Origin: Chiridota heheva
Lineage: Eukaryota; Echinodermata; Holothuroidea; Apodida; Chiridotidae
Assembly: GCA_020152595.1 (NCBI GenBank)
Contig: JAIGNY010001587.1
Coordinates: forward strand, 1,951,501-2,015,500
DNA: 64,000 nucleotides
Reading direction: 5' to 3'
Below the pieces are notes generated by a model, which was not told where the DNA came from, did no database searches, and worked only from the letters and a program-made list of their open reading frames with translations. Below are positions 1 through 64,000 of this stretch, one piece after another. The position numbers and the translations under genes were made by a program. Position 1 is the stretch's first letter. Every line of letters starts with the position of its first letter.

Positions 1-2444
1 CATGGCCATCAGCAACAAGGTTTGCCCCATCATTAAATGTATTTTTGTTATTAAAAGGGAACCTGTGCAAGTTCTCAAATTAAGTCACGATAGCATTACT
101 GCATCTATCAGCTTATTATCATTGCCAAATCAAGCTCCTCATGGAAATTTGTCCAGTTGCTGTTCTTTTCATTACTACTGCTTAATTGCAATGTACAGCT
201 CAATTTCTTGCTTTCGTAATGGTTTTGGTAATAATTGCAATTGATGTATTTTGCAACAGTTGTTAGAGAGGGAGTAAGGTTGGTGCAAAAGGCTTGTATG
301 GGAAAAATGTAGCAGTGGAAATAACCATTCGTGGTACATTATAGAGATAGATTTTGTATATAAAAGTCCTAATTTCCAGATATAGCTGTGTGTTTTTTAG
401 GGTAATATCTGACGTTATTTTATAAGAGTAAAATGTTCATATAAGTATTTAAGCATCTCTCAAATTACTGTATTCAATGTATTAAGCGCCCCTGCTATAT
501 AATAAGAACCAACCCTACATTTTTTGACTCATGACATAATTTATTTAATTTATTTAAAGACTTACGGTGAGTATTGTTACATTATTTTACCTATGACACC
601 CACGATGCTTTTGTGGGGTTTGGTTGTGGGGATAGCATGGAACCAGTTTACACAATGCAGTTTGTATAGCCCTGTACACAACCTCATAGAATGGGTCTGA
701 TTTGGAAAGAAAGTTGCGGCCTAAAAAGTGGTGTAATTATACTTTCGTAAGCGCCCCGGGCGCTTATTACGCTAAATACGTATTTCAGCATATTCTTTGC
801 CCACGCATAGGGTGGAAAGACATTTATTGCTATCTTGTCTTTTATTTTGTTTAAATTCCCCTGCTCCCCCACCCGCAAATTTGTAAACGTTTTGTTTTTC
901 CTGAAGGTGTACTGAATGTTCCTCTCGTTGCTGTATGCATAGACACAAACTACATTAATATTCTATGCTTGATATAATAATAAACATCTCTGAAAGAGAC
1001 AGCAATGGATTGTTTAAAGTTTAAAAGTTTTGTCTAAAAAAAAACAACCCACACATGTAAATTGGCGAAGGCCTCAAGAGAACTTGCTTTCAGTTCCTCC
1101 GTGAGTGGCTGAACTACTGGGGTACGTCAAAACACCCCCCACATAAAACCGAGGCAGAACGGTATGGTCAAAAGCACACGAACCAATTTATTGGGAGGAT
1201 GGGGTAGGGGAAGAGGGTGGCAAATTTACTGGCACAAGATCAAAACTGACATTGCCCGAAAAAAAATCATATTTGAGTGGTGAGGGGGGAAGGATTTCCT
1301 TCTGCATGCAGACCTCATAAATCTATGGGTACGTTGATACTTGGAGCAAACCTAACTTCACACAGAAATGACAGTTCTTTTAATAGACTCTTGTCCAGTT
1401 CTACAATCAACCCTGTGCACCCTCTCAAATTGCCTATCCAGCATGATGCTTACTACTTATGTTTATTTTGAGGAAATAGTAATATTACTACATTTTTTAT
1501 ACAAGTCTTAAGTTGAGGTACTGTATGCATATCTAGTGACATTTAGGCTACTTTTCCTTTACTAAAGTTTGTGTCAAAAACTGATCAATTTTAGCTCCAA
1601 ACTATGTCAAGGCTAAAACTACAAATTTGTATAGATTTTAAGAATTAATAGCTGTTTCTCAGGATATCATAATTGACTCATCTTAGGATAATTTTTGTAT
1701 TGCCCAAGGCAAAAATAAAACTTTGAATGGATGAATATTGTGTGATTTGTTATCTGATATTCAGTGGTCATTCTATCAGCACATAATTGTTGACTATGTT
1801 CCACGAACAAATAAATATGGGACATACATTGTGACATAAAGGAATCCGTTTGGGATGGGGGAGGGGGAGACATGGTTGGAATGGGAGAGGGGGAGACATG
1901 GTTGGACCAAAAGTTTAATCAACTTAACTGTAGGGCCACTGTCCATCTGCATATACTAACTTGTTGTATACAATATACGTTCAGGATGCATGTACTCACG
2001 TGTGAAGGTTCTGGGGTAAGCCTGTCAGGTGTGTGTAGTTCTTACGAATATTACGCAAGCTGGCAAGAATTTGTGCAAAAGGCGTCACGATAACATCTTC
2101 TGAATTGTGCCTACGGAGAAAAACAAAAATAATCCTATGTAAGTGGGGCTGCCACCATATCGTCAATTAATGTGTTTGAGTATGCGTGATGGTATGACGA
2201 TATAATGAACAATTCAACTCACAGTAAAAAAATTTCATGTGAAACCGTATTTTGGTGATAATCACATACAAATCTTTTTCTTTCTTTTTACTTCTATTTA
2301 GATTTTGATATGAAAATATCAATTACTGCTTTAACAATATTTTCTTTAACATTTAAGGAAGAAATGAATCATACAGAATTAAAAAATGTATAACATCTTG
2401 AATTCAATGTTAAATTGTTCAGAAGTTAATATCAGTTGTGTCTT
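1..2444. other. No gene recognised, AT-rich unique DNA
   Basis: I see no domain, splice-bounded exon or transposon end that I can defend here. The only local structure is a short direct repeat near 1856-1906, a purine-rich GGGAGAGGGGGAGACATGG-type unit present twice. Open frames are all below 85 codons and have no recognisable composition. Confidence 0.4.
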
Positions 2445-2784
2445 CACTTGTCAGTTGTATGACTCACCCCTATTACCCCTAGGATTGGCAGTCAAAGGTG
2501 AGTCCTTGACATATGCAATAGTAACTCACATGTGCATCATTGTACCAAATTGTCAGTCACCAGAGTGACTCGGGGTTGGGTCATGACTCGGAGGTGGGTC
2601 AATTTACTTCAGACCCATTGACTTTGAACAGAGGTGATTGATTTGGGGTAAGTCATTTCACAAAAAAATGTCAGTCACCTAAGTGATCAAGGGGTGCATC
2701 AATGTACATGTTTTGTTCACCCACTTTGGTGCAATGACTCACCTTGTCTGGGAGTGTAGGGGTGAGTCACAACATTGACAAGTG
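2445..2784. mobile_element. MITE with CACTTGTCA inverted ends
   Basis: The left end starts CACTTGTCAGTTGTATGACT and the reverse complement of the right end starts CACTTGTCAATGTTGTGACT. Similarity runs for about 35 bases into CACCCCTA on both sides. The interior is rich in GTCAGTCACC and GGTGAGTC motifs in both orientations, so the whole 340 bp is imperfectly palindromic. No protein is encoded. I cannot see a convincing target-site duplication, so the superfamily is left open. Confidence 0.6.
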
Positions 2785-2977
2785 CATTATAATGTCTGAT
2801 AACATCTAATCAAACTTTCACTGACAAAATTGAAATTCACGATTATCATGGCATGCAGCTTTAGTTGCAAGTGAAAGATTACTATTACAACGTACATCAT
2901 CATCAGCAGTGTGTCCTTGGAGAAAATTCTACGCTGTAAATATTCATGTTCACAATTATCCACAACTATCCCATTAA

Positions 2978-3565
2978 AGGAGACATAAAGTCTGATACAA
3001 TCATTATTTCATATGATAGAGGATACAAATCATAACCAAGTACCCAAAACAGCAAGTCAAAATCTTATTTCTATCAAGTTATTCATTGGAGGCTGCCATT
3101 TTGTTCAATTATGTATTGAAATATTGTGCATGATGACATAATTTCCCCAATAGGGACCTAAGGAATTTAATGTATTTTTCTATAAATGTGATTAAAATTT
3201 ATATTCCAAAATGATGTGACACAAAGTTTTAACAGAATGTTTTGATAATTTCATTTTTACACAAAAATTTCCTTGACCCTTACAAAAGAATTATAATTTT
3301 TTGTTTTCATAACCTAGAAATCTTGAGGTAGATTATAAAGAAATACAAAGCATTCCAACATCCTGCTGGGCTGATGACATCATAATCTGTATGTTTTAAA
3401 ATCAAAATGGCGGCTCCCATAGTACTATTAAGTAGTAGAATTAAAGTATTTAATAATTATACAAATTGTGTTCGATTGCTTAAGGTGGTATAAAACTTGG
3501 TCAGAAAAATCTGTTATTTTTAATTCTATCATATGAAATAAGGATTATGCCAGACTTTGTCTCCC
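2978..3565. mobile_element. TTAA-flanked MITE (AGGAGACA ends)
   Basis: TTAA at 2974-2977 and 3566-3569 brackets inverted ends. The left arm reads AGGAGACATAAAGTCTG and the right arm, reversed, reads GGGAGACAAAGTCTGG. Both continue into TTATTTCATATGATAGA, giving arms of about 45 bp. The interior is AT-rich and has no transposase. TTAA duplication is typical of piggyBac-like and Kolobok-like elements, so this is read as a non-autonomous member of such a family. Confidence 0.7.
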
Positions 3566-3569
3566 TTAA

Positions 3570-4659
3570 CACATTCAAGAAACATCACATACACTTTACA
3601 ATGCAATTTTTGTCTCACCAGGCTGAGGAGCTGGAGGTCACCTCCATCAATAATTTTTTAAGCATGGACCTTAAAACTTATGCTAGGAGGCCTATTTTTC
3701 AAAATGGGTATGGTAAGACTAGGGTTGTGTGTGCATATTAATTAGCTAATTTGCATAATGAAGAAAACCAATCGAGTCAATACAGTGTGACCTTGATTAT
3801 CAAGAGATTCAAAACCTTGGTATTATTCAACCTCTCCCATTAAAATAATATGTTGGTGAAGGATTAAAAAAGTTAACACAAGGAATTTCATTGGTTTCCC
3901 TGTCAATGTCACAAAATCTATAAAAAAAATTGCATAATTCATTATAATAATGAGTTCAGTTTTGATGAATTTGTTACTATTTTCATAGGTTATAGCATAT
4001 TTTCTTTCAATTTGTCCAGATATCTTTAAATCAAAAGCAATTAATCAATCAATTCAGTCAAAATAATACAGAACCTTTGCTAAAATTTCTCAATTTTTCT
4101 TCTAGTGTCATAAAAAATAAAATTACAATCAGACTTTTCCTGACAGTATTCAACTACAGTACTAAAAATTAATAGTAATCAAGAAGAAAAATAAGAAGAT
4201 AATTCTCAGAAAATTAAATGCAATGAAGCGTGGAACTTTCGTGCAATGCAATATTATGCAATGTAATTGTTTTGAACAATTACTGAACTAAGAGAGAGAC
4301 ATAAATTCTTCAGGAGTGAAGGAATGGGGATAATTAAACTCTTAACAACCTGGTTATAGGGTATTGATATAACGACCGACCATAACTTTTCACACAAAAC
4401 AATATTAACTAAGATCTCTCACCATGGTAGCAGCCGAGTAATTGAAACAACTTGTCATTGTATGAATTGACCTGAACTACCGATGGAATGAAATATTGAT
4501 TTGAAGACAGAGATAAATGACAGCTCAAAACAATTTGTAATCAAATTTAAAGCTGCAGTGTCATAAGTGATAATGGTCAAACAGCTATTATTACGAGTCT
4601 CGACCTGCTTCCAAAAAAGCACATGAAATTCACAAGGCAAGCTGAGTGGAGTAATTTCT
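3570..4659. other. No feature seen
   Basis: AT-rich DNA between the TTAA element and the hAT element. Only short frames with no recognisable domain are present, and I see no clear repeat units. Confidence 0.4.
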
Positions 4660-7600
4660 CATAGGCGGCAGAACTGCTCCGACCACTCCGACCTTAGTCG
4701 GACCAATAATTTGCCCGATAATGATCGAATGGTCCACATAAAGTTGTGCTTTTTCCAGTTATAAATAAAATTTTAAATTTGACTTTGAACTATAGTATTA
4801 TGTTTGCACATTTATAATAAATATGATCCATTTAAGTGCTTCCCCTTAATTTCCCCTTTTTTGGCAAATCATATAATATCGTTAGTCTGAATTCTGCAGA
4901 AATTACACAATTGAAGGAAAAATACCCCCCTTAAAAAATAGGTTGCAAGTCATATAAAAACGAGAAGCACTCTTGTGGGTTTTTTAATTGAACTTTAAAA
5001 TTCTATGCCCCCTCAAAATTGTTCCACAGCCCCTGTGAAGTGAATATATTTAGCACTATAATCCAAATAATTCTATCATTCTTTAATTCTATCACAAATT
5101 GTGATTTTATACTGCTTTATTTCTTTTTATTGCGCAATATATGCACACAACTTCAATAATCAACGATATGACTTATTTAATGACGTTTTATCCGTGGCCC
5201 CAGGCAGTCTCAACTTTTACAGCGCGTCAAATCTACCGCGCGTATTAGTGAACTCTGGAATGTTGGTAAGATCATGGTTATAATTGGGCCGACCCCAGTA
5301 AAAAACTCTGGCTAGCCTAGTATACACACAGAGGACGTACGGATTACGTTCATTATTTAAAGCTTTAAAATTATTGTTCCATTTGCTTTTCTACCGGAAA
5401 GGAAAGAACACAATCAATACAATGTCTATCTTACAGTATCTTAAAAAGGGTCCTCCTGATAGGCCCTCGGATTCAGATCAGTCAGACGAAGCAATTTCCG
5501 AGTCACACTCGGAGTCTATGACACTAGGCCAAGAATCAAAGGATGAAGTCACACAGGCAAGTACAGCAAGGACCGATTTTAGGAAAAATCAAGATTCACC
5601 AAATCAATCAAGAAATCTGAATTTTCCATACCGACATTTTGGAAGGAAAACTGCATTGAAATGCAAGTTCCAGCCGGAATGGTTTGATCGATATCCCTGC
5701 CTGCATTACAATGAATGTGATGATGGTGTTGTGTGTCATATTTGCAAACATGCAAAAATAGAAAACGAACTTTCCAACACAAAAACAGACAAAGCTTTCA
5801 TTGAAAAGGGGTTTACCAACTGGAAGGAAGCAACTTCTGCTTTTAAATACTACGAGAAAACCAAATGTCACAAAGAAGCAGTGGAACGTGTGGTCACTTT
5901 ACCCAAAGTTACTCAAAATATAGGAAAGTCACTCAGCGAAGATCATTCAACAGAGAAAACCGAAAACAAGAGGATGTTAGGGAAATTATTCGAAAATGCT
6001 TGCTTCTTGGGTCGCCAGATCCTTCCATTTCGTGGACACGATGAAAACAGTGGAAATTTCATTCAGCTTCTGAACCTAAGAGCATGTGATGATCCTTCAG
6101 TAAAATCTTGGAGTGAGAAGAAAACAAACAAATATGTAAGTCATGATATTCAGAACAAGATTTTTAATATTTTGGCATCTAAAGTACGGCGGGATATAGT
6201 GGATGATGTTAAAAACTCCCCATTCTTTTCGTTAATGATTGATGAAGCAATGGACATGTCAAATAAGGAGCAAGCTCTTATCGTTTTAAGGTGGCTGGAT
6301 AAAATTACCCTATCAGTTCACAAGGATGCAACTGGACTATATCAAATTCCTGATATTACAGCCGATACTCTCGAGAAGGTAGTAGATGATGTCTTTAAGA
6401 GACTCAATCTTTCCTACTCCAAGTGTATAGGACAGTGCTATGATGGCGCCAGCAACATGAGTGGAACAAGGAATGGACTAGCAGTAAGAATTCAGGCCCG
6501 CGAACCGCGAGCAATATTTATTCACCGTTACAGACTTTCTCTTAATCTTGCTGCAAATGAGGCTATCAAGGGAGAGAGAATCACAAAGAATGCCCTTGAA
6601 TACACACACACATGAAATTTGCAAACTCGTCTAATATTCTCCGAGAAGAGGGGAAATTTTCCGTAAGATTAAGAGTGAACTTCAGCCAGATGGTCCAGGT
6701 CTTCGTGTTCTATGCCCGACTAGGTGGACTGTTCGTGCGGCATCTTGGGGTAGTGTTCTAAACAACTATCAAGTACTTCAAGAGCTTTGGGAACAAACCG
6801 ACTATGTGAAAGATACAGCAAGGATATCTGGAGTCAGAAGCCAAAAGCAAAAATGGGATTTCTTTTAAGGAGTAAATCTTGCACTCCTAGTGCTCAGACA
6901 TGCAGATAATCTGAGCAAAACTTTACAGAACCCCGAATTGACAGCAGCTTCTGGCCAGAAATGTGCATCAGACACGGTAAAGACTTTGAAGAACTTTGAA
7001 ATGAAAGAGATTTCAATCTTTTCTACGATAGAGCAAATAAGTTGGCTCAGGAAAAAGACGGCGACGGAAACCTCAAATTGGATGTACCTCAACCAGAATT
7101 ACCGCGGCAAAGGAATGTGCTCCACAGATACAAGACTGGTAATGCTCCTCCGGAACATGCAAAGACAGCCCGTGATTACTACAGATGCCAGTATTATGCT
7201 ATTCTGGACAAAATTATCAATGCGATTGAATGTCGATTCAATCAAGCTGCTTTAACACAGTATCAGCAACTACAAGAATTGTTGTTGAATGCATGCAACA
7301 ACAAGGACTACCAATCCCCAGTTAACTGCGATAACGACTTTCTATGGATGATCGGATTTTGATAATGAGCAGCTGGAAACACAGCTTCAATGTTTATCGC
7401 TTAAATTCGCAAACAAATTACCATCACTACAGAATATAATTGACTTCTTTAAGGACATGCTTACAGCTGAACGGTATTTTTACTCACAAATCTGCACATT
7501 TCTGTACCTTGTTTTGGTTCTTCCTGCAACAAATGCAAGCTCTGAAAGATCATTTTCGGCACTACATAGACTCAAGTCATATTTAGGTGACGATGAGTCA

Positions 7601-7859
7601 GAGGAGATTAAATGACCTCATGATTCTACAGATCCACAAGAAAAGGACAGATTCTCTGAACCTGACGGATGCCTTGAATGAATTTGTGAGACATTCCGAT
7701 CATTATTCATCTTTGTTCGGCAAATTTTTATAACCCTCACCAGTAAACCAGCAAGTACAAAACATATTTTCTTCTATTGCCACCCCCTCTCCCTGAAAAA
7801 TTCAGGGGTTTTAGTCCCTGTCAAGTCGGACCAAAAACTGTGACCTTCCGCCGCCCCTG
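4660..7859 (+). mobile_element. Decayed autonomous hAT transposon
   Basis: About 3.2 kb bounded by imperfect inverted ends. The left end begins CATAGGCGGCAGAACTG and the right end, reversed, begins CAGGGGCGGCGGAAGGT; CAGGGGCGG is a typical hAT terminus. Short TCGGACCAA motifs lie just inside both ends (near 4700 and 7826) and may be subterminal transposase sites. A hAT transposase reading frame fills 5422-7733. The expected 8-bp target duplication is not clear: the left flank ends in TAATTTCT and the right flank starts TTTCTATA, sharing only TTTCT. The element is immobile as it stands because the transposase is broken. Confidence 0.8.
5422..7733 (+). pseudogene. hAT transposase (ZMYM1/ZNF862-like), frameshifted
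   Basis: A cut-and-paste transposase that would bind the element ends and move them. The start at 5422 (MSILQYLKKG) is preferred to the ATG at 5374 because the acidic Ser-rich leader begins there. Counting from 5422, a TTF-type zinc finger lies at about residues 65-155 (HFGRKTALKC, CHICKHAK, KTKCHKEA). The RNase H-like core begins with SLMIDEAMDMS at about 255-270 and continues to QCYDGASNMSG, which holds a family aspartate. The frame is lost before 6615. The homologous CPTRWTVRAASW motif lies near 6715-6750 in another frame, a stop falls at 6866, and further shifts occur near 7000 and 7355. The hAT C-terminal dimerisation motif ATNASSERSFSALHRLKSYL is at about 7530-7585, and the tail ends at the stop in 7731-7733. 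At least four lesions mark it as a relic. Domain names come from family knowledge, while the lesions are seen directly. Confidence 0.85.
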
Positions 7860-8109
7860 TTTCTATATTGGTTTACACACCATCATCTATAGTGGTTAAA
7901 ATATGGATATAGCGGCGTACATTTGATTCCAAACTGATCACTGATTGGCCTATCAGTACAAGTGCACATTGGTCCATTGTATATTGACTAATCAAAACAT
8001 GTTAGAGATGATAATTGGTCTTTAAAGAGTATTAAATCTCAGAAGAACGCATTTAGAATTTTAAAAGCAGTTTTTGGTTCCGATGCGATCACCATCACGA
8101 ACCTATGAT

Positions 8110-9850
8110 GGAGTGTGGTTATGGGTGTATGTATGTGTGACACTGAGCTTGTAAACACTACATCCCAAGAACGGTATGGTGAAATCATGTCATGTGTGGC
8201 ACACACAGCCCATGGTCTAAGATGTGCCCTATTGTTTTTGGTGGTGATGTCATGTACATCAATGTATATCAGGCAGGGCTTAATGTTAAAATCTTGAAAT
8301 GCTCATATTTTAACAACCACATATCTGTTTTGTTTCATATTTGGTACAGTTATGTTAGCTAGTGTACATTTTCATGGTATAAAGACATTGAATTTCATTA
8401 CTATGCATAGTGGGTGGGGCTTAGCATGATTTTGTTAAAAAGAGCTTGTACACACAGTATCTCAAGAACGATACATGGGATTCATGTCATATGCAGTACA
8501 CAGATAACTTATTCTTTTTGGTAGTGATGTCATGTATATTAATAAGTAGGCGGGGCTTAATGTTACAATCTTGAAATGTTCATATTCATTGTATGTTTTG
8601 TTTCATATTTGGTGCAATTATGTTGTTAGTTAGTTTGTAGATGTGCATGGTACAAAAGTGTCAAATTTCTTTAATATGCATAGTGGGTGGGATTTAACAT
8701 GATTTTGTTGGAGCTTGTAAACACAGTATTTAAAGAACGATAAGTGGGATTCAGGTTATACATACACAGATTGCCCATGGACTGCAGATGTGTCCTATTG
8801 TTTTTGGTGGCAATGTCATGTATGTTAGTGAGTAGGCAGGGCTTAATGTTGAAATGCTCATATTTTATAACCGCATGACTGATTTGTTTCAAATATTGTA
8901 TTATTATGTTGTTCACTAGTGTTATACATGTTAGAACTGTGACCGTTTAGCGTGTACATGCTAAAACCGTTTAGCGTGTACACTCTAAATGTTCGTAAAT
9001 GCACTAAACATTTACCAATTATCGAATTGCGAGTAATCATTTTTCATAGTCAAGTCTTGCGGTTGAAAATCAATATCATTCAAATCACACACACATTCGG
9101 CTGACACAATTCCAATCAATAACTTTTACAAGCTGTAAACCCGATCAGCATAATCCTTTTTAAATGCGATAATTACAAATGCGCAGTAATCATCTATTTA
9201 TGGAGATATTTTGCACTTTGATTTCGCCAAAATGCGAGTAACTTGTGAAATGGACCGTGAATTTGCAGCAGTAAACAGTGAACTGGGGAAACTAACAATA
9301 GGCTATAATGTAAGGCTTTAATCCCTTAATCCCACTCAATCAAGACCTGTTTTACAAGCTGTTAAATTGACCCCAAAAGACACGGTCAAAATACTTTAAT
9401 CATGACAACCAGTACATTTACCTGATAAGTCAAATAAATTTTGCCAGAAAGAAAAAATATTGCGCAAAAAAAAAGAAGGTTTTAACAAAAGCTGAAATTC
9501 GGAGTGTTTTGCAAACATGGTGGCCATTTTTCCCAGAGGACTGATAGAGCAATACTTCCGGGGTGGTGGCGTAGTTTGTAAATGTTCTACGGCAAGATAT
9601 CATAGTATGCAAAATTTTCAGTGAAACCTTTAACAAGTACGGCAAAAATGTTACATCATGTTGAGATTAAATGACATTGAAGGGAAGTTTTCTGTTCTTT
9701 CTAAACTGAAATTACAGTACTAAACGCAAGTAAACGATACACACTTGCATTTTTTGGGTGTGTACACGTTTACTAAAATCCCTAAATGTTCACAGCTCTA
9801 ATACATGTTAAAGGGTAAAAATGTTTGAATTTGATTCAATGTGAAATTCC
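8110..9850. repeat. Three diverged tandem units of 270-300 bp, third one split
   Basis: Each unit carries the same ordered landmarks: GAGCTTGTA (8145, 8442, 8711), a diverged ATCTCAAGAACG motif, then CTATTGTTTTTGGTGG and GGCTTAATGTT. Spacings are about 297 and 269 bp. The third unit is interrupted at 8932 by a hAT element, and its tail (TTAAAGGGTAAAAATGTTTG) resumes after 9808. No protein is encoded in a consistent frame. Confidence 0.65.
8932..9800. mobile_element. Non-autonomous hAT element with perfect 8-bp duplication
   Basis: The 869-bp insert begins TAGAACTGTGACCGTTTAG and its right end, reversed, begins TAGAGCTGTGAACATTTAG. The octamer ATACATGT occurs immediately before (8924-8931) and immediately after (9801-9808), the exact length expected for hAT transposition. 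The left subterminal region repeats GTTTAGCGTGTACA twice and the right one contains GTGTACACGTTTA, likely subterminal binding repeats. No transposase frame is present, so it depended on another element. The intact duplication suggests a fairly young insertion. Confidence 0.85.
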
Positions 9851-11196
9851 ATTCTTGTGAGTTATTGGATGTCATTGTTATTTTGAGCTCAGTGTGCAGT
9901 AACATTTATTATACAAAAGTTTAAACTTAGAAATCATATTTCGCATCAGAACCTCCAAACCTTTGGTTGTCTGGTTAGAGCTATGGCTAATCACCCTAAA
10001 TTTGTGATGGCAGGCAGCTTGAAATCTTTCTGTAATTCTTTAAATCACTGAATGTGATGGAAAAGTTTGCTCTTCCTAGAATTTGCTGCGCCCCTTTAAA
10101 GAAAAATTGTTACAAAGAAAATACAAAGATTGCCCTATAATACATTACAAATTTGCACAAAAAAATTGCATATTGGTGCCTCAAATTTCAAAACACCATA
10201 AAATTGTCTATTTTTTATCAATTTTGATAAAAGTTTTTGGTACTTTCATGGATTTTAATATATTTCAAAACAATTTAGTTAAAGTTGTATCTACACAACC
10301 ATATAAGGTTAACATTTGTTTATAACAGGTGACGCCAGTATAACTGAACGAACGTAAAAAGAAACTTTAAACAATAGTCTAAAAGGTTTTTGCTTATTAA
10401 GAACTAAAAGCAATGCTTATTATGTATCACCACACATCTTACCCCAAAACAATAGATTCTACCAAAACATACCATGCGATAAATAACAAAATCCAGGGAC
10501 TAAGTTAAAACTCTTTCAGAAACTAAACCTTGGAAATTTCATTTATATTCATCAACAGGCGATACAAGTGAAACTAGAGACGGCACACTGATTAAAACAT
10601 GCATTAAGCTTTCTCACATTCTCAAACACCAACTTTCCTTCTTCAACAAACTCTAATAAAATGTGCAATCATGTTCCATTGAGGTGGTCATGTTTCTCAA
10701 CTTGAAGATAGGACAAAAAAAATTCGAAAAGCACAAGTAATCTATACAAGGAAATGTATCCCTGATGTTACAAGGCTCCGCTCTCTGCGTTCTAACAAAC
10801 TTTCAGTTTATAGCTCCATGGTTCAAATAAGGGAAGTAAACCAAATCATTCATGAATAGCAAATGCCTAGAGCGGAACTTGTTTCAGATATCAGCATCAT
10901 TTAATACTTTTACTTATTTTCTTGCAAAAAGGAAGGAAGTTTAAATGAAAATAAAAGTTTGAATGAAACAGAAACTATCTACATCATCAGCTAAAATATT
11001 AACTGTAAATTAGGCAAATGTGCCCTACGGCTGAGTGAGACCTCATTTATAACAATTGTAATCCACGTACTTTATGCACAACCCCATATTTCCTTTTACA
11101 AACAAAAGTGCACCTAATGAAACAAGGTTTAAATTCTGAGCAGAAGAGTATTTTCAAATTGCTAAAAATATCAATTAAAATTAGTTTCAGCATTAT
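9851..11196. other. No feature seen
   Basis: AT-rich sequence without a recognisable exon, repeat array or transposon end. Open frames are short and low complexity. Confidence 0.4.
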
Positions 11197-11208
11197 AACC
11201 GACTTGGG

Positions 11209-11282
<74 letters not shown>

Positions 11283-11293
11283 CCGACTTGGGG
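11197..11293. repeat. (TA)n microsatellite between two AACCGACTTGGG copies
   Basis: A run of TA dinucleotides with a phase break (TATTATAT) near its middle lies between direct copies of AACCGACTTGGG at 11197 and 11281. The open frames on both strands that encode strings of Tyr and Ile are artefacts of the dinucleotide run. Confidence 0.9.
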
Positions 11294-11299
11294 AGTATA

Positions 11300-11865
11300 T
11301 ATACAGCTATGCACAATTAGTAATGAATGGTTGGGACTGTGTGAGCAGAGAATTTGATTGGGGTATGGTTTGGATTGTAAAACTATCAGCATGCATTTAC
11401 TGTTCTTCTTCAATGAATTGTATGTCACGAAATGTCAATAAAAGGATCTGCAAAAGTGGAGTTGGAATTAAAAAGGTGTCAAGAATTTTCCCACGAAAAA
11501 TTGCAACAAATAATATAATTGTAGTGAATACATCTGTATATATACTTCCCTTTATGCTTCACATTTGAACAAATTCAATTACCCCAATTTTTTTTTCCTT
11601 CATGAATCTACACCACTGCATAACAAATTTACATAAATATTTGCATAATGATGCCTGAAAATATAAGAAGTTGTAAACTGACTAATTTCCAATCAATATA
11701 GATAGGAATTGTGTGCTATTTTCATGCTCTAAAATGTTCCTAACTATCCACCAAATTTTATCATACAGCGATATGAGTGATTCTAAAATATTACCTCCTG
11801 GGCTCCAGATTAATTGGACAACAATTCATAAAAAAAACAACCACATTCCTTCATTCCCATAACAA
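11300..11865. other. No feature seen
   Basis: AT-rich sequence. The open frame at 11323-11568 has no recognisable domain and overlaps no splice-like boundary I can support. Confidence 0.35.
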
Positions 11866-12265
11866 ATAACCCCCTCCCCACAACAAAAATACCCCTCCCA
11901 CAACAAAAATTACCCCCTCCCACAATACAAAATACCCCCTCCTCACAACAAAAATAATCCTCCACACAATAAAAATCCTCCACACAATAAAAATACCCCC
12001 TTCCAAGAAAAATACCCCCTCCTTGCAAGAAAAATACCCCCTCCACGACAAAAATACCCTCCCACAAAAAAACCCCCTCCTCACAACAAAATTACTGCTT
12101 TCCCAAAACAAAAATACCCCTCCCCACAATAAAAATACCCCCTCCCACAACTAAAATATTCCTCCCCACAACCAAAATACCCCCTCCCACAACTAAAATA
12201 TTCCTCCCCACAACAAAAATACCCCACCCCACAATAAAAATACCACCTCCCACAACAAAAATACA
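11866..12265. repeat. Minisatellite of CCCCTCCCACAACAAAAATA-like units
   Basis: About 20 imperfect units of 16-23 bp alternate a pyrimidine block (CCCCCTCC) with ACAACAAAAATA. The strand asymmetry is strong, with almost no G on the plus strand. Frames on the minus strand encode Gly/Tyr/Phe/Val-rich strings only because of the repeat, and none has a plausible start context or domain. Confidence 0.9.
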
Positions 12266-12985
12266 GTTCTGTTGTAAACAGATCATTTACACTCATACGA
12301 TAGTTCCTTAAAATTCGAACCAGTTGTTCATATGTGTTAACAAATTTTGATTACGTCTTTTTTGCAACAATAATGATGAAAGTATAATTATAATTCTTGG
12401 TTGAAATTTTCATGACAAAAATGCTTCTTCTGATAAATTGAATAAAAAAGACCTGGAGTAAGGTGTGAAATCCATATCTGCTACACTTGGTAAGCCACGA
12501 GTCTTCACTCTTATCACCTGTTTATTTCATTTCGTTTCTCTCAACCACACTCGAGCAAAGAAGTTTGATACAATGGTTTAATTAATTAGTCTTCAAGTTC
12601 CATTCCATTTTTCATAATGACAGTGAGAAGAGAAGGGAAGTGGAAATAAGTACAAAATGATCTATGAACTATCTGTATGGTAAAAACCAACTCTAGTAAC
12701 CTTGCATATAATTCCTCTAATAGCTTTAGAGCAATGGTCACATATGAATAACTTTGGTACAGAATGTATTTTTGTAATTTCAAATTTTTGATTGATCTAT
12801 GAAACATTTGCCATTCATCTCAATACAGTAACTTGGGCTGCATGCACATCTTGAGAATTATTTTAATGGATTTTTTCTTGTGGTTCTTACATTTTCAAAT
12901 TGACTATGCCCGTTTGTAGAGCCTACTGGTATACATAAAATGGGTGCCCCTAGAAGGTTTTCAGGTTCCGAAGCGCAATATGGAT
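12266..12985. other. No feature seen
   Basis: Unique-looking AT-rich DNA, with short frames only and no recognisable exon. Confidence 0.4.
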
Positions 12986-13258
12986 CAGGCCCGTAGCCAG
13001 GAATTTGAAAGGGGAATTCGTTTTTCATATAGGGCAACAAACTTTGAAATTCCAGGTGCTTATTATTTTGTTATATTACCAAAGGGCACTTGCTTAACAA
13101 AAGGGGTTTATTCGTTGAAAAGGGGTTTATTTTTCGTACGAAAGGGCGACATACTTTGAAGTTCCAGATGCTTATTATTTTGTTAGATTTCAAAAGGGCA
13201 CTTTCAGGCAGGGGAAAGGGGGTGTTTTGCTCGGTCAACCCCCCCTCCTATGGGCCTG
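12986..13258. mobile_element. Short hAT-like MITE (CAGGCCCGTAGCC ends)
   Basis: The left end CAGGCCCGTAGCCAGG matches the reversed right end CAGGCCCATAGGAGG. TGGAT stands just outside both ends (12981-12985 and 13259-13263). That may be the remains of a longer duplication. The interior repeats an AAAGGG(G/C) purine motif and contains two copies of a TTCCAG-TGCTTATTATTTTGTTA segment. No protein is encoded. Confidence 0.6.
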
Positions 13259-13497
13259 TGGATTTTGATTACTTGTATAATAAATTTTATTACACAACCG
13301 TTCGCTCAGACAACCTCACACCCCCCCTCCTATCCTTGGATATAGGCCTGTGGATTTGAATTACTTGTATAATAAATTTATTACACAATTTCTTTTGCTT
13401 GGACATTTATTACACAGCTTCGTTTGCTTCGACGAACCCCCCCTACGGGCCTGTGGATTTTAATTACTTGTATAATACATTTTATTACACAACATGG
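13251..13497. repeat. Three-copy tandem repeat sharing the MITE edge
   Basis: GGCCTGTGGATTTTGATTAC-like sequence followed by TTGTATAATAAATTTTATTACACAA recurs at about 13252, 13344 and 13447, spaced 92-103 bp. Each unit starts with the terminal bases of the neighbouring MITE, so the array probably arose by local duplication of the element edge plus flank. Confidence 0.7.
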
Positions 13498-14231
13498 TCT
13501 CAATATTACAAGAAAGATAAAACGTGATCCAGTACTCACAGAAATGAGTTGCATGCATGTCGGTAAGGAAATTTCAAAATTTGAAAGGCGGAAACACTTT
13601 TGCGGTTGTTGAAATATGGAACGGAAAATGCATCTGGGCAAAACTGTTTGATTAGAACAACATTTGCATTGATCTAATGGTACGTTGTATTTGGTACAAA
13701 AACTGACAATTTTCTGCTTTATTATGCCGCTGAGGAGTTCCAAATTGCCCCTATTCCCTATCTGTTTGCTAACACATCTATTAACTTTGTATTGATTTGC
13801 CAAGTATTTTTAATATTGTACTTCATGCATATGCTGGTACATTCTGGATCAATGCAATATTTTCAAAGGAGTATCCGTTGACCTTAGACACTCATAACTC
13901 ACTCCAAGTTTTGTAAACTTAATTAGAAAGATAAACATTACAAAAGAGATCAACAATGAAAACTAAATTATCTCAAATGATGGTTTTGTTTCTGGGATAA
14001 CAATATTTGATAAATTTCTACTTTTGGTCAAAAAAACTTTCATTCCATTGAATTTTGTTGTGCTATTTCAAGGTGGTATTTTGCTGTTTTTGTTGTTGTT
14101 TTTTTCATTTAAAAACAATAGTACAAACAATAGTATATTTTATCTGCATAACCAAGTAATTCAGTCACCACTTTCACCAAATTCCTTCCTTCTCCCCAAA
14201 AAAGAAAATCATAAGATTGAGTGAGCCAACA
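13498..14231. other. No gene recognised
   Basis: AT-rich DNA. A 140-codon minus-strand frame at 13381-13803 has mixed composition and overlaps the tandem repeat. I do not recognise it and do not call it a gene. Confidence 0.35.
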
Positions 14232-14232
14232 G

Positions 14233-14302
14233 TGAAGTCGGTCAATGAAGTCATCAGCGACTTCGATCCTGAAGACAAACCTGCTCAAAATGACAGCCCC
14301 TG
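14233..14302 (+). CDS. Candidate small internal exon, unknown gene
   Basis: A 70-bp segment of balanced base composition stands out from AT-rich surroundings. It is preceded by CCAACAG (acceptor-like) and followed by CTG/GTAAAA (donor-like). Read with two leading bases it encodes KSVNEVISDFDPEDKPAQND followed by SP and a split codon. The residue mix is protein-like and acidic. It lies on the strand opposite PDE4, so it would belong to another gene or to a decayed copy. I do not recognise the peptide. The upstream polypyrimidine tract is weak, so this may be chance. Confidence 0.22.
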
Positions 14303-14529
14303 GTAAAACATGAACTCATTAATGGAACAGAGTATTTAAAGGTTGCATGTGTTCTCTGATGGGTTTCAGCCTCCTCCACCATATGGCATATTTAATATTG
14401 TATTGCTTGTCTTGTAAAGGGGCACTAGACTGGAAAGTGAATTGAGACTGAGATATTCAGTAAAGCTTTCTAACCATAGCCTTAATTTTAACATACTAAC
14501 TGGGGATATTTTTCAACCCATTCCTTTTG

Positions 14530-14985
14530 ATTGCTCCCCCCCCCCCCCTCTCCTTCTTCAGGGGTGAGTTTTTTACCTTTAAGGCAAATATCCCTATAAA
14601 ATGAATATACTAAGATAATAAATATATTAAAATCGTCAACTCAACAGTCAACATTGAGTGACAGACTCAGGAAATCTCCTTCAAATTTCGTGAAATTTCC
14701 TTATTTTTATGAAATTTGCTTTAAAAATCTCAGGAAATTCCCTTTATTTTCTGGAAATTTTCTTCAAATTTCTAAGAGTTTTTTCTTTAATTTTTGGGAA
14801 AATTCCTTCCTTTTTTGAGAAATTTGCTTCATTTTTCTTGAAATGTTCCTAAATTTTACAATACTTTTATGACACCCCCTCTCCCTCCCCATTTATAAAT
14901 AGATTTTGGACACAGGTGACTCTTATATTTTTTAGGTTTGTTGGGACAAAAATAAAATTCTCCCCCCTCCCCCATGTCAAATATC
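14530..14985. repeat. Degenerate GAAATTT-rich tandem region edged by C-rich tracts
   Basis: Between two C-rich patches (14537-14553 and 14961-14975), imperfect units of about 25-30 bp repeat TTTCTTTAATTTTTGGGAAA-like sequence. Similar motifs occur at 18640-18740, 31310-31720 and 62880-63000. This suggests one dispersed repeat family with an internal simple-sequence region. Confidence 0.5.
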
Positions 14986-15289
14986 TTTATACGGCGCTGA
15001 CTTTCTGAGGAGATGATACGTCCCTTCTGCATGATTTGCTCCTCACTCCAGATTTCATAAAATATGCTAATTTTTCTGACCCATGCTGCAAACTACCAAT
15101 ATTTATACCAAGTAGTTATCTAAGATTCATAAATGATCACATTTGATCATTTAAGGAGGCAAAACAGATCAATGAAATTTGCAAAACTTTACTGGCCTCA
15201 CTTGTGTTTAGTTCTCCTTTAACAAGACAAATAAAATATGATAAAATTGTTTCTATTTCTTTTCCCAAATGACAAACTAACCACATGCA

Positions 15290-15905
15290 ATGTAAGACAC
15301 TTGAATTTGCTATATTTTGGGAAATGAGAATACAATTTTTCAAGAAGTAAAAGTCCAGAAGCTGACATCATCCATGCAACTTTCTGAGAATGGAGTGAAG
15401 GTTAATGACTTGTCACAAAATTTCAAATTTGTCCCATAAATGTCTCAAATCTCACATAATTTTTGGCACCTTTTGCACAGAATGCCACATCAGTTATGCT
15501 TTGTCACATTTGCATGGCATAAATTCACACATCATGACCAGTGATTATAAAAAGGATCATTTGGTTATGTCTGTTTCATAAAAAATGGAATCCACCTCTA
15601 AAATGCTACATCAAATTACCAATGAGTGTGCGTGAACAGGTAAAGCATGTCACAAAATGTCACACAATAATGTTCATTTTGTCACAAAAGTTTAAAAAAT
15701 CACAGATTTTTGGACAACAAAATTATGTCACAAAATGTCACCATGTCATGGACACTCCATTCTCTGCTCAAGCTTGCAATATAAAACACCTGAATTTGCT
15801 AACTTGGGGAAATATGGAAAGATGCAAAATGACCTTGGCAGACACAGGTATTAGCTCACAAGCCACCATCATTTATGCAAGTTTCTATAAGCTTTTAGTG
15901 AGCTA
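15290..15905. repeat. Two diverged copies of a segment about 490 bp apart
   Basis: A segment with CACTTGAATTTGCTA (about 15299) resembles CACCTGAATTTGCTAAC (about 15787). Both are followed by GGGAAAT, then CATCATC-ATGCAA and a TTTCT-A-A landmark. In between are several TGTCACAAAATGTCAC motifs. The similarity is judged by eye and is modest. Confidence 0.35.
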
Positions 15906-15959
15906 ACTGTAAATTCAAATTAGTTTTAAGACTATGACAACGAATTAAGACAAACTTAC

Positions 15960-16148
15960 GATTCACTGGTGATGGAAGAATTCCTGGACATGGACTTCGG
16001 AGAGAGGTCGAAATCACTGTCTGACCGGTACAGGAATGATTCTCTTCGCTGTGTGGAGAAGTTAGCAGAAAGGACGAGACCTGATGATGGACTGGAGGCC
16101 TCCAAACCTGGACTTCGGCTTGGTGAGGGGCCATTTTCCATATCAAAA
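15960..16148 (-). CDS. PDE4: PDE4 (dunce-type) cAMP phosphodiesterase, UCR1 exon
   Basis: An internal coding exon of a cAMP-specific 3',5'-cyclic nucleotide phosphodiesterase, the enzyme that hydrolyses cAMP to 5'-AMP. The exon contributes one leading base, 62 codons and two trailing bases (189 bp). It reads [17 protein letters not shown], then [28 protein letters not shown] and [10 protein letters not shown]. This is the start of upstream conserved region 1 of long PDE4 isoforms. RRESF is the PKA phosphorylation site that activates long PDE4 forms. On the minus strand the acceptor is a pyrimidine run ending TTCTGCAG (16149-16154) and the donor is GTAAGT (15954-15959). The next exon, expected to start with HG-D-LIVTPFAQ, was not found below 15954. 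The family is recognised with high confidence. Which PDE4 paralogue it is cannot be told. Confidence 0.93.
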
Positions 16149-17260
16149 CTGCAGAAGAGAAAACAAAAATATAGTATCAGTCTTGAAAATATGGGGGTGC
16201 CCTTTGTTGAAGAAGCCCTGCGAGGGACTGTTTCATGATGGTTATCTCATTCAAATTAGGAGATTCGATCTGATGGCGAGTATTATCATGGTGTGTAGGG
16301 TGATCTATTGTTAGTGAGCTTACCCTCAAAAGCATCCACTGACATCCAGGGATGCAATGTCTGTCCTTCAATTGCAAGTTGTAACAAAGAAACCAGGAAT
16401 GAGCAGTGGCCATCCTAGAAAAAGGCCACTAAATAGGGGGTCATTGTCATTCTACCTCCTCCCCCCCCCCCCAAACAAAATTAATTACCATTCTGCAAGA
16501 AAATCTTGCACAGTACATATTATCCACGTATGACAACATTTTCAATTTCAATGGAATGCATAGTCCCCAATTTCAACGCCGCCTCAATTTGTGCTTGTGC
16601 CTCACCCCTCTTTTCTTTCTCAAAATTAGTTGTAATGACTGCTACGACTTTGAAGTGTAATTTTTTGAATTCTAAGTGTTAATTTTCCAAGAAACAAATA
16701 AATGAAAACGGGGTACAGGTAACAAATAAATGAAAACGGGGTACAGGTATATACGACATATTGTTTCATCAATCAATTGTAATTCTGACAAATGTCTAAC
16801 TTGAGTTATCGAGATACTCAAGACTTTTAGGGGAATGTTTATTGGTCATGCCTAATGTCTAGTGTTAAATTCTATACAGAGTTGAACTTTCTGTACAGGC
16901 AAAAAAAATGGTAAAATGGAATTAGCAAAAAACTAAACAAGTTAGAAAAAAGAAGACAATTCCACAGGTAGCAAAAGACTAAATATGTTATAAAAAGAGG
17001 ACACTGAGCTTTAAGGTAGTTAACCAGGGATATGGTCTAAATACATTATCCCTAGATAAACTATTTCTTCCTTTACTATAGTCTTCATTATTTATTTTCC
17101 TGGAAATATTTTCACAACAGCAAAAAATTCCTTATTTAGAAAGTCTATTATATTAGACCTGACTGTATTAAAAAGTGCAATTTAGTTTCCACCTTTAATG
17201 TCGTTAGACTAAAAAATAAAAACTCTGTAAATTCCTTCATATCACTAATGAAACTATTAA

Positions 17261-17901
17261 AGGATAAGTTCAGGGGTCAAGCAAGTCTTGAGGACTTCAA
17301 ATGAAACAAAATAGTGGATAAAGCATTCAAAAATCCTATTCCATTAAGGAGATATTCAAGGATTAGTTCAGGGGTCAAGCAAGTCTATCTTATCTGAAAG
17401 AGGACTTCAAAAGAAACAAAATGGTGAAGAAAGCATTCAAAAATCTTATTCTGTTAAGGAGATATGTAGGTTTAAAGTTGGTATTATTTGTGTAGAAACA
17501 ACTGAAATCAGAAGTAAACGACTGAAATCAGAGGTATTTATTTATTCTATCATATTTTGTCCTGCGATTTTGTTCCATAAAATATGTCAAAAAAGTAGTA
17601 AAACTGAATCTAGAAAGGGTATTTATAATATACCACCTAAAGAAAGTTTGAGGAAAAATAATTTAAATTGTAAACAAATTAAATAAACTTTCTTTAAAAA
17701 CATTAACATTTGTTAAGAATGTGAGGATAAAGATGCCAACCTTTCATAGAAAACACCAGTTGTTTCTACACAGATAAAACAGACCTTTAAACTTGAATAG
17801 CTCCTTAACGAAATAAGATTTTTTAATGCTTTCTTAACCATTGTTTCTTTTCAAGTCCTTTTTCATATAAGATGGACATGCTTGACCAATAAACTAATCC
17901 T
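17261..17901. mobile_element. TTAA element, AGGATTAGTTCAGGGGTC family, copy 1
   Basis: TTAA at 17257-17260 and 17902-17905 flanks long inverted arms of about 140 bp each. The left arm (AGGATAAGTTCAGGGGTCAA) is partly duplicated in tandem, restarting at about 17352. The right arm, reversed, reads AGGATTAGTTTATTGGTCAA. Both arms continue through a CATCTTAT motif, AAACAAAATGGT-like and AAGCATTCAAAAATCTTATT-like sequence. The centre carries no transposase. Other copies or pieces lie at 29524-30106, 28420-28480, 31743-31800 and 34985-35045. Confidence 0.75.
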
Positions 17902-17905
17902 TTAA

Positions 17906-18358
17906 GTAGTCTGCATACCTTGTTTGTACTTCCCAACCTGTGTGAATTATCATGTAAATGACACTCATATCTATTGCAGCAGTTCTATATAGTTTTGTTT
18001 TGTACTAGCCTCGTTTCATGTCATAAAGTTTCAATAAAAGTTTAAGTCTACTCTACCATGTCTAGTTAGGTACAAACAAAAGAATCAGATTAATCAAATC
18101 TCTCAAATACCAAATTCAATAGCAAATGAGATTCTAAGAGTGATATTGGGGGTATAGACAGGTGATTTTTTGGTGTTGCATATCACACAGGATAACTTGT
18201 CAAGCTTACTTGTCAAATGAAGGCAATTTTACCCAAGAAAGCAAATAAGGGGACATGAAGCAAATGCACCCCTCCAACAAGTACTAAGGATCAAAGAGTC
18301 TTTATATGAATTATTGCATTAAAAAATAACAGGTAACAAATGCAAATAGCGTACTGTA
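17906..18358. other. No feature seen
   Basis: AT-rich unique-looking DNA without a recognisable exon or transposon end. Confidence 0.4.
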
Positions 18359-18516
18359 ACTCAATCAGCCCAGGGAGTTCCTAACAACTCCCTGATCAGC
18401 CTGAGTGACTTCTGATGTATGTGAAAGCAGGGAGCTAATAACTCAATCAGCCCAGGGAGTTCCTAACACTGATCAGCCTGAGTGACTTCTGATGTATGTG
18501 AAAGCAGGGAGCTGCC
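18359..18516. repeat. 82-bp tandem duplication
   Basis: Two nearly identical copies begin ACTCAATCAGCCCAGGGAGT at 18359 and 18441. The first has an extra ACTCCCTG that may be a slippage product. It ends next to the MITE at 18529. Confidence 0.85.
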
Positions 18517-18528
18517 AATGACCCCTGG

Positions 18529-18925
18529 CAGTGGTATAGGAAGCGGAAAGGGAGGGGAGGGGTTAGCTTTCCCCGTGACGGGGTGTTTTGCTTCTCTGGT
18601 GGAGCCATTTCTTTCCTGGTCTGACCAAACTAACCAGAATTTCAGAAAAACTGGCCAAAATTTCCCCAAAACTGGCCAATTTTTTTCTCCTAAAAACTGG
18701 CAAAAAATTTCCCGAAACTGGCAAAAAATTTCCCTAAATAAATGAAATATTCTGAAAATCTCTCTGAAATTAAAGGAAATTCAGGGTTTAGCAGCAACTT
18801 TTCATTGAAACTTAATTTACCAGTGATATTTTTGCATTTGTCACAAGATTTTTTGTGGGTTTCTCTCCCCCCCTCCCCTTCTCCCTCCCATCCCCCTTCA
18901 GAGAAGTGAACCTTCCTAGCCCCTG
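18529..18925. mobile_element. hAT-like MITE (CAGGGGCTAGGAA family), copy 1
   Basis: The left end CAGTGGTATAGGAAG pairs with the reversed right end CAGGGGCTAGGAAGG. The 8-bp flanks ACCCCTGG (18521-18528) and CTCCCTGG (18926-18933) agree at 6 of 8 positions, as expected for an aged hAT duplication. The interior has CTGGC-AAAATTTCCC tandem motifs and the landmark AGCAGCAAC followed by TTAATTTACCAGTG. That landmark also appears in the element at 62796. Confidence 0.7.
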
Positions 18926-18933
18926 CTCCCTGG

Positions 18934-19860
18934 TAAAAGGTTGGATGCCCATATGGTTGGAATTTGAAGAAACACAAGAGAGCAGATTAAGGACACAAAG
19001 AGTAGTTTTTTGCAAGATGAGAAATAATTGCACTTGCACTGTAACGTTGTGTTTTACACTTTTTATAAGGTCCTTTCTAGCCATTGTTTGTCAAAGAAAT
19101 GATAAATGTCTCAATTGATAACAAAATAAACATTCGATAAACATTTGATAAACCATATGGACTAAATTAAGATAATATTCTGATAGGAACATAAATGTCA
19201 ATACTCTAATCAACATCACATCACTTTCAGGATGTCATAAAACATCTAAGCGTGTTCATCTGGTGCAGATTAATTCCATTTAGTTTGTGGTCTCATCACA
19301 TACATCCAGATTATCAAGGGGTACATACACCAGCATGCCTTGGATGCTATAATCCAGGTTTTCTCATTTCTGGACATGTCTCTCATCCACGGTAGCAGAT
19401 ATTTCAAGCAGTGTTACATCACGGATATGTTACTTTAGCTCATAGGCTGCGATCCCAATAATTTTGTTAGGGGATGAATATCATTATGTCCCCCTTTTGA
19501 AAAAAATTTGAACCCTTATATTAAGCCTATATGGCTGGCTACACCACAGTCTGGGTTCGTCCCACTCAGGGACGCTGGAACGATGGAAGGTTAATTGGGG
19601 GGCAGACTCTAAAGAAAAGGTACCATGTCCCCATAAAGCTCATGAAAGTCAAAATATGCAAAGATAAACGATTCATTAACATTTCTTAAATAACAACATT
19701 ACATTTATAAAAAGGGCACTTCTGCCCCCATTAAAAAATGGCAGGAGGGCACCCCCCCCCCCACACACACTTTCTGGTGCCCCTAGTCTCACCCAATGTT
19801 AAAAAGAAATCACCACCACTACTTTAGCTAAACATATGCCTGATTACATAAAACAAACAA
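18934..19860. other. No feature seen
   Basis: No exon or transposon end I can defend. A C-tract followed by ACACACAC lies at about 19752-19769. Confidence 0.4.
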
Positions 19861-20025
19861 ACAGCTATTCAAAAACATAAGTAATTAGGATGTGGTTATT
19901 AAAGGTGTATATGGACAGCTATTCAAAAACATAAGTAATTAGGATGTGGTTATTAAAGGTGTATATGGACAGCTATTCAAGAACATAAGTAATTAGGATG
20001 TGGTTATTAAAGGTGTATATGGACA
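19861..20025. repeat. 54-bp minisatellite, three copies
   Basis: Near-identical units start ACAGCTATTCAAAAACATAA at 19861, 19915 and 19969 and differ by one or two bases. They are probably recent. Confidence 0.95.
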
Positions 20026-21625
20026 GGTACAAAAAGAGCATGAAATTAACAGTTTTTAAATCTTAAAAATAGCATGTGTAGCTTTTAAGTTACGAGTCAG
20101 TCAGAATTGATTGAACAATGTGATGTATGAACATGCAGGAAAACACCTCAATGCATTTGTTCTTCTTAATATTTCGTCCCCTAAATTTAGACCTTGAAAA
20201 TGTTCAAAATGCCTTCTCCAGCTCAAGGTTGCAGGTATGATAAAAATCCTCTTCATAGGAATTATAACATAACTTCACTTCTTCAACGAGAAATGGCAAT
20301 TTAGGGGTTAAAAAGCAATGGAATAACATAAGAAAGCAAACTAGTATGTCCTATTTGTACATCATAAGAGTAACACACAAATTTGCATAGAAATCTTCAT
20401 ACAGTTGTAAAATGACCAATTTTTAATCAATTTAGCTAATGTTTACTCTACATGTCCATACATCTAACTTGTAAAATGCATATGTTACAAAATATACAAA
20501 TATTATAAACCATTCATTATTTTCCCCTTCAAATTACTTGATCCTGAAACTTAATATTGTCCAATGCCCCCGCCCCCCCCCTCTCTAATTCCACTCTCTA
20601 ACGTTTTCCCATCTGACCCAAAAAAGTTTATTTAAGACAAAAACAGAACTTAAGAGTGCGGTTTTCACTATCCCCAAGTAACAGCAGGAAAGCGCACCCC
20701 CCCCCCCCCTCCCCATGTTTGGAACGTTGACAAGTCACAATTGGACCCCCTCTCCCCATCCCCATGTACACACTATTTGTTTCCCTGCACAGTAGGTCCA
20801 TATATATTACAGTATACATACACATATCAGACTGTACTGTAAATAATATAAGTCAATATCTTCAAAAGAGCAATATATATCACACATAAAGCCGACACAA
20901 TTCTTATTCAAAAACCAAGTTGTAAGTGAAATTATGAAATTTGCTTTTAGTTCATAGACCCCCAAAACATGGACTAGTTCTTCTGTATCACCCCGTCGGC
21001 ACCCTTGCGGTTTCATTTCAATTGCCCCTTTTTCTGCATATTTCCATTACTTCAACTGCATTAAGGTCTACATGCCCTTGCATGCTCTATGATACATGAT
21101 ATAACCATTCCATTTGGGGATATTTGCAATTTTGCAATAATTTTTCCATCTCCGGAGGAAAGTGCACTTAAATCTATCTCAGTTTATCCCCAGTTACAAA
21201 AGCATCGTCATTAAGATTATAGGCAAGCATAGAAGAAGCTCTACAAATTGTGAGCTATTTACGACTGATTGAGTGCAGGCATTTTTGTCACCATGAAAAT
21301 TGAAGAGCTTTTATGAAATCTACTCATTAATTATCATAAATGTTTGGGCTCTCAAAACTTTTATCTAATTTTAGACACTTACATGTATTCAGCACTGAAA
21401 CTTTGAATAAAAATGACTTTATTATGACACCTCTTGTGCCAAACAAAAATGTGTATGAAATTTGAGTAACATAATTTATGTGAAAATGAAAAACAGCAAT
21501 AACCTGATGTCACAATCTTGACTTGACAAATTAAGAAGATTTGAGTTTGACATCTAGGGTGGTATTTTTACTACAGTACCTTCATAACAGGCCTTACTTA
21601 TTAAATTAATTTAACTTAAGTAGTT
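20026..21625. other. No gene seen, poly-C tracts
   Basis: AT-rich DNA with C runs at about 20569-20580 and 20697-20710. No recognisable exon or inverted-end element. Confidence 0.4.
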
Positions 21626-22061
21626 CTCTTACAGAAAAATGAGCTCGTGACGAGCTTGTGACAAGATTGTCAAAACTTTGACTAGCTCGTCGTGAGCTCG
21701 TCAATACTCAAAAGAGCTCATCAATATTTAGATAAGCTCATTGTGAGCTGGTCAAAACTTAGACCAGCTCTGGTAGAGCTCGTCAATACTTAGATGAACT
21801 CATCAAAACTTGGGACAAGCTTGTCAATACTTAGACAAGATCATCGCGAGCTCGTCAATATTTAGTTAGACGAGATCGTCGTGAGCTTGTCAAAACTTAT
21901 ACGAGCTTGACTAAGCTTAGACGAGCTCATTTTTACTTAGATGAGCTCGTTGCGAGCTCTTTAAACTTTAGAAAAACTCCTCAAAACTTAGACGAGCTCA
22001 TCACGAGCTTGTCAATATTTAGACTAGGTCGTCTAAGTATTGGCGAGCTCATCGCTGGCTC

Positions 22062-22419
22062 ATCTGAATGTCTACAAGATCGTCAAAAATATTGTTGAAT
22101 AGAAGAGCTCAATTGTCGTCATATCATTGTTATATAGAAACAAGCTTATTGCCAAAACAGTTTTGATATTGACTAGTACGTCAAAACTAAGCTTGCACAA
22201 GCTAACATTACTTTTGGATTTTGCAAGCTTGCCCAAGTTAATCTGAATGTCTACAAGATCGTCAAAAATATTGTTGAATTGAAGAGCTCAATTGTCGTCA
22301 TATCATTGTCATATAGAAACAAGCTTATTGCCAAAACAGTTTTGATATTGACAAGTACGTCAAAACTAAGCTTGCACAAGCTAACATTACTTTTGGATTT
22401 TGCAAGCTTGCCCAAGCTA
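22062..22419. repeat. 179-bp tandem duplication inside the AGCT-array element
   Basis: ATCTGAATGTCTACAAGATC begins at 22062 and again at 22241. The two copies are nearly identical through GCAAGCTTGCCCAAG. The unit carries both GAGCTC and AAGCTTGC motifs, linking the two motif types of this transposon family. Confidence 0.92.
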
Positions 22420-24581
22420 CTAGTCTGTTAGACTGCTGGAAGCAAAGCTTAACTGTATGGTTTGTTCATTGTAACTTACAATTACATTTAATTACCTGAC
22501 AGAAACAAATGTGCACAGGAAATCAATACAATATTAGCAGGTAACTGTCAGTATCTAAAAAGATAGCTTCCTGGTATTAGCTTGTACTTCCATACATGTA
22601 TTACATTTGCATAATCATATTTACCCCCCTAACCTTTAATCCTATTGACCCATATGACCAGAGAAGCAAATACAGGAACTAAACAATTACTCCGTACATT
22701 GTTAAGTACGTGTATCTCTGTTATTTTCAGTTATTTCCATTCTGTTATTTTCAGATATTTCCATAATTTTATACTCACCACATAGGCCTAAATATGATAT
22801 AATATATGGGAGAAGTATGAAGATATTAAAATTTCATTATTTTTACTATTATTTTCACTGGTTGTCACTCCTATCTGTTTGTTCATCACTTACACTCAAT
22901 TTATTACTTGCATCACTATCAAAATATGTTAGGTGCACTGCAGTGTCCTTTATTCACTTATTGTCCTAAAAACACACCTTCCAAAGTCAAAAACTTAATC
23001 CATTTTCATGCCTCAATATACTGTGCGCTGGGACCATGGCCTCCTGAATTCATGGATGCACAGTTCAGTCGTTTACTTGTAGCTTATAATTGTAAACATT
23101 TCCTCCATTCAATCTTTGTATAATTTTAAAAATACCCTTTGTTTGGTCATCCATGTTATAATTGACCTTCCATGTATTGTACCACCTTGACCAGTCTCTG
23201 AGTGATAAATTAATGATATTACAACCAATTGCAAGCTTCCATTGGAAATGAGTGTTATTTGAAAATGGCAGTTAAGCTTTGGTTGCAAGATGGAGAATTT
23301 TAAGTAGGCCAACATGTAAGTGAGATTTCATTCTTTTTATTCTCAATTGTAGAGTTGTTAAGACTGTTTACAAGGATTTTCTTCATCATGTTTTAATGAT
23401 TGCCAATCTTATCCAAATAATTTGTGGGAAGATTGTCTGTTTTGTAAGAAATTGTTCAAATCTATTAACAAGGACTCACAATGGAGTATGTGCTTCCAAG
23501 ATGGAATATGATGAGGACATTAGGGTTTGGTGGATTTAGAAAATACAGTAGTTTAATTGATTGATTGATTTATTTACTGATTGCAATACTTTAACAAAGA
23601 GCTGGTGATAACTTGAATAATTCATGACCTCTTAGCTATGGTATGTTAAACAGTGGTTGTAAGCAAATTTTTGGTTGTAAGTTCAAAAATGGATTAAAAG
23701 AAGGTGACATAAGTTGAATTAAGGGTTCCTCAGAGACCTATTTTTGGGCCTACAGTGTATCTGCATTTTGAAATGATTTTGCCTCCTTCATACAGAAGAG
23801 AAATGTATATTTAATTAACAGATTCCATGGTGTAAACTTTAAGAACTATTGCCATCAAAATATGTTTTGAAAGATAATAAAGAAAATTGTTTTATTTGTG
23901 CAAAAATATTTTAGAGTATGCAAGAAAAGATGACCTGTTAGCTATGATATATGTTAAAAGCAGTGTTTAATGAATTATCAGTGTTGAATAAGTTCAAAAA
24001 TATATTACTGACCTTATATTGTATGGACCTTATTTTATATTGTGCGACAGAAAGCCTTATTTTTGAGCCTATAGACCTATAGTTGTGTGTATATTTCCTT
24101 TCATGTTTTTTTTTCTTTTACAGAGTGAAAACCTACACAGCTATTCAAAAAAGATATTTGGTAAAGATATTTTTTTGCAAAAGTATGTTTTGAGTCACAA
24201 GAAGTGTTTTCCTTTTCAGCATGACAGTGCAAACTCATTCTGCCATTAAGGATACAATTCATTCTGCCATTTGGAAAAACTTACTTTTTTATGTTGGACA
24301 TGGAATATACAATATTCATACTTTCTAATTTGCGAGCTCATTTTCTGATGAGCTCGTGGTGAGCTCGTTTCTTTTGAGCATGTGACAAGCTAATGTTTGT
24401 CTGGATGCACTGGACAAGTTCGCCATTTTGATAAGCTCGCCATATTGACGAGTTTGCCATTTTGATGAGTTTTTGGCCCTCGTCAAGAAATTTTGACGAG
24501 CTCGGAAAGATTCCAATTGCAAGCTCATTGTGAGCTTGTTTTTAACATTTTAATGCGCTCGTCGCGAGCTCGCGGCAAGCT

Positions 24582-25184
24582 CGTTTGTTTGTTTGTTTGA
24601 TGAGGTCTTAACGGCACCACGACAACGAAGGTCAAATTGTGCCTGAGAGGTCAGATCATTTTAGAGGTAGTAAGGAAAGAGACCAGGGGAAGAATGAGAG
24701 AAATTCAAGAACAAAAGCCAGAAAGCTGTGATCGAGAGAGGAGGTGCATGGGTAAAACTAAAAACAAAGTAGAGAGGGGGTGGAAGAGGAGAATTAAATA
24801 TGGTTGTAGAGGGAAGCATGCTGAAGGAAGGAGACTATTTTATCTGGAGGATTTTTTTGGAAGAACTCAGCAATTGAGTTGTGGGAGCGAGAGAAGCTCT
24901 GGGAAGGTTGTACAGGGGGCAAGCAAGGAGAACGTGTTGGATTGTGAGGATGCAGTGGCAATTGTTACAGAGGGGTTGGGGAACCAATAAGGAGGTGGGA
25001 GTGAGTGAGGTGGGTGTGACCAATTCTAAGACGGGTAATATGAACGTTGTCGTCGAGAAAGGTTGTTGATGGTGGATTTGATCGGGATTGTGGGCTGGAT
25101 AACATGGAGTTTGTTATCAATTTGGAAGTTCCATAAGGTTTGCCAGCGGTCACGAACAAGAGAAGCGATAAGCGGTTTGATGTC
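24582..25184 (-). mobile_element. 5'-truncated LINE insertion, copy A
   Basis: The 3' end of a non-LTR retrotransposon, oriented minus, with a (CAAA)n tail (plus-strand GTTTGTTT) followed by TGATGAGGTC. It is nearly identical to the start of the copy at 42488. It lies inside the AGCT-array element. The host bases at 24561-24584 are repeated exactly at 25182-25205 (24 bp, the first three of which may belong to the LINE). This is the hallmark of target-primed reverse transcription. Relative to the 42488 copy it lacks two bases in the ORF and has other small differences, so the RNase H-linker frame is broken. Confidence 0.9.
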
Positions 25185-25419
25185 GCGAGCTCGCGGCAAG
25201 CTCGTCAAAGAGGTTCAATACGAGCTCATAATGAGCTCGCAAATTCTGTAAGGGTTCTAAACCACAGACCTATAAAAAAAATGATGCCAACAGTATTCTG
25301 AAATGATATCCATAAAGGTCAATTAATGTATTAACATGAATATAAAGATACCATTATTTATTACTTATTAAGCAAATACTGACATTTGTGGGGGGGGGGG
25401 AGGGGAAGGGGGCGGGCGC

Positions 25420-25735
25420 TGCTCCATACTTCAGTGGTAGGTATGTGCCGCCCAAGATTCAAACTCATACCTGCAGTATGAGTTTAATGGTAACTGCAGT
25501 ATAAGAGCAACAATTTTTTACACCTGACCTACGAAAATGTGTGATTTTTTTATACCTACAATTTGAATTTAAACAATGTTTAACACCGCAGTTTAAAAAT
25601 ATGCCATTTTCCAGACCTGCAATATGATTGAATTGGGATTTTTGATACCGGCTTTATAAAAATTATGAAAAAAGGCACCTTCTCGGGCCGCACTTTACAT
25701 GTACCTCACCTCACATATGGAACTGGGCCCCCTGG
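25420..25735. repeat. CTGCAGTATGA-motif dispersed repeat, copy 1
   Basis: Degenerate short repeats of CCTGCAGTATGA, spaced about 30-45 bp, end in GGCACCTTCTCGGGCCGCAC and ACATGTACCTCAC. The same motif and order recur at 38585, 57430 and 61385. The near-palindromic CTGCAG core and unrelated flanks point to an interspersed element with an internal tandem region. Confidence 0.55.
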
Positions 25736-25764
25736 GACTGACATGCCAGTCAATAACTGCAGCA

Positions 25765-26147
25765 GAAGCGACGTTATTAGCATGTGACAGACTTACTGGT
25801 GATGTATATGTGATGCGATGTTATTAGCATGTAACAGACTTACTGGTGATGTATATGTGAAGCGATGTTATTAGCATGTAACAGACTTACTGGTGATGTA
25901 TACATGAAGTGATGTTATTAGCATGTAACAGACTTACTGGTGATATATATGTAAAGCGATGTTATTAGCATGTAACAGACTTACTGGTGATATATATATG
26001 TGATGCGATGTTATTAACATGTAACAGACTTACTGGTGATATATATGTGATGCGATGTTATTAGCATGTAACAGACTTACTGGTGATGTATACATGAAGT
26101 GATGTTATTAGCATGTAATAGACTTACTAATGATGTATATGTGAAGC
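25765..26147. repeat. 47-bp minisatellite, about eight copies
   Basis: Units carry GATGTTATTAGCATGTAACA then GACTTACTGGTGATGTATAT and GTGAAGC. Copies vary by TATATGTG/TACATGAA and by a few insertions. It lies in the putative PDE4 intron about 0.4 kb from the candidate first exon. Confidence 0.93.
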
Positions 26148-26530
26148 TGATTTATTGGAAAGAGATACCCTTTAAAAAAAAATCCTTGATATGTAACAAA
26201 TATTAATTTATTAATACTATGTAATTTGGGTAAAAAAATCACATGTGGTATGGTGGGTAATGCGGGTATTTTGCATCCCCTTCTCAGTTAAGGTTACAGG
26301 GATGTTCATGTCCATTTGATAAACCAGTTATGATGCACTGGTGAAAAAAGACCCAAAGAGAAATGAACCCAGGACCTGGGCGCTCTCCAACATTTATAAT
26401 AAAGATTACGAAAGATAATATATATCGTATGAATATCAAAATATTATCTTAATCATAATGGTAACAAAAAAAGGTTTTCCAATCATTTAAAATTAATTTA
26501 AACGATGGATGATTTCACTAATATACCTAC

Positions 26531-26748
26531 CCCACACAAAATGTTGGGTGACCAAGAACATACATAGGCTCTGAAAGTTTCCTCAAACGGACTCGATTAT
26601 TTTTGTTTGATGACCTCTGTTGAAATCCAAGGTCGGTAAGTTTGTTACTAGGTAAAATATGGCGGGTGACAAATTCATCATGGAGGGATTTAGTACCTCT
26701 CCCTTTCTTCCGACTCTTGTGAGAAACATTGTTATTGTTGCGTATCAT
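26531..26748 (-). CDS. PDE4: Candidate PDE4 isoform-specific first coding exon
   Basis: The open frame begins at the ATG at 26746-26748, with an in-frame TGA 33 bases upstream (26779-26781) and A at -3. It encodes 72 codons plus two bases: MIRNNNNVSHKSRKKGRGTK first, then DEFVTRHILPSNK, RVRLRKLSEPMYVLGHP and TFCVG. The frame is followed by the donor GTAGGTAT (26523-26530). Its trailing GG joins the leading T of the UCR1 exon to give Gly followed by FDMENG. Long PDE4 isoforms use unrelated, often basic or Ser/Arg-rich, first exons spliced to exactly this position, so a divergent N-terminus is expected. The evidence is frame, phase, donor and gene order; the peptide itself matches nothing I recognise. 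It could instead be an unrelated open frame. Confidence 0.55.
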
Positions 26749-28419
26749 TTTTATATTAATAGTTGTCGTTTCACTCCGTCAGAAAAATGATATTCCACAT
26801 TAAATTCCCATTGCGTTGTCAGTCACTGTCACACGCTATATCAGGAACATGATATGTGTTGGTCTTAATTCTTCTCAGCTGATTATATGGGCTTAATTCC
26901 ACTTTGTGAGGGAAAAGATGTTTTCCAAGTTTGCAGTTTTTAATCTCAGGAAATTACCACACAATAACTTCTCTTCCTGGCAGTTGAAGCAAAAATCTTA
27001 AATATAAGTCAGCAACTCAAATGTATATATGCTTGCAATTATTCACAGATAATGGTACAGAACACAAAATATGAAATAAATCACTGATGTTCATGAAGAT
27101 GCATAAAGAGTACTGATTAAAAAAAGACAAGTTCTACCAGCAGAAAAATGCCACTCCTCGTCACACTACTTATTGATTTTCAAGTTGAAAATGCGGTAGG
27201 AGTTATGATACACAAAAAAATGTGTACTTTCTTTTCAGAAAAGAAAGTCAATTGAATAAAAGAAACCAATCAATTCCATTAAAATTATGATCAGCAAATT
27301 GTTAAATGGAGAAATAGAAATGAGTCTAAAATGAGAGTGAAATACAAGTTAAAGCATGATAATCTCTGGATATCTTAAAATATTTGATAAATTTTGAAAA
27401 AGCAGACACACTTTTATGAAATTTTCCCCCAAATGGAATTTTGATTTTTAATTTACATGTAGTCATATATACTCAAAAATCTTGCTTTATTGATGGTGAT
27501 TATAGATTAAAAGCTTAAATCTGTAAAAGTGACTGGTTTATCACACACCCACACTGGAAAATGATATCATGCACACACACTAATGTCTTATTACAAAAAT
27601 TATGCAACCTATTAAAAATGAATTAATTCCTAGCGAAAGTGACAGCTTTCTGAGGAAATGTGAGCTCCCTTTCAGCTGATACGAATTCCTGTTATTACTG
27701 TCATTATTAGAAATTCAAGAATGATTTTAAAAGCAATTTGTAAGTGATAGATATTGCTGGATGTTTTCCTTGCCACTGTGATTTATTATCCACTCTCATT
27801 TTTGATGTAAATCCTATACCACAAAATTCCTGCTGAACTTGAGTGTGACTATACTTCCACAAAAACAAACATGAAACAAAACTTGAAATCCAAATGGCAG
27901 AAATAAGTTAGGACTCGCAGAAATACAAATTCAAAATATCTCGTTTGTTAACAAATTTCTAAATCAACATCCTGAAAATATGAAACATACAGTAATGCGC
28001 AGATAAAACTCATACTTCAGTAAGAAACATTTGCTGCCACTTTGTGCATTAAGAAAACTGCCAAAGGAGTGTGTACCCAGTCAAATTGCTAGGATTTAAA
28101 TAACGGAAAGGAATCAAGTTCTTTAATTTGGCCAGAAATCTAACGGCTGTCATAACAGTCCACTCGCATGAAGCAAGTGCTTCTTCAAAATAGCAGGTTC
28201 AAAAGCAAAGCTCTAGGGTACAAAATTGCACAAGCACTAAGAGAAACACTTTTTTGATGAGAACATGATGGGTATTATTCCTTTTCCTATAATGGCGATG
28301 AGCGACAGGTAACAAAATCAAGCTTTACCTTCAAGTACAGACCATTCAAACAAAATAAGCAACTCCTGACTTATTGACAGAAGATATAATGAGTACTTTG
28401 TCATCAATGATCTCACTGA
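26749..28419. other. Upstream of the candidate first exon, no promoter identified
   Basis: The sequence upstream of the ATG would hold the 5' UTR and possibly a promoter. I see no CpG-rich block, no convincing TATA box at a usable distance, and no transposon end. The sequence appears unique and AT-rich. Confidence 0.3.
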
Positions 28420-28690
28420 TAGGATTAGTTCAGTGGTAATGCAAGCAAGTTAAAGCTGATTTGAAAGAAGACATGGTGACTACACAACTTGAATATGTCA
28501 TCCTGCCCAGGTGATATTTAAGTTAAAAGGAATATTCCCAGGAATTTTCATTTTCACATATGTCATGGAGGACTATAATAGAGAAACAAATTCCTAAACC
28601 ATGATGATATCCGATTCTGTTTTGGTGTTATAGCATACCAGCGTTTTGAAAATTGCCCTAACTGTCTTAAATCTGATGTCATACTTGCAG
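28420..28690. repeat. Fragments of two TTAA-family repeats
   Basis: AGGATTAGTTCAGTGGTAAT (about 28421) resembles the left end of the 17261 family. It is followed by TTAAAAGGAATATTCCCAGG (about 28524), which resembles the left end of the element at 30111. The order is the same as at 29524-30551, but both pieces are short and decayed. Confidence 0.5.
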
Positions 28691-29523
28691 ATCTTAGACA
28701 ATTTTTAACGTATTTCTTAAAAAAAAAAAAATATATATATATATTTTCCTTTTATTTAGAGTGTAAGATACATTAGAAAGAAAAAAACATATTTTTGTAA
28801 TAACAATGTATATCTCAATTGAACAAAAGTTTCCACACTTCATCTCAATAATTGAACAAAAAAGTTTCCAATTATTGAGAAAGAGGCAATTAATTTTAGA
28901 AAAATAAATAAACAATCTTTCTTGGATCTGCAATCATTACATCACACTTCACACAGCAAGGTCATTTTTTACCATGCGGGCGAATATCTTGCAATGTAAT
29001 AACTCAAAATTGAGTCAGGCGCAGGTCCCCTCACCCCCCTTATTCTATGTCTGATAAGAGTGTAATAAATTGGAATGGATCAACATTTACTGTAAGTACC
29101 ATCAAATGGTTTGATGTAGCGCAGGCTGCGCAGCTAAAGCCAAATTCTTTATTTGTTTTTGTAGAATTCGATCAAACACAAAACCACCAGCTAGATGGGA
29201 GTCGTAGTCAATCAAGGACCGTAAAAAAAAAAAAAAAATATTCACAGATTTACAAAGAGATCTTTCATAGACATTATTCTGTTCATTAATAAAAGCTCTG
29301 AACATATCAAAAATTGAACCATTTAACAGCTTTTTGAATTAATTCAAGAAAATAAGCAAATTTGTTGCATGAGAATTTATGGACCAAACTCAGAAAGGAA
29401 ATTGATTAATAACTCCTACTACTACCATAAAGAATTTAATGTTCTTTCAAGAATAGTTTCCAATAGGTGGCATAGTGCTACTACTACAAACAACAACAAC
29501 AGTGCATTTCACGTATTTGACAA
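28691..29523. other. No gene seen, A-tracts
   Basis: Contains two adenine runs (28719-28731 and 29223-29238) and a short TA run. No recognised exon. Confidence 0.4.
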
Positions 29524-30106
29524 AGGATTAGTTCAGGGGTCAAGTAAGTCCACCTTATAAGTCCATCTTATAAGAAAGAGTACTTCAAAGAAACAAAATG
29601 GTGAAAAAAGCATTCACAAATCTTATTCAGTTAAGGAGATACTAAAGTTTGAAGTTTGGTATCATTCATGTAGAAACGACTAAGATCAGACTAGTTGTGA
29701 TGTCATAGCCTCAGATTCCTCAGTCTATGTATCCTATCATATTTTATCCTTCGATTTTGTGGCTTTAAAACCATGGAATATTTCAAAAAGTTGTAAAACT
29801 GAATCTAGTAATGGTATTTGTAATATAACACTTGAAGAAAGTTAGAGGAAAAATTATTTAAACAGTGAAAAATGTACATTAAATTTTCTTTAAAATACAT
29901 TAATAATTGTTAAGAATGTGAGGATGAAGATGCCAACTTTCCATAGTAGACTTACTACACCAGTCATTTCTACACAGAAAAGACAGAGCTTTAAACTTGA
30001 ATATGTCCTTTACAGAATAATTTTTTGAACACTTTGTTCACCATTTTGTTTCTTTTGATGATCTCTTTCATGTAAGATAAACTTGCATGACCACTGAACT
30101 AATCCT
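29524..30106. mobile_element. TTAA element, AGGATTAGTTCAGGGGTC family, copy 2
   Basis: The left end AGGATTAGTTCAGGGGTCAA matches the 17261 copy, and the right end is its inverted counterpart (GAACTAATCCT). Interior landmarks are in the same order: a TCTTATAAGAAAGAG segment, GAAACAAAATGGTGAAAAAA, TGTAGAAACGACTA and, after the centre, TTTCTACACAGAAAAGACAG. TTAA is present on the right (30107-30110). The left TTAA is decayed (GACAA). No protein. Confidence 0.75.
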
Positions 30107-30110
30107 TTAA

Positions 30111-30551
30111 AGGAATATTCCTATGGATTTTCATTTTTTCATATATGATAGAGAATTTTTTAGAATCAAAGTGGTGAAAAACCTACATTAATATCTTATT
30201 CCGTTTAACAGTTTAGAAGTATTTTTGAATTTATACAAAAGTGACTGATTGGGCAACATCTGTGATGTCATAGAGACAATTTCAACAAAACATCTTTTGT
30301 ATTTCTTTAAAAATGATTTGGATTTTTTATCATTGTAAATGTGATGTATGTTTTCTTGTAAATTATATATTTCACTTTATCTATATAATGAACCAAAAAT
30401 GCTGTTCCATAATGTTAAAAAAAGTGTGATTAAATTTATTAGAAATACATAGGAACTGTGCTGGAATTGCCTTAATGACATTACCAAGCTGAAGGACATA
30501 TACAATACTCTACGAGGTGTTTTTAAGAACATTTTTTAGCTCAATATCCCT
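30111..30551. mobile_element. TTAA element with AGGAATATT ends
   Basis: It starts AGGAATATTCC directly after TTAA at 30107-30110, and ends ...AATATCCCT before TTAA at 30552-30555. The reversed right end reads AGGGATATTGAGC. The interior is AT-rich and includes GTGATGTCATAG, a motif also present in similar sequence near 54340 and 56395. The left TTAA is the same four bases that end the neighbouring element. Confidence 0.6.
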
Positions 30552-33250
30552 TTAAGTGATTTGAGCTTATACGATGACTAACTTAAGTGCCAGGTTCTCG
30601 CACGGATACATTTAGATTGTTGCAGCATTTATCATATTACTAGCGGTTGTTGGATATTTTGCTGTGTTTGCCTTAAATAGATCGATATTTGATGCAATAA
30701 CAGTTCATACTGTTGCATAGTTTTAACAAATTTTGCATTCCAAAATTCACTTAAAATGTTTCAAATACTCAGATTTTCGCTCGGTGCAATCAGAAGGAAT
30801 TTAACATATATGATAACATTGGCTCAAAAAATACTACTGAATATCTCTGATTGAAATAAAGCTATAGTTTTATTGGTTGGAGCGTTGAAATACCGTCTGG
30901 CACATATGCTAATCGAGAATGATATCACGTTTGGGATTTCTCCCAATGTGTAGTCCAATTGGGATATAACTTTTGTAGTTGATAGCTTATTTGGGCTATA
31001 AATTGGGTTTAAAAAACCTATTAAAAGCTAAAGAATGGCTAAAACCTTAAATAGGTTATTTCAACCATAATGCCATTGAACCTCTGGCTGTAAAATTACC
31101 AAAGTGTTAATAACTCACTGATGAAAAACAGCTTTGAAAATCAGCATGAGTTCCAAGTCGCATGACCTGGCTTGAAGTAATCTTATCCACAATAACTTGT
31201 TTTTTGTTTGCAAGGCTACAGACTGTATTATTGTAACTTATGCATAAATCCAGTGCTTCCAAAAATATTTTTGATAAATTTTATATGCCAGGGTAAATTT
31301 TGCTTCATTTCTGGATAATTTTCTTTTATTTTCAGTCTCAGAAATTTTTTGCTCAATATCTTTTATTTTCGGGGAGTTTTCTTTAATTTTTGGGAAATTT
31401 TGTTCATTTTCGGAAATTGTTACTTAATTTTGGGAACTTTTTGGCCAATTTGGGGGTAATTTTCTTCAGTTCAGGACAATTTTCTTGAATTTTCAAAACA
31501 TTTGCATGAAAATCTCTTTCATTTTTGGTAGGCCTACTATTTTCTAAATTCCAGAAAATTGTTATTTTAATTATCGGAAAATTTTGCTCATTTTCGCAAC
31601 ATTTTGCTTATTTTTGGATAATTTTGCCCATTTTCGGAATTTTTTGGGTAAATTTATTTCATTTTCGTACAATTTCCTTCGACTACAGGAAAATTTTCTT
31701 CCATTTTTGGGAAAATCACTATTATATGTGATAAGTATCAATAAAGAATTTAGGGGTCAAGTAAATCCATCTTATATTAAGGAGGATTTAAAAGAAAGTT
31801 TATAGAACGTTTTACTTATATTTTGTTATAATGACTGTTACTTGGAAGTGTATTTGTAGATGCTATTAGGTCTAGATGCTTATATTGATTAATTGTGATT
31901 AATTAATTGTGATCATAATTAGTCATTTGCTCAGAATGGTTAATACATTAGCAATAATAGTTAAAATCATGTCTTGTTGCAAGGATGTAAAATTCATCTT
32001 GTTTTTCTACAAAGCACTTTGCTGTTGGTATTGCATGTAATATGATTTCTATCTATTTCACTTAAAAGTAAACATTGTTAATCAAATTTGTATCACGTTC
32101 CATCATATTGATGTTGAAGCTTAGCTATTTTAGGCTTACTCGAAAAACAGTTTTTCATATTGAAACGATATTAAAGCTCCCATACGCAGTGGGGTAACTA
32201 GGGTCCTGGGGCCCATAGGGATTTTGACCTCTGCAATGATGTCGGAACCAGGACAGTAAAGGGAAGAGGAAAAGGGGGGAGGGGGAATTCCCCATGCCCA
32301 AGAGTAAATTAGGGGGAAGAAGGTGCCCTTTTGAATTTGTGCAGATGGGGGCAGGAGGTGCCCTTTGAAACTTGTGGGTGGACCGGTCTGGATCTGGAGG
32401 TGCCCTTTTGAAACTTATTTGAAGTTATTCTTGGTCATTCTCGAAGCTTGAAAACAAAAATATCCACTCACTCACAAATAGTACATAATATGTACAGGTT
32501 GTCACATACATTTAGTATTCATCTGACATAATTAAAGCATATCATTTTACCAGGGGCACCGACACCGAGGGCCTTGGTGGGACCAGATATGCCCCTAATA
32601 AGTATCTAAGCAGCAATTTTCAAAAGAAGCCTTTTACTTGTTCGCCCGATGGGTTATTGTCAACATTGGTCCTGGCTCCCCAATCTTTGAAGCAATAAGC
32701 AGAATTTGCCTACCGAATGTGTGGGAAAGTCAAAAGTGACAAGCAAAAACTGTCAACTGGCAAGATTGTCCTTTTCTTAAAATGAACAGTGCCCCTCAAT
32801 TACTGTTTAAAAACGCACATGAACTTGATTTTCAAGTCTCTCCGCTTCCCCAAGTTCCTTCCGACACCTCTGGCGCTTTGGGTCCCATAACAAAAATATT
32901 GCAATGTCATTGTTCAGGGCTACACCCAAATCAATTTTGCCCAGGGCCCTTTCGGTGTAGCGCCACTGCTAATCAAACTTGAATTTTTTTCTAACAACCT
33001 AAGCCTTGACTCTCCTCCAACAAAGAGTCTTATACCCACCCACAAAAAATATATTGAGCAACTACATCACAACGGTATTGAAGCTCCCTCTTGCATTTCC
33101 CCCTTAAATAAACATCAAACATGGCTTTATTTCCTAACAAACCCAGCCTACTCAAATAACTACCCACCAACATAAAACAGGCTTGTAACCACCCCAAAAA
33201 ATATGTTGAGCTACTACATCATTGATGTTCTAGTCTACTCTTTTAATCTA
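30535..33250. repeat. Left arm of a 5.5-kb imperfect palindrome
   Basis: This arm matches 33790-35985 in reverse complement through ordered anchors. 30897-30914 pairs with 35762-35779 (18 of 18 bases), 31973-31993 with 34811-34831 (21 of 21), 32542-32557 with 34333-34348, 32621-32637 with 34247-34263 and 33219-33235 with 33809-33825 (17 of 17). Unmatched inserts in this arm lie at about 30585-30750, 31150-31735 and 32820-33150. No coding frame of substance occurs. Confidence 0.85.
31310..31725. repeat. Degenerate TTTTCTTNATTTTCGGGAAA tandem region
   Basis: About 15 imperfect units of 25-30 bp made of TTTTGCTCATTTTCGG- and AATTTTCTTCATTTTTGGG-like blocks. It has no counterpart in the opposite palindrome arm, where a 45-bp minisatellite sits instead. 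Both therefore appeared after the arms separated. Confidence 0.7.
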
Positions 33251-33789
33251 ACACTTAAAACTTCTAAATGGAATAATATATTATATTAAGATCTCATCAA
33301 ACCTAAGATCTAGCTAAGGAAATGAAGCATTATAATCAGACATGCTGTTTTGTTAAAATCTCTTTCATTTGAAATGTTTCTGAAATTCTGTTTCACAAAT
33401 TTTTGCTTTAGCAATAGCAGTATACATTTGAAAATGCCATATGTTAGTGAGGGTACATTTGATACCAAGGAAAAAAACAATATAATGATAATCACTCACT
33501 GAGCCCTAAATGGCAATTTGGTTTTCTCCAGAATAATGTGTTGAGTGCATGCATATACTCAAAAAATGAACTGAAATTACCTGCATGGCTTGTATACACC
33601 TTCGAAACTCATTTTGCCTGAAGATGTATCAAATCTGTAACCGTTACCAGAGTAGAAAAGCAATTTAGCAGCAATGTTGTGATTGGACAGTTTTAATGAG
33701 AAAAACAATGACAGCATAATGGATCAATCAAAGTTTCAACAATTAGAGAGATTTCTTCTATTTTTGTACAAAACCATTTAAACAAAACA
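33251..33789. other. Central spacer of the palindrome
   Basis: About 540 bp between the inner ends of the two arms, AT-rich, with no visible symmetry and no recognised gene. Confidence 0.6.
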
Positions 33790-35985
33790 AAAACAAAAAA
33801 ACATTAAAACTAGAACATCAATGATGATGTAGCTCAACATATATTTTAGGGTGCCATGGTATCCGCCTGTTTTTGTTGGTGGGTAGTTAATGTTTGGGCA
33901 CATTTTGGACAGTAATTAAGGGGCACTTTTCATTTAAAAAAAGGGCACTTTTGTCTGTTTTTGAAAAAGGGCAGGAATCTTGCCTCCTTGCCCTACGGTT
34001 CATACTTATATGGTTTAAACATAGGCAGGATTTAAGGGAAGCAAGGGGGAACTTTCCCCACCCTCACATTTTGTCCAAATGGATACTTTTGTATGGTGAT
34101 GTGTTGTATTTTAGAGTAATTTTGTTATCCCCCCCCCCCCTCCCCTACACACACACACATTTGACTTTTCCCCACTCTCGGTAGGCAAATAGATTTAAGA
34201 TTGAGGAGCCAGGATCAATGTAGACAATTACCCACCAGGCGAATAGGTAAAAGGCTTCTTTTGAATTGCTGCTTAGAAAATTATTGAGGGCAAGCCTCCT
34301 CCCAGGCTCCCACCACGGCCTTTGGTGTCGGCGCCCCTGGTAAAATGACATGCCTTGTGTCAATAAATACTAAATGTATGTGACAACTTCTATGTATTAT
34401 GTAATATTTGTGAGTGAGTGGATTTCTATTTACTTTTTAAGCTTCAAGAATGACCTAGAATAATTTCATATAAGTTTCAAAAGGGCACCTCCAGCCCAGT
34501 CCACCCTCAACTTTTAAAAGGGCACCTCCTGCTCTCCTTACTTTAGGGCAAGGGGAAGTGCCCCCCCCCCCCTTGCAGCTGCAGTTCCGACATCGCTACA
34601 AAGTGCCAAATTCCCCCACCTGCCCCAGGATAGTTGCCCCACTACGTAATGGCGCTTTAAATATCATTTGAATATGTGAAATCTGTTTTTCAAGTAAGCC
34701 TACAAAAACTTAAGTAAATTTAATTAACAATGTTTCCTTTCTAGGGAAATTGAAATCAGAAACAGACATCATACTAACAACAAAATACTGTATGTATAAA
34801 ATCAAAATGTATTTTACATCCTTGCAACAAGAGATGCTTTTAACTATGGCATATTTTTCTCATATTAGCCATTTTTTGAGCAAATAATTAATAATCACAA
34901 ATAATTAATCACAATTGATAATAGCATCACACAAACACACTTCCAAGTGGCAATCATTATACAAAATATTCCTAAAAAGATTTTATCAATTTCTTTTCAA
35001 GTTCTCTTTCATATAAGATAGACTTACTTGACCCCTGAATAAACTCATCACAGGTAAGTCATTTTATGCATCAGTTATTAGGCATTCTTTTCTGTACCCA
35101 AACAAAAGATGTTCTTGTGAGAAGCCAGATAATGTTACTGACCCAAACAAAAGATGTTCTTGTGAGAAGCCAGATAATGTTACTGACCCAAACAAAAGAT
35201 GTTCTTGTGAGAAGCCAGATAATGTTACTGACCCAAACAAAAGAAAAGATAATGTTACTGGCCCAAACAAAAGATGTTCTTGTGAGAAGCCAGATAATGT
35301 TACTGACCCAAACAAAAGATGTTCTTGTGAGAAGCCAGATAATGTTACTGACCCAAACAAAAGATGTTCTTGTGAGAAGCCAGATAATGTTACTGACCCA
35401 AACAAAAGATGTTCTTGTGAGAAGCCAGATAATGTTACTGACCCAAACAAAAGATGTTCTTGTGAGAAGCTAGATAATGTTACTGACCCAAACAAAAGAT
35501 GTTCTTGTTAGAAGCCAGATAATGTTACTGGAGGGAGCTGTTACTTTAAGCTCCCTGGTTATTAACACTCTGGTGAATTAAAACTTTATTGCCCGAGTTA
35601 TTCAATTGTACTATATGGATATATAGACCATTCAAGGCTATTTTAGTTTTAAAGCTTTAGTTTGTAAACATGACTTATAGCCCAAATGAGCTATAAGTTA
35701 CGAAAGCTATAACCCAATTTAGCTATAGTCTTAAAAAAATCTCAAACGGGATATCAAGCTTGATTAGCATATGTGCCAGACAGTATTTTAACACTCCAGC
35801 CAATGAAAACAGTTTTATACCAATCGGGGATATTCGTTGGTATTTCCCGAGCAAATGTTATATTATACATGCTAAATTCATTTGGATAATGCGCTGAGTG
35901 AAATCCGAACAAAAATTGGGATTTTGGGCTAGCCTTGCATAAGCTCAAAATCCCTTAAAGGTTGTTGAGCTAATACTAATTCTTG
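33790..35985. repeat. Right arm of the 5.5-kb imperfect palindrome
   Basis: Reverse complement of the left arm by the anchors listed there. Right-arm-only inserts include a C-run followed by ACACACAC at about 34129-34160 and the 45-bp minisatellite at 35097-35531. The piece at 34985-35045 is an inverted AGGATTAGTTCAGGGGTC terminus that faces the one at 31743. The inner 3.3 kb of the palindrome is thus also bracketed by ends of that TTAA family. Confidence 0.85.
35097..35531. repeat. 45-bp minisatellite, about ten units, open on both strands
   Basis: The unit is ACCCAAACAAAAGATGTTCT, TGTGAGAAGCCAGATAATGT, TACTG. Units are almost identical, except for one shortened copy near 35232-35262. Because 45 is a multiple of three and the unit lacks stops in one frame per strand, 135- and 143-codon frames arise. 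They encode perfect 15-residue repeats and are most likely not genes. Confidence 0.95.
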
Positions 35986-36583
35986 TAGTACATTAGTAGA
36001 AGTGCTTATGCTATTTTAACTTTGGAATCATTTTTTCAGTGTATACTAAACTAATCACCTGAAAAATCTCCTAATCATCAGAGGGAGGAGGGAAGAGGGA
36101 GCTTAAGGTTCAACCTGAGACTGCAAACCACTACCAAGACATCTACGTAGGCCTTCTTTAACCAAGCTGCAACTGTGGTCGCTGGGTAACCAAAAAGGGG
36201 CAAAAAAGAAATTCAAACAGCTTGAAGGAAAGAACCTATATTGTTTCATTATTGCCAATAACCCCTAATATTTGCCATGTTCATAAAACAGTAAGAGAAT
36301 TGTCTTTTGCTGGTACACTTTGTGTTGGCTTCAATTTGCTTTTCTTTCAATATTCTCCTGATTTTAAGGCATAATGCAAAGAGATCTAGACCTTCCTGAT
36401 TCTGAATCTGTAATACTGTGAAAAGGTATTTATAAAAATTGTTAACTCAGGCATTCAGTTAATCAAATCCAAACCAAACAGGAAGCAATACAAAGAATTG
36501 CATTTTTTAATGTACAATTTCATATATGATTTAAAGGAAAGAAATGTATCATCCTAGAATGAGCGCCGCCGAGCTGAGAACAT
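35986..36583. other. No feature seen
   Basis: Unique-looking DNA between the palindrome and a small hairpin. No exon recognised. Confidence 0.4.
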
Positions 36584-36722
36584 CACTTCCAGTTGTCAAT
36601 TTTCCTTATTGATTGCAAGAAATCTGTTTTATCATCGATAGCTCCTGTGCAGTCTGGAAGATGTGTGATCGATAACATTACAGATTTCTTGCAATCAATA
36701 GGAAAATTGAAAACTGAAGTGA
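36584..36722. repeat. 60-bp inverted repeat hairpin
   Basis: The left arm has TTGATTGCAAGAAATCTGT and then TATCATCGATA. The right arm has ATCGATAACATTACAGATTTC and then TTGCAATCAATAGGAAAATTG. The arms pair over about 55-60 bases with few mismatches around a loop of about 20-30 bases. The flanks (ACTTCCAGTTG and AACTGAAGTG) also partly pair. No poly-T or protein context assigns a function. Confidence 0.8.
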
Positions 36723-37899
36723 CCGTTTTCAGCACAGGAGCATTTACTTCTGAGTGTATTTAGGGGACGATACCTTTTCTACAAAATAAAAAGATGAAAA
36801 ATCAACACAACATTCAACACCCAGGGGCCATCAAGACGTTCATGACCTTCTTCAAAAACCATCACTAGATAACCCCAAAAAAAGAGACTTTAAACTTGAT
36901 TAAGCAACTTAGCAATATAGTCATATTTTAAATTGTTAAGTAGGCTACTGCCTTAGCTGTTTGGCTTTTTTATTTTTATTTGATCTGCCCTTGAATTTTC
37001 TTATTGCTGCAAGTTGCTTTGAGCCACATCCATAGAGTGGTAGGTTGATAAAAGGACTTGTCTTATTGCCAGTGATGCTGCAGGTGACAAGTCTGTGATG
37101 AATAAATGAATATCTCTAGATGCAGTCGGTGTAATATTCAGATCTCAGTCATAAGAATTTTTATTTTTTAAAGTGAATTCCTAACTTCAGTTGCTATGAT
37201 CCAGAAAAGGAATAAGAAGGGGGATCTTAGGAGGGTAGTAAAGCTTGGGGAACATTTAAAATTGAATGGTTTTGGAAATTATGAATGCTTCAGTTACTGG
37301 ACAGCATTTCTAATTAGATGATTTTCTTCTATAAGCTATAAGCTATTGAAAACTGAACAAAAACAATGGTCATTCCTATTTATTTTATTGACAAGATTTA
37401 GAGAGGTGGGGAGGGGGGAGGGGGATTTGATACCCTGCACCACAGATGTGTACCTTGTATCATACTATATGACTGTAGTATAATTGGAAAATATTAGGGC
37501 CTACTGTTAAAAAGCTATACTTAACGAGGAATAACATTAGCTATTTGTTTTAATAATCTTTTGAAAATCATGTGTAGAAGCGAAAAATTTGATTAAAATA
37601 GTTGGTTTATCTAAACCAGCTATTCTATTATTCTAAGACCTAGATATGTGCAAGAAAATCTGCAAAAATCATCACTTGGGTTGATATCCCAACTAAGCAT
37701 GTAAATTCATTGTTTTCATCCTATTCCAATATAGTTTGCAGCAACACATAATGTTGGCGGCGGCCAAGTGGAAAATTTTCTCGAAAATCTACTGAATTTG
37801 TAAAATTATGCTCAAAAGTGGGAAGGACATGTCTCCCCGGGAATTACGGCCCTGTGATCAGCCACTACATATATCTACATGTATGATATGGCACACTTT
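36723..37899. other. No gene recognised
   Basis: AT-rich DNA. A purine-rich patch (GGTGGGGAGGGGGGAGGGGG) lies at about 37406. No splice-bounded coding segment is seen. Confidence 0.4.
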
Positions 37900-38341
37900 T
37901 AGGGATGCACTGGATGTCTGGGGTCTGGCTGATGGTAAAAAAAATAATTTAAAAAAATCCGGTTCCAGTTTCAGCTGGATTTGCCCCAAAATCCGGCTGA
38001 ATTATTATACAAATTTGGCCTTTTAAAAATGTTTTTTAATAAGGCTTGTGTAAACCATTTTTCCAACAAACACATTAAAATGTATCAAGCAATCATTCTA
38101 AACATTTACTTTGCAGTAAATAACGTTTAACGAGATTATTCAATCTCTTACAGCATCTTTACACCTTCTAATGAATTGTATACTTCACCTAAGATATTCT
38201 CCCTCATGCATAATTCTTTTTGTTAATGATATCTTTTTTGTAATAAAAAAAGATCCGGTCCGGCTAGAAAAAAATCCGGCTGGATTTCATCTAAGATCCG
38301 TCCAAATCCAGTTCCACAAATTTGGATCTGGTGCATCCCAA
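37900..38341. mobile_element. Non-autonomous hAT element (TAGGGATGCAC ends)
   Basis: The left end TAGGGATGCACTGGATGTC pairs with the reversed right end TTGGGATGCACCAGATCCAA. The 8-bp flanks CACACTTT (37892-37899) and TACAGTTT (38342-38349) agree at 6 of 8. Subterminal AAAATCCGGCTGGATT-like motifs occur near both ends (37960-38000 and 38250-38300). TAGGGATG termini are common in hAT elements. There is no transposase. Confidence 0.78.
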
Positions 38342-38584
38342 TACAGTTTAATACAAGCAAAATAAGTTTGTTACAGCTGAATCTTAAGGGTGTATGAACA
38401 CAAAGCCAAGACATACATATAAGTCAATACTGCTTTTATACCTTAAACATTGTAAAAATATTTTCCAACAAGTTGGTGATGAATGACCAGCCAAACTGCT
38501 TAATTTCTGAGAGAGCTGCTAGCATGCGATTAATTAAACATCCAACATTTAATACCAAAATTTGTAAGGGTTTAGCAAATATTG

Positions 38585-38815
38585 CAACCAAGCTTTCCGG
38601 GGCCCACTTCATACTAAAAGTGTGTGGGCCACCAACCAAAAAACAAACCCGCAGTATGACAGATTTTTTGGCAACTGCAGTATGAAATTATACAATTTTG
38701 ATACCGGCAGTATAAGTATTCAACAAAAATATTGTAAAAATTGACCTGCAGTACAAAATCAACAGAGTAAAGCCTTATTCTTTGGGACCTGCACTATGAA
38801 AATGATTAACAGACA
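38585..38815. repeat. CTGCAGTATGA-motif dispersed repeat, copy 2
   Basis: Landmarks in order are CATACTAAAAGTG, CCACCAACC, CCGCAGTATGACAGATTTTT, ACTGCAGTATGAAATTATAC and CCTGCAGTACAAAATCAACA, then GGGACCTGC. The same order is found at 57455-57690, which shows a dispersed family rather than chance simple repeats. Confidence 0.75.
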
Positions 38816-38830
38816 AAAAAAAATTCTTCA

Positions 38831-39925
38831 AACAATACAGTTAACCAGTCAATACAGTTAACCAGACAATACAGTTAACCAGTCAATACAGTTAACCAGA
38901 CAATGCAGTTAACCAGACAATACAGTTAACCAGACAATACAGTTAACCAGTCAATGCAGTTAACCAGACAATGCAGTTAACCAGACAATGCAGTTAACCA
39001 GACAATGCAATTAACCAGACAATACAGTTAACCAGACAATACAGTTAACCAGATAATACAGTTAACCAGTCAATACAGTTAACCAGACAATGCAGTTAAC
39101 CAGACAATACAGTTAACCAGACAATGCAGTTAACCAGACAATGCAGTTAACCAGACAATACAGTTAACCAGACAATACAGTTAACCAGTCAATACAGTTA
39201 ACCAGACAATGCAGTTAACCAGACAATGCAGTTAACCAGACAATGCAGTTAACCAGACAATACAGTTAACCAGACAATGCAGTTAACCAGACAATACAGT
39301 TAACCAGTCAATACAGTTAACCAGACAATGCAGTTAACCAGACAATACAGTTAACCAGACAATGCAGTTAACCAGACAATGCAGTTAACCAGACAATGCA
39401 GTTAACCAGACAATACAGTTAACCAGACAATACAGTTAACCAGACAATGCAGTTAACCAGACAATACAGTTAACCAGATAATGCAGTTAACCAGACAATG
39501 CAGTTAACCAGACAATACAGTTAACCAGACAATGCAGTTAACCAGACAATACAGTTAACCAGACAATGCAGTTAACCAGACAATACAGTTAACCAGACAA
39601 TGCTGTTAACCAGATAATACAGTTAACCAGACAATACAGTTAACCAGACAATGCAGTTAACCAGACAATGCTGTTAACCAGATAATACAGTTAACCAGAC
39701 AATACAGTTAACCAGACAATACAGTTAACCAGACAATACAGTTAACCAGACAATACAGTTAACCAGACAATACAGTTAACCAGACAATACATTTAACCAG
39801 ACAATGCAGTTAACCAGACAATGCAGTTATCTAGACAATACAGTTAACCAAACAATAGAGTTAACCACATTATAGTTTAACTAAACAAAACAATTAACCA
39901 AACAATGCAGTTAACCAAACAATTG
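38831..39925. repeat. 17-bp satellite, about 62 units
   Basis: The unit is CAGTTAACCAGACAATA. Two positions vary between units: CAATA versus CAATG, and CAGAC versus CAGTC. The array decays at its right edge (after 39830). Runs of the G form and the A form alternate, which looks like higher-order duplication inside the array. The unit contains GTTAAC, a perfect palindrome. It is not a multiple of three and encodes nothing. Confidence 0.97.
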
Positions 39926-40005
39926 ATATTATTATAATTTGTGCATGAATATTATAAATAGTGGAATCGATCTTTTGATGATGTTTGTCCTACTATTTGC
40001 TTAAA

Positions 40006-40370
40006 TGTTTGTTTGTTTGATGAGGTCTTAACGGCACCACGACAACGAAGGTCAAATTGTGCCTGAGAGGTCAGATCATTTTAGAGGTAGTAAGGAAAGA
40101 GACCAGGGGAAGAATGAGAGATATTCAAGAACAAAAGCCAGAAAGCTGTGATCGAGAGAGGAGGTGCATGGGTAAAACTAAAAACAAAGTAGAGAGGGGG
40201 TGGAAGAGGAGAATTAAATATGGTTGTAGAGGGATGCATGCTGAAGGAAGGAGACTATTTTATCTGGAGGATTTTTTTGGAAGAACTCAGCAATTGAGTT
40301 GTGGGGAGCGAGAGAAGCTCTGGGAAGGTTGTACAGGGGGCAAGCAAGGAGAACGTGTTGGATTGTGAGG
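40006..40370 (-). mobile_element. 5'-truncated LINE insertion, copy B, with perfect target duplication
   Basis: A 365-bp 3' fragment of the same LINE as at 42488, with the (CAAA)n tail at its left (3') end. ATTTGCTTAAA stands just before it (39995-40005) and again just after it (40371-40381). It differs from the 42488 copy at only a few bases over the shared stretch, so the family was active recently. Confidence 0.95.
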
Positions 40371-40381
40371 ATTTGCTTAAA

Positions 40382-40979
40382 GGATAATAATTTCTGCCAT
40401 TGTTTGGTTAGGATGAACAATATTCGCAACAAATCTTTTGACCAACAACAAATGTTCCCCCGAGTTTCCCCTAGCTATAAATATCCAACAGCACGCAATC
40501 CAACAACAACAAATATCAGTGAAAAGTCCGACAAAATCTGTCCATGCTGCAAAAACATAATTTAACACTACTAACAGTGAAGCTCCAAGTTGATTAATGG
40601 CAAACCCAGATTAGTTTTTTACCAAAAAGCAAATCGTGGTATTTACAATAAGGTTAACAAACATATAGCGCAATCAACTGGTACAACGCAATCAAGTGGT
40701 ACAACGTGTACAAATATTCAACTGTACTGAATCAACAGTTCCATTGTTTAGTTTAATCAAACAATTGTGTATACACTACTCGTTCACTTTCACCATACTT
40801 TCATTTGAAATTATAATCAAAGACTACAAGGTACAGCAAGCAAACCTAGCTTGGTAAAATACACTAGTATTTCTACAAATTGAAATTTTAATAAAGTTAA
40901 AATTATGTTCAGTTCAAGCTTTAAACATTTTATCAGTGTAACTTCCTTCAGACTCCCCCTCAGAACATTCTCTCTCATT
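40382..40979. other. No feature seen
   Basis: Unique-looking sequence. The 40299-40565 frame starts in LINE sequence and reads into flank, so it is not a gene. Confidence 0.45.
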
Positions 40980-41328
40980 GAGCGTGTTCTCACTTGAGAG
41001 CCAGCTAGCGATCTGCAGGCAATCAGATCCGCCAAGTTTTTACCGTGAGAACGCTCACCGGATCTGATTCCAGTCACTTGATCCTAGGCGAGGGTAGGAT
41101 CATGATCCAGAGCAGGCAATCAGATTCTCAAGAAATGTGTGGACCCAAATCAGTAACCCTGAATTATTAGGTACATTAATTCCAGCTTGCTTGTCTCGCA
41201 ATCACATCCCCTGCAGCGGATCTGATCGCGAGCTTGAGCTCATATGAGAACACAATTGTTTCTCCTACAATCATCGTTTATGGTTATCATCCGTGGATCG
41301 TGATCCGGAGACAAGTGAGAACATGCCC
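40980..41328. mobile_element. MITE with GAGCGTGTTCTCACTTG ends
   Basis: The left end GAGCGTGTTCTCACTTG pairs with the reversed right end GGGCATGTTCTCACTTG. ATT lies outside both ends (40977-40979 and 41329-41331). Inside are several CAATCAGATC and GATCCGG motifs in both orientations. No protein. A 3-bp duplication would fit Harbinger-like elements, but ATT is not their usual target, so the superfamily is open. Confidence 0.65.
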
Positions 41329-41550
41329 ATTATCAACAGCAATTCCCAACGGTGGAGAGCATAAAAGGAAAAGAAGAGGCAGTCAAATTGCTTTTTAATA
41401 TAAGAAAACACTGTAGGATATACTGTTGAACGCACCATGGAGATCGCATCAAGCATGTTTTTTATAACATCCTCCAAAACACAACCACAGGCAAACATTT
41501 TTTAAGGATTAATTTCAACAGCAATGATGGTTCCAAGTCAAACATTTTAA

Positions 41551-42247
41551 CCACTTAACTGCGTACGAGGAATATGTCCGTCATCCCTTAACTTTACACT
41601 ACTGTGTAAGACGGACATATCTGTCTTATAATTTATGCACCAAACTACGTCACATAAAACCTGAGGAATCTCTGAAAAACCGTTTACTGTGCACAGCAAA
41701 TATACTAGTTGCCTATTACCTTTACGCTAATGCGTAGGAGGGACGTATACGTCTTTATACTTCATGCATTCATTGATCAAGTTAAAAAAATGACGTAAGA
41801 TCTGTGGAATAACAGAAAGATTGTTGGCTGTGTTACGCTTAGCTTACAATCACTCACAAGTTTCTGTTTTTTGTGTATGGGCCACGTGGCTATTATTTCT
41901 TGGGGAGGAAGGTTATCTATGAGTAAGGATCTGTGAGAAACCACTTTGTACTTCACCTTGCTTTAAAATTTATCACACAAAGCTTGACTTTTCTACAAAT
42001 GTGAAATAAGTTTGGATGGTAACGTTGTGAAAGCTGAGCAAAAACTATACAAACAAAAGTTACAAAAAGTTTGATTTACTTGAATTTATTTTAAAGAAAA
42101 CCAAGAAAATTTTTTTGTAGTAAATATTTTTACAGTTCATCATTTTTCCAGTGTAAAGTTAAATTTGGCAAAAAAGAGGAATTTTTGCAAAAAATTAATT
42201 ACGCAATGAGGTAAAAATTACAATATTTCAATTCCGCAGTTAACTGG
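41551..42247. mobile_element. piggyBac-type MITE (CCACTTAACTGCG ends)
   Basis: The left end CCACTTAACTGCGTACGAGG follows TTAA (41547-41550). The reversed right end is CCAGTTAACTGCGGAAT, followed outside by TTGG, a decayed TTAA. Internal motifs such as GACGGACATATCTGTC and GACGTATACGTC are palindromic. No transposase frame remains. Confidence 0.6.
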
Positions 42248-42418
42248 TTGGTTGATGGAAAGGGATCGTCTCATGAATACATGCAAAAAAGAGTAATTTA
42301 TGCAAAAAAGAGTAATTTTTACAAAAATTAATTACGCAATGAGGTAAACATAACAATATTTTAATTCCGCAGATAATTGGCTAAAGGAAAGGGATCGTCT
42401 CATAAATACATGCACATA
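42195..42418. repeat. 133-bp tandem duplication over the right end of the MITE
   Basis: AATTACGCAATGAGGTAAA recurs at about 42198 and 42331. Both copies run through ATTCCGCAG, AAAGGGATCGTCTCAT and AATACATGCA. The duplication therefore includes the element's right end and its flank, and it happened after insertion. Confidence 0.85.
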
Positions 42419-42487
42419 ACATTCTTTGTATCTATTTACAAATTCACTGAATTTAATTATCTTCCACATAGTTGTGCAGCATATAAA

Positions 42488-44372
42488 GTTTGTTTGTTTG
42501 TTTGATGAGGTCTTAATGGCACCACGACAACGAAGGTCAAATTGTGCCTGAGAGGTCAGATCATTTTAGAGGTAGTAAGGAAAGAGACCAGGGGAAGAAT
42601 GAGAGAAATTCAAGAACAAAAGCCAGAAAGCTGTGATCGAGAGAGGAGGTGCATGGGTAAAACTAAAAACAAAGTAGAGAGGGGGTGGAAGAGGAGGATT
42701 AAATATGGTTGTAGAGGGATGCATGCTGAAGGAAGGAGACTATTTTATCTGGAGGATTTTTTTGGAAGAACTCAGCAATTGAGTTGTGGGGAGCGAGAGA
42801 AGCTCTGGGAAGGTTGTACAGGGGGCAAGCAAGGAGAACGTGTTGGATTGTAAGGATGCAGTGGCAATTGTTACAGAGGGGTTGGGGGGAACCAATAAGG
42901 AGGTGGGAGTGAGTGAGGTGGGTGTGACCAATTCTAAGACGGGTAATATGAACGTTGTCGATACGAGAAAGGTTGTTGATGGTGGATTTGATCGGGATTG
43001 TGGGCTGGATAACATGGAGTTTGTTATCAATATGGAAGTTCCATAAGGTTTGCCAGCGGTCACGAACAAGAGAAGCGATAAGCGGTTTGATGTCAGAGAG
43101 GGTTTTTGGAAAAGGGGAAGGGAGGAGGTTACGGGCAAGCTTAGCGGCTGTATCAGCCCTGTCATTGCCAGGGATGCCAACATGGCTGGGTATCCAGAAG
43201 AAAAGAACACTTTTCCTGCAGAGGGTGGGAGAAAAGAGTTTCCGGAGGAGGAGGTGGCAGGTGAGGTTATCCCATTTAAGATTGAGTAATGAAGTAAGAA
43301 CAGCCTTTGAGTCAGAGAAAATGGCAAAGTGACTAAGAGGAGAGTACTCAATAAAGTTGAGGGCGAGGAGAATGGCCTTAGCCTCGGCTGAAAAGATGGA
43401 TGAGTGGTCAGGAAGTCTGCTACTGAGGGTGATGTCTTGGATGATGGCAGCAGCAGCTGTCTTGTTGCCTTCCTTGGAGCCATCAGTATAGATGGAGGTG
43501 TAATTTGAGAGTTGGTCTTTGATTTGGTTGTGGAGATTGATGAAGAGATTAGGGTGAGTTTGAGTTTTGTTATAAGTGGAGAGGTCTAGGTGGACAGAAG
43601 GAAGGGGGTGGCCCAAGGCGGAAAAGTGGGCCAGGAATAGGTGCCGAGAGTGGCGGGGTTGATGCCAAGTTGAAAGAGGTCTGATTTAATGCGTAAGCTG
43701 AAGGGGGCGATAGGGTTTTAGTCCTATCAAAGAGGGAGGAGAAATTGGGGTACCTAATGAGGTTGTAAACAGGGTTCTGGGTGTTGGTGAGGACTCTAAA
43801 AGCATAGGAGAGGCTAAGCTTTTTACATCTAAGTAGAAAGGGGGTTCGTTGGCTTCAACATGAAGGCTAGTGATTGGGGAGGTCCTGTAGGCTCTAGACA
43901 AAGCCTGAGGGCTTCATTTTGGATGGTGTTAATGTGGTTGAGGTATGAGTTGTGAGCGACACAGTAAACAATATTGCCATAGTCAAGCTTGGCACTAATG
44001 GTGAGCCTGAAAATTTTGAGGAGAGCATATGTTCGCTCCCCAAGTAGTGTTGGAGAGCAGTCGGAGGAGGTTGAGGGAGCTATTGCATTTTAGTTTCAGG
44101 TTGGTGATGTGTGGCTTGTAGGTGAGCTTGGGGTCTAGAGTTAGACCAAGGAACTTTGTGTTTTCAACTTTAGGGATGCGATTCCCATTGAGCACAAAGT
44201 TCGGGTTGGGGTGGAGGTTGTTGAAATGACAAAAGTGCATGCAGACTGTCTTGTCTTTGGAGAATCTAAAACCGTTATTGTTGCTCCAGACTTGCAGCTG
44301 ATTGAGGCTGGTTTGAAGCCTATTTTCAACAATAGGAAAGCTAGGGGAGGAGTAGAAGATGGTGATTGTTTG
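42488..44372 (-). mobile_element. 5'-truncated LINE (I/Jockey-like), longest copy
   Basis: The minus strand runs from a break inside the reverse transcriptase to a (CAAA)n tail. The break falls just downstream of where the catalytic YADD box would be: the first recognisable residues are ITIFYSSPSFPIVENR. The RT tail follows: VCMHFCHFNNLHPNPNF, NTKFLGLTLDPKLTYKPHI, LLSNTTWGAN and SAKLDYGNIVYC. Next come an RNase H domain and a Cys/His motif. The RT part is split by frameshifts (44000, 43700) while the RNase H part stays open. No clear target duplication is visible at the truncated end. The catalytic RT domain and the endonuclease are absent. Confidence 0.9.
42699..43616 (-). CDS. LINE ORF2 C-terminus: RNase H plus Cys/His motif
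   Basis: A 305-codon open frame in the C-terminal third of a non-LTR retrotransposon polyprotein. RNase H removes RNA from RNA-DNA hybrids during reverse transcription. The acidic active-site set is complete: Asp in YTDGSKEG (about residue 45), Glu in SAEAKAILL (about 77), Asp in FSDSKAVL (about 100), and His plus Asp in WIPSHVGIPGNDRADTAAK (about 143-155). Near the end, CNNCHCILTIQHVLLACPLY gives a Cys/His motif typical of this polyprotein end. The ATG at 43614-43616 is internal to the original polyprotein, so it is not a natural start. Fragment status means it is not expected to act alone. The family is sure; the clade (I, Nimb or Jockey with RNase H) is inferred. Confidence 0.85.
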   Translation of the reverse strand: MGHPLPSVHLDLSTYNKTQTHPNLFINLHNQIKDQLSNYTSIYTDGSKEGNKTAAAAIIQDITLSSRLPDHSSIFSAEAKAILLALNFIEYSPLSHFAIFSDSKAVLTSLLNLKWDNLTCHLLLRKLFSPTLCRKSVLFFWIPSHVGIPGNDRADTAAKLARNLLPSPFPKTLSDIKPLIASLVRDRWQTLWNFHIDNKLHVIQPTIPIKSTINNLSRIDNVHITRLRIGHTHLTHSHLLIGSPQPLCNNCHCILTIQHVLLACPLYNLPRASLAPHNSIAEFFQKNPPDKIVSFLQHASLYNHI

Positions 44373-45389
44373 TTTAAAAATGTTTCATTCTGTCATAGCT
44401 GTCATCAGGAAAACGTCCTATACATAAGTTCAGGAGTGAACAATGTCGTGCTGGTAACGTCACTTACAATGTTCAATCGCGATCGATAAGAAAGCTTGAA
44501 TACTTCTTATACATTAAGTCTAAACCTCGCAATACATTTTGTGTCTTAAGCCCCGACAAAATCTAAAATCTGTCAGGGTCTATATTGCTCACAACAGAAA
44601 CCACAATCCAGCACAAGCAATTACACAAGGGATTTCCACACACTTCATCTCACTTTCCCTGGTCATAATCTGACATTGATAGTAAACAAATTGCACTGCA
44701 GCTGCACTGACTTTCACACTCAACACATGGACAAAAGTATTCCCCTGTGGTCAATGTGTCTGGCTTAAAGTAATAATTTACAAATAGGATGGTATTTAAC
44801 AATGAAGGTTTTGTTCCTTTATTGAGGAGTGATTTTAAGTGATGTTTTTGTTCAACCTTGTAGGCTTTTGAGGATTTTGGACTGAAAATCCATTGCAACA
44901 GATATCCATAATGTAATAAATTACAATAACAAATTTTCTCTTAAGTTTCTGCCCACAGAGACGACATAACAAATTTGCATATTTTCTGATATAATAGCTC
45001 TGGAAATTCAAAAGCTTGAAATTGGCAAAATTGAACCAATTTTGCTACTGTAATATTCAATATTTTTGGCAAATTAAAAAACCAAATAAACGAAATGAAA
45101 TGAATGAAATATAAATCCAAAAATGTTGTACTTATGATTTACAGTGGAGTTTAACTTTATAAGGATATCTATGTTGTACAGTCCATTCTTCCCTACCCCT
45201 ACCAGCCCCCCTCCCTATCCTTACTTGAAAATAGGAATTTAGGGGGAAATAAACAATTGATATATGGACAGACATATTTAGGGCAAAATCACAATAAGTA
45301 TTTTATGGCTCAAAAAATGTGGAAAAGCAAAAGCAAGGGTCATACCACCATTATAAATTTACTGTTAGTTCGCCAATTTTCTTACCAAT
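44373..45389. other. No feature seen
   Basis: Flank of the LINE and unique-looking AT-rich DNA with no recognised exon. Confidence 0.4.
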
Positions 45390-46379
45390 ATGAATGAAAT
45401 TTTGACATCTGCAAGAAAATCTCATTTAGTGGAAAATCCATTCACCCTAGATAATATTAGGCCCATACACACCTGTGGCTACAGCTGGATCTTGGATAAT
45501 TTATTGCTTAGATGCAGAGCCTAAAATTAATTAAAACAATGTGTGATCAATCATTACATCACACAGCCTGACATCGTAATACAATTTGCAACCAAAGACG
45601 GCCTCCCAATTCACAGTTAAGTAGGCCCTCGCAGCTGTGCGCTTATGCAAACTTTCACTAAAGGTCATTACTGCCATAAAACATGCAGCAATATTTACGC
45701 GACCTTTTTCTAGGAAGGTGAGAAATATACTCAGGGATTTTGGATAAATATGATTTGTAAGAATGTGCATCGGCTTGCGAAATTTGAATTATTGATAATT
45801 TTACCTCCCAGTTGCCCAACGTTGGCTGAAAATAAATGCAAATGAGAAAATTTCAACACAACCTTACAGAAATTTTAGCTTGCAGCACGCTTGCAGCACG
45901 CTTGCAGCACGCTTGCAGCACGCTTGCAGCACGCTTGCAGCACGCTTGCAGCACGCTTGCAGCACGCTTGCAGCACGCTTGCAGCACGCTTGCGACAAGC
46001 TTAACAATTTCTAGCTTGCGCAAGCATGCGCAAGCTTGCACAAGCGTGCTACAAAGCTTGTGCAAGGGTGCTGCAAGCTTGCAGCAAGCTAGTATTTGGA
46101 ACAAATATAAGCTTGCGCAAGATAGCATAAAAAGCTTGCAAAAAGTTTCTCTAGCTTGCAGATAAGTTTTTGCTAGCTTGAAGCTAAAAATTGTTAGCTT
46201 GTCGCAAGCTTGTCGCAAGCATGCTACAAGCTTGCTGCAAGTGTGCTATAAGCTTGCTGCAAGCATGCTGCAAGCTTTCTGCAAGGTAATATTTCTGTAA
46301 AGGAACTTGACAAATAACAAGCATCACCAGCAATGAAAACTGATTTTAAACTTGTAAATCATTTTTCCTCTTTTCTCAT
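45390..46379. repeat. Duplicated segment, copy 1 (carries an insertion)
   Basis: ATGAATGAAATTTTGACATC through TCATTTTTCCTCTTTTCTCAT matches 46738-47276 at roughly 95 percent by eye. The match is interrupted only by the 442-bp element at 45862. Both copies contain a 79-codon minus-strand frame of similar sequence (MHILTNHIYPKSLSIFL and onward). That simply follows from the duplication and is not good evidence of a gene. Confidence 0.92.
45862..46303. mobile_element. Small CCTTACAG element made of GCTTGC arrays
   Basis: The left end CCTTACAGAAATTTTAGCTT pairs with the reversed right end CCTTTACAGAAATATTACCT. Inside are about ten 11-bp units (GCAGCACGCTT, 45885-45990). A field of AAGCTTGCGCAAGC-like palindromes and GCTTGCAGC motifs then runs to 46285. 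The duplicate at 46738-47276 shows the empty site: CACAACTTGAC there corresponds to CACAA-element-AACTTGAC here, so AA (or AAC) was duplicated. No protein: the 109- and 121-codon frames here are repeat-encoded. It shares its ends and AGCT-centred palindromic content with the 21626-25254 element. Confidence 0.8.
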
Positions 46380-46737
46380 TCTCAAGATCAAGAAGTGAGG
46401 AAAAATGTTTCAAATTGGACAAATATGTATTCAGCTGGAGGGCTTCAGCATTATGTTAATCAAAATGGCCTAAATCATCCATTGCTTCATGGCAAAAGTA
46501 TCATGAGGTCACATTAGATGAGCTAGCTTTGGGCCTGTGCATTTTCCTTGATGTAAAAGGTTTCTTCAATTTCCTCCAGTTCTGTTGAAGGTATATTGAC
46601 CAGTAGAGATTTTTTACCAACTTGAGAGTATCAAATTCTGAGCAGAACAGTCTTTAGGTGGTTGCAATAGGAATTTTAGTTTTTTAAGTCATGACAAATC
46701 GATGTAAAGTTTTTCAGCATATGCAAAAAAGGAGAAA

Positions 46738-47276
46738 ATGAATGAAATTTTGACATTTGCAAGAAAATCTTATTTAGAGGAAAATCTATTCACCCTAGAT
46801 AATATTAGGCCCATACACACCTGTGGCTACAGCTGGATCTTGGATAATTTATTGCTTAGATGCAGAACTTAAAATTAATTAAAACAATGTGTGATCAATC
46901 ATTACATCACACAGCCTGACATCGTAGTACAATTTGCAACCAAAGACGGCCTCCCAATTCACAATTAAGTAGGCCCTCGCAGCTGTGCGCTTATGCAAAC
47001 TTTCACTAAAGGTCATTACTGCCATAAAACATGCAGCAATATTTATGCGACCTTTTTCTAGGAAGGAGAGAAATATACTCAGGGTTTTCTGATAAATATG
47101 ATTTGTAAGATTGTGCATCGGCTTGCGAAATTTGAATTATTTTACCTCCCAGTTGCCCAACAATTGGCTGACAATAAATGCAAATGAGAAAATTTCAACA
47201 CAACTTGACAAATAACAAGTATCACCAGCATTGAAAACTGATTTTTAACTTGTAAATCATTTTTCCTCTTCTCATG
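46738..47276. repeat. Duplicated segment, copy 2 (empty site)
   Basis: This is the counterpart of 45390-46379 without the inserted element. It preserves the pre-insertion sequence TTTCAACACAACTTGAC at about 47194-47210. The 358 bp between the two copies is unrelated to either. Confidence 0.92.
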
Positions 47277-49989
47277 GAATTGGCAAAAACTTTTGTATCC
47301 CAAATGGAAAATCGGCAGAAGTTTTTACATTTCTATTTTCTAATTGTTTTATTTAAGAATATGGTTTTAACTCAGCTAGAATTATGTTCTAGGTTTATTT
47401 TTCTTTCACCTACAGTAATTACTAAGCCATGTTTTGAAACGTCATATGGGAATGTTTGTTCCACACACTTGTAATAATCTCCTTAACTGTGCAAAACGCT
47501 CTAAAAAATCGCACATATTTTGCACTTTAAACGTTATAACATAAAAGTCTCTGAACATTCTGTTCCAATTCAAACAGTATAGAGAACTTGATTCATTATC
47601 TATCGTTTGAGACCATTTTCATTTAATTATTCTCCCAAAAAGTACCACACTTTGTAAACTATAAAATGTGCTTTTTCTTGTTTTTCAATGAGCGCAGGAA
47701 AAATCACAAGGTTTTTGCTGCTTTGACCTTTGTAACTTTGGAATGAAAGTATTTGGGAGTCCATTTCACATGACCTAACAATTAACATATATTCATTTAC
47801 CATTTATATAAAATCCAACGTGATTGGTGAAAAGGAAGAACCGTACTTTACAACAAATAGAAAGCGATGAGAGAAAACATTTTGCGTCCGCTTATGTATC
47901 CCTTTATTTCAATTCTGATGTAATCTTAACACGCCCAAGCCATGTGGACTGTACTATTGTGTGCAGAGGGTTTCCTGTTGTTTGTGTATTGTAACATGTT
48001 GTGAAAAGGCGATTTAAGCATTTTCCAAATTCGGATTTTGGCTGATTTTCTTCCATTTTTAACAGTTTTCTTGTATATTTGGTAACACTGAGATATATTT
48101 CTTACTATATGATTGTATTCATCAGAAATTAAAACATTTGGCCAAAATATTATCGACAACAATCATGAACGAAGAAGTGCAAGAGCGAGGCATAACGACA
48201 ATATTAGGTTGCATGTTTATGATACCAAAACTTAAGAACTATGCTATTTATTCAACTTTTTGTATGAATTAATATCTGGTTTATTATGTCCTTGAATATA
48301 CTTTTAAGACTTCTTTTTTAAAACCAACTCGCATAATAATGGTACAATCCAAGTCCTCCCAAGTTTATTTATAGTTTTCCATAACATGCATCACAGCTGG
48401 TTCCACAAATTTTTTCCATATGTGTGTTTTAAGGTAAAACATTCCCATATGTTTTACTGCCTAAAAAAGCGTCTGAGCTAATTTTTTCAAATTTAGTTGG
48501 GTATATAGTTCTGATCTTCCAGTTACAACGGTAGCCATTCAAGATTAATGTTTCAGAAACAAAATCTTTAGGAATTAAGTTTGCTCACTTGTATGCTTAA
48601 AAATTAAAAAGAAAGAATAAAAAAATAATGAAAAAATAATATATATGTGTGTGTATAAGTATAAAGTATTCTATTTATGCTTTTTTCGATATTGTATTTA
48701 ATACAGGAACTATGACAAGTAACAGGGTCATGATTTAAATTTTTTAAATTATTTACTCAAGTTCCTGGTGAATCAATTGAAAATTTATCATAGATTTTTC
48801 TTTATGACTACGCATATTCATCAAAAAGGATCCTACATACACAAAAATATTAAAATAAAACATTTTTAATTCCACATTGCGCTTTTTGTATATTACCATC
48901 AATTTGACTTGTATCTTACCTTTTGAAATACACCTCTTTTTATGTGCTGGGACGTATTTTCTTGCCTTCAAAATGTCAATTTTGTAAAGCTTATATATAG
49001 GGGTTTCCCCTGCATGGACCAACCAACTCCCTGGACCCCACCAGAGGCCCCTGGACCCCATGCCGCAAATAGAGTGCAAAGTGCTTGAAGTGCCGCCTTT
49101 GGCGATACACGCCCCTCCCCCCCATCTTCTAATCCGAAAGGTTGGCTACACCCCTGATTTGATTTTTGCAACACACAATGACAATCCTACTTGCCATTGT
49201 TACAAATTTGAAACAGTGTTTGGAAACAAGCCTTGCCCAAGAATGGAATAGCCCTTTAGAAAACTATCTACAGACCCCAAGCTTGATTTCAACAGGAGCA
49301 CGATGCTAGGCTTGTTGAGGGGGCACATTAATGCATGCATTAAGGACTGTGTCTTTTTAGTATGGGGCTCAGGGGCTCAAGCCCCCTGTGAAAAAGCTCT
49401 GGGATTGTAGCTATAATCATACCTCAGAACTATTCTCGATTGATAAAGAACCAGTCATTAGCCAAACAGGATAATTGCTCACTGTGCTATTAATATGTGT
49501 TCTGTATCCATGTAAGTTATTTCATTTATTAAGTTCAATTTTTTTAAATCTAACCAAAAAATATATAATAATTCTTTTACATTTTTTTCTGAGGAGCAGG
49601 GTGGACACCAGGAGGGTGGGGCGGGCCCATGGAGGCATGGGGCGGGCCGCCCCTGTGAAACAGCAAATCTAGGGGTCTGATGTAACAACAGTATATTTTG
49701 AGAAAGCAGTGCAACAGTGGCAAAAAATATAAATTTCCACAGCTATTAAGGATCCAAACACTTATCAACGTCTATACTTCCATCAAGGTGGCAGAACTAA
49801 GGAGATGGTATTATGCCTCTACTAAAGGTAGTGGCCCTAGGATCCCTGCCCTTCCAGAACAGACTAAGCTTGTTACTTTAGCTTATTTCAAACTCAAAAC
49901 AATATCTCAAGACCATAATACTGTTTTCAAAAGAAATAAACTGCCACAATAAAGTTGCTCAACAATTAATCACAAAACAAAGATATCCC
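47277..49989. other. No gene seen
   Basis: AT-rich DNA. A GC-richer patch at 49010-49150 ends GGTTGGCTACACCCCTGATT, which resembles a reversed hAT-type terminus (CAGGGGTGTAGCC), but I cannot find its partner. A second GC-rich patch is at 49590-49660. No exon recognised. Confidence 0.35.
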
Positions 49990-50960
49990 AACCACCGATT
50001 CAAATTTATCAGATTCAAAAATTTAATCAAGACTTTCTGATCCAACTGAACTCACTTATCCAACTGGATGAACAGATCTAATTGGATGAACAGATCCAAT
50101 TGGATGAACAGATCCAATTGGATGAAGAGATCCAATCAGATAAACAGATCCAATTGGATGAACAGATCCAATTGGATGAACAGATCCAATTGAATGAACA
50201 GATCCAAAAGAACTCACTTATCCCATTTGATGAACAGATCCAAGTGGATTCTCTGATCCATTGAATTCTCTGATCCATTGGATTCTCTGATCCATTGGAT
50301 TCTGCATTCTGGATTCTCAGATTAAACAAAACTGAACTCATGTGCTCTAGCAGAATCCCAGATTGAATAAAACTCACACGGGATTCCCAGAGAACTCACC
50401 AGCGGATAATCCCACATCAAACAGAACTCACTTATCCAAGTGGATTTCAAGACACAATTGAATATTCTGATTCCCACAAACTGGACTCACTAAGTAGTGA
50501 AATAGATCCAATTTAACTTGCTTATCCAAGCAGATTCCCAAATCTCATGGAAATTTCTTATTACAGAGAGTTCAAATTTAACCTCTCTGCTTATTCCAGT
50601 TCCACCAACTCCTTTTTTACCAAAAAGAGAACTAAGGATCAGAAACCTATGATGCTGAGATTCTCTCCAGTTGAACTTATCCAATCAGATCCCCAGATTG
50701 AACTGGAATTAATCTTATCCAATCATATTCCCAGATCAAACTGGACTCACTTGTCACAGTGGATTATACAGATCCAATTCAACACACTCAAGACTCACTT
50801 TTTCCTACCAAAAATAAAACTAAAAGCTTTGATGTTGATGGTGGATTACATCTCACCAATTGAACTTGAGCAAGTGTATTCCCACATCAACTGGAATTTA
50901 TAATCCCAGTAAATTCCTAGATCCAAGAAGACTCACTTTTCCAACCCAAAATGAAAACTA
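49990..50960. repeat. GATCCAATTGGAT repeat field
   Basis: The core at 50060-50245 is about ten 18-bp units of AACAGATCCAATTGGATG, whose centre ATCCAATTGGAT is a perfect palindrome. Outside the core, degenerate ACTCACTTATCCAA and GGATTCTCTGATCCATT units continue to about 50960. Frames encoding QIQLDE repeats, or CSSNWI on the other strand, are by-products of the 18-bp period. Confidence 0.85.
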
Positions 50961-53154
50961 GTGTATTAATCCAAATAATGCCGGTTTAGAGTAGATATCC
51001 TTCAAGGGATATTGTGTACAAATTTTTGTGACTGAACAACTAGTTGCACGGAATGAACTGACTGTGCATGCATGACCAGTATCTCATGTTACCACCAACA
51101 AACATATTATGAGATCAAATAAGTATTAAGTCAACACAACTAATAAATATACTGGGTCTCTACTATCAAAATTCAATTACTCCACCTCAATCCAATAAGA
51201 AATGACTTATTCTTCTTCCATATGAAAACTTGTACTTTATATTCCAACTGAAAACTCCATTCCACTTCAAATATACATGGTATAATTTTTTACGAAACAA
51301 AAAAGGTATGGCATTATATATTAATTAACTGTAAAGCATGTAGGTAATCCATCTGTTAATGATATCCACTACACTATATACTCCATTCATGACACTGGTA
51401 AGGCTATGTATGAAAGAAGCTAGTCCAAATGAAGCTATTTCAGTGATTAGCTTTCAATGAGCTTTAATTTGACTTGACAATAACTAGGCAACATTACAAG
51501 ATGTAATCAGGGAGACTCTTCTATCACAGTACCCCCCAATGTAATTAGGATGGTGAAATGTTATATCCTCCAGCTTCACTGGTACTCCCAAGACGAGACA
51601 GAAGCCTTATTGATCACCTCCACAAGATCTCAACCAATGGAAACTCCCTTGGAAACATATTGTCCACTTGAAATTGATTAGGCGTTTGTTATGTTAAGTT
51701 GTGACAATAATGAAAGCTACATAGTTGCAAGAGATAGGGGGTGTTTATGATAGGGTTAATGAAACACCTTACACTAGGATGACAATGTATGCAAGAGAGG
51801 GGAGGAGAATCAGGTGAACAATCAGAGGGATCAATCCAGTGTGGTTAAGTGCCAGGATAAATGGAGGATCAGAATTGGGACAAAGAAACTTAAGTTAGTA
51901 CTTAAACAAGTCTGTGATACCATAGAGGTACTTGTAAAGTGCTACCTCCATGGTGATACTTGAAATAGCTAGCACAAGTATATAGCTCTCTATTTATAAG
52001 TGTATGGACATCTACTATCAAGTTTCTCTGCATCAATAAATGGCAAACGCAAATCAATAAGGACTAGTTAAAGAATAGGACATATTACAAATGCATGACT
52101 TAATTTTCACGCCTGATAAACAATTTGTACACCTAACACATCTATTGATATCTTTTAAAATTCCTTGCCAAATGTATTTGAGGCATGTAGATTGCTTCTA
52201 TGAAGTTCCTGGAAACTTGACTTGAAATCCAATTGAAAGTTTTATGATAGAAAGGGGGAAATCCCTAAATTCATCCATTAATAACTTGTAAAGCATCATC
52301 TACCTTGTCAAAATATTGGTGAGTAACAATCGTGTTTTAGACATTCTTAATTTTGAAAGCTAGACACGACCACAATTCTTCAAAATATCATGGTAAAGCA
52401 CTAACATAATAGATTTACTTACATATCAGAAGCACTGCTCAACTGATGACATTAAAGGCCTATATTTTCTTAAACAATTAGCCTGGACAACTGAAAAAGT
52501 ATTACATGGCCAATTCCAGACTTGGAAGTAACTATAAATTTCCCACGGTTTTGAGTATTAAGCCTGGTGTCAAAAATCTTTCCACGAAATTGTTACAGAA
52601 ATAGTTTGAATGAAGTAAAAACATCTTTATATGCTTCCCTCTGTCATAATTCAATGTACTATTCATCACTTAATTATATAGAGGGGGAGGAGAGGGTTTC
52701 GTTTACATATCACATATACTGTTGCTTACTCAAAAAATCTTTAAAAAAAGTGTTATTTTTAACGGAAAAAAAAAAACCCACACAAAACAATTGTTCCCCA
52801 AATTTCCTTTTTTCCCTTGCTTGCAGTTAGTATGACCTCTCAGGAACCGTGGATGTTTGCCATGCAAGTCTGGTCAACTTCAAACTAATTTGGGCGGAAA
52901 TGTTTCATGTTGTTAGCAAATTTGAAATATTAGGTCTCCATCATATGTTTGGTTTGCTAGTAATCTAATATTACGTGAAACCCAGTGACTCTCTCACCTT
53001 GCTAAGAGCGCTTTGAGCTTGCTTGCAAGGGTTCAAAATTCCTCCAGAGCTGAAGTAATCAATCAGATCTTATTACCCAAACTTGATCAATAAATTGATA
53101 CGGTGAAATTAAACTTTTCCACAATGCTCTACTTTTGATTAAATGTTACATTTT
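50961..53154. other. No feature seen
   Basis: About 2.2 kb of AT-rich, unique-looking DNA. I find no transposon ends, arrays or coding segment. Confidence 0.4.
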
Positions 53155-53159
53155 TTCAT

Positions 53160-53623
53160 CAGTTCAGTCCACGCTCCCGAAAGGGAGAGAGATCTCCCAA
53201 TCGGGAGCTTTTTTATGAAAATAGCCCACAATGCATCTTTCTATAAAGAAATACATAACGTAAAATAGGTTTTTAAGTCAAAGGTGGGAAAAATGCATAA
53301 AAAATATTCAAATTTTATTGATGCAATAGAATGATGAAATTATTATCTCCATTTTAACCAGGTCAAATTTGACTTCCACCAGGGGATTTTAATTAACGCA
53401 ATTTTCAAAAATTTATTTCAATATTTTCTGAAGGCCCTGTTTGAACATATTAGTCATCAGCAAAAGCTCAATACAGAAATATTAATTTCAATATCATTTC
53501 CAAAGTATACAACTTTAGAATTACAGAATTTGAAAATCAAACAATAAATTAACTGCTAAACTTATTAGCAAAAGATGGTCACTGCGCATGTCTCGATCTC
53601 GATTGGGAGTGTAGACCAGACTG
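53160..53623. mobile_element. MITE with CAGTYYRGTCYACRCTCCC ends
   Basis: The left end CAGTTCAGTCCACGCTCCC pairs with the reversed right end CAGTCTGGTCTACACTCCC. TTCAT is duplicated outside (53155-53159 and 53624-53628). A tight stem lies just inside the left end at 53173-53208: GCTCCCGA and GGAGA pair with TCTCC and TCGGGAGC. No protein. The 5-bp duplication with CAGT ends does not settle a superfamily for me. Confidence 0.72.
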
Positions 53624-54059
53624 TTCATGTGGCTGCAACAAAATATATCAGCAGCTCACAACAACTAATGGAAATATCACATGGTAACAATTTTTGAGAC
53701 GCTCTTTAAGGATCAATTTAACATTAAATAATCTCATATGAATGGTAAATTAGGTCAGCATTTAAAACATGGAGTGGGGTAGGATATATATTTGATAATT
53801 AAAGTGAAATTACACTTCTTCTGAAATGTAGTTTTTTCATGGGTGGATCAATTCTGATGATAGAGCACTAGGGTTGGAAAGGGAGAGCCTTTGAAGGGCA
53901 TGTGTGTTAGCGGAGAGGGGTGGGACGGGAGGGACAATGAATATTTCATTAATGGTAAACAATTATAATTTGGATTTAAGTATTAAAATATTAAACCCTC
54001 ATTTGTTAATAATTTTTTTTTTTTTATTGTACTCAAAACCATCCTCTTGTAGATCAAAT

Positions 54060-54146
54060 CACTTAGCATTGTAGCCGCACCTGCAGTCCCTTAGCATTGC
54101 AGCTGCACACGCAGTCCCTTAGCATTGTAGCCACACCTGCAGTCCC
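54060..54146. repeat. 33-bp repeat, about 2.6 copies
   Basis: CTTAGCATTGTAGCCGCACC, then TGCAGTCC, recurs with small changes at about 54062, 54096 and 54118-54146. It is short and isolated. Confidence 0.75.
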
Positions 54147-54439
54147 TGTTTGCTTTGAATGTTTGACATGTGGAATATTTCCATGGTTTTTAAAAAAATC
54201 ATCTGAAAGAGCATACTTATAGAGCCAATTTGGTACTAAAATCAGGTTGATATCATATTCCGTTCAGAAAATATGGATTTTTAAAGATTTCCCAATTGTA
54301 TTTTAAAGTTTTTGTACAGTATGATGAATTTGTGTTTGATGATGTCATAGCAGCAATTACATTGGAAATGTTTATGTATTTCTTTGAATGCTAATTGGTC
54401 GGTTGTTTCTGATTGTTATGATTAGAAACAATTTTCCAA

Positions 54440-54792
54440 ATGTCATGCTCAACTGTGCAGTGCCAATGCCATTTACCATTGTACCAAGTTATTATCTCTG
54501 GTTAAATCTTTTGTACGAAAGTCTATTCTTATGCAAATAACCTAATTAATATGCACACTACACCTCACCATTAAGTGTAGACAGTGCTCTTCACATATAT
54601 GATCACTTGTGTAAACAAAATCCCCACATCTATTTCAATTTCAGAGACATTATAGATACAACTATTTTCATTGTTATGCTGATAAGCTAATTAGTATGCA
54701 CACACAACCACCCAATCATGCTCAATTGAACAGTACCAATGTCCTCTAGCCCCTGTGCTAAGTTACATGAATGTGCACTATTCATAACTTCA
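54440..54792. repeat. About 300-bp repeat unit, left copy
   Basis: The unit runs from a GTTATTATCTCTGGTTAAA edge through TATGCAAATAACCTAATTAA, CACCATTAAGTGTAGACAG and CATATATGATCACTTGTG to GTGCTAAGTTAC and TTCATAACTT. It contains two sub-units, each starting near an ATGCNNATAA-CTAATTA-TATGCACAC motif. The LINE at 54793 separates it from its neighbour copy. Confidence 0.75.
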
Positions 54793-55944
54793 GTTTGTTT
54801 GTTTAATGAGGGCTAAATGGTACCACGACAGCGAGGGTCAAATTGTGCCTGAGAGGTTAGATAATTCTGGAGGTAGGAAGGAAAGAAAACAGGGGAGATT
54901 GAGAGAAACAAGAGAACTAAAAGCCAGAAAGCTGGGATCGAGAGAGCAGGTGCACGGGAGAAAAATCAAGGAGAGAGAGGGGGGTGGAGGGGGGGGGAGA
55001 GGACGACTAAATATGCTTGTAGAGGGAAGCATGATGAAGGAAGGAGATAATTTTATCCACAAGGTTTTTCTGGAACAGCTCGGCTATTGAGTTGTGGGGA
55101 GCGAGAGAAGCTCTGGGAAGGTTGTATAGGGGCAAGCAAGGAGAACGTGATGGACTGTGAGGGTGCAATGGCAATTGGTGCAGAGGGGTTGGGGGAGCCA
55201 ATAAGGAGGTGGGAGTAAGTGAGGTAGGTGTGACCTATTGTAAGATGGGTAATGTGAACGTTGTCGACACGGGAGAGGTTGTGGATGATGGTTTTGATCA
55301 GAATGGTGGGCTGGATGATGTGGAATTTGTTATCACTTTGGGAGTTCCATAAGGTTTGTCAGCGGTCACGAACAAGGGAAGCTAAAAGCGGTTGGATGTC
55401 AGAAAGGGCTTTGGGAAATGAAGTAGGGGTGAGTTTGAGGGCAAACTTAGCGGGTGCATCAGCCTTGTCATTGCCAGGGATGCCAACATGGCTGGGTATC
55501 CAGAAGAAAATAATACTTTTCCTGCACAGGGTGGGCGAAAGGAGTTATGGAGGAGGTGGGATGTGGGGTTATCCTATTTAAGATTGAGTAAAGAAGGACA
55601 GCCTTACGAGTCAGAGAAGATGGCAAAGTGGCTGAGCATACTCAATAAAGTTGAGGGCGAGGAGGATGACTTTGGCCTCGGCTGAGAATCCTGCTACCGA
55701 GGGTAATGTCTTGGATGACAGCAGCAGCAGCTGTCTTATTGCCTTCCTTGTAGTCTTCAGTATAGATGGAGGTGTAGTTTGAGAGTTGGTCTTTGATTTA
55801 GTTGTAGAGATTGATGAAGAGGTTAGGGTGGGTTTGGATTTTGTGATGAGAGGAGAGGCCCCAGGTGGATAGAATGGAGGGGGTGGCCCAGGGAGGAAAA
55901 GTGGGCCAGGAGAACATGCTAAGAGTGGCAGGGTTGATACCAAG
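54793..55944 (-). mobile_element. 5'-truncated LINE insertion, copy C (older)
   Basis: The same family and orientation as at 42488, covering the (GTTT)n-side tail through the RNase H region. It ends at GGTTGATACCAAG, which matches position about 43671 of the longer copy. It is more diverged and has several deletions, so the RNase H frame is destroyed. It sits at the junction between two tandem copies of the 300-bp repeat. A clean target duplication is not visible, and the junction sequence CATAACTT/AGTTATG is itself palindromic. Confidence 0.88.
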
Positions 55945-56335
55945 ATCGAGTTATGATCTCAGGTTAAACATTTTGTATAGAAGTTTATTGTTATGCAAAT
56001 AACCAAATTAATATGCACACTACACCTAACCATTAAGTGTAAACAATGCTCTTCACATATATGATCATTTGTGCAAGCACAATCCCCACATCCACTTTAA
56101 TTTAAGAGATTTCATAGATACAAATATTTTCATTGTTATGCAAATAAGCTTATTAGTATGCACACACAACCCCCAATCATGCTCATTTGAACAGTACCCA
56201 AGTCCTCTACCCCTGTGCCAAGTTACAAGAATGTACACCATTCATAACTTAAGTTATGAGCTCATGTTAAACATTTGTGGATGCCGACGTCGACGACAGG
56301 GTGATCCCGATCTCTTCATCCTGCTTTGCAGGTGA
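55945..56335. repeat. About 300-bp repeat unit, right copy, with GC-rich tail
   Basis: It repeats the left copy from GTTATGATCTCAGGTTAAAC through GTGCCAAGTTAC and TTCATAACTT. It then restarts (GTTATGAGCTCATGTTAAAC) and runs into GGATGCCGACGTCGACGACA and CTTTGCAGGTGAGACAAAAT. The GC-rich tail looks like the terminus of an interspersed element, but I cannot name it. Confidence 0.7.
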
Positions 56336-56670
56336 GACAAAATGGATGCTAGATTTTAATGAAATACAGAACATTTGTGGGAGAATGTGTTGCTGTGATG
56401 TCATACCGAGCCTTTTCCTATTCGTTTATTGGAATCTTTTATGAACCTTAAAATTTGAATATCTCCTGGTAGGAATAACTATATCAACATGATTTTTGTA
56501 CTAAAAAAACAACACATGGGAATATTCCTTTGAACAGTTAAGACAGAATGTTGCATGTGTTGTGTGCAAGTAAAAGATTTTGGAAGCATCACCCAAGGTT
56601 TCAAGTGACAAAAGGGCAAAAGAGGGCATGGTTTTTTATGAGTGAAGCCAAAAAAAAAGTTGTTATTAAA
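56336..56670. other. Fragment resembling the AGGAATATT family
   Basis: Contains GTGATGTCATACC and, at the end, ACACATGGGAATATTCCTTT. This is the reversed terminus of the element at 30111. The matching left end is not clear. Confidence 0.35.
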
Positions 56671-56838
56671 GGGTTAATTCATAGTGACGCTATGTTTTGG
56701 GCACAGGATGATGCATACAGAAGCTGGGCAGACATTAAGTGATCTACAAGGGCGTAGCATGAATGCATCCAGCGTCATTTCTGACCAGCTTCTATGCATT
56801 ATCCTCTGCTGAAAATATAGTGCACTATGAATTAACCC
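56671..56838. mobile_element. Nearly fully palindromic 168-bp MITE
   Basis: The first 16 bases, GGGTTAATTCATAGTG, are perfectly inverted at the end. The arms go on matching imperfectly (TATGTTTTGGGCACAGGATG against TATATTTTCAGCAGAGGATA, then ATGCATA and AGAAGCTGG) almost to the centre. Transcribed, it would fold as one long hairpin. No clear target duplication. Confidence 0.75.
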
Positions 56839-57429
56839 TGTTCCTATATATCAACTTTTTTTTTTACATCAAAAATCGCAAGAATTTGGGATAAACATTT
56901 GAAAAATGTGCAAACTTTCAATTTTGAAATAATTTCTTTAAGATCATGACAAAATGAACACGCGTAGTATTATCGCACGTCGTGTGAAAATACGCACTTT
57001 GTACATCGCACGAGAACAATGGAAAATTTAGAAGCACTGCCAGTACATGTAGTGTGCATGCATGGTTTGATACACTCATGCATTCAGCACAGGATAATCA
57101 ATGGGTTCTTGCAATGCATTATGTATATAAAGTATATATGAACTAAACATATCACTGAAGGTTTAAATGAGGGAAGATAAAAAGGTCCAATCAATATTTT
57201 ATGAGATTAGCAAAGACTCAAACATAACTGTTATATTAAAAAGGTCACAGCAAAAAGTACAGGCCAAAAGACAAACAAAACGGAATGAAGAAAGTGCAAA
57301 ATCTTTATCTGCACAAGTCAACTAATTATGCTTAGGATCAGTAGGGATGGGGATCCCCCTCTCTTTTTAGACATTCAGGCATCAAATTTCTCCTTTGGAC
57401 CCCACATTTGTTGAATGCCTAAACCCGGA
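56839..57429. other. No feature seen
   Basis: AT-rich unique-looking DNA, with a short G run at about 57432-57440 at its edge. No exon recognised. Confidence 0.4.
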
Positions 57430-57690
57430 GAGGGGGGGGGGCAGGGGTGGGGCACTTTATACTAAAAGCGGTAGAGGTGTGCAGTGCAGCCCACCAACCG
57501 AAAAACATTCCTGCAGTATGACAGATTTTTTGGTAACTGCCAGTATAAAATTATACAATTTTGATATCGCAGTATGAAAGTCAATTTCGTTACCTGCAGT
57601 ATGAGTATTCAACAAAAATATTGTAAAATGTACCAGCAGTACAAAATTAACATAGTAAACCTCATTTTTTGGGACCTGCCACAAAGTTTC
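57430..57690. repeat. CTGCAGTATGA-motif dispersed repeat, copy 3
   Basis: The same landmark order as the copy at 38585: ATACTAAAAGCGG, CCACCAACCGAAAAAC, CCTGCAGTATGACAGATTTT, ATTATACAATTTTGATA, CAACAAAAATATTGTAAAAT and GGGACCTGCC. Confidence 0.8.
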
Positions 57691-57924
57691 ATGGTTTTGG
57701 CTTTTCTCAAAACCGGGTGGTTTCTATAACAACACCCTGTTTAAACCAACAAATAGAGTATTTTCAAACTTTTTGTAATCAAAACTTGCAACGCAACTAA
57801 AGTGCATTAACCCTACCCGTACTGTAACTGTTCTATCACTGTATCGTTGTATTGCAAGTATGTGCTGTAAATAATGCTGAAAATGAGAATGGAGGCACTG
57901 TTGAATAAAATACATTGATAAACT

Positions 57925-59455
57925 TGTATGTTGTTAGTGTGTATATAGTGTGTGATAAACTTGTATGTTATTAGCAAGTAGTGTGTGATAAACTTGTATG
58001 TTGTTAGTGTGTAGTGTGTGATAAACTTGTATGTTGTTAGTGTGTAGTGTGTGATAAACTTGTATGTTGTTAGTGTGTAGTGTGTGATAAACTTGTATGT
58101 TGTTAGTGTGTAGTGTGTGATAAACTTGTATGTTGTTGGTGTGTAGTGTGTGATAAACTTGTATGTTGTTAGTGTGTAGTGTGTGATAAACTTGTATGTT
58201 GTTAGTGTGTAGTGTGTGATAAACTTGTGTTGTTAGTGTGTGTTGTTAAACTTGTATGTTGTTAGTGTGTAGTGTGTGATAAACTTGTATGTTGTTAGTG
58301 TGTAGTGTGTGATAAACTTGTATGTTGTTAGTGTGTAGTGTGTGATAAACTTGTATGTTGTTAGTGTGTAGTGTGTGATAAACTTGTATGTTGTTAGTGT
58401 GTAGTGTGTGATAAACTTGTATGTTGTTAGTGTGTAGTGTGTGATAAACTTGTATGTTGTTAGTGTGTGGTGTGTGATAAACTTGTATGTTGTTAGTGTG
58501 TAGTGTGTGATAAACTTGAATGTTGTTAGTGTGTAGTGTGTGATAAACTTGTATGTTGTTAGCGTGTAGTGTGTGATAAACTTGTATGTTGTTAGTGTGT
58601 AGTGTGTGATAAACTTGTATGTTGTTAGTGCGTAGTGTGTGATAAACTTGTATGTTGTTAGTGTGTAGTGTGTGATAAACTTGTATGTTGTTAGTGTGTG
58701 ATAAACTTGTATGTTGTTGTGTGATAAACTTGTATGTTGTTAGTGTAGCGTGTGTGATAAACTTGTATGTTGTTAGTGTGTGTGTGTGATAAACTTGTAT
58801 GTTGTTAGTGTGTAGTGTGTGATAAACTTGTATGTTGTTAGTGTGTAGTGTGTGATAAACTTGTATGTTGTTAGTGTGTAGTGTGTGATAAACTTGTATG
58901 TTGTTAGTGTGTAGTGTGTGATAAACTTGTATGTTGTTAGTGTGTGGTGTGTGATAAACTTGTATGTTGTTAGTGTGTAGTGTGTGATAAATTTGTATGT
59001 TGTTAGTGTGTGGTGTGTGATAAACTTGTATGTTGTTAGTGTGTAGTGTGTGATAAACTTGTATGTTGTTAGTGTGTAGTGTGTGATAAACTTGTATGTT
59101 GTTAGTGTGTGGTGTGTGATAAACTTGTATGTTGTTAGTGTGTAGTGTGTGATAAACTTGTATGTTGTTAGTGTGTAGTGTGTGATAAACTTGTATGTTG
59201 TTAGTGTTAGTGTAGTGTGTGATAAACTTGTATGTTGTTACTTGTATGTTGTTAGTGCGTGGTGTGTGATAAACTTGTATGTTGTTAGTGTGTAGTGTGT
59301 GATAAACTTGTATGTTGTTAGTGAGTGTGTGATAAACTTGTATGTTGTTAGCGTGTGGTGTGTGTGTTAGTGTGTAGTGTGTGATAAACTTGTATGTTGT
59401 TAGTGTGTAGCGTGTGATAAACTTGTATGTTGTTAGTGTGTAGTGTGATTTTATT
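57925..59455. repeat. 33-bp minisatellite, about 46 units
   Basis: The unit is GTGTGTGATAAACTTGTATG followed by TTGTTAGTGTGTA. Variants include a GTGG for GTAG change, short units (58695-58735) and a partial duplication (59205-59250). Because 33 is divisible by three, the minus strand stays open for 456 codons as an 11-residue repeat containing NNIQVYHT. The frame shifts phase where units are short, and there is no non-repeat domain apart from about 60 residues of flank. I read it as a by-product, not a gene. Confidence 0.95.
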
Positions 59456-61384
59456 GATCCATTTTGCCCCCAAGTGATGCTGATTTTGACTGCTACCTCA
59501 GTCTGTCCGAAGGTATAAACCAACTCCCACTGTAGACTACTAAACTTCAGGCACGCAGTACAATGGGTCCCCACATACATATGCGGCGGGAAAAATCCCC
59601 TTGCTAATTGCAACACAACAATAATTTGATTTTATAATTCAGTCACATTTAGGCCCTTTTAAAACTATACTTATAATTGAAGCAAAGAGAAAAAGAAAAT
59701 GCCTGCTATTGAGCATGAACAGTATTTCCTCACTCCCCACCAAATCCAGATTTCCTTCATCAAAATTTAAAGTTCAAAGCTGCAGCACTTCGAGCAATAT
59801 TAATACGACTCATGGTTTGATATTAAACCGAATTACTTTATATTCCATAAACCCACTTTGTAGTCTGTGTTTCGGAAGGTTTTTGATCATGGCAAAATTT
59901 AGTACACTTTAAGCTATCAACTTCAAAAATCAAAGAATAAACTTTGGTTCAACATTGTGTTCAAACATATAGCAGTCATAAACAATATCTTTAGTCATTC
60001 AGTAATTGTGTTTAAAGAAAAATAACATGTATCTGAACATTCTTTTTCTGCATGCATTTCTTGAATGATGTATAGAAATAATATTATTCATATACAGTAT
60101 GTATGTTAATAAGTTATTACCTACAGCATCCACAAAGAATGTATATAAACCAGCTACACTTGGAACCAATGAAATCATTTTGAGCTAGTTTCCCAAGCAA
60201 TAAACATGTGAAATGTGCAATACACGCAACAATGACAGCGATGGAAGTTTCCATCGCTAGCATTTACAGTAATATGCAATGAACGGCAGAGCATTTCACA
60301 AGCTGAACGTTACAGTAAATGGGGTCAAAATGTGTATTTCTTTTCATATTTGAACAGTTTTGACTGGGTTCAGTGTTTAGAAATATATTCCACACATGTA
60401 AATGTCACGGCGGGTGAAATCCAAATTATTGAGAGAATTAAGAGTCATTTTTTCTTACAATCATATTGTGAATGGTTATCATACAAAGTGACAAAAAACC
60501 AGTGCATATTTCATTCCTGTTGTACATTAATCATTCCGTAGTGATTTTTCCCTTCCTCAATGATCATTATCATCATACTATTTTTAGCAATTTTATTCAG
60601 CTGAAAGTTGCAATTCTCCTACTCCAAAAACCTTAAATATATAAGAAAAAAGTTAAAAACAAGTTTGATCTTTAACCTACTTACCATGGTGGCACTTGAT
60701 TGGAAGTACAGTTGAAATGACCGTCAAGGTTTTGGAATGCATAAATTCCAATCATTTTTGCTTTTCTGTGTTTGATTTCCTTTTTGGTATCAATTAATTT
60801 TCATTTGTGACATTGTAAATCTTAGCCAAAAATATTTTGTTCAGAGAAGCAGTGAAATAATGTTTTTATATTACCGATGCCCCCATGTAGTAAATGTTTC
60901 AGTCTTTGTGTGTACAGTATATGGTATTTTAATACTCATTCATAAAATCTGAAGAACAGTTCTCATTGGATAAATGTGATGTGTGTGTGTTTTAGACCTG
61001 TGGCTTGTCCCAGGGTTGTATTTTCTTGGAGTTGAATCCAAACAGGGATACTTTTATAGACAAACTATCTGCATTTACATCTCATTGATGTTTGGATAAA
61101 AACTTACATAGTGGGTTATGTTTTTAACATTATACACTAGATCTTTAATGCTTTCCGTTCTTATTTCTTTTGCATTTAACAAACATTGATACAATCTTAC
61201 ATCAGTTAGTTACAATAAATAGAACACGTTTTCAATAACAAAACACATACATTTTCTAATACAAATGATCTTAGGGAAGAAAAATATCAACTTTTTGGAT
61301 TTTCACGTTTTTTTGGTTTTTGAGAAAACAAAAAAACAGCATATTTATAAACATTAGTAATTGGCTGAAACCAGTCTATCGTGA
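59456..61384. other. No feature seen
   Basis: About 1.9 kb of AT-rich sequence without a recognised exon, transposon end or array. Confidence 0.4.
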
Positions 61385-61585
61385 AACCTTAACCTGCACT
61401 ACCAAAATGATGGCAAAACAGACAATATTTTTTAAATTAAAAAAATAAAATAAAATAAAATACTTTAGTACAATTTTTTTCCTTTTTCTTTTTGCAGTGA
61501 AAAAAAGACACCTGCACTACGAAGAAAATGGTGCACAAAAAGGCACCTGCTCGAGCGGCACATATACATGTACCTCACATATGGA
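61385..61585. repeat. CTGCAGTATGA-family tail, copy 4
   Basis: CCTGCACTACCAAAATGATG, then an A-rich spacer, then CACCTGCACTACGAAGAAAA and GGCACCTGCTCGAGCGGCAC followed by ACATGTACCTCACATATGG. The tail matches the one at 25670-25720, which defines one end of this repeat family. Confidence 0.65.
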
Positions 61586-62795
61586 AGTCTAAATGTGTTA
61601 CCGAAGTGTAAAAGCTGACAGTATAAATGTGAATAATCCTGATTTCCAATTTACAATATTTACAACCTTCAAAAAAATGAGATTATATATATATATTTTG
61701 CAATACATCCGCCACATTCACAAATCAAACAATGATATCAAATATCTAAATGTTTTCGATAAACAATTAGTACTCAAAAACTAAATTATCATATCCTTCC
61801 AGGTACTAGAGATTTTTATCTTTTCTTTACAATTGAAACTCAATTCCCAAAATGAAAGATAACTAGGGACTCTATCAAATTAACTGTTTAGGGTACATCA
61901 CTCAAAACGGATATTAAAATGTGTTGAAATCAATGCATTATGATCCAAATTGGTCATTATAGGTCAAAATGTGTGAACGCAAATGAGGAAGATGGAACAC
62001 GGGGAATGAAAGGTGACAAATTATTTGATACGCATTAACCTACTTTAAACAGATTGCATACAGTAAGAACAAATTATGGTATTTTTTTTTTTTACAATGA
62101 AGCATTATGGTATAGTAAAGCTATAAGTACTGAATACTCTTGCATATAATTTGATATAAATCTCATGATGAAATAACTCTCTGTAGGAAGAATGGTCCAT
62201 CAATTATTATTCATGGGCATTGCACAAATTCCTCCAGTCATATAATGCATATTAATTTTTAGAGTCAGTCAAGGACTAATCTGGTTCTGCTTCACTGGAT
62301 GCAGGCACGGCTTCAACTCCAGATGAATAACCTATTGTGTACAGAGTAATAGTAGCTTGTTGCTGGCAAGTGAACCATGGAGAAGCTCTCAGACTAGGTG
62401 TGGATTACATCTTGCGTTGAGTAGAGTGTAACAATAGCCTATTGCTAGCAAGTGAAGTGTGAAGCAGCTCTCGAGTTGGAAGGAACGGATTTCCCCTGAT
62501 TTTGAGGAAATCCGGGGTGTCGGGTTGGAGGGGTCCAAGCGGCAAAAATTCTTCATGACAATAATCTACAGTAATTGGGACAAATGCCACCCCCTCCTTC
62601 ACTTTTACCCCATGGCTCATAAAGAAGATCTTAAGCCTCAAAGAGCAGAATTCTTATTAAAACGGGCACCACGAGTCTGAATCACAAATTGAGACTTCTT
62701 GGGTTCATGCAAAGATATTTTGTCTAGTTTGACAACTTCACGTAATGTACCCCGACCACATTCATCTCCATATCACCCCCTCTTGGGGGTGTCAC
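61586..62795. other. Mostly no feature; short direct repeat at 62345-62470
   Basis: A 50-bp segment with TGTTGCTGGCAAGTGAA and AGAAGCTCTC (about 62358) recurs imperfectly at about 62438. The 78-codon minus-strand frame at 62405-62641 reads TVDYCHEEFLPLGPLQPDTP in part and has a protein-like look. I cannot identify it, and I see no convincing splice sites. Confidence 0.3.
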
Positions 62796-63121
62796 CAGAG
62801 GTGTAGGAATTGGCCTTCCCAGTTGAATGCTTTTTTTACAGATGGGAGGTAAAATTGAAATGAAGTTATAATAAATTTGGATAAAATTTGACATTTCCTG
62901 AGAATTTCTTATAAATAGAAAAAAAATTCTTGAAAATGTTCTGAAAACTTCCTGAAAAGAAAGGAAATGTTCCAAAAATTGAGGGAGATTTCCCGAAAAG
63001 TGCAGATTTCTTGATAAGCAGCAACGAAATTTAATTTACCAGTGCAATTTTCCCGCTTGTTCCAGAAAGTTTGTTTGAATTCTTGTCCTTCTGAGAGGTG
63101 ACCCTTAATCCTATGCCCCTA
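62796..63121. mobile_element. hAT-like MITE (CAGGGGCTAGGAA family), copy 2
   Basis: The left end CAGAGGTGTAGGAATTGG pairs with the reversed right end TAGGGGCATAGGATTAAGG. It shares AGCAGCAACG and AATTTAATTTACCAGTGCAA, and the GAAAATTT-rich tandem section, with the element at 18529. Its target duplication is not clear. Confidence 0.6.
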
Positions 63122-64000
63122 CAGTCACTATGATGCTTACTTCACAGGGCCATCTCCATTCCAACCTGCATCCCCATTTATCTAATAAGGATCATGAAGT
63201 CATATATGTTCTTACAAAGATACATATCAATTCATTAATTTGGAAAAGCAGTGTTCTTCATACTAGTTTTGTCTATAAATTGGTATGATCTAAAAAAAAA
63301 AAAAACATTGCACGAATTCGTTATCAAATATTTCTAGACATTGATATCAATCACATATTTAATATCGCTGATATCGGTATGAAGATTTAACATAAAACCT
63401 TTACAACACCACAAAACATTTCATGAAGAGAAATTCAGTGAAAAAGATACTACAGCCGAGCTATCATCTGCAACATTTTTGGTCTGCATAATACATTTAA
63501 TCATTCTTGGCTCCCAATCTAGCCATTTTCATGGTCAAATGCATTTTCATTTACACAGGCACTACTGATTAAAAATCTGCCCTTTTTACCACTTATGGCT
63601 AATAATTGATTTAAACTGTGGCATCTGTGTATTTCTGTTTGATCTATTAATGCAACAAATTTTTCACAGCAGGAGTAGCCCTGCAAAGATTTGTCAGTAG
63701 AGTAAGCGACCTAATAATGATACATGAACATTATATATACTGTATATATATGTGCTAGGCATCTGAAAGGGATTTGGCTTGAACATTGAATGCTCAGAGA
63801 AGGGATGCTCAGTGGTGTATGATACAGGGGGCAACAGGGGCAGGGGCAACAGGTGCAGGGGATACAGGGGCAGGAAATACAGGCAGGGTGATACATGGGT
63901 GGAGGGGGGGTTCCCCAAATTTTTTTAGGCAATCAGAGATTCAGAAAAAAAGTGTAAATATTTGGGCAAAAACTGCATAAATCTTTAAAATGTAAATTTA
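63122..64000. other. No gene seen; small GGGGCAACAG-type repeat
   Basis: Ends in a purine-rich stretch at about 63820-63910 made of ACAGGGGCA and GATACAGGGG units. Open frames over it are repeat-encoded. No exon recognised. Confidence 0.4.

Follow-up and report, generated by a model that had tools for sequence, protein, structure and literature searches.

Two elements and their internal organization

Within the window, the 64,000-nucleotide stretch of Chiridota heheva DNA analyzed here, two elements, A on the left and B on the right, carry dense arrays of short palindromes centred on AGCT (Table 1; all coordinates are positions in the whole stretch, forward strand). Eight left-type and four right-type end strings occur in the window, and by inspection only two end pairs, those of A and B, bound AGCT-dense stretches. 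Element A, bounded by CTCTTACAG at 21626 and CTGTAAGGG running to 25254, measures ~3.6 kb (~3.0 kb without a nested LINE), and its terminal inverted repeats (TIRs) are imperfect and ~20 bp long. Element B is bounded by CCTTACAG at 45862 and CTGTAAAGG running to 46303; its TIRs of ~40 bp differ by five mismatches and one gap.

Table 1. Features of elements A and B in the window
Feature	Position	Strand	Basis
TSD TT, left copy of A	21624..21625	.	Sequence; 2-bp rule from genome copies
Element A	21626..25254	+	Ends and TSD, multicopy middle, ends in relatives
A left end CTCTTACAGAAAAATGAGCTCG, family form CCCTTACAGAAAAATGAGCTCG	21626..21647	+	Sequence and genome copies
A left outer array: GACGAGCTCGTC-type palindromes, CAATACTTAGA-type spacers	21640..22060	+	
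179-bp tandem pair, GAGCTC and B-like AAGCTTGC motifs mixed	22062..22419	+	Match to B-type consensus
Conserved noncoding middle of A, 1.9 kb	22431..24326	+	Multicopy matches; consensus ORFs short
A right array, first part; family unit GAGCTCGCCATTTTGAC, 17 bp	24327..24584	+	
Nested LINE fragment in A right array, 5'-truncated	24585..25181	-	
A right array remainder and right end CTGTAAGGG	25182..25254	+	
TSD TT, right copy of A	25255..25256	.	Sequence
TSD AA, left copy of B	45860..45861	.	
Element B, 442 bp: 40-bp TIRs, AAGCTTGC-type palindrome array	45862..46303	+	
Perfect 11-bp tandem GCTTGCAGCAC x 10.5 in B	45878..45993	+	
TSD AA, right copy of B	46304..46305	.	
Paralogous copy of B flanks, empty site, AA at 47202-47203	46735..47285	+	

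The original prediction, made from the window alone, described a transposon family whose body is arrays. This holds for B, but the body of A is mostly a conserved middle, and the LINE fragment interrupting its right array is flanked by a 24-nt duplication (24561-24584 = 25182-25205). Neither the LINE nor the conserved middle had figured in that prediction. The mixture of both motif types that it placed in A was recovered at 22062-22430, where it takes the form of the tandem pair.

An element-free paralogue of B's target, 95% similar and located at 47202 in the same window, shows the 2-bp AA duplication, and B is therefore an insertion. The same empty site ruled out a TA-target (mariner) reading, with TTACAG divided into TA and CAG. 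For A, the TT duplication is read from the flanks, the empty-site comparison covering B only.

The elements had also been said to encode no protein. None of 7 ORFs examined from the 26 listed over A matched a Pfam family at or above the cut-off. Two of these seven each gave one weak match below it. The consensus of A's middle contained no ORF above 108 aa, and no Pfam match at or above the cut-off was obtained for eight ORFs of a second interior (described below) or two beyond its end. A spurious ORF over the B array, compared with a protein collection, returned nothing at E 0.001.

Ends, target sites, and interiors across the genome

Genome copies gave CCCTTACAG...CTGTAAGGG as the family ends; A and B share their ends as predicted, with the family end corrected to CCCTTACAG. 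The string TTACAGAANNNNNNNNAGCT had 253 genome matches versus 89 for its reversed control, and the A-type right end string had 90 exact matches versus 0. Searching the genome with paired ends, a check set beforehand, found pairs elsewhere, with 21 two-ended loci comprising nine of the A family (A included) and 12 of the B family.

The expected 2-bp duplication, TT at A and AA at B, was matched by identical 2-bp flanks at 14 of the 21 two-ended copies (A-type, 6/9; B-type, 8/12), a count reached in 0 of 20000 swapped-flank controls. The A-type copies taken by themselves give a weaker result, with 496 of 20000 swaps reaching 6/9. The duplicated dinucleotides varied (TT, AT, TA, AA, GC, and GT), TA accounting for two and AT for four of the 14 matching target-site duplications (TSDs). 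The C272 unit is flanked by AT/TA, without a 2-bp match. A 3-bp AAC/GTT duplication fits A and B alone and was discarded, as the duplication is 2 bp in further copies. In viral contigs, the end pattern gave three matches, equal to our own estimate of chance, with 7-8 AGCT per 600 bases and no repeated units seen. A literature search with the end strings returned no transposon paper among the titles listed.

A's middle matches ~40 places in the genome, A included; of 149 first-look candidates, 40 were scored and yielded 68 matches. Of 21 copies analyzed, 20 have at least one AGCT array next to the middle, and a recognizable end was kept at 22 of the 30 returned loci holding the middle. Among the loci sampled, arrays travel with the ends. 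These copies bear on the idea that A is two small elements, its left and right arrays, around unrelated host DNA. The right block has a perfect 16-bp inverted repeat at its borders (24327-24342 / 25230-25245) and CTGTTAGA near 22430 resembles an end, but the order left array, middle, right array recurs, both arrays being present in 11/21 copies, and the outer ends carry one TSD in 6/9. As whole copies recur, we set this scarcely credible reading aside.

Common to A and B are the ends and a short internal module; the B-like module in A's left arm scored 58 against the B-type consensus, versus a shuffle maximum of 35. Among eight A-type ends picked from the 90, six had a different interior behind them. 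A second interior, unrelated to A's, also lies behind an A-type end (the L074/L079 unit). The unit had been considered as a candidate autonomous partner, but its only ORF of at least 90 aa is array DNA. The outer flank of this unit is nearly identical at four of eight sampled loci (L074, L075, L076, and L078) and has 93-96% similarity to an internal segment of the unit itself, so the unit may be an amplified composite.

A and B are discrete, multicopy insertions without a recognizable gene, having the same ends over different interiors. As in non-autonomous, MITE-like TIR DNA transposons, we found TIRs, a TSD of fixed length with an empty site (B only), multiple copies, and no transposase.

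Composition, spacing, and possible role of the arrays

The left array of A holds 31 AGCT, compared with a mean of 8.0 and a maximum of 17 in 300 first-order Markov copies, and the right array holds 11 (mean 2.3, maximum 7). B holds 17, within the range of its own Markov copies (mean 12.5, maximum 23), and so exceeds only the window-wide rate (1.9). Among 6-mers, GAGCTC is the most frequent in the A arrays (20), and B is marked by GCTTGC (19) and AAGCTT (10).

AGCT centres lie ~10.4 bp apart in A's left outer array (21640..22060). Across copies, left arrays are spaced at ~10.3 bp and right arrays at 17 bp, and helical phasing therefore does not hold for the arrays in general. In a phasing test of 13 of the 15 left arrays and 13 of the 16 right arrays, left-array centres fell on one helical face, 11/13 arrays being equalled by 0 of 500 random sets; none of the 13 right arrays, with their 17-bp unit, was phased at 10-11 bp. 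The regularity of A's left array drops when its inner part is counted, with 5 of 2000 random sets then doing as well. In right-array units, AGCT positions are 0.90-0.94 conserved, not clearly above their neighbours (0.85-0.93 at 9 of 13 other positions).

Our preferred reading, to which we assign a probability of roughly 0.6, is that A and B are non-autonomous cut-and-paste transposons of one end-type whose subterminal arrays serve as protein-binding sites. One transposase encoded elsewhere would recognize the common terminal 9-20 bp; we infer this common enzyme, as neither a transposase nor an autonomous copy was found among the A ORFs tested, the middle consensus, and the second-interior ORFs. 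The palindrome arrays would be repeated sites for the transposase or a partner protein, presumably with dimers bound at AGCT-centred sites. The enzyme would capture an element better the more sites it offers; arrays would for that reason expand through slippage or unequal exchange, and the same ends could come to flank new interiors.

The same non-autonomous transposons could instead carry passive arrays, minisatellite-like slippage expansions on palindromic DNA without a binding role, a reading that we regard as possible at well under even odds. Array length ranges among copies from none to ~1.3 kb; some copies lack one array (the left in L055), and L047 has neither by the array-calling rule used. 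B's perfect GCTTGCAGCAC x 10.5 expansion is missing from four B-type relatives in the aligned set, unit length differs between the two ends, and plain slippage of 10-, 11-, 17-, and 20-bp units yields the same spacing without function. Against passive arrays, the AGCT core is shared by two unlike units (GAGCTCGTC and AAGCTTGC) and by both ends, and bases around AGCT are complementary at 245 sites, compared with 212 expected from independent columns (475 sites, 15 arrays), an excess inflated by related units.

The arrays might also act as DNA structure, with foldback or cruciform extrusion driving excision or replication-linked transposition. B folded as a single DNA strand reaches -163.8 kcal/mol (z -13.1), A's outer left array gives z -9.9, and 77-83% of the aligned part is self-complementary in B and four B-type copies. 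However, A's right array (17-bp steps) is not an inverted copy of its left array (20/11/10/31-bp steps), so A is unable to form one long hairpin, and 2-bp TSDs fit a DDE transposase; we consider a structural role very unlikely. The early description of the family as Foldback-like suits B and its kin, where the whole element is an imperfect inverted repeat and the five elements compared are long inverted repeats of short tandem repeats. It fits A only loosely, since A's two arrays are unlike in unit and period.

Relation to known transposons and implications

Several systems resemble the A/B family in part. Galileo belongs to the P superfamily and has a 7-bp TSD, neither of which is seen in A/B. 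Sea urchin TU elements are modular foldbacks with short tandem repeats in their arms, a likeness to our family, but their TSD is 8 bp versus 2 bp here. En/Spm elements (CACTA, CMC) carry arrays of short sites near both ends, bound by a transposon protein, and are alike in this respect.

For Galileo, PMC4079207 cites tandem TIR repeats with extra THAP-binding sites, read as added transposase-binding sites, and sea urchin foldbacks are cited there too; A and B likewise have tandem repeats within their ends. Tetris and DAIBAM of Drosophila virilis, described in that paper, are similar in a presumed common, unknown transposase, but have TSDs of 8-10 bp, ~220-bp repeats (10-31 bp palindromic units in A/B), and different ends. 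With 2 bp, our family departs from foldbacks of the Mutator kind by the 8-10 bp Tetris yardstick. CMCT elements are described in PMC12730594 as having 2-5 bp TSDs and, in most cases, 5'-CA..TG-3' ends, whereas ours are CCC..GGG (CCCTTACAG..CTGTAAGGG). Tc1/mariner (ITm) and ISL2EU also duplicate 2 bp, but in general TA (PMC10045372) or AT (PMC4482050), respectively, and not the mixed dinucleotides of A/B. PHIS elements at large are compatible by TSD length, as their TSDs span 0-4 bp (PMC10045372).

A bolder and rather unlikely proposal is that CCCTTACAG elements represent an undescribed transposase superfamily, with CCC..GGG ends and a 2-bp TSD without a fixed dinucleotide, loading onto AGCT-palindrome arrays at the ends. 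Their geometry would be specific to each end, with helical phasing on one side and 17-bp spacing on the other. The 2-bp, non-TA duplication together with CCC..GGG ends also draws attention to a transposase that awaits identification. To our knowledge, the idea that site number and spacing set mobility can rarely be tested within one family; it has been raised for Galileo and Tetris (PMC4079207). If the arrays are binding sites, natural copies ranging from no array to ~1.3 kb form a series for site number and spacing versus mobility. Passive arrays would make the family a clear example of minisatellites seeded by transposon ends. Should the new-superfamily proposal prove true, the arrays would be a portable dock by which gene-less interiors are mobilized and swapped.

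Structure of the two elements

Element B is an insertion, because a second copy of its flanks, carried by a local duplication (95%), has no element. Between B and this empty copy, 451 of 468 aligned bases were identical in the left flank and 68 of 73 in the right. The filled site passes from CAACACAA into CCTTACAG on the left and from CTGTAAAGG into AACTTGAC on the right, and the empty site reads CAACACAACTTGAC; this comparison gives a 2-bp duplication of AA around B, although B taken alone would also allow a 3-bp AAC. The inverted ends of B, ~40 bp long, differ by one gap and at five mismatched positions, and its single-strand DNA fold reached -163.8 kcal/mol (z -13.1 against shuffled sequence).

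Element A begins with CTCTTACAG and ends with CTGTAAGGG, with TT on both sides. Without its nested LINE fragment it measures ~3.0 kb, in which the left array is followed by a 179-bp tandem pair, then by the 1.9-kb middle and the right array. The terminal TTACAGAAA is common to A and B. A B-like stretch was also seen in A's inner left arm. When aligned to the B-type consensus it scored 58, with shuffles reaching at most 35; another four copies scored 35-49 (shuffle maxima, 30-35), and A's outer array scored 29. The 98-99% identity among some copies of the LINE suggests that this family was active recently.

Features of the window, in window positions
Feature	Position	Observation
Element A	21626-25254	arrays around a noncoding middle
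Element B	45862-46303	AGCT-palindrome array
Empty copy of B's flanks	46735-47285	without element
LINE fragment	24585-25181	splits A's right array; 24-nt duplication
Further copies of the same LINE family	40006-40372, 42488-44384, 54793-55944	family carries RNase H domain (PF00075 within 42699-43685, minus strand)
Repeated element pair	17358-17905 and 29559-30110	79% identical; inverted arms ~148 bp
DUF4371 ORF	5302-6615	best protein match Tubulanus polymorphus (nemertean), 64% identity over 65% of query; DUF4371 is hAT-related
Long tandem arrays, 17-bp and 33-bp units	38832-39923 and 57916-59447	

Copies, ends, and target sites across the genome

The element ends were searched for in the genome (1.1 Gb, 3744 contigs), in which the window, animal-like DNA, lies at C1581:1951501-2015500. 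The end pattern TTACAGAANNNNNNNNAGCT gave 253 matches against 89 for the reversed control, and the A-type right-end string CCCTTACAGAAATGGNGAGCT gave 90 exact matches against none. Four of the eight TTACAGAANNNNNNNNAGCT loci returned were compact array elements (L004, L007, L009, and L011) and four were not. Nine further TTACAGAANNNNNNNNAGCT places were picked from the list for string resemblance to these elements; eight were members, and L070 was excluded at 48% identity. Lengths of the 12 B-type members run from ~300 to 390 bp; identity to L009 is 77-86% for the 11 others and 75% for B itself.

A's middle alone (1,896 bp), used as a query, yielded 149 first-look candidates, of which 40 were scored, giving 68 matches; by our count it occupies about 40 places in the genome, A included. 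Thirty loci were returned, A among them, the remaining 29 at 76-89% identity, and a recognizable outer end, read by eye, was retained in 22 of the 30. Among 21 copies compared, namely A and 20 taken from the 21 that scored best after it, 20 carried an AGCT array on one or both sides of the middle (left in 15, right in 16, both in 11); L047 had neither.

Target duplications were scored in all copies with both ends located, namely nine A-type (A included) and 12 B-type (B left out). The dinucleotides flanking the 9-mer ends matched in 6/9 and 8/12, respectively, with L004 scored as a match at a border taken from the B-type alignment, the automatically set border having been wrong by one base. 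The mismatches were L044, L045, L060, L007, L064, L066, and L068, of which L066 and L068 would match given loss of one terminal base. When right flanks were swapped among loci, the mean was 3.8 matches of 21, and 14 were reached in 0 of 20,000 trials; for A-type copies alone, six were reached in 496 of 20,000, since most A-type flanks are TT or AT. Matching pairs were TT (6), AT (4), TA (2), GC (1), and GT (1), in addition to B's AA, a mixture that argues against either TA or AT as a fixed target.

The A-type end also precedes other interiors. Eight ends hand-picked from the 90 exact matches led into a 105-bp mini-element (one), the A family (one), and a second interior (six). Where the second interior was followed further, in the C272 unit only, it bears no relation to A's middle. 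Over 700 bp, three of the loci are 99.7-99.9% identical to one another in this interior; for the remaining three the figure is 93-97%. One unit can bear A-type and B-type ends together, as the C272 unit terminates 6 kb on in a B-like array and CTATAAGGG; its flanks, AT and TA, give no matching 2-bp duplication. The second-interior unit may be an amplified composite with provisional borders, since a near-identical outer flank is present at four of the six loci (L074, L075, L076, and L078) and, at C272, shows 93-96% similarity to part of the unit's own interior. Within the second interior (L074 and L079 joined, positions 1329-2222), we also observed a 17-bp tandem of TCTCCAATATAGGCCTA type with ~50 units.

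Array spacing and coding capacity

The commonest AGCT-to-AGCT steps were 20 (83), 11 (80), 10 (50), and 31 (34) in left arrays and 17 (171), 11 (35), and 23 (18) in right arrays. Phase was assessed in 13 of 15 left arrays (L043 and L052 left out; outer part only for A) and 13 of 16 right arrays (excluding L050, L051, and A). The best-fitting period of the left-array centers fell at 10.0-10.5 bp in every array but L060 (12 of 13), and in 11 of 13 no random placement of 500 was as good at 10-11 bp (L056, 28/500; L060, 19/500). For A's left array, 0 of 2,000 random sets were as good with the outer part alone and 5 of 2,000 with the inner part included; B's centers gave a period of 10.9 (2/2,000). 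Phasing at 10-11 bp was found in none of the 13 right arrays tested, nor in A's right array (378/2,000), which speaks against a general phasing rule. One-face binding would require phasing, but duplication of 10-, 11-, or 20-bp units also yields it.

In 15 chosen arrays, the bases next to AGCT were complementary at 245 of 475 sites (212 expected), and those one step further at 284 (262 expected). This excess is mild, and relatedness of the units could explain it. AGCT itself is only slightly ahead of other unit positions in per-position conservation. A function for the arrays, which we infer rather than report as a result, is plausible.

None of seven ORFs examined in A, out of 26 listed, contained a Pfam family at or above the cut-off, nor did any of 10 ORFs taken from the C272 unit and around it. 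Eighteen middles (A plus 17 of the 20 copies, L054, L059, and L061 having been removed by a length filter) were combined into a majority consensus, which had a mean agreement of 93% over 1,923 bases and no ORF longer than 108 aa. Given these ORF results, the copies examined are taken as non-autonomous; no autonomous partner was found among the ORFs and loci examined. The consensus contained a single CpG, whereas the arrays are rich in CGAGCTCG-type sites, a contrast possibly reflecting methylation history.

Relationship to known transposons

Published descriptions assign TA duplications in general to Tc1/mariner-type elements and 0-4 bp duplications to PHIS elements (PMC10045372), an AT duplication to ISL2EU and fixed sites of their own to the other PHIS groups (PMC4482050), and 2-5 bp duplications with mostly CA..TG ends to CMCT elements (PMC12730594). 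Most foldbacks are apparently Mutator members, and duplications of 8-10 bp are given for Tetris (PMC4079207). With 2-bp mixed duplications and CCC..GGG ends, the A/B family has no outright match among these descriptions; it may still fall within PHIS at large. Tetris and its MITE DAIBAM are the closest functional parallel. These differences do not prove that the superfamily is new. Collectively, A and B represent a genuine family of multicopy, modular, non-autonomous transposons.
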